Assembly (NCBI GenBank): GCA_964030475.1
Contig: CAXIPT010000011.1
Span: forward strand, 635,262 to 699,261
Reading direction: 5' to 3'
Source of the DNA: Tethya wilhelma
Lineage: Eukaryota > Porifera > Demospongiae > Tethyida > Tethyidae
DNA length: 64,000 bases
Part shown: in pieces, positions 1 through 64,000 of the stretch
Layout of the letters: each line of letters opens with the position of its first letter
Numbering within the stretch: position 1 is the first letter of the stretch
The notes under the pieces: generated by a model
The model's database searches: none
Seen by the model: only the letters and a program-made list of their open reading frames with translations
What the model was told of the DNA's origin: nothing
Translations under genes and position numbers: made by a program

Positions 1-3000
1 AACTTCGACTGACTTTCAATGAGCCCATCTTGAGCGTAAGAGTGTACGAATTGACTTTCCAAGATGCATTCAATGCCACCACATCTTACACTCTTGAAAC
101 CAGAGACGGTATGATCAATGCTCAATTTGTCACTGTAACTCTCGATCAGCTGGATACTAACACGCTTAAAGCTAGTGCAAACTTTGCAAAGACTGAAAAT
201 GACACTTTCTTGGTCCACAACAGTCTGGCTGCTTCAGACTTTACTCTTCCCTCAAACCCCGCTGAACCTAGAACTGATGGAGTTAATCCTCTTCAAGCAG
301 CTTTAGTTGCTCGCGATGTAACACCACCAACTTTGATAAGATTCATCACTCTGGACTTCAATGAGCTCATAATAGAGTTGCAATTCAGTGAGCCAGTCGA
401 TCCTAACAGTTATGATCCATCTCTAGTCACCATCCATTCAACCAGCTCTGGAGTGGGTACTTCATACACTTTGACTGGAGGTACTCCTTCTTTCAGTCCA
501 AATGACCCTCTTCTTACCACTCTAAGGATAGCTCTGTCAGACCAAGATGTGCTGAGTCTACAAAATGACTCCACCATTGCAATAACCAGAGTGAATACGT
601 ACATTGAACTTCAGACTGATGCTGTGAGTGATTTCAGTGACAATGGCGTTGCAGCCACTGGAAGAGAGCAAGCTCAAACCGTCCAGATTGATCGTTCTCC
701 TGCAGCTCTTGTAGGATTCACACTGGACATGAACAGCACAACTCTCAGCCTAACATTCAGCGATGTTGTTCTCTCGAGCACTTTCACTGCCACCGGTATA
801 ACTTTGCGAGGAGACACCCTTGGTGCAAACACTGATAGTACATACACACTCAGTGGAGGTAGCACAACAAGTCCCGATGGATATGTTATCGATTTGCCTT
901 TGGTTTTCCGAGATATTGAAAACATTCGGTTGAGACCTGGACTTGGTACAAGCATAGAAAATACCTTCATTGCCTTCGATAACATTGTGAATGACTTCAG
1001 CAATATTGGTGTTCTCCAAGCAGACGGTTTCCAAGCAACAGACTTTATTGCTGACATGATTCCTCCAACTCTAAACAACTTCACTCTCTCCATCGAGAAT
1101 GGCACTCTTGAGTTGTTCTTCTCTGAAATCATGGAGCCTGGAACTTACACACCATCTTTGTTCACTTTGCAATCTGCCTCAAATGATTCTGAAACTCTTT
1201 TTAACTCATATACCTTGACCGGAGGAGAAGCTCGCAGAGGAGTACCCAATACTGTAGTGACAGTCGATCTTTCACAAGCAGACATCAACGGTATAAAGAT
1301 GCAGGTTCTTCTCGGCACAGATGAGGCAAACACCTTCCTTGCTGTGCAAGATGGAGCCATCAGAGACACTGGAAATAACTCTGTTGTGCCAATACCTTCC
1401 GATGATGCATTCATGGTGTCTCTCCTACGACCTGACGTTGAACCTCCAGAACTTAGAGAAATTATTCTCGATCTTGACGAAGGAGCATTGCTTCTCGAAT
1501 TTTCCGAAGCCATCGATCCAACTGGTTTTGAATCCAGAATTAGAATCCAGAATGAACAAGTGCCTGGCACAGGTACTAGACTTGTCACTATTACTGATGC
1601 AACAGTTATCGCACAACCAGGCTCATCCATCATAGAGCTGAGTTTGTCCGACACCGTTTTGAGAGAACTTAAGACAAATGACGACATTGCAACATCACCA
1701 GCAAATACTTTTGTGAGACTTGATATCACTGGTGTGATGGACTATGCAGGTTTCCTACTGAATTCAACTCTAGGTGCTAATGTTGTGACACGACAAGTGA
1801 ATAATGTGACGATCGATACATCAGGTCCTCGTGTAGTTGCATCTTCTGTCGATCTCAATTCTGGTCTAGTTTCGATCACTTTTGACGAATTTGCTGATAT
1901 TAACTCGCTCAATGTGTCTGCTATATCAGTGATTAATGCTGACACCAGAGAAATCATTCTTGATCTCAGTGATCAAGTCATGGTGAATACAACCGAGAGT
2001 GGGAGAGTGGTTAACATTGTGTTACCACAATCTGATCTTAACACAATCAATTCGGCCGGTGCTGACAGAATAGCGCTATCATTATCAGACGGACTCATAC
2101 AAGATATCCTTAACAACAATTTCACGTCCATTGTTGTACTACCAGAAGTTAGTGAAGATGAAACACCGCCTGAACTGTCTGAGTGGGCTTTGGATTTGAA
2201 CAGTGGTCTCATAATGGTCACTTTCTCTGAAGCTATTCAAGCCGACAGTTTGAATGTGAGTCAAATCACACTGATAGACGCTCTAACACCAACTAGAAGA
2301 TTCCAACTAACATCGGCAAATGCTTCCACATCAGCTCTTGTCCTCTCAGTACAAATGACACCTGAGGAACTGAACAATCTTAAAGAATTGGCCAGTATTG
2401 GTATTAATCCTGTGCAAACCTATCTCCAGCTTGAAGCAGGAGCTGTTTCCGATCTGCGTGGAAATGCCATTGCCTTTATCCCACCCACAGTAGTCCTTAC
2501 CATCACACCCGATATAGTACCACCAGTCTTGAATGCATTTGCCTTCGAGTACACAAACAATGGTTTGGCACCTGTGGCATTGACGCTCACCTTCTCTGAG
2601 CCTGTTAACGCTTCCTCGCTCGATTTTGCCGGACTAGTCCTGCAGAATACTTCTGACGGAAGTGGTGCTGAATACACGCTCACAACCAGCATAGTGCCGG
2701 CCATTACTAGCATGGTTCTACCTATCACGCTCAGCAATGACGATCTTGCTGGAATTGCTACCGTCAATGGCCTTGGTACATCCACTGCCAACACATTCTT
2801 GAGTGTGACCACCTCTGCTATTACCGACATTTCCGGCGTGATGGTTGCAGCTAGGCCATCTTCGGCAGCAATTAATGTTACCCCGCCACTGGTCGATATG
2901 TCCCCACCTTCTCTAGTGTCGTTCACTTTCAATCTTGGAAGTGGAAACTTGACTTTCAGATTCTCTCAGGAAGTTGTAGCAGCCACCATCGACGCTACAA

Positions 3001-6000
3001 GACTCACTATACAGGCTGAAGAAACCAGTTCCGCAACTTCGTACACTTTCAGAGGAGGCAATGCCATTCAGGTGTCTCCAACTGTCGTCTATCTTCCTGC
3101 AAACCAGGAAGACATTTTTGGAATCAAGGGTGTTGTTGGTCTTGCATTCGACATCAATTCCACCTTCTTGTCCTTGGATGAAGGTTTCATACAAGATACT
3201 TCTGGACATATCAACTTTGCCATTCCTGCTAGCAATGCCTTGCAGGCATCTGAATACACACCAGAAGTCAATGAGCCTCCAAGACTAATAAGCTTTAGTG
3301 TCGATCTCACACCTGGTGAGCTGATACTGCTGACTTTCTCCGAACCTGTGCTAGGCTCTTCGCTGATGTTTAACCAGTTCACTCTTCAAGAATCTGCCTC
3401 CAACACTCCAGCTTTTTCATTCACCTTCTCGAGTGCCCAAACTGTCACAGAAAACGCAGCTATTGTCCCCATAGATCTCAGCTTTGCGGTGAGAGACATG
3501 ATCATATTGAATGATAACATCGCAACGTCCATTGCTGACACTTTCTTGACAATCACTGCAATGGCTGCTACAGATCGTGACGGAAATCCTGTCGTTCCTA
3601 TACCAGCTTCGAGCGCTCTTCCAGCTGCAAGTGTAGTAAGTGGCATGCAGCCACCATCCGTGAGTGAGTTCAATCTTAACCTCAACACAGGACAGCTGGA
3701 GATCATGTTTGATAAGTCCGTCGTGGCTGCATCATTCATGCTTCCGCTGTTTTCGCTCCGAGACAGTGATACATCTCCTACAGCTAACTACACACTTGTT
3801 TCAAGCTTGACTAACCCAGTGGGTACTATCAGCATGCTGACTGTTTCAATCAGTCTTGAAGACTTGAACAACATCAAGAGAGCTGATTTGTGTGACGGAA
3901 CTTTCGATTGCTTCCTCTACTATGAGGCTAATGCCTTCAGAGATGTGTTCAATATTGGCTCCTTGAATGAAAGTGAACAGGTGAACACCTATGTACCTGA
4001 TTCAGTGCCTCCAGAGCTGGTCAGTTTCTCTTCATTCAATATCGAAACTGGACAACTCGTACTGTCTTTCAACGAACCCATTAATGCTTCCACCTTCAAT
4101 CCAGCCAGCGTACAACTGCGATCTCTGTTTTCACTTGCAGACTCGCTGAGTTTGTATGCTCTCACGGGTGGATTTGCCACTGCAACGGAAAACAGCATAG
4201 TCATTCAACTTTCTCCAAGCGATCTTGCAGCTGTTCAAGTAGACCCTGAACTCTGTACGTGGAGAGGAAATTGCTACATATATCTCGCATCTGGCGCTGT
4301 CCAAGATCCAGCTGATAATCCTGTAGTGGAAACCCCTGAAAATCCTTCTCTCATAGTTGGTGACTTCCAAGATGACAACGAACCTCCATCACTAACTGAT
4401 TTCACATTGGATTTGGACAATGAGAGACTCTCTCTGACGTTCTCAGAAGCTGTTGATCCTCAGACTTTCGATCCCACGGGAATCACCTTCCTGAACCAAC
4501 CAAATGGAACTGAAGAGTACACCCTCACAGACAGTACCACTGAGAGCAATCCAGGAACCATCATCACTGTGTCTCTATCTCCAACAGATTCAAATGCTCT
4601 CAAAGCTTCTCCATTTGCCAATTCTCCTTCAAACACTTTCATATCTCTCAACTCCACTACCATTCAAGATCTTGCCTTCTCTCCTAACCCAGTTGCTGAG
4701 ATCAATTCCACAGCTGCAATTGGAGGTGAATTCTTAGGTGACAACACTCGGCCAACTTTGGTAGGTTTTGAACTTGATATGAACACAGACTACCTGACTC
4801 TTGTCTTTGATGAGCCAATTGATGTAGACAACATCAGATACAATGATATAACCATTGCCGGGTCTTTGAGTGGCTCACCATTCGTTAGACTGTCAAGTGG
4901 CACAATCATCTCAAGTACAATTGGCTCAACACACACTGTGGTAGTTGGCTTGAATGCCGCAGATATAGTCTCCCTGAAGACTTCACCTGCTATCGCAAAC
5001 AGTCCGGGTACAACCTTCCTCACAATCAACTCTGGCGCTTTCACCGACACTGCCTCGAATACAATTGATCAAGATCGTCGTGCTGTGACTGCTTTCAGTT
5101 TCGATACGACACCACCTAGGCTTACAAACTTTACCCTCAATATGGTCACTGGATTCTTGGATCTTACTTTCAATGATGTCGTCATTGCTAGTACCTTCAA
5201 CCCTCGGGGTATCGTTCTCCAGTCTAACGAGACTCGTATGGATACTGCCTACTACCGACTTACAGGTGTGAGTCACACAACTAGCCCAGATGGTTACGAG
5301 ATCTCTGTGAATCTGACGCAAATTGATGTTGATGGAATCAAGGCAGCTGGTAGGATTGGCGTCACAGTGGAAGAGACTTACATTACCATCCAGGGAGACG
5401 TGATAGATGATCCTTTTGGTGAAGACAATGTTGCCATTACAGATGGCAAAGCTCTTGTTGCTTCGGATGTGGTACCGGACGAAACTCCCGTTCAGCTTGA
5501 GAACTTTTATTTGGACGTGAATGTGGGTCTTTTGAGTCTCACGTTTGATGATGTGGTAGATCCAGAATCGTTCAATGTCAGTGGCATCACCATCCAGAAT
5601 AATGTGAACATCACTGAAGGCGAAAGTTACACACTTTCCGATAGCCCATTTGTGCGAGTTGCTACTGGCAATGTACTTAACATCAGTCTGTCATTTACCG
5701 ATCTAAATGGAGTCAAGTCCCTCCTCTCTCTTGGCACTACCATCAATGAAACCTTCCTTAGCCTGGCTAGCTTCACAGTGACTGATAGCTCTGGCAATTC
5801 TCTGAATGAAATACCAGCAGAGGATTCCATGCGAGCTTTCGGCTTTGTTCCTGATGACATTAGACCATCTTTGATATCATTTGTGCTGGATTTGAATCAA
5901 GCAACACTGATACTTACATTCTCAGAAACTGTAGATATTTTCAGAATCGATCCATCTGGTATAACACTGCAGAACACAGCTGGGGAAAATGTCACTGCAA

Positions 6001-9000
6001 CCATCACTTTTGCATCTGGAGTGCTAGCTACAACTCAGAATTCTGACATCATTCGAATTGGTATCCTAGATACAGACTTCACCACCATAACCAGCACTCC
6101 CAGCCTAGGGACTTTCACAAACAACACTTTCTTGTCAGTTCTCTCGTCAGCTTTCAGCGACACGAGTGGAAATAGACTTATTGCCATACCAACCACCTCT
6201 GCTCTACCAGCAACTGATGTTGTCATTGACAACACTCCACCCATGCTGCAAGGATTTGATTTCAGCCTCGATCAAGATACCATCACGCTCACATTCTCTG
6301 AAGCTGTCGACATTTCTACTCTTGATCCAACACAACTAGTAGTGCAAGAAAATGCCAATGCATCTGCAGGTGGTCTTACCTTACAACTGACTGGTGGAGA
6401 CACACGATTCATTGCCCCACAGGTTGTTGAAATTCAACTGGCTCTGGAAGATATCCGTTTCATCAAGTCTTCAGGCATTCTTGCAGCTAATCCTGCTAGT
6501 ACCTACATATCGATCAATTCAACCTTAGTAATGGATTATGGTGACAACATGGTCATTCCGATATCTTCAGAAACAGCCAGACCAGTTGCTACCTTTGCTG
6601 AAGATGAGTCTTCACCAACGCTGATTCGATTTGACCTTGATCTCACTAACGAAACAGCCATTGTGGAATTTGACGAACTTATTGATCCACAATCACCCAA
6701 CATCAGTCTAATCTCATTCATTAACAGTGCTACCCCTGCTAACGCCACCATCTTTGTACCATTGCTGTCTAGCTCTATAACAGTCCTGGACAACTTCACA
6801 ATCCAGATAAACTTTGGAACTGATGATCTGAATGCTCTCAAAGCTACACCCGGTTTTGGATTTGAGAATACGACCTTCCTCTATGTTGATTCCAATGCAG
6901 TGGTCGATATTTACGATAATCCATTCTCTCCACAAGTCATTGAAGTGACTGGCATTGCTGATGACACCATTCCTCCAGATCTTGTCTCATTCAGTCTTAA
7001 TTTCAACTCAAGTGAACTTTCACTAACATTCACTGAAACAGTTGATCCAAGCACTCTCAACGTTAGCATGATAACACTGCTCAATGATGTCAGTTTTGCA
7101 ATGAGCACAGAAACTGTCACTCTTGAAGACTCTGTTGCGATTTCTGGACCAAGTCCTGTCCTTGTACTCCAACTTGGACCGTCTGATGCAACAGAATTGA
7201 GAAGAATGCTTAATCTAGCCACTGATGAGAACAACACATACATTTCTCTTCAACCAGGTGTTGTGGAAGATATTTACGGTAACCCGAGCATGATTGCTTT
7301 CATGCCAGAGAGAGCTAGTGCAGTGTTTGATGATTTGTCAAGACCCATCCTGAGAGCTTTCGATTTGGACTTTGACAGCAATGAACTAGTCCTGTCTTTC
7401 TCGGAAGTAATAAATGCAAGCTCATTCGACCCAACTACTATTACACTACAGAACAGGATCTCAAATGCCACCATAATCCTGCCCCTTTCTGGCGCTTTAG
7501 TTCCGACTGAAAATGAAAGGATTCTACGAATCGGTCTAAATCCTGATGACCTTCTTGAACTTCAGACAAACCCTGAGATTGGAACTACAGCTACTAATAC
7601 CTTCCTCTTTTTAGAAACAGCTGGTGTATTCGATCTGAACGGATTCAACTCCACACCGATCTTTGAATCTTCAGCGCTCAGAGCTTTCAGAGTGATGGAA
7701 GACAACAGCCCGCCATCAATAGTCAACTTTGAGTACAATCTCTTCAACAATTCTATCACACTGTACTTTAATGAGCCTGTAAATGTGACGACCTTCGATG
7801 TCTTGAATATCACCCTGCTCAGCGCTCCTGAGAACGAAACGTCCAACTACACTCTAACTGGTGGAGATCTCTCTCAAGATTCACCAGATACGATAACTAT
7901 AACACGAAACAATGCAGATGAACTTGGGCTAGATTTGCTGACTGATCTTTGCACCAGACAGCGCAATTGTTACATCTCAGTGCTGCCTGGTCTTGTAGCT
8001 GACAATGCTGGCAATGAATTTGATGAGGAGAGAGTAATTCAAGCTGGCATCTTTATCATTGATTCGGTTAGACCACAACTGATCCGATTTGATTCCTTGA
8101 ATCTTAACACGGGTGTATTGAGACTAACACTAACAGAATCTATTAACCCAGCTACTGTGAGATTTGACCAACTGACTCTACAGAATCATTTCATCCAAGC
8201 AAGTGTTACTTCATCAATTACATTTACCGGAGGATCAGCAAGTGTGATAGGAAATGTGGTTGATTTGCAACTAACCACAAGTGATCTAAACGACATCAAG
8301 ACCAATTCAGCACTCTGTTCCACCCCTCTTGTATGCTGGATCACATTCACTGAAGACTTTGCAGAAGATACCACCACAAATCCTATCATCCCTCTAACTT
8401 CAGCAGACCTGGCTCAATTCAATAGCAACTACCAGCCACTAAACATCATTCCTGACACAACACCACCCATGTTTGTGGGATTTGATGTTGACTTCAACAC
8501 CAATAGTCTTGTTCTGGAGTTCAACGAGGCAATATCTCCAACCAGCTTCAATCCAAATGCCCTTACCTTTGTCTCTGATGAAAACAGCACCTATTCCTAC
8601 ACGCTACAAATTGTTGATTATTCTCTTGCAGATACAACAGTCACATCTTTCCTGAGACTGACTCTGACAAGCTCTGCCATCAATCAAATCAGAGGTGCTT
8701 GTCTCGACTCAACGACTGACTATGAATCATGCATTGGTGTCAATGGTACATCTACGTTCATCGTACTAGCAGAAGGTGTGGTCCAAGATATTCCCTTGTC
8801 TTTGGATTCCGAGCAAATTGTCGAACCAGCTCAAGTTAGGAACTTTGTCGAAGATAACACCAACCCTATACCTGTGACTTTTGTCGAACTAAACCTGAAT
8901 GCTTTCACAATGACTGTCCAGTTTAGTGAACCTGTTCAACTGCCTGTCAATCTGAGCTACTTCTCTCTTCAATCCAGCATGGATGGAGGCGAGAATATTA

Positions 9001-12000
9001 CTCTTCTTCCTGGGTCATCAAGATATGGAGCTTCTCCAGATCGTACTCAAGTGATTTTTGATCTCGATCCAGAGGATATCCGAACCATCAGACTAAGCAG
9101 CACACTTGCAACTAGTGAAACTGATAGCTACTTGTCAGTTTTGGATGGAGCTGCTTTTGATCTGACAGGTCTACCTTCGTTGGAGATCAACAGCTCAGTT
9201 GCTCTTCCGCTGCAAAATTTTGTAGAAGATTCCGAGCAGCCAGCTCTGCTTGCTTTCACACTCGATCTCAATCTGGGTCAATTGAATCTCACTTTCAATG
9301 ATGTAGTCAATGTTAACAGACTTAGACCTCAAGGAAGAGTCACGCTGCTCAGCAACCTGACATCACAAGCTGACGACTCAACGTACACTCTTACAGGTGG
9401 AACTTCTCCCAGCGAAAGTGGTTACACTATCACTCTGCAACTCTCAGCCAATGATCTTAATGCAATCAAAGCTCGTCCCAATTTGGCTGTTAACGGAACT
9501 GATACTTATATCCTGATTTCTCCTGAGTTGATCACTGATATTGCTAACTTGCCTGTGATTGCTATTGATGAAACTAATGCTCTCAATGTTACTGAAGTGA
9601 TACCAGATGATACACCGCCAGAAGTGATTGACTTCAGCATTGATCTTAATGCAGGTGAACTGATTATCGTGTTCTCCGAAGTCATTGATGTGACCACAAT
9701 CAATTTGACTCAAATCACTCTTCAGAGTGATTTAATCGACAATGAAACTAACGCAACAACATTCACACTGACTGGTGGTACTACCATACCAACAACCACT
9801 GCTGTGTCACTCAGAATCTTGCTAACACCAGATGACCTAAACGAAATCAAGAGACTTGACGACCTAGCTACTTGCATTGCCAACAACAACAGCTATCTCT
9901 CCGTAATTTATGGCTTTGTGTCTGACACAAACGAGAATTTTGTGCTAGAAATTCCAGAAGATGATCCTCTTCCAGCTTCTGAATTCAGAGAAGATATGAT
10001 CCCACCTGAAGTTGACGCATTTGATCTTGATATGGATACAGGATTCTTGACGCTCTACTTCTCTGAAACTGTTAACTCTACCACCCTTGATGTCACAAGC
10101 TTTGGCTTCCAGAACAATGAGTTTGTCCTGCCTATCGGTGACCCTGTCTACTATCTGACTGAAGGAGTAGTCTCTACTTTCACATCAGACCTGGAAGGTG
10201 ACCATATTCTCCTTGTGGAAATCAGCACAGACGATTTGAATGCCATCAAACAACGTCTGTCCATTGCCACCAGCCCGATGGATACATACCTAGTTGTGAC
10301 TGAAGGAGGGGTGTTGGATGCGTGCGGAAATCGACTAGAATCGATCGATAATGGAGCAGCTTGGCGTGTGAGGAACTACACAGAGGATATGACCGACCCT
10401 GAAGTCACGGGATTCAGTCTTGACCTCTCCAACAACACCCTCACTTTGACGTTCTCCGAAACTGTTCTTTCCACTTCTCTCAATGTCACTGGGATCACTC
10501 TACAGAATAACGAAACCAATGACGTCAACTACACCCTTCAGAGCAGCACCACTCAGTCCATCAATGCCCCTCAGCTTGTGATTGACTTCAGTACAGAAGA
10601 CATCAATGCAATAAAGTCACTCACTGATTTGGCTAGTAGCAATAACACAGTTTGTCTTTCACTTACTAGCTTTGCATTCACAGATACAACTGGACTTAGT
10701 CTTTCTCCAATAAACTCCTCTGAATGTCTGGAAATTGACAACTTCACGCCAGATATAGTACCACCTGTTTTAGAGAGTTTTGGCCTGAACTACAACACAG
10801 ATGAACTTACGCTCACTTTCAATGAACCAGTCCAGCCAAGCAGCTTGAACATCACGCAGTTTACCATCCTACAGAGCAATGGTTCTAGCAACTACATCCA
10901 ACTCGCTGATGGTTCATCCCTGAGTGATCCAGGCACTGTGATATCTGTTCTTGTAAGTGCAACTGACCTTAATCGCATCAAAGAAAATCTTCAGCTAGCT
11001 CGAAATCCTGAAACGACTTGGCTAAGCATCACATCAGCAGCAATCCAGGATACCTCAGGAATTGCTGTTGTAGCCATTGATCCATCCACTGCTCTCCAAG
11101 TGACAGACTTTGATCCAGATGTTACCCCACCAAGGGTGATGGCGTTCGACTTGATCATGATCAATGGCCGACTGCCTCTCATACTCACTCTCCACTTCAC
11201 AGAATCCATCAATATTGACACCCTGGATATTTTCAACATCACACTTCAGAGTGCACAGGAAATTGGACCCGACGTCCAAACATACACGCTCACAAACGGG
11301 TCTTACGAGTTTGAAAACTCGTCATCCGTGTCCATCAACACCACAGAGACTGATTTCTCTGGAATCCGACTCTTTCCTCCGCTGATTGAGTCTGTGAATA
11401 CGTCATATCTTACTATTCCTGATGGCAGCTTTGCAGATATTGAAGGTAATATTGGCATTGGCATTAACAACACTAACGCTCTGCGGGTTTCTGAGCGAGA
11501 TCTTGATCTCACAGCTCCAAACTTGATGCGATTTGATCTTGATCTCAATCTCGGAATCATGGTGCTGACGTTCGACCAGATTGTGGATGTTGATACGGTT
11601 ATGTTTGATCGCATCACGATTCAAAATGCTGAGAGCTCGAGCACACAAAGATACACCTTAACAACTGGTAACAGCACCATGAGAGACAATGAAGGACCCA
11701 ACGTAGCAGAGCTAAGATTCAGTGCTGTAGATTTGAACCAACTCAAAGCCAATTCCCTCTTAGCTGTGAGCAGAGAAACAACTTACATTTCTGCTCTGAG
11801 CAACTACATCAGAGGAAGCACAGGAACACCATCTTCTATTATACCCAACGAACGAGCCATCCGAGTCAGCCAATATACACCAGACTTTAGCCGACCTGAA
11901 CTTGTGTGCTTCACAGTGTACATCAACATGGGTATGGTTGTTCTAACATTCTCAGAGTCTGTGAGAGCCTCCACTTTTGAATCTGCCGAGATAACCTTCC

Positions 12001-15000
12001 AAAATAACGAGAGTAGCCCAACGACCAGCTATACCATTACCGGTGGTGAAGTAACACAACCAGCCGAAGATATGATACTTCTTGAGCTGTCTGAATTTGA
12101 CTTGAACTCACTCAAAGCTGACATCAATCTCTTGACCTCCAGGAATGATACTTACCTCTCTTCAAGTGCACAACTTGTTGAAGATACAAGTGGAAATTCT
12201 GTCCGACCTGTAAGAAGAACTGATGCTTTACAGGCTTGCGATTATCGTCAAGATGCTGACAGACCTTACCTGATTGATGCTGAGCTCAATCTTAGCACGA
12301 ATGAACTTGTTTTGACATTCAACGAAACGGTGAATGCTTCAACTTTTGATCCAACTGCTATCACTATCCAAAATGATGCATTTAATGCAACCGTCAGCTA
12401 CCCACTTTCTGCAGAGAATCGAGTGATGGATGGACTAACACCAGTTGTGACTGTCCAACTCTCTATCCAAGATTTGTCATTCATTAAGAGTGAACCAGAT
12501 CTCTGTAATATCAACACTGATAACGTGAATATGTCTGATTGCTTTGTCACAAACTCTCAAGATCTTGTAGTGGACGTCCTTCAAATGCAAGCCATTGAAC
12601 GAAATGATTCCTCTTCGCTAGTTGTCCACCCTGTTGTGGGAGACACTCTTGGAGCTGTTCTTGAATCATTCAACTTTGATCTTGAGAATCGTACCATCAT
12701 GCTGACGTTTGACGACACCATGGACGCAGCGTCAGTCAATGCTTCAGCCATCACTTTCCAAAATCACATCAACCTACCGAACGCAATGTTCACACTTACT
12801 GGCGGGGAAGTGATCAATTCTACACAGCCTTACATCATAGCTCTACGACTTCTTGACAGTGATGTCATTAACTTGCTCTCCAATGATATCTGTGTAAGGC
12901 AAAGAGATTGCTATATCTCTGTGGACCAGTTCTTTGCCACTGACCAATTTGGCAACTTCTTGAGAGAGAGAACTGAAGTCTTGCTGGCTGCTGATCTTGA
13001 AATCGAAACCTCTCCACCTATGCTAATGAGTTTCACACTAGACTTTGAAGGGAAGAACATAACTCTTACATTCTCTACTGTAATAGACAGTGCAGTGAGA
13101 GGAAGAAACATCATTCTGGAATCTCTCGGTCGCAGGTGTAACATACCAACTGAACCTTCGTCTCCACAGTCCGATCAAGTGGACCACAGCTTTGCTGCAA
13201 ACAAAGAACTGTGTGATTGTTTGAAGTGTCTTGTGGGTGATCCATGTTTATCAATGGAAGAGGGCACTCATATCAGTACCAGTAATGTGCCTTCAGCTCC
13301 AGTCAATAATTTATGCGATGGCACATACAGGCGTGATACAACATCTCCCATTGTTAAAAGAACTGAGTTAGATGCAGCCAGTGACCTATTTTATGTTATG
13401 TTAGACGAACCTTTTGACGCACAATCTGTTGATGTTTCACAAGTCACGTTCTTCTCCAATTCTTCTGGAATGGTGGAAACTGTTCCGCTCACTGGAGGAG
13501 TTGTACTGAACATGACATGCTCTGCAACCATTAGTATCAATCTTACCAACTCTGATCTTAGGCTCCTGAAGCCAAGCCGACCAAATTATGTGACAATCTT
13601 GCCTGGTTTTGTAAACGATACATCTGGTAATGCTCTGAACGAAGCTTTCATCTTACCACTCATAACCATTCCTGATACTGCCCCTCTGAGATTGATATCT
13701 TTCAGCATTGATCTTAACGATGGTCAACTCAACTTGACCTTCAGTGATATCATTGATATTTCAACATTTGATATCAGAGCACTGACATTCCAAGATGATG
13801 AAACGGCTAATGTTACTTACCCTCTTTCGTCTGCCACCAACTTCACAACCTACGATAGCTACACTATCATTGTGTACATGAATCCCCTGGAATTGATTGA
13901 TTTGAAGACGGAACCAGGAATCGGAACAAACATCAATGACACGTATTTGAGAATCGCCGCCTTTGCTGTGGATGATTATCGTGAAGAAGACGTCTTAGCC
14001 ATCACAAACGGAAGAGCTATCCAAGCTTCGGCTGTGATAGAAGATACTACACCTCCTGAGATCACAGCTTTCGATCTGGACATGAATATTGGCGTGCTAT
14101 CAATTGTCTTCTCCGATTCAATGAACTTGGACACTTTCAACACATCTGGTCTTACTCTCCAAGCTGCTGAAAGTACTTCTGATCCTGATATGTACTATAC
14201 GCTAACTGGTGGAGAGGTTGTGAGAGATCCGACCGATACCAGCGTCCTGCTTGTCTCAATCACCGAGACAGACTTGAACAACATCAAGAGAAATATCTTC
14301 TTGGCTGTTTCTGACATGACGACACATCTCTCTGCCAGTGGAGACACAGGTGAAGATGCAGCATTCAACCCTCTTGTCCCCATATTGATGTCTAGTGCCG
14401 AGCCAGTTAGAACGTTCGTCAATGATTCTACTGGGCCATTCCTCAGAAACTTCAACCTTGATCTAAACACAGGTGTACTAAGACTCTTCTTCAATGAAAC
14501 TGTGAGACTCAGCTCGTACAATGCTAGTGGAGTTGCTCTTCAAAATGCTGCCAATGGCTCTCTTGCAAGTGAGAGATATATTCTTACTGGTGGCATGGTG
14601 CTTGGTACGAACGGTCCTAACGTGTTCATCATGTTGTCTCCATTTGATCTGAACTCTCTGAAATCAGTGTTCAATCTCGCAACAGTGAGATCTGACACGT
14701 ATCTGACACTTGATGCTATAGCTTTCACTGATATGAGTCTTAACGAAATCATGGTCATTGACACATTTGATGCAAGATTGGTTGATTTTGTGACACAAGA
14801 TGATACTGATCCAGTTCTGCGTGATTTCAGACTCAATCTTAACACGGGCACTCTGACATTCACATTCCCAGAGTTCGTAGATCCTAACACATTTATGCCA
14901 ATGGAAGGTCAGATCCAGAACACCATGGACGATAGTGACATTGCCTACACTCTAACAGGCGGTGAAGCTTCAAGCTACCTTGAAGTGCTTACCATTGAAC

Positions 15001-18000
15001 TGTCAAATGATGACCTTTACCAACTGCAAAATATGAGTGCTCTTGCTACATCTGAAATGTCAACCTATTTCTCAGCAGAGCCTAACTTTGTTCTTGATGC
15101 CTCTGACAATCCTATGCGACCAGTGTTGAATTCAAGTGCAAGAATCGCGGATTTGGTTACCCTTGACACCGAGGGCCCTGTTCTGATTGGATACTTGCTA
15201 GACCTCGATAGCAACATCTTGGAATTGACTTTTGATGAAGTAGTGAGAGTTGAAAGTCTTGATGTGACTCAGATTATTTTCCAGAGCATGGAATTTGATG
15301 ACCTTGACAATGTCTCTTCTCTGGCACTGAATACCTCTCAGACTGACATTTTTGATCACTACATCCAGATTATTCAACTCAGTGATGCAGATAAGGAGAG
15401 ACTTGATAACGAATTCACCTTGGCAACGAATGATAACAACACCTTTATCAATATTACAGCTGGAGGCGTCTTTGACACAAGTGGAAATCCGATCGAAGCT
15501 TTCAATACCTCTCTGTCAGTCACAACATTTGTTGGTGATGGTACAGGTCCAGTCTTACAAGATTTCCTTCTCGATCTAAACACTGGAATTCTTGAGCTAT
15601 TCTTCTCTGAGGCTGTAGTTCCTGAAACTTTCAACCTCTTAGCATTCAACATCAGCTCAGCTCGAAGAAATCTACCAATAGAACCGACAATACATGTTCT
15701 TGACTCCACTCCATCACCCACTGGTCTACCAAGGTCTGTCTTCATCATTATACTGAGCATTGATGATCTTAATGCACTAAAATTTGACCCCTTCCTGAGT
15801 AACAACAACGACACTGAAGTGAGATACTCCTTTGGGTCTTTCCAGGATGTTTACGACAACCCCACGCTGGGCGGATTTGTGTCACACCCACCAGGACCCG
15901 ATAGAAACCAGCCTTACATCCTGGCGTTCAATTTGGACATGGATGCTAATGTTCTCACGCTCACCTTCAATGAAACCGTTGACGAAGACTCCATCAACCT
16001 TTCTGCTCTGACCATACTCAACACCAATGAAAGTAACCCGACTGAATTTGTGCAGCTAACCCAAGCTAGAAACACAGAGCTGGTTGATTTTGCGACCTTG
16101 GTCATCTTCTTGGATTCGTTTGATTCTGACAGGATAAAGGAGCTGCAAGGTCTTGCTGTAGACAATGAAACCACATTTTTGTCTGCAACCAATCGGTTTA
16201 TCAATGACACTGCACTACCCGCTCCGAACAACAACTTGGAGATTTCTGGTCTTCCTGTGAGTGACTACATCCCTGATACAACACCACTGCAGTTTGAGAG
16301 ATTTGATCTAAATCTCAGTTCGAACATTTTGACCTTGTTCTTTGATGAACCCGTGGATATTGCCACTTTTAATGTCTCAGAAATCACCCTCCTTGACCAA
16401 GATAACACCAGCATAACTTTCTCGGTTCAAACAGCTAATCTACCATCTTCTAACACCAAGGTGGTCACGATCGGTCTTCGACAAGAAGATATAAACGTTC
16501 TTAATCTTCTTCCCATCTGTCAATCAACATCAGACTGCTTTTTGAACTTTACTGCCACCCTTGCTGTGGACACAGTTGGCAACAGTCTCAATACTAGCAT
16601 TGATCTGCCAATTCCTGTGGATGATTTTGAACCAGATTTTGTCTCACCACAACTGATTCAGTTTGAAACAATAGATCTAAATCAAGGAAGGATAACCATC
16701 TTGTTCTCAGAAAGTGTCATTGCTAGCACAGTTGAGACCACTTCTTTGAATTTGACTGATTGGTACGATCCAGTCTTTAGAGACACAACACTGCAGATTG
16801 ATGGTAACGCAAGAGTGGTGTCAGCTAGCGGGCCTTCTGTGACTATAGAGCTCTCTGTGGATGACTTGAATGAGATCAAACTGAATAGGTCTGAACTCTG
16901 TAACACAGAACAAGCTTGCTGGATAAGATTTGATTCTAACTTTGTGCGAGATGCGTTTGGCAATCCAGTCGTTGCTATAACTGACAGAAACTTTGATCCG
17001 ACAGAATTTGTCCTAAGTGGAATGATAATTCCTGACCTGACACCACCAGAGCTACAAAACTTCACCTTGGATATGAATTCCACCGTCCTCTCTCTGACCT
17101 TCAATGAAGTGGTTGACCCGGACACAATGGATCCCACTGCAGCTGCCATTCAAGATGGTGCCAACAGCACATCATCAGTCCAGCTGGCTTCTAGCTCTAG
17201 GACTGGACTTCTTTCCACAGACCTTGGCACGGTGGTGAGGTTGAACATCAGTGCTCTGGACATCATCCAGCTTCAGCAAAACTTGCTGGTAGCTACAACT
17301 ATGAACACAACATATCTTGTGTACACACGTAATTTCATTTCAGATGCTTACAATAACCGTGTATCGCCAAGGCTTGATGGAATCAGTGCACTAATGGCAC
17401 AAGACTTTATTGAAGACTCCATTCGTCCAAACGTCATTCGCTTTGTCGAGCTTTCTCTACAGTCCAACTCTTTCACAGTGCGCTTCTCAGAACCTGTTCT
17501 TGCTAGCTCCTACACTCCAAACTTGTTCACGATTCGATCTCAAGCTCAAGATGGCCTCTCTCTCGTTCTCAGTGGAGGCAACCAGTCCCTAGCTGAGGAT
17601 AGCAGTAGCACGCTGATTGTCATGATAGCCAGCTTCGATCTGACAGAGCTGAAGAGAACATTTGGAATTGCCGACGGAGTGAGCACATCTTATCTTGAAG
17701 TGGCAGACGGTGCAGTGACTGATACCGCCGGTAATCCAGTCATTGGTACCACAAATTTGACAGGTTCACCTGCCGCTATTCGAGTAGCCGCCTACGAGCC
17801 GGACATGATTCAACCATCGCTGATATGTTTCTCTCTGGACATGAACATTGGCTTTATGAGACTAACCTTTGATGATGTTATCAATCCAGATACTTTCATG
17901 CCAGACAGAATCACCATTTTGGAAACTGAAGATTTGGCTACTTCCCTCCCAGAAAACCGATACATCTTCACAAGAGGAGAATCGCCAAGTCCAAATGGCT

Positions 18001-21000
18001 TCTTCATCAACTTCACGATCCTCGAATCTGACTTGAATGCCATCAAAATGCGTGAAAATCTTGCTACAAACCGGTCAGACACGTTTATCAGGGTCTCACC
18101 AGAAGTGGTCCTTGACACTGGTGGACAACCTGCTACCATACGTCAGATTCAGGCTTGTGACTATATCCCGGATGTAACCTCACCATTCCTCGCCAACTGG
18201 ACCTATGATGCACAGACACAGTCTATTTCTCTCCTCTTCTCGGAAGCTGTCAATATCTCTTCGCTCGATCCGACAGGAATAACCATCCTCAATGCAAATA
18301 GTTTGGAGTCAGCCACTCAATCCTACACTATCACTGGTGGAAGGACTTTCCCAAATGAAACTGACGTTGCTTTCCAACTCTTCCTAACTTTCGAAGATTT
18401 CAATGCCATCAATGAACGTACAGATCTTGCAACGGGTGTTGAAAACAGCTACCTCATTTTAGAACAAGGATCAATTCTTGACATGGCTGACAATGAAGTT
18501 GATGCAATTCTACCAACAAATCCTCTTCAAGCAATTGATCACGATCCAGATATGACAGATCCAAGATTGGAATGGTTCACGTTTGATCTTAATGAAGGCC
18601 TACTTCTTTTGACTTTCTCAGAATCTGTAAATACCACCTCATTCAATGCTTCTCTGTTTACAATTGCGAACAGTAATAACCCATCTTCTTCACTGTATGT
18701 ACAACACCAACTTACTGGAGGAGAGGTGTCGGTAAATGATACAGAACTTGGTCAGAGCATAGGTGTAGCTGATCATGACGTGATTGTGAAACTGATCCTA
18801 ACTGATGATGATCTTAATGCGATCAAAGCTGAGAGAACTCTAGCAACAGAGCGAGATAACACCAGACTGTTCTTTGAAGAAGCTGCAGTATTTGATGCAG
18901 GAGACAATCCTATTCAAGCTGTGTCAGCTAGAATGTCTTACGTGGCTCTTGAATACACCAATGACACAACTGATCCAGAATTGATTGGTTTCATAGTCGA
19001 CCTCAACAATGGTGAAATCACTCTCATGTTTGATGAGACTGTTAATGCAGACTCACTCGACTTCACAGGAATCACCATTCTTGATCATAACGTGAATCTA
19101 ACCATGCAGTACACACTTACCAATGGCACAGTGACTTCTGGGGATGGAGTTGATATCACATTCATAATGTCAAGAGCAGACATTGACTACCTCAAAGTTC
19201 AACCGGACTTTTTCACCCGAAGGAGAAATACCTACATTGTTGTCAATTCTACTGCCGTAATGGACAATAGTGGCAATCAAGTGAGTCCTCTTGCTACCAT
19301 CGAAGCCATCAGAGCTAGTATGGTCTTCTTTGACCTTACTCCACCAGAATTGGAATTCTCAGAACTCGACTTGAACTCTGGAAATCTGACTCTGTCTTTC
19401 ACAGAGTCTGTCCTACTCATGTCTCTCAATACATCAGCACTGACCATCCACAACGGCCAACCTGGTACTGCCAGCTACACACTCACCCCCAGCAGTGAGT
19501 CATCTTCTCCCGATGGGCCAGTGGTTGTAGTAGAACTGTCCATAAGTGACTTGAATGCCATCAAACGCTTCACCGATCTAGCTGTGAGTCCAGCTACAAC
19601 CTTCATATCTTTCACCTCTGGACTTATAATGGATACAAGTCAAGTGGAAATCGAGGCAATTGCTCCAGAGAACGCTTCTCTAGTCAGTCGCTACATCTTT
19701 GATGAAACACAACCAGAAGTAATGGGCTTTGATATCTCTCTGACCGACAATGTTCGCAGACCACTTCTACTAACCATCCAGTTCACTGAAACCATCAATA
19801 TCAGCTCGGTGGATCTTGGCGGCTTTACTCTCCAAGCTGGTCAAGATGGAACTGCTCCAACGCCAACTCAGACCCTTTCTGGCGGAAACTTTACTCAACT
19901 TGCTGACGATACGATCGAGATACAAATCCTTGATGCAGATTTCGAAGCCATCATAGCCGTACTCAATCCTCCATTCTTAAGAAGCGATATAACATCTTAT
20001 CTCTCTGTCACTGGAGGCAGTGTTCGCGACAATCGTGGACTAGATTTGGTGGAAATTCCGCTAACTTCTGGAAGACGTGTCCGACTGTATGATGTGGATC
20101 TAATAAATCCAATTTTGAGCAACTTCAGCTTGGACATGAACAATGGAGTGCTGAGTCTCACTTGGAGCGAACGAGTACTTCTTGAAACACTGGTTGTGAA
20201 CTTTGTGACACTGCAGAGTGAAGAGGTACGAGGTACTTCCTTCTTCACTCTCAACAACGCCACTGTGTCTTACGGAAGTGACGAATCCATCACAGAACTC
20301 GAAATCTCCTCCTCAGACCTGAACAGAATCAAGTCCAACTTTGCTCTGGCAACTTCCATCAACGACACCTTCATTTCCATCCAGCCTGTGACAGTCTTTG
20401 ACTTTGCTTCAAATCCATCTATCGAAATCCCCGCTGCAAATGGCCAACCAGCAACAGGCTATACATCAGACTCAACTCGACCAGAGCTGCTACAATTTGA
20501 CATCATGTTGACGACAAGAATCCTCACTCTCTACTTCTCAGAAGCCGTCAATCCTGATTCGATCGATCCACAAGGCATCACACTTCAGAACCGAAACAGG
20601 CAGGCTATTCAGAGTGTTACACTTACAGGTGGTGAGCCTCTGTCTACTGCTGGCACAATCATTGAATTTAACATCACAAATTCCGACCTGAATCGCGTGA
20701 AACAGTTTGATGACTTGTACACCATGGACAATAATTCCTACCTTGCTATTGCTTCGTATGCCATCACAGACACAGCAGGAAATCCTATCATTACTGTACC
20801 ACAATCGGCTGCTTTGCAAGTGTCCAGCTTTGACAATGATACCAGTCCACCTACGCTGGTTGCTTTCATGCTAAATCTCGACACACGAGTGCTTCAGCTC
20901 AGCTTCTCTGAAACTGTTGATGTATCCACACTGAATGTAACGGGAGTGAGATTCTTTGGCGAACCAGTGAACACTACCTCATTGGTGTACACTCTTACAA

Positions 21001-24000
21001 CCAGTACTGCTACAAGTTCCAACGGCCCTCTGGTTGACATTCAGCTATCGGATGAAGACTTTGATGAGATTACAAGACTAAGACTCTGTCAGACATCTCT
21101 TGAATGTTACATTACCATTGAAGATTTCACAGTTGACGATGTTTCTGGTCTACCAGTCGTAGAAGTGACGATTGATGAAGAAATCCGAGCTGACATGGTA
21201 CTTCCTGACCAGTCTCCACCACGTGCTGTGGAGTTTGTCTCTTTTGATCTCAGTGAAGGAAGATTGAACATCTCTTTCTCAGAAACTGTAGCAGTTGATT
21301 CTCTGAACGTCACAGCCTTGACTCTGCGATCTCTTTACGAAGACCCACTCCAATCTTACACTCTTACTGGAGGCACTACGAACAGCAGCGATGGAACTCT
21401 CATTGAGATTCTACTAACCGATGATGACCTGGATGAAATCAAGGAGAGACAATACCTGTGTGCAACACAAGGATCATGCTACATTACTTTCACAGCCGAT
21501 TTCATCACAGATACTGCTCCCCAGCCAAATCCAGTCATTCCACAGCAACTTGGAGATGCCCCTGGTCTTATCGCAATGAGGTTTGTTCAGGACGATGTTC
21601 AACCTGAATTGGATGAGTTCACGTTTAATACCGAAAATGGAACCATCATTTTCACTTTCAGTGAACCAGTGGACGTTGCTGTGATTGTGCCAAATGGTAT
21701 TCACATTCTAGAGTCACAAAACTCGACAAATTTCTACACCCTAACTGGAGGATCTGCTGGTATCCGAGCAACAGATATTGTCACCTTTACACTCAGTGAA
21801 GCTGACTTCAATGCCATCCGTGCTCTACCATATGCCAAGAATACAAGTAACACCTTCATAAGCATTGATATGTTTGCTATTCGAGATGTCGCTAGAGTGC
21901 CAAACTTCATTGTCCCTATACCGATGGACGCAGCTCTTCAAGCTGATCGATTTGTAGGAGACATGACACCACCAACTATCATCTCCTTCTCTTTGGACGT
22001 CAATAACGATCTTTTGGTGCTCACTTTCTCTGAAACTGTCCTCATATCATCTCTTGATGTTGCCACCATTAGCTTGTTCGGAAACATCTCTGTACCGGAA
22101 TCTTTTGTGCCTCTTACCGGAGGTATTGTGACACCAATTCCTCCAACAACCAATCCTGGCTCACAAATCATCCAAATCAACCTAACCCAGCCCGATATTG
22201 TCGCCATCAAGACCAACCCTCTTCTTGCACGGTCCTTGGAGTCTACCTGCTTGCAGGCTCTGCCTGGTCTTGCGCTGGATTCTGCTAACAACTCCATTGA
22301 TGCAGCTTCTCTGTGTGCCGATGTGCTTGTCTCTGATACAACCAGTATTAGACTGATATCCTACACCCTTGATGTGAATGTTGGTGAGCTCTTGCTCACC
22401 TTCAGTGACGTGGTTGATGCCAGCACCTTCAGAATGGACGCCATCACGATACAAGATGCAGAAGAGTCTGACCCAGCTAACCAATACACTCTCACCTCAT
22501 CCAGTACAGCTACAATGGTGGATGGCTATTACATCAACGTGACCATTGGACCTGTTGATCTCTTCAGGTTGAAGACCACGCCCAATGTAGCAACAAGCCT
22601 CAATACATCTTACCTGTCTCTGTTTGCGTTTGGATTGGACGACACTTATGGTGTGGACGTGTTAGCTATCACCAATGGAAAGGCTCTCCAAGCTAGCAAC
22701 TTCACTGAAGATGATGAAGCACCTGAATTTGTCTCTTTCGAATTGGACATGGATCTTGGAACACTTACGCTCGTGTTCAACGAGGCTGTAGATATCGAGA
22801 CACTTGCTGTAGAACAGCTTGTACTTCATTCAGCTAGAAACATCTCCACTGCTGGTTTGAACGATACCACTCTTAGCTCGTTCAGTTTGTCTGACGGAGT
22901 CATTGACCAATCGGAAGATGGACGAACAGTGACTATAACCATCACTGAAGATGATTTGAACCTCCTGAAGGCGAATGTTGAACTGGCTACCTCAGATATG
23001 GACACTTATCTTGAAATACCAACAAATGCTGTACAAGATGTTGTGGCTAATAACTTTACCAATACTCTTCTTGACATGGCTTTCCCAGTTCAAAACTTCA
23101 CTCAAGATGGCACTTCACCAATGCTCTTGTCTTTCTCACTGGATGTCAACTCTGGTGTTCTTAACTTGACCTTTGATGAAACTGTCAATGCAAGCTCTTT
23201 GGACGTTTCACAGATCACCTTCCAGAACAGACGATCAGCAAATGTTTTCACCATCATGTATACCCTCAATTGTAGCACAGTATCTCTATTCAATGAACCC
23301 ACGTTGGAAATTGAACTCTGTGCTGACGATCTTAATTCGCTCAAGGTTGCTAGGCAACTAGCAATTGACATGGAATCAACTTACATCTCTGTTACTCCTG
23401 AGCTAGTCTTGGATATGAACAACAATTCTGTTGTGTCTATTCCAACTTCTAGCTCTCTCATTTCTCTTGAGCTGACACCAGATACAACACGACCTCAGCT
23501 ATTGAACTTCACATTTGATCGTGATGCAGGAGAATTTGACCTAACATTTGACGAAGTTATCGATTTCGAAGTGTTTGACTTCACACAAATCACCATAGCC
23601 AATTCGACCTCAACCAACGGGGCACTATTCCACACTCTGCTTGAAAGTGGTACAATATCCCCCACGAGTGTCAACTACCGCCCGGTCTATACCGTACAAC
23701 CAACAGAAAATGATTTGAATGACATCAAACGTATACTGGGACTTGCTACAGATGTGAACAACACCTACATCATTTTCACCAACCAGACTACCCAGGATTA
23801 CTCGGCTAATATTGTCTACGAAGTTGACGATGGCTTTGGCATCCAAGCCCTGGATGTGACTCTAGATGACCAGCCACCCGAGCTGTTTTCTTTTATTTTC
23901 GACGCCAATAGTGGAACACTAACACTCATTTTTACCGAAGTCGTGTTAGCTTCGTCACTCAATGTAACGCGGATCACATTTGTTGATTCAATGATGCCAG

Positions 24001-27000
24001 TGACCAACTATACACTGACTGGAGGTGACGTGTCAATGGAGAATGATCTCACTGTTGTGGTCAATCTGACTGAGTTTGATCAAAATGCTATCAAAGTGGA
24101 TCGAATGCTAGCATCTAATAGAAACAACACCTATCTTGATCTTGATGCAAACACTGTGTTTGATACTGCTGGTAATGGGCTGGAGAGGTTCATGCTGCCT
24201 ATGTTTGTATTCCAATACATTGATGATATAACAAGACCACAGCTAATCTCCTGGAACATCTCGATCAATGAAGGAGAAATCTATCTTCTCTTCACAGAAG
24301 CAGTCGACCAACTCACTCTCGATGCAACCGTGCTCAGATTCCAGAATACTAACTCTTCTGACACGGAAACCGAGTTCTATTTCTTGACATCTGACAGCTT
24401 CAGTAATAGCTCTGATGGAATTGAGCTGGTAGTAACACTCAGTAGACTCGACCTCGATTCACTGAAAGATTTCACAAGGTTAGTGACCCAGGTTGAAGAC
24501 GCCTACCTCTCTTTCTTTAGAACTTTCATCAGAGATATGGCAGGAAACTTGATAAGAACCATCCCTGAATTCAGAGCTCTACAAGCCGACTTTGTGTTCC
24601 CTGATGTGACCAGGCCAGAGCTTGCTTCATTCGACTTCCTCCTTGAAGAGAGTTTGATCATTCTAAACTTCACGGAAACTATTAACCCAGCTACCATCAA
24701 TATTACCGACATAACCTTGCAGAATTCTCAGAGCATGCCTACTCGATTCTTCCAGGTAACTTCCACCAGCCGTTACAACAGAACGAGCAACTTCTCCATG
24801 GTGGAAGTGTACCTGAGTCTTTCTGATCTCAATACCATCAAGAGTTTTAGCGATCTGGGTACGTTTGAGAACAACACGTACATTACTATTGAAACTACTT
24901 TTGCTGAAGATAGAAGTGACAATGAAATTGTACCCATCCTGAGTAACAATGCTCTGCGAGTTTCTGAATTTGGTTTTGATGGCATCCCACCTGAACTTGT
25001 TTCGTTCCAAATCGACTTCACTCACGCCAACTTCACGCTTTCTTTCACTGAAACGGTGAACATCAGTAGTCTTGATTTGACCCAGATCACACTGTTGGAT
25101 AAACCTCAGCCGCTTACAAACTTCAACTACACTCTGACTGGTGGCGTACCTACAGACAATGAGACATCTAGCGACGTTCTGGTGATCAATCTGCTCAAAC
25201 AAGACCGCGACCAAATTGCCCGTATTTCAAATCTCTGCACCAATGCAAGCAACTGTTACATTTCATTTACTGAGCTACTTGTGAACGATACAATGGAGAA
25301 TCAAGTAATACCTATCAGCAAAGAAGATGCTAGGGAGCCTATTGAATACACTCCAGACACTTCACCAACGTTTGTCACGGAGTTTACCGAGTTTGATCTA
25401 AACAGTGGTCTACTGACCATCCTCTTCGAAGAGGTCATTGATGCAGCCACTGTTGATGTGACCTCTCTGCGACTTCAAGACTTTCTCATCTCGCCACGAT
25501 TCTCAGTAATCCTCACGGGAGGTGATGTTCTCTCCACCAACGACACCACGGTGATCATTTTGGCAACTAATGACGATCTGAACATCATCAAAGCTGAGCC
25601 TAATCTTTGCACTAGTCCTAACAACTGTCATCTTAGGCTTATGTCAACATTTGCTAATGATACGTTTGGTAATCCCATAAGACCTGTCGAGGATACACAG
25701 ATCTTGAGTGAATCTTTCACTCCAAGACTTGAACCAGATGTTACTCCACCATCACTGGATTCTTGGGATATTGATTTGACAAACGAGACCATTACGCTGT
25801 ATTTCAACGAGACTGTTGAGTACACCGTGTTTGAGTCAAGATTTATTACACTCCAGAATGCTGAATCCAATTCCACCGTCAGATTCCAGCTCCAGAATGA
25901 TATCGATCACACATCTCAGAGACTTCCAGTCATCCAATTCACAATCTTTGATTCTCCCATGTTTGACGACTCGGATGTTGTCTTCATCAAAGCGTTCGAA
26001 GATCTTGCTACTTCGGAGAACAACACTTTCATCACCTTCACATCACAGTTGGTCACAGACACCAGCTCAAACCCTGTAGCACCACTTACAGCAGACGAAG
26101 GCCTTCAAGTGGACAGATTCACGAGAGATAGCATCCCACCTGAGTTGATTTCTTTCAGCAGACTGGACATGAATGTGGGAGCTCTCACCCTATCTTTCTC
26201 GGAGCCCGTGAACATCAGTTCAATCGAGTTTGACCAGATTACCCTCCACAACAACAGTTTAGGAGATGGTGTGTATAATCTCACAGGAGGCAATGTCTCC
26301 TACATCACCACCACAAAGGAGCGAATCTTAATCACCTTCAGTGATGCCGATTTGAGACAGATCAAGCTGCGTCAAGATCTAGCAGCCGATCGTGACTCGT
26401 CCTTCATTTCGTTCACAGAGGGAATGATTCTTGACATGGCAGGAAATGCTGTAGTGAGTGGAAATCCAGTTATTGCAGTACCAAGCTCAGCTCCTGAACA
26501 AGTCCTTCCTGGTGGCTATATACCTGACACCACAAGTCCGATCATTCTCAGATATGAACTCGATATGAACACGGCTGAATTGATACTAACATTTGATGAT
26601 GTGATTGACGTAAGAACACTTGTGCCTAGATTCATCACCTTCCAAAACGACACTGGTGCTTTGTTTGTCCTAGACGAATTCAATTCTTACACTCTTGCAA
26701 GAGGTTCTAGCTCCTCTCCCGATCAGTACGTCATCACGATTGATATCGACGAGATGGACCTCAACGAACTCAAGATGAGAGACCAGTTAGCTACAAACGA
26801 GACCAACATGTTCATCTCTCTCCAAGCAGCTACTGTCAGTGATGTTGCAGGTTCTCCCGTAAGACCTATTTTAGCTGCAAGCGCGTTGATGGCTGCCGAG
26901 TTTAGACCTGACGTTACTCGACCAGAATTGGTGCGATTCTCTGTCAATCTCACAACACAGGTTGTGTTGTTTGAGTTTGACGAAGCTGTGGATGTAACCT

Positions 27001-30000
27001 CTTTCGATCTGACGCAAGTAACGCTTCAGAATCAGCAAAATATTGATGATGTAACTGAGAATTACACCCTGACTGGTGGTGTGAAGACTCCACCCTTTAC
27101 AGCTGTTATGGTACAAGTGGCACTCACCAAATTCGATCTTGACAACCTTAAGGCGCTGACCATGCTTGCAACAGAGCAGAATTCAACCTATCTCTACCTG
27201 CCTGAGACTGCCGTGCTGGATATGAATGGAAATCCGATCGTTCCAATCAATAGCTCCTTTGCGCAGAGAGCTTCTTCTCTTACAGCTGACATGACAGCAC
27301 CTACTTTAGTGCAGTACTGTCTAGATCTTGATAGTCCATCTTTCTTGGAGCTAACATTTTCAGAGACTGTGAACGTGACTTCTCTGGACCCAACACTCAT
27401 TTCTCTTCAGAACACAGCCATGCTGCCTACCTCACAGTACACACTTACAGGAGGCAATGTGACCACCGAGAATGAGATTATTGTCAGGATTTTCCTCACT
27501 CTTGAAGATTCCAACGAAATCAAACGCCTCAGGAGCCTAGCCAACTCTGAAAGCAGCACATACATCCGATTCCTCAGAGGCATGGTGTATGATAATAATG
27601 CACGTAACCCCATCATGGCTGTGGACAGCATGAATGCCATTCTTGTCAATGAGACCTGCTACACAAGTGATACCACACCACCAACTCTGAACTCTTTTGA
27701 CATCAATCTCAGCAATGACTCACTAACTCTCTACTTCTCAGAAACAGTGAGTGTCCTTGAGTTCAATTTCACCGGGATTACACTCATTGGTGGACGCAGT
27801 CGTTTCTCAGCTCAGAGACAACTTATTGGAGGCGAGCTGCAAACTGGTGACAGCCATATTGTTGTCTTCACTCTGACGTTTGAAGATGCCAACTTTGTTA
27901 AGAATGTGTCAGAACTTTTCACGACTGTGTCAAATGCGTTTATTCTCCTGGACAATAGCACTGTGATTGATATGAACGCTAACGCGATTGAGACCATACT
28001 TGCTCCCGATGCTGTTCAAGCTGCTCAACTGTTTAATGATAGCATCAGTCCCGAGTTAGTGTCATTTGATCTTGATCTTAACACTGGTGAACTAACACTC
28101 TCATTCACTGAAACAGTTAATGTCGAATCACTTGATGTAACGCAAATCAGACTACATGATAACCAACTAACTCTTCAACACACTCTAACCAATGAGTCCT
28201 ACTCTTCAAGTCCCAATGGACCTGTTGTCGTGGTTACCATCTCTGATTCAGATCTAAATCGAATCAAACAAATCATCACTCTAGCCACAAATGAGAACAA
28301 CACGTACATCTCATTCACCGATTCCACAATCTCTGATACCTCACTGAATCCAGTGATTGAGATACTAACACCAGAACGTGTCAATCGTTACATCTACGAT
28401 GAAACTTCACCAAGGCTGATATCTTTCCGCCTGGATATGGTAAACACTGTTCCACCTCTGCTCATTGTACTGACATTCAGTGAAACTGTGCGTGCAAGTT
28501 CTGTTGATCCGACACAATTCCAACTTCGTACTGGACCAAATGAATCCAGCACTTCTTTCAATCTTACTTCAGGCAACGTAACAATGCTTGATTCAACAGA
28601 GATCACGATTACTGTGACTTCTGAAGATCTGGAAGAAATCCGTGCACCCATGCGCCAACCTCTGGGCTTTGACATTGACACCACATATCTTGCTCTGACT
28701 AGTTCTGCTCTTGTAGACATGGCTGGTCGTTTGGTCGAGCCTATTACCACCACAGCTCAACGAGCTAGCAGAAATGATGCCGATCTCCGTCCACCATTCT
28801 TGGATGCTTTCAGTTTCAACTTGAATGACGGAACGATTGTACTCACTTTCTCTGAAAACGTGACCTTTGACACTCTCAACATTTCCAGAGTGAGCCTACA
28901 AGACGACGAATTCCAACCTTTCTTGAACTTCACTCTCGGAGAGAACACGACAGCTGAGGCTCTCAATGGCAGAGAAATTGAGCTTACTCTCTCACTAGAA
29001 GAACTCAATCGCCTCAAAGAATTTGTCGGTCTAGCTATCTCACCCGATTCCACTTTTATCTCCTTGGAAGCTAACGTCATCAACGACATTGCTGGCAATG
29101 ATGCCCTGCCTGGTGTGAGAGGAGTGTCAGAATATACTGGTGACACTACAAGACCAAGACTGGATGCTTTCGACCTCAATATTCAGACCAGACAACTGAC
29201 CTTCTACTTCTCAGAAACGGTCAACGTCAGCTCATTCGATCCTACTGGTGTCATACTAGTGAATGAGGCCAATGGAGAAACCAGACATAGACTTACTGGC
29301 GGATTTGTTCTCACACGTGAAGACGGTCCAGTAGTCACACTTAGTGTTCTCCTGGCTGACAAGAATGTAGTCAAGTCTCTGCCTAACTTAGCCGTGTCCA
29401 ACGACACCACTTATATCATCCTGAGATCTACAACTGTGTACGATAATGCTGGCAACCGCTTACAACAGATTGTGGCTAGCAATGCAAGACAAGTTCAAAC
29501 ATACATTGGTGATGCAGACAGACCTTTCTTACAGTCTTTCGATCTTGACATGAACGAAGGCTTGCTTGTCTTGAACTTTAGTGAAACGGTGAATGTATCC
29601 ACTCTACTTCTTGAAAGATTCTTGCTCCAAGATAATGCCACCCAGATTGAGATCAACCACACTCTTACATCAAGTGAAGTGCAGCCAGAAAATGCAGCAC
29701 TTGTCGTTGTCACCATCAGCATGCCTGACTTGAATGAGATCAAACGCAAACAGCTCTGTTACTCTCCAGAAATTTGCTACCTCACGTTTGAAGATGATGC
29801 AGTGAGAGACATGGTGGATATGTCGATTGAAGGAGTACCGGATGGAGAGGCACTTCAGGTGAGCGGTTTTGTCAACGATAGCACAGGTCCTGAAATTGCC
29901 GAGTTCACGCAGTTTGATCTTAATGCTGGAATGATCAGGATATCCTTCACTGAAACCGTCAATGCATCAACACTGAACATTGCTGCCATTACACTAATGG

Positions 30001-33000
30001 ATCTCTTTGAAACCAATCTTGCCAACTACACTCTGACTGGTGGCTTCACTAACGACACTGACAGCAATATCATCACTTTCACGCTAGAGCCATCTGATCT
30101 GAGAATCATACAAGCAAACAACTTCCTGTGCACACACAGAGGAAACTGCTACATCACATTCACTTCAAACTTTGTCCAAGACATGGTCGGCAATCGTGTT
30201 GTTGCCGTTAGTAACCAGCCACCTGGCTTCATTGTAAGAACTCTCGGACGAGATGAAATGCAACCTGAGCTTGAAAGCTTCAGTCTTGATCTCGACCAAG
30301 GAACACTCAACCTGACTTTCAATGAACCTGTGATAGCCTCATCTCTTGATCCAACAGGCATTACAATCCTTGGAGAAGCAAATACCACTGATACTGCTCT
30401 CTATTACACTCTAACTGGTGGTCAAACTGACAGCCTTGATGATCCAGTCATCACTGTCAGGTTAGACGAGAGAGACTTGAATGCAATCAAAGCTTCCATT
30501 TTTGCCAAAGATGCAAACAGCACTTTCATTGCTATCGAAGCAACTACCATCACAGACAATGCCTTTACACCTAATCCTGTTATCCCAGTCACAAGAGAAG
30601 AAGCAATTCCATTGCTTGAAGAGGACTTCATTCCTGATACCACTGCACCAATGCTCTTCCAATACACTCTTGACATGGACAGTGATCTGCTCACCCTGAC
30701 ATTCAATGAGCCAGTCGATCCTACGTCTGTTGACTGCGGAGGAATAACACTCTCTAACACCTCTTCTACTGGTCAAGCCGAGTATTCTCTGACTGGTTGT
30801 GAAATCTCCTACAGTGAAATGGTCAGTGGTTTCCTAGAAATCCGTATAGAACTTGTAAGACCTGATATCACAGCTTTGAAGGTCGACCGGGACTTTGCAA
30901 CTTCACGCGATAACACTTTCATCTCATTCCCGTCAGCTTCATTCAATGATACAGCCGGGAATGCAGTCACATCAGTCAATTTCAGAAGGGTAGATACCTA
31001 CATACCAGATCAGACAAGACCAGAACTTTTGAATTTCACCTACGACCAAAATATCGGACAAATTATTCTCACTTTCAGTGATGTGGTGAATCCAATGACA
31101 TTTGACGCAAGAGCAATCACTCTTCAGCACGCCATTTCACGAGAAACTGGTCGTGTGTTCACTGCAAGTGCTGAAAGTACAACATCCAGTCCAAACGGCT
31201 ACATCATTGTGGTCGATCTGTCCCATTTCGATCTGCTGAGGCTGAAATCCAACACTGGACTTGCTAGAGATGAAAATGACACCTACATCACCATTGCAGC
31301 ATTCCTGATTGAAGACACAGCAGGTATTAACATCGTACCCATAACAGATAGAAGAGCAGTGAGGACTGAACTTTTTATACCAGATGATGTGTCCCCGGTC
31401 CTTCTCAACTACACCATGGATATGAACCTGGGCCAAATCACGCTGACTTTCTCTGACACTGTGAACATCACGATATTCAATTCCTCTGGTCTAACAATAC
31501 AAGAAACAGCTAATGTTTCCAGTGCTTATTTCACAAACATCTTGACTCTAAGTGGAGGAGAAGCTCAAATTTCTTCAGATGCACTGCAAGTGACTTTGAA
31601 CATCTCGATCGATGATTTGAATGAGCTCAAACGTAACACCAACTTGAGCACCTCGCCTGAAAACACCTTCCTTGTTGTCGAAGAAGGTACCATCACAGAC
31701 CTGGCTGGAAATGACGTGGTAGCTGTTCTGAACAGTGAAGCAGTTCCACCGAGGGAATTCATTGTAGATGGGATACCTCCAACTCTAGAGTCTTTCGATC
31801 TTGACATGAATAGTGAAATAATCTTCCTGACTTTTGACGAAACTGTCAATGCTGAGAGCATCAATGTGACCGAATTCACTCTCCAAAACAGTGTCTCTTC
31901 ATCAGTGTACTATACCATCAGTTCTGATTCAAGTGCTTCCACAGATAACAGCACTGTTGTGGAAATTTACCTGGCTATGAGTGATATCAATGCCATTAAC
32001 AGGCTCCGAACTCTAGCCACTTCTGAAGAAGACACATACTTATCGTTTACCGAGATGGCGATTGCTGACATGAACTCAAATAGTGTAGCTCCCATTGCTA
32101 ACATGTCTGCCCAGCCTGTTTTCAACTTCACAAGAGATTCAACTGCACCTGTGTTGCTATCTTATGATGTGAATCTCGACACTGAACTTATCACTTTCAA
32201 TTTCAGTGAGGTTATGGACTATGCAAGCTTCAACCCAGCTGAGTTGATTCTGCTCTCTACAAATGATTCCAATTTGAGCAATCTAACACGTTTGACACCA
32301 GTGCAAGGCCGTGTTAGACCTGTAGATGATACCATTCTGATTCTTGAGATTGATACTGATGTGCTCAACGAAATCAAGAGACTGTACAGTCTCTATAGAG
32401 ACGAGGATACGACTTTCATTGCATTTGGACCAGGTCTTGTTACAGATACTTTCAACAACTCTGTCGTGAACATCACTGAAGCTGACCCACTCCAAGTAAG
32501 CACCTTCACTGCTGATGCAACTCCACCTACGTTTGAGAATTTCACTCTCGACATGAACGAAGGAGTTCTGAGTATCACCTTTGACGAAACAGTGAATGCT
32601 TCCTCGTTTGAAATCACCTCGGTAACGGTCCAAAGCAGTGATATGTCACCAGTTGAACAATACCAGCTACAGTCTAGCACATCTTCAGACAATGACAGCA
32701 CTGTCTTGTTCATCTACCTCAGCCAATTTGATCTTGACTCTATTAAGCTGAGCACAATGCTTGCGACTGATGAAAACAACACATACATTAGTCTGGCCTC
32801 AGGTGCTGTTTACGACATGAACAGAAATGTTTTTGCTGGAGATACACTTCGAGGTGAACACATCCCAGATCTGACACCACCTCAGCTGGTAGACTTTGTG
32901 TTTGATTTGAACACTGGAATGATTGTCTTGAATTTCACTGAAGCAATCAACGCTAGCAGCTTGAACGTTTCTGGACTGATATTCTATGCAAGCAACGACA

Positions 33001-36000
33001 CTGTGTCCAGTTCCAATTCTTCGTATCAGCTTACACTCTCTAGTGAAACACTCAGCTTGAGCGGCAAAATTATCAATGTGACAATCTCCGATGACGATTT
33101 GAATGCCATCAAAGCTGATTTCGATCTTGCTACTGATGATTTCAACACCTACCTCGCAGTCGAACCTTTCACTATCTTTGATATGAACGATAATGCCATC
33201 AGTCCAATTCCAGTTCCACAGCAAGTGGATATTTTTGTTCCAGATACCACAGATCCAGAACTTACTGGAGCCATATTTGACTTCAATGGCGGACTACTAA
33301 TGCTAACTTTCTCTGAAACAGTGAACGCAGACACTTTTGATCCAACTCAAATCGTTCTGCAAAATGATGACATGAATCCGCCAGCCAATCTGAGCATCCA
33401 AGGCTCAAGTTACACTCCTGAAAACTCTACCGAGATTGTGCTAACTCTTACTGAGTACGAGCTGAATCAGCTCAAAGGTCTGACAAACTTTTTCAGAAAC
33501 AGGCTAGAAGCTTACATTTCTCTGACTAACATCACAGTAGAGGACATGAGTGGTAACCCGATTGTTGCTATACCAACCAGTAATGCTTTTATGCTTGACA
33601 ATGTCATCACTGATGATGTTGATCCTCAGTTGATTGAATTTGATCTTGATCTTAACACGGGCCTGCTCACAATAAGATTCAGTGAAACCATTGATCAGGA
33701 TAGATTCAACACCTCCCTGATCTGGCTACAAGACCGTGAGTACAACTTTACTGTAGAATTTTCACCATCTGGTGTTGCTGATATTCAGTGGAATCTGACT
33801 GTTGTGGAAATCGAGTTGACCTTTAACGATCTCAATTCCATCAAGCTGAACGAGATGCTAGCCATCGACAATACCACAGTGTATCTCAGATTTGTTAACA
33901 CGACAGCTTTTGATACCACTGGCAATCCTCTAGTTGCTCTGAATGACACACAAGGCATACCAGTGACACTATTTACACCTGATGTTACCCAACCAACACT
34001 CAGAGATTTTGATCTCGATATGAACTCACCACAGCTCTTGGTACTCACGTTCTCTGAGCCTGTTAGAGCCGATAGTTTTGACTTCACCACCATCACACTT
34101 CAGTCGGCATCCAACATCACTGCTAACGATACAGAGTATTACACTCTCACAAATGGAACAGTTCTGAGCGAAAATGGCCTAGAAATCACCATAGATCTTG
34201 ATTTTATAGACGTAGTGAGCATTCAATCGAGACGGTCGCTTGCAAACGCCACTGCATTCACTCACATCTCTCTCGAAGATGGCACTGTGTTGGACATGAA
34301 CAATAATCCATCTGTGAATGTGTCTGATGAGGCAGCCAGACCTGTCTCCCTCTACACCCCCGATACCACACGCCCTGAGTTTGAATTCTTCTCAATCGAT
34401 CTTGACTCTGGACTTCTTTCTCTCACGTACTCAGAGTCCATGGACTCGGCGAGTGTCAGCAATGGCATCCATCTTCTACAGAGAGAGCCAAGAGCTACAG
34501 ATTTCAGTAACAGTATCAGGTTTGAAGGTGGACTGGAGACAAGCGCTCTAGACTGGTACATTATCAACATCACTCTGTCATTTGAACAGCTAAACAGCAT
34601 CAAATTGCTCGCCCCAAACAACTTCTTTGTGGACAATTCGACTTCTTTCTACAGCAATGGCTTCTCTAATAGCAACCCTCGTCCAGTTGACACAGCAGGC
34701 CAAGCAGTCGATGATATTTCAAACGTTGATCCTATCCAAATTTCAGAGTATGTACGAGACGAAACACAGCCACGTTTGATTGACTTCCAACTAGATGCAC
34801 GTGGTACTGATGCAGTTGTTACTCTGGAATTTTCAGAGCCTGTCTTGACCGATTCCTTTGAGCCAACTCTGATTCAAATCCACAATACAGCACTGAATGA
34901 CACTTCTGATCCTATTGTACCACTGAGTGGAGGTGTGCTCAATACGACAATGAATGGTCTAATTTTTGAACTGATCCTAGTTCCTGACGATTTCAATCTC
35001 TTGAAAAGCTTGCCTGATATTGCCAACAGTGTGGATGACACATACATCTTCTTGAGGTCTGGAGCTGTGACTGATGTGTATGGAAATGATATAGATGAAC
35101 AGAATGGAATGACAGTTCGAGCCAGTTTGGTGCGTCCCGATAATACCCATCCTGAACTGGACGCATTTGTGTTTGACCTCAACACTGGTACCATCACACT
35201 GACTTTTAGTGAAACTGTAAATGCTTCCACTTTCGATATCACTGAACTCACACTCCAGTCTCACGCCAATAACTCGCAATACTCGTACCAGCTTACTGGT
35301 GGAGTGAACTCTTTGCTCAATCAACCCATTGTCACTGTCAATTTGACCACTGACGATCTGAATGCCATAAAGGAGATTCGCGGATTGGCCACCATGTTTG
35401 AAAACACCTTCATTTCCATCACTTCGGATGCAGTCAATGATATTGTCGGTTTCAATCTGACCGAGATCCCTGAAGACTCCGCTCTTGGTGTCCTTCCTGG
35501 CGATTTCATACAAGACATGACTCGCCCAATTCTCCTAAATTTCACACTGAATCTAACCTTCGAAGAACTGACCCTGACTTTTGACGAGACTGTGTCGTAC
35601 AATGATACAGTGTTCACGCTATTCACCCTCCAGTCTGCTGAAAACAGTAGCACTGTGTCGCTAACGTCAACCTCCTCTGTGTCCAGTAATGATTCCACAA
35701 TCATTACAATCTTCTTGAGCACCAATGATCTCAACAACATCAAGTTAGACACAACTCTGGCGACTCGCACAACCAACACTCAACTACAACTCAATCCTGG
35801 TGCCATCACAGATATGGCTGGCAATACCAACATGGAACAGCTGCTGGATGCTCTCAACTTCTTTGCAGATTTTGTTTCTCCTTCGCTCGTGAACTATCTG
35901 TTTGATCTCAATGATGGTCTTGTCCTGCTGAACTTTGACGAAGTCGTGAATGCTTCAAGTCTAAATATTGCTGGACTCAGTTTCATGGACATGCCAAATG

Positions 36001-38378: not shown

Positions 38379-39252
38379 ACTTGTACTCTTGTAAAAACTT
38401 TTTTTTCACATAATGATATTTTGGACTTGAGATTTTTTGGACAATGGACAATTGATTTGATTGCTTCGGAACCTGAACACATGTAACTATAAGATTTAAC
38501 CATTAAACTACTAATATTATGATACATATTAAACACTGTAGTATGTTAGGCACTATACTTTTGTATAGTACTTTACACACATCTTTGTATGCTGCATTTT
38601 TAGTAACTATGAGTTTTTTCTACACATACTTTACACAAAAGGAACATGTTTAAGGCATTATTTTGTCACATTTTTGTTGTAGTTCTATCTATCTAAAAAA
38701 ATATATTTTAACATTAAGTTCATTTTCAACATCTCACGAAATAATGCGTGTGCATGCATCGCGATATACAATCTTGCGGCAAAATGAAATTTCTGCATAT
38801 GAAGGTACATTGATCTGCATATGTATATAGTTAAGTTTAATTCGATCTTTGACATTAAAAATCGTTTTAGTTGGTGGCAACTTATTGCCTGCAAGAATGT
38901 AATAAATTATGTTAATTCAATGTTTTAAAGCAGAATTAGGAACCTTCCTACTTGTATAGGAAACAAATAAATGCCTACATAATGAAAGACATGTGATTCA
39001 CCTATTTAGAGGCATACAAGGTGAGAACATCAATCGCATTAGCCAGACAGTAATTTTGAATTGAAAAACAATATAAGGACAAAGTGCAAACATAAAGATT
39101 ATAACTAGCTATTCAATTGATTAATTGACTAATTCATACTTTGTATACCAGCTATACTATAGCTTCAGATCTGCCATTAGTTCCGTGGAATCTATTAAGT
39201 TAAAAATTATTCTTGCAATGGCCTCAACATCAACGATGCCTACAAGCTCGAG
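38379..39252. other. Spacer with candidate poly(A) signals for the giant gene
   Basis: No coding exon is visible. AATAAA occurs at 38901-38906 and again at 38966-38971, about 525 and 590 nt after the giant gene's stop, so either could end its transcript. The right part contains one copy of a dispersed repeat (38983-39097). Confidence 0.4.
38983..39097 (+). repeat. Dispersed direct repeat, left copy
   Basis: The stretch reads GACATGTGATTCACC, then TAGAGG-x-ACAAGGTGA, then CAGTAATTTTGAATTGAAAA and ACAAAGTGCA. The same ordered motifs occur at 41393-41535 in the same orientation, with small indels. The two copies flank the small secreted-protein gene. The element type is unknown; no terminal inverted repeats are obvious. 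Confidence 0.55.
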
Positions 39253-39259
39253 TATAAAA
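39253..39259 (+). promoter_or_regulatory. Candidate TATA box of the small secreted-protein gene
   Basis: TATAAAA lies about 200 bp upstream of the chosen ATG at 39457, in an AT-rich spacer. Position and sequence fit a core promoter, but no transcript start is visible. Confidence 0.35.
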
Positions 39260-39456
39260 AGCCACACCGTTCATATAGTTTTTGCAAGTCAAGTACAATT
39301 ATTTTGCTGACTTTTACAAAACTTCTATAATATCATAGCTATCATCATTATAATACTGAAATCATCAGTATACGTACCACAAGCTCATCGTTGATACGTA
39401 TAGCTACATTTCGATCTGCTACAGAATTTAAAGCCCGGCAAAATAATCTGAAACAA

Positions 39457-39985
39457 ATGAAGACGATCATTCTTCTCTCCACTGCACTGATTCTGTGCAA
39501 CTTTATCCTTGGAAGTGATGCTGATTGTGATTATAAGTTTGTAGACATCCCAAGTGATATGTATCCACAATACCCATTTCCACCGTTTGGCGGTCCAGAA
39601 GTTTCTATTAATTACATGGTATCTAAGAGTAAGTCTGTACTTCTGAGTTACACAATCATTGTCTCAATAATTATTTGTCATAATTATTACCGTAAACGTG
39701 GAAATATTGGTGGGAATTTGATTTGGCAATTTTGGTCTGGCTGCTTCCAACAAAAATTTTGGCGGTTTTAAATTTGGCAGTCAATGCCAGTCATTGACTG
39801 AATACTCACAGAATTTAACGTATGACAAAATATTGGTGGTGCATTAAATTTGGCGATTTTCGAGACGATCACCCAATAGTTGCCAAATTTAATGTATTTT
39901 CGAGACAATCACCCAATAATTGCCAAATTTAATGTACTGCCAATATTTCCACATTTACGGTATACACATATTGTCATGACATTAT

Positions 39986-40021
<36 letters not shown>

Positions 40022-40672
40022 ATACACACACACACACACTTACACACACACTCACTCACTATACATAGCTGGAAATGGTATATGCCTTGATCTCTTCCAA
40101 ACTGCAACTTATCCTGGGAAGTTCATTAGTAAGGGATGCTCCCCAGAAGCTACTGACTGTGTCGTTTCAACAGACGATGATAACAATAGTTTCACCTTAT
40201 GCAAGGAAACTACAACCAATCCCAAAGGTATCACTTTAAAAATTATATGAATTTTTGACCCCTAAGCTATAGGTATTTTTACCTGCCATATAAAAGTATA
40301 GTGGAACCTCGCTGTTCCAAACCTCAGCTCTGAAATGCAGCCATCTCACTAAAGCAGCCAATGACTTTACCTTATGTGGCAATATTAGCTAGAGAGGGAC
40401 TTCTCTGAAAGGCTTTAATACAACCACTCAAAAAAATTATGAAAATATGGCATGCAAATGCATCATTAACAGAAACAGTTCATCAAAACAATGAACATAT
40501 TTTCAGGTGAAATTACATTACGTTTAACTTAATTAGCATAATACTCTCTGCAGTATTTACTGATACCTATCACACTTATACAGCCCTAGGTTATTGCTTG
40601 GCCTCTGTCGTTGGTAAGGTTCAATTAACTACTGCTACCCTTGATAACTATGGGGATATGTGCTGTAAGTGA
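39457..40672 (+). CDS. Small secreted cysteine-containing protein, three exons
   Basis: Exons are 39457-39628, 40069-40227 and 40554-40672, with donors A/GTAAGT and AAAG/GTATCA and acceptors ACATAG and CTCTGCAG. Phases match at both junctions and give 149 residues. The N-terminus (MKTIILLSTALILCNFILG) is a clear signal peptide. The mature part is acidic with about eight cysteines (D-C-D, GIC, KGC, DCV, LCK, GYC, MCC), which suggests disulphides. I see no catalytic motif and no membrane segment. The cysteine spacing is loosely like small Ly6-type domains, but the final CN signature is missing, so I do not assign a family. The stop lies within GCT/GTAAGTGA, a good donor. A splice from there to the acceptor at 40747-40749 would instead end the protein in YDKCQ. 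Confidence 0.6.
39688..39963. mobile_element. Intronic MITE with TACCGTAAA termini
   Basis: The left end TACCGTAAACGTGGAAATA and the right end TATTTCCACATTTACGGTA are inverted repeats with one mismatch in the part shown. The interior is non-coding and holds a tandem duplication of a ~40 bp segment containing CAATCACCCAATA and TTGCCAAATTTAATGTA. The element fills most of intron 1 of the small secreted gene. Related TTTGGCGG motifs occur near 51650-51790 and 59060-59100. Confidence 0.65.
39985..40060. repeat. CA-rich microsatellite
   Basis: Mostly (CA)n with TA interruptions, at the 3' end of intron 1 just before the exon 2 acceptor. Its His-Thr open frames are artefacts of the repeat. Confidence 0.9.
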
Positions 40673-41392
40673 AATTCATTTGATTATCGTTACCCAAGTG
40701 TTATGATAATGATATATAATTCATGTTTGTTTAATATACATACATGCAGATGACAAGTGTCAGTGAAAATGAGTATTCGATCTGCACTCTTGATCATGAA
40801 TTATATATAGTTGTATATTGCTTGATCAATTGACTTCATGTATAACTGATAAACATTAATTTAGACAGAAAACTAGTGATTGTAACAAAATAAATTGAAA
40901 CTTGTATACTATTAAAAAAATTTTCACTCTTGCATTTTGTTATTATTGTCAATTATTACGTTGGCATACTACTACAAGCCACGATTATACAAGCTTAAAA
41001 TAAGTATAGGTATACCAAAAAGTTTCAAACAGGTATAAGTAGTGCAGGAATATGCTCTGGCATGCATGGACAGGCAGTGACTCCAACAAGAAAGGAATAA
41101 TATACGGATCGATTTCAGCACACAACCTTGTGTACAATAAGTTTGTCTTTGACCTATTAATAAGCCTCTCAGCTAGCTCCAAGAGCTAGTGGAGTATCCA
41201 TATTATACATATGAACATTACATTATATATATAATTATTGCATGTCTAGTTGTCAGTCACTAAACATGTATACATGCATGCATGGACAAAAGAATTTAAT
41301 GAAGCCGGCAAAACATGCGATATGCATGCATACTGTGATCCATATTGATTTCATTCCCTCTTCACAATAATTCAATTTTTCATGCTTAAAAG

Positions 41393-41534
41393 ACATGACA
41401 TTGTGATTCACCTAATTTTAGAGGTACAAGGTGAAAACATTAATTATTATTGCCTTAAATTGGCCTGCACAGTAATTTTGAATTGAAAAATTGAAATTGA
41501 AAAACAACTGATACAATAAAGACAAAGTGCAGTA

Positions 41535-41535
<1 letters not shown>
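41393..41535 (+). repeat. Dispersed direct repeat, right copy
   Basis: It shares the ordered blocks GTGATTCACCTA, TAGAGG, ACAAGGTGA, CAGTAATTTTGAATTGAAAA and ACAAAGTGCA with 38983-39097. An internal AAATTG duplication makes it slightly longer. It is followed directly by a CA microsatellite. Confidence 0.55.

Positions 41536-41539
<4 letters not shown>

Positions 41540-41618
<79 letters not shown>
41540..41618. repeat. (CA)n microsatellite
   Basis: A near-pure CA tract with one CATGTA interruption, next to the dispersed repeat. Confidence 0.95.
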
Positions 41619-41619
<1 letters not shown>

Positions 41620-42556
41620 ATCACACTGTGATCATATACTTACAGGAGGTAATATAAAGGACTAGCTGTCTCGATCTCTCTCGTCACATTACTTGCATTA
41701 ATTACTGATGGCTGTTCTTAATTCCATGGAGGCCGCAATATAGCTCTTAGCAGACTGAAGTGACTTCATGTGTTGATTCTTACAAAATTAATGAAGAAAG
41801 TACATGAACAGTTTCACCTTCAGGCCTGTATAGAGAGAATACAGGTGTATACGACTTATGAGGGCTTGTAAATATAACTGCATGACTGCATGTCTTGATA
41901 TCAATGAATGCTACACATGAGCTCTTCCTTGGTATGATATATACCTGGTCTACTCATGATCATGTCAGTGCAACATACTTGCATGCCGCATGCAGTATGA
42001 AACAAAACTGAGTAACTGATTATTGCAGAAAAGCAATTGCACTTACTTCAACCAGCACACACTGAACAGTATAGAATCTAACTTCAACAACAGTACAGTT
42101 AGCTAGCTAGCTTTTGCTTTTATACTGATAGTAGTGAAGCAAGTTCAAATTTTTACATGTGACAAAATTGTGAAAGGGTCTGGACTAGACAGGGAGGTCA
42201 CAGCACATGTTTAGGTGAATTGGATGGGGAGGGAAAATAACAATAACTTTACATTGTTCCTTAACTATACTACACTCAGCATACTATTCACTTGCAGGCA
42301 TATATAGCCGGCTATATTGTTTGGCTTCTCAGTACAACTGTAGCTACTGTACAAGACTTGATTTACACCAAGGGGTAGGCCTTGATAAATTATGCCAGCA
42401 TAATTTTGAGCATAATAGGTACTCTTGAGCATCAAGAATTATGCTAACATAATAGGCTGAATTTGCGTGGGCGGGTATGACTGAGTTGAGTTTGAAGCCA
42501 CTCTTGCGTACTTTGAACTTTGAACCTTGAACTTTGAGGTCCACGTGTGCTCAAAG

Positions 42557-43447
42557 ATGAGTGTAGACGCTGTTGGGGCTGTCTTGAACGATCCTGGTAG
42601 GCCTCTAGCCCAGAGGTTCAGAGCACTGTTCACTCTGAGAGGTCTGGGAACTCCTCAAGCCATCAACCAGATATGTCAATGCTTCACCGACCCGTCCGCC
42701 CTGCTCAAACACGAGTGTGCTTACTGTCTAGGTCAGATGCAGGACAAGAGAGCCGTTCCAGTCTTGAGAAACGTTCTGGAGGACACAAGTCAGGATTCTA
42801 TGGTGAGACATGAAGCTGCTGAAGCGTTGGGAGCCATTGGTGATCCATCTGCGTGCGACGTGTTGGAGAAATTTGCTGGTGATTCTGCTATAGAGGTGGC
42901 CGAAACTTGTGAGATAGCTTTGGATCGTATCAAGTGGTTGTCGGACAAAGATGGTGGAAAGTTTCGTGATAATAATCCTTACATGTCGGTGGACCCAGCT
43001 CCACCACGCAGGGACGGTTGCGTGGAAGAATGGCAGAAGGAATTGAACGATACTTCACTACCTCTCTTCAAACGGTACAGAGCCATGTTCTCACTTCGTA
43101 ACCACGGCAGCACTGAAGCTGTTTATGCTTTAGTGAGTGGGTTCAGCGATTCTAGTGCTCTTTTCAAACACGAACTGGCGTACATTTTGGGACAGATGAA
43201 AAACGAAGCAGCCATTTCTGGACTTAGAGAGAGGTTGGGAGATTTGTGCGAGAATCCTATGGTTAGACACGAATGTGCTGAAGCTCTCGGTTCAATTGCC
43301 AGTGAAGAGTGTTTGAAGATTCTCGAAGAGTTTCAGAAAGACGATGAACGTGTTGTCAAGGAGAGTTGTGAAGTAGCTTTGGACATGTATCAGTACGAAA
43401 AGTATGGAGGGTTCCAGTATGCTGATACTCTCGGCAAAGTATCTTAA
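42557..43447 (+). CDS. DOHH: Deoxyhypusine hydroxylase (HEAT-repeat di-iron monooxygenase)
   Basis: A single exon of 296 residues, close to the ~300 typical of animal DOHH. The enzyme hydroxylates deoxyhypusine on eIF5A, the last step of hypusine synthesis, in the cytosol. The two-lobed HEAT-repeat layout is clear, and all four His-Glu dyads that bind the iron pair are present: H52-E53 (LLKHECAY), H85-E86 (MVRHEAAE), H205-E206 (LFKHELAY) and H238-E239 (MVRHECAE). I chose the ATG at 42557; the frame is open about ten codons further up but only from a TTG. A poly(A) signal AATAAA lies at 43528-43533. SETD2 starts 241 bp downstream on the same strand. A broken partial copy lies at 51398-51620. 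The lack of introns contrasts with SETD2, whose exons are mostly short. Confidence 0.95.
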   Translation: MSVDAVGAVLNDPGRPLAQRFRALFTLRGLGTPQAINQICQCFTDPSALLKHECAYCLGQMQDKRAVPVLRNVLEDTSQDSMVRHEAAEALGAIGDPSACDVLEKFAGDSAIEVAETCEIALDRIKWLSDKDGGKFRDNNPYMSVDPAPPRRDGCVEEWQKELNDTSLPLFKRYRAMFSLRNHGSTEAVYALVSGFSDSSALFKHELAYILGQMKNEAAISGLRERLGDLCENPMVRHECAEALGSIASEECLKILEEFQKDDERVVKESCEVALDMYQYEKYGGFQYADTLGKVS

Positions 43448-43527
43448 TATATCAGTTTGTGCTTAATATTAAATTTTGTGTAATCCATACCCTTTAATAA
43501 TACCGTTTGTTTTGTATGCGCAGTAAA

Positions 43528-43533
43528 AATAAA
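43528..43533 (+). terminator. Poly(A) signal of DOHH
   Basis: AATAAA 80 nt after the DOHH stop and about 155 nt before the SETD2 start, so DOHH has a very short 3' UTR. Confidence 0.5.
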
Positions 43534-44108
43534 ATCAATTTCTTGTCATACATTTGGTAATGGTCGGCAAAAGTAGAAACTATTTTAAGTTGGTGCGCAT
43601 TAATTGGAATCCACCGATTGTTTATGGTGGGTGGCGCGCATAAAGTAGTAGCTAGCCCGCCATAGAGAAGCAGCTCTGGATGAAGCTATGGCCGAGGAGC
43701 TAGTCAAGGAAGGCGACCACCATGTGGAGATACAGTGAGTTAATAAAAGTTTATCGTGTATGTTTGATCACCTATGCTTTATATAAACCTGTCCACATTC
43801 ACAGTGATGAATCCGTATCAAGTGACCCAGATGTGAGTTTTTTCAAACGCATACAATGCTATATGTGTCAATTTCATTCCAACCCCCTCTTATCTGTGAC
43901 CCCCTCATTCAGATCGAACCCCTGGCCCCCTCGGACCCCCAGAATCCCGAAAAACCAGCTCCGTTTGACTTCATCACAGAGAATGTTTACATCTCTCCGA
44001 GGTAGTTGCCTTGTTTGTTTGTTTGGGGTTAGAGTGAACTCTGTATACACATAAACTGAAACTTATATAATTGCTGTAGCAACCACCCTCTTATGTAATT
44101 GCTATCTA

Positions 44109-44308
44109 CTGTATAGCTGGAAAGTTTCATGGGGTTTAACTTTCATGGCTGTCTCTTGTCAATCAGTTTTGTGTTTTAACTTTTGTGGATGAGCTGTGTG
44201 ACATCCATGAGCTTAAAAACGTGTATACGTTGCGGAGAATTTTGCAGATCGATTGTGATTCGCAAAACCCGCGAAAGTTACCCCCCACGAAACTTTCCCG
44301 CTATACAG
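44109..44308. mobile_element. MITE with CTGTATAGC termini, copy A
   Basis: About 200 bp in SETD2 intron 3. The left end CTGTATAGCTGGAAAGTTTC and right end GAAACTTTCCCGCTATACAG are inverted repeats with one mismatch, flanked by TA on both sides, which fits a Tc1/mariner-type non-autonomous element. The same insertion is in the other SETD2 copy (53205-53394), so it predates the split of the two copies. Confidence 0.7.
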
Positions 44309-44611
44309 TATGGCCAACTTCTAGGGTGTATTGGTAGGTGTAATGCCACAGATTGACAAGGTGAAAAAACTAGCCAGATGTTTGAACATACAGTACTAGC
44401 AACCACAACACTGGTCTCTGACATCTTATAGACATTCTTTGCTGGAAAGAACTAGTCAATGTTTCTTGTTTGACTTCAACAGGACTTGGTGAGCTGCAAC
44501 ATTCTGTTTTCTAAACTTTCACTACCAAAGGTTCCCTGTAGTTTAGTGTACTGTATTACAACTGTCACTTCCTAGCTGGAGATGGAAGGTGATAAGTCTG
44601 TCACTCACCTT

Positions 44612-44965
44612 TCTTGGCAGCTGTTTCTTTCTCTCTCTGGGCTTTGGGTTCACCTCTGAGTCATTATCAGATCCTTCTTGTATACACCACAACTGTACAA
44701 GTATGTTAGATAAAAAGTTAGAAGGGTCACTGTACTAAGATACTGAAAGAAAGTTATTAAATTGTTGAAATTATAATGGTCACTTTCTAGAGAGAGAGAT
44801 GAATAAGTAGTCTGAATGAAGTAGTCTGTCATCTTTAAATTCTTAAAAATCTTGGCAGCTGTATCTGCTCTTTGGGCTCTAGGTACAGCCTCTGGTTCAT
44901 TATGATCTTTATCAGATCCTTCTAGTACACACTAAAACTGTACAAGTGTGTTAAGATGAAAGTTA
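44612..44965. repeat. Pair of ~110 bp direct repeats in SETD2 intron 3
   Basis: Two related blocks (about 44612-44725 and 44850-44965) each contain CTTGGCAGCTGT, a GGGCT segment, TTATCAGATCCTTCT and ACTGTACAAGT. Both are present again in the second SETD2 copy. Read on the minus strand, the blocks are open for 20 to 30 codons and the first ends in AAG/GTGAGT, so they look like old antisense exons, but the reading frames of the two blocks disagree. Confidence 0.45.
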
Positions 44966-45436
44966 GGTGAAATTTTACAAAATTAATGGTCTAATCTTTA
45001 CAAACAATCCCAAGCCTAAAGTAACCCTCCCAATCATGTAAAAAGCTTTCAAGTTTTCAACTAAGATACTGGAGGAAGGTTGTCAGATTCTCTGTCAATA
45101 CATAACATTATTATTGGGGATTTTTTTTCATAGTTGTACTAGGGAAAGCAATTTGTAGGATATGTTTATTATTGCAAGCATTCATTGGAGGTGCTAATGG
45201 ATAACAGTTTGTTTGTTTGTTGTTTGTTTTCCAGTCTGCAGACGTCAAAAGATCGCAAGAGAGCTAAGAGAATGGTGTGTGACTGCCAGTTTGATCCAGG
45301 TGTGAATGTAATGGGTCGTTTGATTTTTCCCCCAGTATCATGTGACTGTCATGTGATTTGTCTTGCTATAGAAACGGACGATCTTGAAGATGCTTGTGGA
45401 GAGACTTGTCTTAATAGGCTATTAATGATTGAATGG

Positions 45437-45438
45437 TA

Positions 45439-45480
<42 letters not shown>

Positions 45481-45481
45481 N
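45437..45481. repeat. (CA)n microsatellite ending in an assembly gap
   Basis: About 40 bp of CA follows exon 5 of the truncated SETD2 copy and ends in N at 45481. The other SETD2 copy also has CA here, but there it leads on into exon 6. Confidence 0.9.
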
Positions 45482-45493
45482 TTCATCAAAATT

Positions 45494-45640
45494 CAAATCT
45501 GGCAATAAACCATATTATTTGAAAGATCTCTTTGTGCTGATCACAATGGTACCAATCCCAGCTCAATACGACCTTTTTATGCTGAGATATTCTTGATAAT
45601 GTGTTGAGAACCTATACCATCATACACAATATAATATGGG
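45494..45640 (+). repeat. Left arm of inverted repeat around the Ulp1-PHD gene
   Basis: The segment with AAATCTGGCA, TTTGAAAGATCTC, GTGCTGATCACAATGGTAC, CCCAGCTCAATACGACC and GATAATGTGTTGAGAACCTA recurs in reverse complement at 48216-48354, with high identity over about 130 bp. Confidence 0.75.
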
Positions 45641-45762
45641 TGAGGCTGCTCGATCCTCGAAAATTAATTTGGCAATCGCCTTTCCGCGAAAATTTTATTC
45701 CTCAAAATTTCTAGCTGTATAATATTATATAATTATTATATATATGTATATCTACAATACAG

Positions 45763-47176
45763 TTTCAGGAGTTAGAAGAACTAGGATATCATGCCTTTTC
45801 TTTTGGTATTTATGGTGATGGCTTGGAGCTAGTTGGAACACCTTCTGCTCTGAAATGTTGTACCCCACAGCTTCTGCAATATTTGACTGCTGTGCTTATT
45901 GCTGGTAAGTCTGAGAACATATATGTATCAGTTATTATCTATGGATGGGATATAATTATTACAGTAGCTTAATGATTATTCAGGAAACCCTCCAGTAATT
46001 GGAACCCCTGAACCAACTTCTAATTCATCCGAACCAACTTCAAAATCATCTTCCAAGTCATCTTCTGGATCATCTTCTAAGACATCAAAACCATCTTCCA
46101 AGACATCTGAATCATCTTCCAAGACATCCAAATTATCTTCCAAGTCATGTAAATCATCTTCCAAGTCATCTAAATCATCTTCCAAGACATCCAAATCTTC
46201 TTCCAAGACATCTGAATCATCTTGCAAGACATCCGAATCTTCTTCCAAGACATCCAAACCATCAGATTCTTTCAAGTCATCTAAATCATCTTCCAAGACA
46301 CTCGAATCTTCTTCTAAAGATTTACAACCCACAAGGATAGTCATTAATCTTGATGAATCAATAGATGGAGCAGACTCAACGACAAACTCTGATCCTGGAG
46401 ATACTTGGTTAAGAGAACCAGTCAATTTAACTTTGTATGACAAGTCAACTGTCGATAATCCACGTGGATGGCTCAATGATTCCATTATAAATGCAGCACA
46501 AGTGTTGCTAAAGCAGCAGTCTGAGAGTAGAGTGAGTGGGTTTCAAAATACTCAATATGGTAAAGGTTACAAGTTTCGACAAGAAGTAGGCGATTTTGTT
46601 CAGGTTTTGCATGTCAGCCAGTCTCACTGGATTACTATTTCCAACATAGGCTGTCAGAGTAATACTGTTAATGTATACGACAGCGCATTTCGATCCATTG
46701 ATATGGATGGAAAGAAGCAGATATCCTCAATCATGAAACCTGTTGAGGATACGTTAGTAATACAATTCATTAACATCCAGTATCAAGGAAATGACTGTGA
46801 TTATAATTGTGGACTGTTTGCATTGGCATGTGCTACAGATCTAGTTAATGGGAAAGATCCGTTTTATTCTTATTGGGATACACGGCAGATGAGACCACAT
46901 CTAGTCGAATGCTTACAAACAAAACAGCTAACTTGTTTCCCGTTGCAAAAGGCACACAGGATACCTGTAAGAAGCAAACTGAAAAACACCATCAAAGTCA
47001 ATATTCATTGTATTTGCCGTATGCCGTATGGAAAGAATGAAATCAAGAAAATGATATGTTGTGATGTCTGCAATAAATGGTTCCATTGTAAGTGTATGCA
47101 AATAGAAGAAGGGGTGAACTTAGCAGAGATTCATGATCACTGGGAGTGTCATCAAAACTCTTGCAAACCCAAATAG
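45763..47176 (+). CDS. Ulp1/SENP-like cysteine protease with C-terminal PHD finger (5' partial)
   Basis: Two exons, 45763-45904 and 45984-47176, join in phase (ATTGCTG/GTAAGT, then ATTCAG). The first exon's start in a TACAG acceptor means earlier exons are missing, perhaps in the gap at 45481. A Ser/Lys-rich linker (about 45990-46320) is built from ~18 bp coding units (SSKTSE and SSKTSK). Next comes a C48-type (Ulp1) protease core: WLND near 46469, His in SHW near 46625, Asp in VYDS near 46679, a Gln in QYQGN and the Cys in YNCGLFALA near 46808. It ends with a C4HC3 PHD finger (CIC, CCDVC, WFHCKC, WEC, C) at about 47005-47165. Such proteases remove SUMO or ubiquitin-like tags. The Gln-Cys spacing is two residues longer than in classical Ulp1. 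Similar Ulp1 domains are carried by some eukaryotic DNA transposons, so this may be a transposon gene. Confidence 0.75.
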
Positions 47177-48002
47177 TTTAATTTCACATACAAACATGAA
47201 AGTGCTAGGTGCAGCAATTAAAACAACACTGATTCAGTCTGATTCAGTGCCGGTATACAATCACTAGAATAATTATTATTATGAGAATCATCAATTATTA
47301 ACATTGTGTATTATGCTCATATGTAATGTTATGTACTGTTCTTGTCAATTGTTAATTGTCTGCTTCAATTTCTGTACTTTCATCCTCAGTTTCTCTGCTG
47401 TAACTTCAAAATTTGAGGACATGTACAGATGCGAGTTTGTATGTTTCTTCCATTAAAACGTGCAAAGTTCTATATATAAGCAGTGGAGAGGGTAACTTAA
47501 ACTGGACTGTCGGGCAAGAGTTATTGGGTATAAAAAATGAAGTAGTCATATGCTGAAATTGGATCTCCATTGTATACATAGATGAGCCAGCTAGTAGATT
47601 ATAAGCCCCTCAGGCTAGCTGCTAAAGGTGTACAAGTTGACAACTGTACACAACAATGCTTTATATACTGCTGCTTCTCAAGTAGATAGTCCAATGAGTT
47701 TTTTAATTTCACCCATAATTAACTAGATCAATTAATTTCTTCAATGCTTCGAACCTCCTTTTGTGTTCACATGTGCGAGAGCTCCATACTCACTTGTCTC
47801 CACAGAATCAGCACAAAGGGTCTTCACGGTCTAATGCTGCTTTAAGTGTAATCTCAGAAATTAAAGAAATAAATTTCAAATTCTATTAGACTCCCCCACC
47901 AACTTCTTAACTTCCTAGTTTTTGCTGATCTGAGATGAAACTCTCTTTGCAATTTTCTGACTGTCTAATTATTATGGTTACATGCATACTGGCAATGCTA
48001 TG
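47177..48002. other. Spacer after the Ulp1-PHD gene, nothing recognised
   Basis: AT-rich, with no open frame that has splice support and no clear repeat other than short AT runs. It presumably contains the Ulp1-PHD 3' UTR. Confidence 0.4.
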
Positions 48003-48081
<79 letters not shown>

Positions 48082-48082
48082 N
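48003..48082. repeat. (TG)n microsatellite ending in an assembly gap
   Basis: A pure TG tract of nearly 80 bp followed by N at 48082. The repeat probably broke the assembly. Confidence 0.95.
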
Positions 48083-48084
48083 CT

Positions 48085-48354
48085 CATCACTCTGACCACA
48101 GTGGTGCCAGTCCCATTTCAATACGACCTTCCTAGGCTGAGATAGGCCTGGTAATGTGTTGCTGGGTTCTTGGTTTCTCATCAATGTATATATGATGGTT
48201 TGGGTTCTTGGTTTCTCATCACTGCATGATGGTTTAGGTTCTCAACACATTATCAAAAATATCTCAGCCTAGGATGGTCGTATTGAGCTGGGATCAGTAC
48301 CATTGTGATCAGCACATTGAGATCTTTCAAATTATATATTTTGATGCCAGATTT
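48085..48354. mobile_element. Foldback (palindromic) element; right arm of the Ulp1-PHD inverted repeat
   Basis: The arm at about 48100-48160 (AATACGACC, CCTAGGCTGAGATA, GGTAATGTGTTG) pairs with its reverse complement at about 48243-48305 (CAACACATTATCA, TATCTCAGCCTAGGATGGTCGTATT). The outer part (48216-48354) is also the inverted copy of 45494-45640. Motifs such as GGTTCTTGGTTTCTCATCA repeat inside the loop. Confidence 0.65.
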
Positions 48355-48459
48355 AAAAAATCGCCTATATATTCATCGATATCTAATCACAAGTTTCAGA
48401 GAAATAACATGCATGTAATCCATATAAAACATAAATTATACTTTCAAGAACCATAGTGC

Positions 48460-48606
48460 AAGAACCTAACGCCATCAATAGTGATGAGAACCTAGAAACT
48501 AATGGGCAACACTCAAGACTTGAAACCAAGAACCTAACACCATCAATAGTGATGAGAACCTAGAAACTAGTGAGCAACACTCAAGACCTGAAACCAAGAA
48601 CCTAGT
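48460..48606. repeat. 68-bp tandem repeat, about 2.2 copies
   Basis: Two full 68-bp units (48460-48527 and 48528-48595) begin AAGAACCTAAC and share CCATCAATAGTGATGAGAAC and CAACACTCAAGAC, with only four differences; a third unit is started. The GATGAGAACC motif also appears in the nearby foldback element, so both may belong to one family. Confidence 0.8.
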
Positions 48607-48696
48607 GACGAGAACTTTATAAAACCTGCATTATTATAACTTGTGAATAATACTCAAATTTCCATTACAATTAAGCAGTTCATTATAGGTTGTTGT

Positions 48697-49723
48697 CTAT
48701 CTATTGAGATTAAAATTTTTTAAAGTTGGGTTCTTGGTTTCAGGTTTTACCTTCTTCTGCATAGACTGGAAAATTTTTCTTCCCTCTTTCCTGACATCCC
48801 TGTTCGTCATACTTTTTTCTTTAACATTTTCCCTTGCAAGTCGGGTTTTCTCACCATCTTCTAAACACTTGTATGCTTCACTAGCTAACTTCATGAAATT
48901 TGCTGGAGATTTGCTAAATGCCTGCTTACCTTCTGTACAATTAAAGACACGTAATAATATTACAATTATAATTATCTAAATAATTAAGCCATGCATGCAT
49001 GATTTGCTCACCATCAGTTGCAGCAAACTCTGTTTGAAATTGTTGCCATGGACTTATCTTAATCTTTTTAGTTGGTAGACTCTCTGAAGTGATAGCCTCT
49101 GCATGGCGTTTACGAAATAGGGTTCTCTTTATCCAACCCTGCATCCATGTGTCAGAGTGTATACGTAAGCTGACAGATAGAGATTAGTATTATAACAAAT
49201 TATATAACTACTGACTACCAATTACTGTACAGTAATGTACTGGGGGAATAAATTTGAGAAAACTGAATGAAGTTATGATGAAATTTGTTGGATTAGTGGC
49301 TTTATAATTATTATAGTGGTCCTAGTACTCACGATTCAGCTAGCTGTCTCATATAAATTATAGTACAGGTATGTATAGTGGTATGATACTGTGGCAGACA
49401 GCCTTACTATGAAAACATCAGCTCACTTTCACTTGTTTGAGTGATAAGCCAGCCTCTTCACTTGCGGACTCAATCAATTCACTGTAATCTTTTCCTACTC
49501 CAATCATGCCCCTTCTGTAGTGATCAGTTAGGCAATCTATTTGCTTTTCCGAGAAGGTCTTTTTATTACTTTGTAGATCATGGCGGCAAGAAGGATGGTG
49601 AGCATAGGGTTCCTTTTGATCGGCATCCACAATGTCTTCCCTGTTGTCTGAAGATTCATGACTACTAGGGTTTCCATCATCATTGTCTGAAGACTCATCA
49701 CTCTGAGTGCTGGAGCTGGACAT
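48697..49723 (-). CDS. Protein with homeodomain-like and HMG-box-like segments, three exons
   Basis: Minus-strand exons are 49723-49427, 49138-49012 and 48932-48697, with donors AAA/GTGAGC and GATG/GTGAGC and acceptors ATGCAG and GTACAG. All phases agree and give 219 residues. After an acidic Ser-rich start (residues 1-55), residues about 65-115 read FSEKQIDCLTDHY, then LSLKQVK joined by splicing to GWIKRTLFRKR. This resembles homeodomain helices 1 to 3 (Q-V-K-x-W-I-x-R). Residues about 130-180 (SPWQQFQTEF, then FMKLASEAYKCLEDGEK) look like a short HMG-type helical unit, and a basic tail follows. It could be a DNA-binding protein. Its place among mobile elements makes a transposon origin possible. 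The ATG at 49723 is chosen because a TTTTCAG acceptor lies just upstream, so a 5' non-coding exon is likely. Confidence 0.6.
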
Positions 49724-49784
49724 AATGGCTACTTCAGTATGTGTGACCACCTGAAAAGAAGAGGCTGCATGCATGAGGGTTAAT

Positions 49785-51340
49785 TGTAATTGTAATAATA
49801 GCACTCCAAAACAGGAGCAATAGGAACAAACAGGGTACATAATAAGCATAAAGTTATAAGATTAAGTAAGTAATAGTAGCTAACATTTACTAACAGAATT
49901 GTTATGCAGTAGCTACACATAAAGTAAATCTCATCGTCTAAGTGTCTATTAATTGAACGGTTTATCCTTGCAGTACATATGAAGTCAGCACACAGCAAAT
50001 CACCAGCAGAATACTTCTTAACATATTTAGTGCCATGGAGGATATTAAAACCAAGAGAGTTGTTAGGGCATTGAGAGCTTTGCAAGAAGAGATCGTGAAT
50101 GGAAGAAGTATGCTGTAAAGCAGAGGTCAGTAGGCTTCTAGAACGGGCAAGAACCAGATTGTAGCAGCTCTGCAAACTAGCAACTGAGTGCAGGATACCA
50201 GTATGGCAATGACGAGGTAGAGACCATATCTTCCTAAGAATGTTGTTAAAAGAAACTTCAAGGTATTTCAGTTTAGGAGAAGAGAGATTCCAAAGTGACG
50301 AACCATACAAGGATAAGCAGAAGCTGGAAAATAGATGGGTCTTGACTAACGGATCGCAGCAGGAGAACAGGTGCAGTACACAGTTGGCTTTACGACACAT
50401 ATCCTTGGTAATAGCAACAATATCATCATCATCAGAGAGGTTGAAAGTAAGAATGTGACCAAGATGGGAGGCAGATTTGTGAACAGATAAACATTAACCC
50501 AAAAAATGGAACACAGGAGAGAGGTGGTCAGCAGATTTATAAAATTTGACTATAGTTGGGTCTTGTCAGAGTTGAAGATCAGGTGGAGATTGTGAGCAAA
50601 AAGTTGACAGACTTCCAACATTAGCCACAAAGCAGAAGGGGAAGGAGCAAGGAGAACAATATCATCAGCATAGCAGACAGCACCTGCAAAATGCTGTCTC
50701 CAATAGCAGCCTACACCACACCTCTCAAGGTCAGAAAGCAAATCATCAATATAGACTGTGAAGAGAATAGGAGACAACACACCACCTTGGCGAACACCAT
50801 TGGAAGTTCCAAAGGGGGCTGAAAGATGATTGCACCACTTCACTGACAGCTGTTGGGAGGAATTGCCTGCCAGTAAAAACATCTAGGTGAAATTTTCCTT
50901 CAGCAGGACCACATTTAACGGTAATAACATTTTGATTCTGGGGACTGTTACAGTCTAAAAGGGAGGCATCCGTAGAGGCCATAATGGCCTAACCAGCTAA
51001 CCAGAGTGTTTGCAGAGTATGGCAGGCAGAGGCTGTGACTCACAAGCCCTCTAGTCCAAGTCCCAGTAAAGAAAACAGAACTCAAAGGACTGGGCTGTTA
51101 CCTCAGTTTAAGCCTGAACTGCAACACTGGCTGGAGAAGATACAAATACACTGAACACAGACCAGGTACCTGGGAGGAGTGGAGCAGAAGTGCACACTTC
51201 GAACTTGCACACTCGGAGACACTCAGAAGAAACGAAACCGCAGAAGGAGGTCCACCACGAAGCCGCTCCAGTTGAGGTCCACCACGAAGACGAACGATAG
51301 CCGATATAAGTTTTCGATTCATCTGTGACCCACTGAAGCT
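49785..51340 (-). mobile_element. Degenerate, internally deleted non-LTR retrotransposon (LINE)
   Basis: Read on the minus strand. A reverse-transcriptase core is visible at 50880-50550, with GVRQGGVLSPILF and the catalytic box YADDIVLLA. It continues after stop codons and a frameshift into a 3' region (about 50400-49850) with LSLYGSSLW and FNNILRKIWSLP, typical of LINE C-termini. An ATG-led segment near 50980 joins almost directly to the late RT region, so the endonuclease and early RT parts are missing. The 3' end near 49785 carries an ATTACAATTACAATTA tail. The 5' limit near 51340 is a guess. Dead copy. Confidence 0.75.
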
Positions 51341-51397
51341 GAGATTGAAAAGGGTTATAATTATATGTCTTGCTATAATCTCCCGCCCCCCAGGCCC

Positions 51398-51620
51398 TGA
51401 AGCTGTGTGTACGCTTTTAATAGTGCGAGCTTTAGTGAGTGGATTCAGCAATTCAGTTTCTAGTGCTCTTTTCAAACACGAACTGGCGTACATTTTGGGA
51501 CAGATGAAAACGAAGCGGCCATTTCTGGACTTAGAGAAAGATTGGGAGATTTGTGCGAGAATCCTATGGTTAGACACGAGTGTGCTGAAGCTCTTGGTTC
51601 GATTGCTAGTGAAGAGTGTT
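51398..51620 (+). pseudogene. DOHH: DOHH fragment, broken
   Basis: This matches about 43110-43320 of the intact gene and includes the codons of the third and fourth His-Glu dyads. It is broken by extra bases near 51420-51455 and by a one-base deletion in an A-run near 51509, which shifts the frame. Both ends are replaced by other sequence. It lies upstream of the second SETD2 copy, just as the intact DOHH lies upstream of the first, so it is the remnant of the paired gene. Confidence 0.85.
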
Positions 51621-51795
51621 GGCGGTTTGGCGATCAGCGTAAAAACCGCCAAATTAAATGCGTGTAAACTGTTTTTCGCTCTATTGCAATACATTGCACA
51701 AGGGAGGAAAACACCAAATTTAAAACCGCCAATATTTTTGTGGGGTCTGAGCAAAATCGCCAAATTAAATGCCCGCCAATATGTATGGCGAAAGT
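51621..51795. mobile_element. MITE-like segment rich in CCGCCAAATTAAATG motifs
   Basis: It carries TGGCGGTTTGGCGAT, CCGCCAAATTAAATGCG, AAACCGCCAATATTT and CGCCAAATTAAATGCCCGCCAATA in both orientations, related to the interior of the element at 39688-39963. It abuts the broken end of the DOHH fragment, so its insertion probably removed or split that copy. Confidence 0.45.
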
Positions 51796-51844
51796 TTGCT
51801 TACTTGCACGCATGCGCAATAGCGGTAAATTCACTTCCACTTGG

Positions 51845-52200
51845 CAAGTCTTGCAGTGGTGAGTGGTCTGTCTCTTACCATGGTACTGGAATGAGTGCCA
51901 CTGGAAGTATAGTGCAAGAAGGATACCAGTTGAGCAAAGGAAAGCGATTTCTATTTGGAAAGGGGATATACTCTTCACCATCTATTGCAGTGGCTGCTAG
52001 GTATGCTGCTGTATGTGAGTATGCTGGGAAAAGGTACAAAATTGTGATTCAGAATCGCGTGTGCCCCACTGACTTGAACATCATTGATGCTGAGACTAAT
52101 GGTGTTGGAGAGTAGACTGGATAACACCAAAACAAGAAAACATTCGTCCTTATGGCATCTGCATGAAGGTAGTAGGGAGCTCAGTTTTTACAGTGTGTGA
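51845..52200 (+). pseudogene. ADP-ribosyltransferase-like (PARP-fold) exon, frameshifted
   Basis: After a CTTGCAG acceptor-like site the frame reads WSVSYHGTG, then GYQLSKGKRFLFGKGIYSS, AARYA, YKIVIQNRV and ends at a stop near 52113. The HGT, GKGIY-S-S and QNRV pattern is that of a family I remember as PARP-like, multi-copy in some fungi and invertebrates. Past the stop, another frame continues with the family's expected downstream segment (ITPKQENIRPYG), so a frameshift near 52110-52120 has broken it. No start or upstream exon is found. A fragment carried in by duplication or transposition is most likely. Confidence 0.5.
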
Positions 52201-52684
52201 TCATTCTGATCAAAAAAATCAGAGGAATGGATATGGTCACACTACAAATACAAGGCTCCGGCGCCAACGTCGAAATGCTATAAGTGCATTCTCCAGTAAA
52301 ATGTAGTCACTTGAGTTATTGTGCCACATCCCTGTGACCCTTAAAGCAATAAATTATGTAAAAAGGACAAAATTTTAAGAATTAATCCTAACTATTATCA
52401 ATTATAATTTTTTGTTAAAATGTTGTTTTGTAAGCTTCTTTTGGAGCAGTTAGCTACATGTATCTTGATTGCTTAAAAAAAAAATGATAACTCTGTATGA
52501 ATCATTAATCCTAGAGCCTATTAGGAATTGCTATCATTCCCACTACGTATGATTAGTCTCATCAATTCAAGCCATGGCGCCATGGCCGGCCGGCCGAGCG
52601 AGCTGGCCCGTCATGCACGGCGCGGCGCGCGCACGAGTGTGTGCGCTATTTGCTAGGGAAAGGGTCGCCACTAGTGCATTAATA
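52201..52684. other. Spacer with a short GC-rich patch before SETD2
   Basis: Mostly AT-rich with no gene. Positions 52573-52645 are sharply GC-rich and partly palindromic (GGCGCCATGGCCGGCCGGCC, then GGCGCGGCGCGCGCAC), unlike anything else in the window. The first SETD2 copy has no equivalent, because DOHH ends only 241 bp before it. Confidence 0.5.
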
Positions 52685-54582
52685 TGGTGCGCATTATTCA
52701 GAATTCACTGACTGTTTATGGTGGGTGGCGCGCACATAATAGTAGCTAGCCCGCCATAGAGAAGCAGCTCTGGATGAAGCTATGGCCGAGGAGCTAGTCA
52801 AGGAAGGCGACCACCATGTGGAGATACAGTGAGCGAATAAAAATTTACCGTGTATGTTTGATCACCTATGCTTTATATAAACCTGTCCACATTCACAGTG
52901 ATGAATCCGTATCAAGTGACCCAGATGTGAGTTTTTTTCAAACGCATACAATGCTATATGTGTCAATTTCATTCCAAACCCCTCTTATCTGTGACCCCCT
53001 CATTCAGATCGAACCCCTGGCCCCCTCAGACCCCCAGAATCCTGAAAAACCAGCTCCGTTTGACTTCATCACAGAGAATGTTTACATCTCTCCGAGGTAC
53101 TTGCCTTGTTTGTTTGTTTGGGGTTAGAGTGAACTCTGTATACACATAAACTGAAACTTACATAATTGCTGTAGCAACCACCCTCTTATGTAATTGGCTA
53201 TCTGCTGTATAGCGGGAAAGTTTCGCGTAGTTTAACTTTCATGGATGTCTCTTGTCACGCATTTTTGCATTTTAACTTTCACGGATGAGCTGTGCAGCAT
53301 CCATGAGGTTAAAAACGTGTATACATTACGCGGATGGATTATGATTCACAAAACCCGCAAAAGTTACCCCCCACGAAACTTTCCTGCTATACAGTATGGC
53401 CAACTTCTAGGGTGTATTGGTAGGTGTAATGCCACAGATTGACATGGTGAAAAAACTAGCCAGATGTCTGAACACACAGTACTAGCAACCACAACACTGG
53501 TCTCTGACATCTTATAGACATTCTTTGCTGTAAAGAAGTAGTCAATGTTTCTTGTTTGACTTCAACAGGACTTGGTAGCTGCAACATTCTGTTTTCTAAA
53601 CTTTCACTGCCAAAGGTTCCCTGTAGTTTAGTGTACTACATTACAACTGTCACTTCCTAGCTGGAGATGGAAGGTGATAAGTCTGTCACTCACCTTTCTT
53701 GGCAGCTGTCTCTTTCTCTCTCTGGGCTTTGGGTTCACCTCTGAGTCATTATCAGATCCTTCTTGTATACACCACAACTGTACAAGTATGTTAGATAAAA
53801 AGTTAGAAGATTTTCACAGTTCACTGTACTAAGATACTGAAGGAAGGTTATAAAATTGTTGAAATTATAATGGTCACTTTCTAGAGAGAGAAAGAGAGAG
53901 AGAGAATGAGTAGTCTGAATGAAATAGTCTGTCATCTTTAAATTCTTAAAAATCTTGGCAGCTGTCTCTGCTCTTTGGGCTCTAGGTACAGCCTTTGGTT
54001 CATTATGATCTTTATCAGATCCTTCTTGTACACACTAAAACTGTACAAGTGTGTTAGATGAAAGCTAGGTGAAAATTCACTAATAGTCTAATCTTTATCT
54101 TTACAAGCAATCCCAAGCCTAAAGGAACCCTCCCAATCATGTAAAAAGCTTTCATGTTTTCAACCAAGATACTGGAGGAAGGTTGTCAGATTCTCTGTCA
54201 ATACATAACATTATTATTGGGGATTTTTTTTCATAGTTGTACTAGGGAAAGCAATTTGTAGGATATGTTTATTATTGAAAGCATTCATTGGAGGTGCTAA
54301 CGGATAACAGCTTGTTTATTTGTTTGTTTGTTTGTTTGTTTGTTTGTTTGTTTTCCAGTCTGCAGACGTCAAAAGATCGCAAGAGAGCCAAGAGAATGGT
54401 GTGTGACTGCCAGTTTGATCCAGGTGAGAATGTAGTGGGTTGTTTGATTTTTTTCTCAGTGTCATGTGATTGTCATGTGATTTGTGTTGCTATAGAAACG
54501 GACGATCTTGAAGATGCTTGTGGAGAGACTTGTCTTAATAGACTATTGATGATTGAATGGTAACACACACACACACACACAC
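52685..54582 (+). repeat. Segmental duplication, copy B (SETD2 5' region)
   Basis: The partner of 43591-45478: same exons, intron order, MITE and intronic direct repeats. Unlike copy A it continues past the CA tract into exon 6 and the rest of SETD2. Confidence 0.85.
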
Positions 54583-55308
54583 ACTCACATCCTCACACCC
54601 TCATACCCTCACACCCTCACATCCTCACACCCTCACACCCTCACAGTGGTTCCAGATGTCCCTGTGGCGAGTACTGCAACAATAGAAGATTCCAAAGAGT
54701 AAGTTCGTCTAAAAAATATACTTTCCCTCAAATTGACAATCAGATCAAAATGAAATTGAAACTAAGCTAATACTCTATGTTTTACCTTGACTGTTTTTTT
54801 CCTTCCACATTTTATTTCTGTATTCATCGTTCAGGCTTCTTACAAAAACGTGGAAGTGTTTAAGACCGATAAAAAGGGGTGGGGCTTAAGAGCAGTTGAA
54901 GCCATTCCACCGTAAGATGTAGTATATTTGTCTATTGATTTATGGTAATTTATTAATTTATTTAATTACCCCAGGGGCTCATTCATTATGGAGTACTGTG
55001 GAGAGGTGTGTACCCCTGCCGACTTTGAGCAGAGAAAGTTAGACTATGTACGAGAGAAACGACGTCATTATTACTTCATGTCGCTAAAAACAGACGAGGT
55101 GGGTGTGTCCAACTGATTCTATAAATAGTATCATAGTCACATAGTAACACACACACACACACCCTCTCTTCAAATGCTCAGATTCTTGATGCTACTCGCA
55201 GAGGGAATCTATCAAGATACATCAACCACAGCTGTGATCCCAACTGTGAAACACAGAAGGTGAGTGTAAGGTCAAAAAATCACTCTTATAGTAGTTTATA
55301 TTTTGTCC

Positions 55309-55361
<53 letters not shown>

Positions 55362-55531
55362 TACATTTAGCTAGTTAACTAAACTGAAACCCCTTTTATT
55401 TAAGACTTTTAACTTAAGTTTCCTGACAACACCAATGCTCCCATCTTATTTGCATTGGATTATACTTTAAAATAACCATCGTGCAAGCCAATATATACAA
55501 ACTGTTCTCTATACCAATTCTATGCTAATAC

Positions 55532-55600
<69 letters not shown>

Positions 55601-55722
55601 CCCACTAGTGGACTGTGGGTGGTCAGCTAAGGATTGGGTTCTTCTCTCTGAGAGCCATTGAAGAAGAAGAGGAGCTCTCCTTTGATTACAAGTTTGAGAG
55701 ATTTGGGTAAGTGCAGATAGCT

Positions 55723-55753
<31 letters not shown>

Positions 55754-55841
55754 NTATATAGGAAAAATCTAGTGCCTAGTGTCACTAAATTTTCCCTTAA
55801 GTATATAGGAAAAAAAAACTAATAATGGCATTATGTATGGA

Positions 55842-55879
<38 letters not shown>

Positions 55880-57279
55880 TCTCAAATACAGTTTGAAAAG
55901 GAGATCTACGATATCGTTGGTTCAAGCTGGCGTCTCAAAGACCCGGACCAAGTCATCGCTCTCTCTCGTATCATGCTTCAAGCAGAGACCCCCAGCCAGC
56001 GTATGATGCTGCTGAACGTTCTTCAAGCAACCGTTGACAATCACTGCCTGAAGAGGTTTTTATCTCACGGACTGAGACTGCTTTGGAGCTGGATGGTGGA
56101 CTCATCCGATCTGGATACGACGGAAATATTGCAATTTCGCTTACAGGTAGTTATAAAACATAATGATCATTAAGTATGTTGTAACAAATGAATTTGAATC
56201 ATTAGTTCGTAAATTTTTAGCAGGTAAATTTTGGAAAGTTAGTTTGGTGTTTTATACACTGCATAATTATAGTGTGATTACTTACTTATTGTAATACGTT
56301 AGCCTCGTAAACCAGTCCCCCTCCTCCATTATGTATATTAGCATAGAGAGGGGGGGACTGGTTTACGAGGCAAATATACATAGTTTTTTTTTCTTTTTAA
56401 AACTTGAATTTGTATGGCACGTGGTTGTCAGGTGATCTGCACATGACTGTCATGTGATCTAAATACAATTCACAATGTGTGTTATTATAATTGCTACAAC
56501 CATTCTACATGTATACAGGTTCTCCAAACCTTGGACCATCTTCCCATCACCACGAAGAACCAACTCCAGGACAGCAAGATACTAGTGGCCGTCCAGAGAT
56601 GGGCAGAAAAGAAACACAAACAACAAAGTGAAACTGAAACTGAAACTAAAACGGACGAGGGTAGTAGCTGTGAAGACTCGCAATCCTCTACCTCCCGTCA
56701 CGATCCCCCTGTAGCCCCTCCCCCGTCCTCCGAGGGTGAAGAGGAACGTGACAACAGCAACAACGAGGGAACGGTCGTCATCACGGAAGCCGACAGTGCA
56801 GCACCATGTGATCCTGTGGGCGTGGTCAAAGAGGACGAGGGAGAGGGGTCTTCGTGTGAAGCGGAAGCTAGGGAATTGGTATCGGATCATTCCCAGTCTC
56901 ACGCAGCAGAGGAAGATGATCGGAGTAGGTTGTTGGAGGAGAAGGTGGTGTCCATGGCGGAGGAGATGATCAGGAAGTGGGAGCCTCTCAAGGAGGTGTT
57001 CAGAATACCCAAGAGAACTCCACAGGTGAGAGGGTGCTTGGTGGCATGTCCGAGTCATTGAGAGGGGTACATTGATTGTGTAGGTTGCATTTATGTGTCC
57101 TCAATACTAACTATCTTCTTTTTTTTTTTTTCAGTAGAAACAATAATTACTCTAACAGCAGGGATGGATGGCTTACAAGTTGTAGTATTTTGTCTAAAGA
57201 TTTTTGTACCTACAGTAGTATGTGTAGTTTTTTTTGCAAGATTGCTTGTATTTGAAGAAGCATTTCTATACAAATTTCA

Positions 57280-57323
<44 letters not shown>

Positions 57324-60300
57324 TTTCAGTTAAAGAAGGTCAGTGCTAGCCCCTCCCAGGGGGAGGAGTCTCATGACAACAACAGCTGCTCAGAAGGAGC
57401 TGATCTTGACGATGAAAACCCCATTTCCTCATCGTCTTCTTCTCTGAGAAGAAAGACCAACGCAAGGAGAGGTCTGGAGCCCGAGCACACGTGGTAGGTA
57501 CCACATATCTTTGAAAATTTTGGTTCAGTTAACATATTCAATTGACCTTTGTCATTAATAAAAATTTAATGGTTACTTCATCTATGATTCATGACACTTG
57601 TGTACCATAATTTAATTTATGGAAAGAAATATTCATTAGTGGAAATTTTTTGCACAAATCAAATTAACTTGCCAGAAAATGTTTTCATACAGTGTACTAT
57701 GTAGTTATAAGTTTTTGTACATGCGGTGCCTAGCTAGCTCGTATTGCACAATGCAGGCCTGGGAAATACAAAAATTTGCACAAAAATTAAGAAAATTTCT
57801 CATTATACATGTACATGCATGTATTGTACAGTAAAAAATTATAATTTATTGTTTGTTTGTTTGTTTGTTTGTTTGTTTGTTTAGGTCTCGTAAGCGTAAG
57901 ACTCTCACCCCGACACAGAAACGTAGTAGCTCCATCTCCCGCAAGTCACACAGTTCCAGATCACCGCACACGGCCACACCCACTCTCACTCACACCCCTC
58001 CTCACAATGTGCCGGCGTACAATTCGAGCGGAACTGGTTTTACGAGTAGCAATACCGGTTATACCGGTTTTACAGCTACTGCTCCTGTTCAGAACACTGT
58101 TATTGTCCAACAGACGGGACAGAGTGTGTACGTCCAACAACAGGTAAGACTGGTGTGCTTTAATTAGAACTGTGCATTTTACGTTGCATGTCTTGAAGTA
58201 CATGATGCTTGATCTATTATTAGCAAATGTTCTATAAATAGAATAACACCTTCAGGACTATATATATTGCAGTACACTGTGTATATTTAGAGAGAGAGAG
58301 AAAGCAAATACATTTCCTGGCCATTTAAGATGTGTGTTCTTAATGTATTAATTACTGTATGCCTACATGCAGTGATACAATGTAATTGTGTGTAGAAAGC
58401 AATCACACTTTGTACAAAATTGACATCTCATTTTACCAATTGTAGCAACTTTTCATGCAGGAAATTGTTTCGATAAGCGAAGCAAACTTGATTTCCCCAA
58501 TCTATTTAATTTTTTATGATAAGCAAAATAAAACTAATTTTCCAATCTATTTCTATGATCTTTAAATCATGATTTTATATCTTTTCAAAAATTTTCACAA
58601 CTAGACGTTTATGTACCCTATAGCATAGATAGCCAGAGTATATTATCTCTACCTGTAGGTATTTCAAGATGGCCTCCAGACCACCATACTTCCAACCCAC
58701 TACGTCCAACCAGGCACAGCTCAAGTGGCAGGTACAGCCACTCCCGGTGGCACTCAACAACCCTCTTACCTCCAAGTGCGGCAGACGTCTCTTCTCGGGC
58801 CTCACCCCTCCCTCTTAGCCTACTCACACCTCACTCCCTCACTCTCCACCACCCACACCCCTCACACCGCACTCCTACAGCCAGGTACTGCCACGCCCAT
58901 CGGTCTCGCTCCGTTGCCCACAACAGTGAGACCAGGGGGGTTGACGGGGAATCTAGTACCCTCTCTCGTTGCTCAGCAAGCCCAGGAGTCAGTGGGTGTC
59001 CAACAGCAGCAGTACTACACACATCAGGCGGTGAGTGGATTATCATCACTATGGTACCGTATAGCACAAAATATTGGCCGGAATAAAATTTGGCGGATTG
59101 TCAACAATTTCATGTTTGGTGGTGTGATAGCTAGCGCACGCAGCAATACCCCTTTCAGTCAAGAAATGTGATTTTCAGCTCGAGCACAACTCGGCTCATT
59201 TGAATATTCATAAGTGCGACCTTTGAAGTCAGTCGCTCTGGCAACAGCCCTCTGGCAGAATGAGTCCAGTTAACCACGCCCACTCAAAGAAAAGAGCTCG
59301 AAAGACGTGCACGCCGCACGATCCCCAAAATCACTCCAAAATGCCAGCGCTTGCTGCTCCATCCACATAGAACTCTTTGCTTGACACCCCCCTACTACAT
59401 ACTAGAGTATATGACTCTTTTTGTTAAAAAAAAAAANGATCGTGAGGGGGCCTCTGAAACTCCGCCTCCTAAGAAAAAACGGAAAATTGACGGAAAATCT
59501 CGTTCTAAGGAGCATGGAAAGAAAGAGGCCTTTCGTCACAAGGTAGTGATAATGAGTATAACCATAATGATTAATAAACTTTAATAATTAATTGTGTACG
59601 TAAATGGTGTGTTAATTAGCATTAAAATTATTTATGAATCATATTATATTATATCCGTACTTCTGTTTATAAACTTGTATTCATATAGATTAGTAGTTTT
59701 TCCACTGTACACAGATTTAGGTTAGATCTACACATTGCTAGTAAAGTAGTATGCATTAGCCTCGTTCCTAAGCTCCCTCCTTCACGAATAAAATATTTGC
59801 AAAGGAGAAACCTGGGAACGAGGCTAGTATTTTTTTACTATAGATATTATGTAGTATTTTTTTCTCTGCTGTATGTGACGTGTGCTGTGTGATCTTTCTC
59901 TCTAGGTGTCCAAGGTTGTCACCCACTGCCTCGACCAGCACAGGAAGTCAGACTGCAAGTACGGAAGGATCACTTGTGCTGAGGACTTCAAGTACCTGGC
60001 TAGAAAGGTACGCATAGTGAATCAGTGATACATACTGTCTGTATAGCAGAAAGTTTTGTGAAGTTTAACTTTTGCAGTTTTCTGTGAAAGTTTTGTTTGT
60101 GAAATTCTCTGTAACGTATAATAATTATACGTATGGGCTCGCACAGCTCATCCAGAAAGCTAGAATGCAAAATGTTTGACTAGAGACATCCGTAAAAGTT
60201 TGAGACTGCGAAACTTTCCCGCTATATGGTATACACAGAGATGTACTGCCATATACTTCTCTACAACAATCATGTACAGTAGTCTTGCTTGTCTCGCTGA

Positions 60301-61200
60301 CCAGACTCTTTGCAAGTCTTGATCCAGCTTTACAGCAGCATGCAGTTAGCTTCATTCTCTTCATATGATAATGTGCATGCAATGCAACAAAGAAGAATTA
60401 GTACTTCATAAATTGTGCAATGTCAGTGATTCTGCTACTATAATAATATTATGTTAGACAGGGTGGACCACCCTGTTACATTTGAACTAAATGAATTAAC
60501 ATCAAAGGAATGGGAGTGATTTGAGGCTTAGCTGAATTAATAGCATGTAACAAGTATTATTGAGCACCCTGTATAAGTTTTATTGTGGAGGAATCACTGC
60601 AATGTGCAACTTTCTTGCATGTAATTTGTTTGTAGCCTCGTTCCCAGGCTCTCTCTCTCAATCCTTGAGTCCACACATTTGTTTCATTTGTTGAGAGAGA
60701 GCCTAAAGCTAAAGCCCATCTGGTTTGAGAATGCCGATAGAAGAAATTGAATAACTTTCAAAATTTCAAGCACCATTGGAAAGCACTCGTTCTCCCCGTT
60801 CTTTTGGTTGCTTTTTCAGCTTCCTACACCTTACCAATCAAAAGTTAGCAATTTTTTCCCCATAATAAAAAGTATTGCATGAATCTCATTATTTCACTTC
60901 CAGCAGCATTCTCAATTAATTAAACCTGATGGACTTTTAGGAACAAGACTAATTGATTTCCATGGTGCATGTTCGTATGAAGTTTTGGCACAATTTCAAA
61001 GATTTTTTTTTTAAAAGACTCTTTTTCTTTTTTTCTTTCTATTTTAGTTGACCTATGGACTCACTGAGAAGGAGATCTCCAGAAAGGGTGGTGTGCATCA
61101 ATTAGAATTTACCGATTCCGTCAAAACTAAAGTCAAAGAATACATTCGCCTCTACATGAAGAAATCTGGCCCCGTATATAGGAAAACAAAAAGCCCATAG
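52782..61200 (+). CDS. SETD2: SETD2, histone H3K36 methyltransferase, with gaps
   Basis: Eighteen visible exons: 52782-52828, 52899-52926, 53008-53096, 54359-54423, 54496-54559, 54647-54698, 54835-54911, 54975-55098, 55182-55259, 55609-55706, 55892-56146, 56519-57025, 57330-57493, 57885-58143, 58659-59030, 59438-59542, 59906-60007 and 61048-61200 (about 880 codons). Domain order: a short N-terminus, AWS cysteines (VCDCQ, ACGETC, CPCGEYC), SET ([38 protein letters not shown]), an LLWSWM helical region with a ~170-residue acidic exon ([25 protein letters not shown]), Gln/Pro/Thr-rich exons, and a C-terminal SRI domain that binds the RNA polymerase II tail. It trimethylates H3K36 during elongation. 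The post-SET cysteine exon is missing: splicing 55706 to 55892 is out of phase, and a gap sits at 55754. The WW exon is also unseen, and a gap sits at 59437. The N-terminus is far shorter than in human SETD2. Confidence 0.93.
53205..53394. mobile_element. MITE with CTGTATAGC termini, copy B
   Basis: About 190 bp in SETD2 intron 3, with ends CTGTATAGCGGGAAAGTTTC and GAAACTTTCCTGCTATACAG. It is orthologous to the element at 44109-44308. The left TA has become TG. Confidence 0.7.
55311..55360. repeat. (CA)n microsatellite in SETD2 intron
   Basis: An uninterrupted CA tract in the intron between the NHSC exon and the last SET exon. Shorter CA tracts lie at 55143-55162 and 55850-55877. Confidence 0.95.
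55535..55598. repeat. (CT)n microsatellite forming a polypyrimidine tract
   Basis: A long CT run directly before the CCCCCCACTAG acceptor at 55608, so it serves as the pyrimidine tract of that splice site. Similar CT runs precede the exons at 57330 and, via 63430-63512, at 63548. Confidence 0.9.
55727..55754. repeat. (CT)n microsatellite ending in an assembly gap
   Basis: A CT tract followed by N at 55754, in the intron after the last SET exon. The gap lies where the post-SET exon is expected. Confidence 0.9.
56299..56371. mobile_element. Foldback element with GCCTCGTAAACCAG termini
   Basis: GCCTCGTAAACCAGTCCCCC (from 56302) pairs with GGGGGGACTGGTTTACGAGG (to 56370), with a ~25 bp loop. 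It would form a strong hairpin in a SETD2 intron. Confidence 0.7.
57282..57318. repeat. (CT)n microsatellite before a SETD2 exon
   Basis: A CT tract in the intron, ending just before the TCATTTCAG acceptor at 57321-57329. Confidence 0.9.
58144..58658. other. SETD2 intron, nothing else seen
   Basis: AT-rich intron between two Gln/Thr-rich exons. It has a short GA run near 58290 and no coding signal. Confidence 0.6.
59053..59437. other. SETD2 intron with MITE-like sequence and gap
   Basis: It begins with TACCGTATAGCACAAAATATTGGCCGG and AAATTTGGCGGATTG, like the TACCGTAAA element family, and ends in an A-run and N at 59437. The WW-domain exon expected between 59030 and 59438 is not present, so it is lost in the gap or absent. 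Confidence 0.5.
59754..59827. mobile_element. Small foldback element with GCCTCGTTCC termini
   Basis: TTAGCCTCGTTCC at the left pairs with GGGAACGAGGCTAG at the right; the whole element is about 74 bp, in a SETD2 intron. It shares the GCCTCGT end with the elements at 56299 and 60633. Confidence 0.6.
60039..60230. mobile_element. MITE with CTGTATAGC termini, third copy
   Basis: The left end CTGTATAGCAGAAAGTTTTG pairs with the right end CGAAACTTTCCCGCTATATG. It is the same family as 44109-44308 but an independent insertion, in the last SETD2 intron. Confidence 0.6.
60633..60951. mobile_element. GCCTCGTTCC-type element, about 320 bp
   Basis: It starts TAGCCTCGTTCCCAGGCTCT and ends TTTTAGGAACAAGACTAA, which are imperfect inverted repeats. 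A second inverted pair (AGGCTCTCTCTCTCAA and TTGAGAGAGAGCCT) lies within the first 80 bp. It is in the last SETD2 intron. Confidence 0.45.
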
Positions 61201-61692
61201 TTGTCAGCACAATTTATATTATGGTCATTTTTTATGTATTATGGATATATACAACCTTTTCGCACCCTTTTTCAAAACATTTTCAATATCCGCGTTATTT
61301 CATGCTTGTAAAATGAATGCGATTGCTTTGGAGGCGTGGTCGCCTGTGGGCGCCCGTGGGCAACGCCCATGTTTTGATCGTGTACACGTGGGGTTGCTTG
61401 AGTGCATATGCAATGGGCGAGGTTTTCTAGAAAGAGTTGAGTCGTTCACAGTCACATGGCTGAGCAGTTCAGCTACTTGAAGTGGTAGAAACAGGGCTAA
61501 TATAGTCTGTTTTACTGTGTGAACTTGATCGAAATCTACTGAGCTAGAGACCGCTAAGTTTTGAACGTCTTTGAAAGAACAACTCAAGGATAAAGTGTAC
61601 AGACACGGAGAAAGAGGACTCGTGACAGTCGTGTAAAGGTGCCTGGCTGAATTTCACCGCCCTGTAACCGAGGGAGACGCTCTCAACCGATC
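61201..61692. other. Spacer between SETD2 and the next gene, with probable promoter
   Basis: About 490 bp. The stretch 61310-61450 is richer in CpG and GC (GGCGTGGTCGCC, GGGCGCCCGTGGGCAACG) than its surroundings, which suits a TATA-less promoter for the gene starting at 61693. The rest up to the ATG is likely 5' UTR. Confidence 0.4.
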
Positions 61693-63744
<2,052 letters not shown>

Positions 63745-63953
63745 GTATATTTAGTGCATAGTATATGGTTTCTATATAATCATTATGACAATATTGTTAT
63801 TTTATTGCTGTGTATATATACATGTATGTTAATATGTGCTTTGGTTTGTATTTGTCTTAATAATTTTTTTTGTTTGTTATTATGGATAGTGAAATGAGAA
63901 GCTAGTGGGTTGAAATTTGTGTCTTTAGTTTAGGATTGCCAGTTGTAATTACA

Positions 63954-64000
<47 letters not shown>
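63745..64000. other. Intron start running off the window, ending in (CT)n
   Basis: AT-rich intron sequence after the third exon's donor. The last ~45 bases are a CT tract cut by the window edge. Confidence 0.6.

Follow-up and report, generated by a model that had tools for sequence, protein, structure and literature searches.

A giant, intron-poor gene of the sponge Tethya wilhelma predicted to encode a secreted chain of Ig-like modules in blocks of 23

The window (the whole 64,000-nucleotide stretch of Tethya wilhelma DNA that was analysed) carries the last 30% of a gene whose product is probably a secreted, thread-like glycoprotein of 335 modules, likely a µm-long extracellular scaffold with cysteine landmarks. 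As read from the sequence, the gene is intron-poor, conserved and old, and the predicted protein would be larger than titin. Coordinates are those of the window, with negative values lying to its left; adding 635261 gives the position on contig C11, which is 2.82 Mb long in an assembly of 124.6 Mb and 204 contigs.

Extent of the giant exon

Between positions 3 and 38378 of the plus strand, the window holds a single open frame of 12,791 residues whose sole stop is the terminal one; the five other frames of this interval contain 306 to 1,216 stops. A module profile (length 124, built from 147 modules) detects 103 Ig-like modules of about 124 residues each in this frame, 101 of them near full length. 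When 181 kb of the locus is compared with itself (megablast, word 16), a single match is returned at E <= 1e-10, so the modules are strongly diverged at the DNA level. An 85-residue stretch with cysteines inside the array (13110-13364) has no match to the module profile.

The right end of the protein looks genuine: the same tail ends the relative P0121, and module matches in the 35 kb examined to the right of 38378 all score 3.5 bits or less. A C-terminal anchor beyond 38378 was considered and rejected, no coding continuation being seen in three frames read to 39800. To the left, the window's frame continues to -10233, for an ORF total of 16,203 residues. The array then extends in another frame from -10220 to -58162 (15,981 residues), and its leftmost ORF runs from -58107 to -88925 (10,273 residues). 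The three ORFs contain 131, 129 and 82 module matches, window-side first (342 in sum), and together comprise 42,457 codons without an internal stop. To the left of the window, the module matches in ORFs A and B leave no gap over 40 residues, and there are no N bases between -147408 and 45481. Because this coding run, with two breaks, reaches -88915, the window represents approximately 30% of the exon (Table 1).

The splice acceptor AACTCAAAACAG stands before the start of exon 3. Upstream, exon 2 encodes a predicted signal peptide, and its GT/AG splice sites keep the phase of exon 3; joining the exon 1 candidate, exon 2 and exon 3 in phase gives MAPRSRNRKALTMSGLLEVAILLAVFSGMARAQAPTLMG. From the first ATG to the stop there is a whole number of codons, 41,689, if a tandem copy described below is counted once and a one-base shift is undone (keeping both copies in frame would give 42,460). 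Counted in this way, the product comprises about 41,700 residues, with 335 modules in 14.6 blocks of 23. The chain is acidic (pI 4.05) and lysine-poor, and is predicted to be N-glycosylated: sequons number 212, 341 and 387, versus 140, 241 and 236 expected (means of 20 shuffles). Sequons are also phased within the block, although barely so: none of 2000 shuffles attains the observed 100.8, the highest giving 98.1.

A preliminary description, made from the letters of the window, had reported a stop-free, intron-free 38.4-kb frame still open at its left edge, composed of about 103 modules of about 125 residues that differ strongly at the DNA level. All of this agrees with the results above: the one stop is at the end of the frame, the profile count is the same, megablast finds one self-match and the coding run reaches far to the left. 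The suggested look upstream for a signal-peptide exon yielded the predicted exon 2, and the view that the exon is among the largest in animals was too modest, given 127,294 bp as assembled against about 17-22 kb for the longest human coding exons (TTN, MUC16). Selection on an intron-poor giant exon of Ig-like modules, which had also been proposed, is supported as well.

Table 1. Features of the giant locus, its surroundings and the third array
Feature	Position	Strand	Remarks
Whole exon 3	-88915..38378; C11:546346-673639	+	127,294 bp with stop, as assembled
3' part of giant exon 3	1..38378	+	
Open frame, open at left edge	3..38375	+	103 Ig-like modules
Stop codon	38376..38378	+	protein end conserved in relative P0121
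Signal-peptide exon 2 (predicted)	-90083..-90010	+	splice sites read by eye
Candidate exon 1	-90482..-90466	+	splice sites read by eye
Tandem copies	-60473..-58161 and -58159..-55847	+	flank the first frame break
Second frame break	-10233..-10220	+	
Cysteine-pair modules, block 11, positions 13-14	3651..4379	+	
Cysteine-pair modules, block 12, positions 1-2	7710..8459	+	
Cysteine-pair modules, block 12, positions 13-14	12264..12971	+	
Cysteine-pair modules, block 13, positions 1-2	16287..16991	+	
Cysteine-pair modules, block 13, positions 13-14	20847..21545	+	
Cysteine-pair modules, block 14, positions 1-2	24987..25706	+	
Cysteine-pair modules, block 14, positions 13-14	29523..30218	+	
Last, partial block 15	33624..38345	+	positions 1-2 without cysteine pairs
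Divergent gene M	-140367..-91702; C11:494894-543559	-	16,221 residues, 133 modules
Third array	C2:3032943-3080164		ORFs of 9,141, 2,792, 2,287, 1,074 and 836 residues
Neighbour ORF	42524-43444		HEAT-repeat
Neighbour ORF	45968-47173		PHD-finger-like
Neighbour ORF	51276-52112		PARP-like
Neighbour ORF	56447-57058		Med26/TFIIS-like

Two frame breaks

The first break lies between two tandem copies of 2313 bp that are 96.6% identical, ungapped and separated by one base. Fifty-eight of their 78 differences are at third codon positions, and the differing codons comprise 57 synonymous and 21 nonsynonymous cases, apparently as between alleles of a constrained gene. We take the copy to be either a second haplotype assembled behind the first or a very recent duplication; at this place the relative P0132 carries the six modules once, the window's gene twice. 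An intron at this break (a weak in-frame GT...TAG pair noted by eye) was rejected, since the duplication ends at exactly the base where the frame breaks. The second break is a one-base shift within one module, and both P0138 and P0158 read across it. A case of the same type is found in a relative, in which P0140 ends at module 277 and P0122 begins at module 279; these two ORFs, on contigs of 263,480 bases each, meet with a break. If both breaks are assembly faults or very recent events, as we infer, the three ORFs would be one protein.

Two or three genes, making separate proteins of approximately 10,000, 16,000 and 16,200 residues, or a gene in decay, would also account for breaks that are, after all, present in the assembly and have a parallel between P0140 and P0122. 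We regard this as quite unlikely: the first break falls exactly at the end of a duplication absent from P0132, the second splits a single module that two relatives read through, and the 23-module register described below spans both breaks only when the copy and the split module are each counted once. Decay does not fit 42,457 codons without an internal stop.

Near-identical tandem copies and one-base breaks commonly arise as assembly errors, and a further rival is an artefact, or a scaffold from a contaminant, in which case the animal would lack the gene. This is extremely improbable, as the same module order is present for most of the array in relatives on many separate contigs (including those of named sponges), the base composition is that of the host and the locus is gap-free. 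GC3 is 0.41-0.42 over the arrays versus 0.47 in the neighbouring HEAT-repeat gene. The preliminary description had named a bacterial contaminant misjoined to animal DNA as the finding that would overturn it; contamination appears unlikely because of this host-like GC3, the predicted spliced 5' exons and the relatives in named sponges.

A period of 23 modules

When the modules are compared with one another in their assembled order, the top offset is 23 (score of 276, where the best of 200 shuffles gives 63), with further peaks at 116, 139, 237, 260 and 283. In a corrected order of 335 modules, with the six duplicated modules and the split module each counted once, the 12 best offsets (23, 46, 69, 92, 115, 161, 138, 207, 184, 230, 253 and 276) are all multiples of 23. 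The null maximum is then 53 (200 shuffles), and the non-multiples exceeding it (81, 58, 11, 35 and 80, with scores of 60-71) are each a multiple of 23 with 11 or 12 added. Both the tandem copy and the split module had been found beforehand, and the correction was made after the uncorrected peaks had been seen: it is therefore a consistency check and not a blind test, while the period itself is independent of it. The result supports the reading that the copy would not be ancestral and that the three ORFs would belong to one gene.

Cysteines follow the same register. In each of the 14 full blocks, the modules at positions 1, 2, 13 and 14 carry at least two cysteines (56 of 56), whereas at least one cysteine is present in 17 of the 266 other modules and at least two in 12 of 266; this phase effect was reached by 0 of 2000 shuffles. 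The two modules at positions 1-2 of the partial block 15 have no cysteine pair (0 of 2). We predict one disulfide per cysteine-pair module. Paired cysteine modules 11 and 12 apart are visible in orthologs, including those of Corticium and P0126.

Among the 82 relatives with at least 40 modules, the top period is significant and equal to 23 in 29 (including Corticium P0125 and the transcript P0126), is significant with another value in 13 and is not significant in 40. P0197 has a strong period of 14 modules (664 versus a null maximum of 195) and P0150 one of 4 modules (283 versus 128).

Relatives and age

The named relatives among the matches listed are 11 proteins of Geodia barretti, Dysidea avara, Ephydatia muelleri, Oopsacas minuta and Corticium candelabrum; the majority of rows carry no organism label. 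UC4_evm1s733 (P0062) is also among the relatives listed, and shares a register with neither giant gene (z of -0.6 and 0.3). In PMC6792448, the name UC4 is given to a single-cell genome from an uncultured choanoflagellate. The longest relative among the matches listed has 7,987 residues, although 17,498 were allowed; this ceiling below 8,000 suggests that the database caps protein length, and because of this apparent limit a second 40,000-residue frame would go unseen.

Several relatives have their modules in the same order as the plus-strand gene. Best-hit steps are colinear in 51 of 51 cases for P0121, 59/59 for P0134, 59/61 for P0138, 54/55 for P0158, 55/58 for P0132 and 48/62 for P0122; proteins of named sponges give 9/9 and 8/8 (Geodia barretti P0002 and P0085) and 6/8 (Ephydatia P0087). 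Orthologous runs cover modules 1-60, 67-131, 130-185, 164-226, 198-254, 221-277 and 279-341, leaving out 61-66 and 278. Colinearity with gene M is seen in P0127 (58/58), P0129 (48/48) and the Dysidea proteins P0128 (37/59) and P0147 (37/49). P0136, P0137, P0142, P0163, P0189 and others are colinear with neither gene and are apparently further members of the family. P0191, a protein of 7,677 aa from a metagenome contig, has 46 modules and approximately one N-X-S/T sequon, a density of 0.01 per 100 residues compared with 0.45 to 3.4 in the remaining relatives listed.

For Corticium P0125, only 3 of 49 best-hit steps are in order. Its register is clear all the same (z of 31, matched by 0 of 200 shuffles), with identities of 39-40% in register, 36-37% one block off and 31-33% at other shifts. 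The same 23-module phase is found in P0126, a eukprot transcript of 7,574 residues that we do not count as choanoflagellate; against P0140 its absolute position is weak (33.1% in register, 31.7% one block off and 28.9-30.1% at other shifts). Corticium candelabrum LOC134193700 (6,290 residues) and Geodia barretti GBAR_LOCUS9168 (1,384 residues) are orthologous stretches in the same register, and neither record gives a function. The duplication of 23-module blocks seems to predate the split between demosponges and homoscleromorphs, and amplification in place, as first suggested from the window, is supported in the form of this old block duplication. Such a gene is described in none of the titles and abstract openings listed from open-licence PMC literature.

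Gene M, a third array and neighbouring ORFs

Gene M is head to head with the plus-strand gene, their starts being 1.2 kb apart if the candidate start of the latter is used. It is an uninterrupted ORF of 48.7 kb, from a predicted signal peptide to the stop, and its ends match relatives. Its cysteine-pair modules are mostly 18 or 19 modules from one another, two glycine-serine-rich inserts lie between modules, and there is a weak period of 37 (61 versus a null maximum of 49). P0141, its Corticium counterpart, and LOC134193700 are on contigs of 6,372,292 bases for both. A search of the sponge's own genome (94 of 281 candidates scored) gave 144 matches, all in the giant locus or at C2:3034419-3080164. 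The far end of the C2 array has TIG domains and a Calx-beta-like match (25.6 versus a cut-off of 27 bits). Oopsacas P0059 also has TIG domains, and its tail is similar to that of the C2 array.

To the right of the exon, the HEAT-repeat protein resembles deoxyhypusine hydroxylase; the PHD-finger-like and PARP-like matches are both under cut-off. To the left of the window, ORFs at -206857 to -204263 (plus strand) and -145825 to -143444 (minus strand) contain the P-loop motif GLAGVGKTCLK, and ORFs left of and between these two have a common tail like FGELKPQHTIWLT. Together they appear to recall NLR-type genes.

Predicted fold and related proteins

An AlphaFold2 model of the module has an Ig-like fold (pLDDT of 95-96), a beta-sandwich that resembles solved Ig-like domains. 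The nearest folds are bacterial, the SbsC S-layer and Big_5 Ig-like domains, with weak profile similarity to the modules and identities of only 14-17%, below the curated cut-off. In a Pfam scan of the window's 12,791 residues nothing reaches cut-off; the best family is Big_5 (PF13205), at 21.1 versus 23.6 bits for ORF residues 1-3000, with no match in the rest of the window ORF at E <= 1 or 0.01. Six of 60 single modules match Big_5 at E <= 0.1. The likeness to bacterial Ig-like repeats noted earlier therefore holds for the fold, which is the nearest, and falls short for Big_5 itself, which stays below its cut-off.

The same earlier note had gone on to a possible bacterial origin followed by amplification in place. 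In such a scenario, a giant adhesin or S-layer-like gene would have been transferred to a sponge ancestor and then amplified. Fold resemblance is what speaks for this, and we find it improbable. A scan of prokaryote genomes with a single protein as query, which reaches close relatives only, gave no relative; a profile search of PDB sequences gave none either (best E of 0.29), and 11 of the relatives listed bear sponge names and one the UC4 label (most being without an organism). Viral contigs likewise gave no relative.

Titin (connectin) is likewise a giant built from Ig-like modules. It, too, groups them into higher-order blocks, of 7 and 11 in the A-band, and its gene includes a very long exon, TTN exon 327, of about 17 kb. 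Proteins of its family have Ig I-set and FN3 modules and a kinase, and are cytoplasmic. Pfam detects no I-set, FN3 or kinase domain among the 12,791 residues encoded in the window, and the sponge gene has a predicted signal peptide, in contrast to cytoplasmic titin. PKZILLA-1 of Prymnesium parvum, the product of an intron-poor giant gene, has about 45,000 residues and is thus comparable in size, although it is a polyketide synthase without Ig-like modules. TTN exon 327 is named as an A-band exon in PMC9845391. The highest query TM among the 50 Foldseek matches listed (0.54 to one module) belongs to FMG1B of Chlamydomonas (PDB 9gos), a flagellar-surface glycoprotein with 3,878 residues in that entry; the match is weak (E of 0.2, rank 18 of the 50), and no FMG1B sequence match was obtained in PDB searches with residues 1-2000 or with the profile.

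Proposed role

From this architecture, we read the product as an extracellular scaffold fibre. An Ig module is 4-4.5 nm long. Lying end to end, the modules would form a thread of about 1.3-1.5 µm, in which 23 modules would span about 100 nm and 11-12 modules would place a cysteine landmark about every 50 nm. These landmarks may be sites at which chains or partners are joined, as along a ruler, and the product of the plus-strand gene may be the larger partner of that of gene M.

A protein of the mesohyl matrix or of aggregation, used in the manner of sponge aggregation factors and not in a cell-surface apparatus, is a possible alternative that we nevertheless hold to be on the unlikely side. 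The chain is predicted to be secreted, acidic (pI 4.05) and rich in glycosylation signals. Calx-beta, VWD and Wreath are domains of sponge aggregation factors, and in the C2 family locus the terminal TIG domains are accompanied by a Calx-beta-like stretch that narrowly misses its cut-off. On the other hand, Pfam detects no aggregation-factor domain, neither Calx-beta nor VWD, in the 12,791 residues of the window's ORF, and the relative P0062 comes from a choanoflagellate single-cell genome, choanoflagellates having no mesohyl.

The scaffold fibre could be specified further as the long-sought filament of the choanocyte vane (or collar mesh): a pre-animal giant with a 23-module ruler of approximately 100 nm whose disulfide modules form the nodes of the mesh, and, among animals, the largest protein and longest coding exon known. 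This is speculative and unlikely as it stands. For the flagellar vane in particular, which we rate as similarly doubtful, the size, glycosylation signals and distribution fit, a fit in size being weak evidence. In PMC9671500, vane filaments of Salpingoeca rosetta are extracellular, approximately 3.5 nm thick and thought to be carbohydrate or glycoprotein; at approximately 80 nm from the membrane they branch to form a diamond mesh, and they often reach beyond tomograms approximately 1.2 µm wide. Against the vane, proteinase K left that of Salpingoeca rosetta in place (PMC9671500). Sponge choanocytes have vanes, with modelled widths of 0.3-1.4 µm in PMC7755389, and PMC9671500 did not settle, as of 2022, what the choanoflagellate vane consists of.

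Because the 23-module block and its cysteine positions are kept in demosponges and a homoscleromorph, conservation points to selection that may act on the thread as a whole, its length and its spacing, beyond the module alone. If the frame is confirmed, an animal without muscle would have an exon of approximately 125 kb and a protein larger than titin, and cell biologists would have a concrete candidate for the extracellular fibres of feeding cells.
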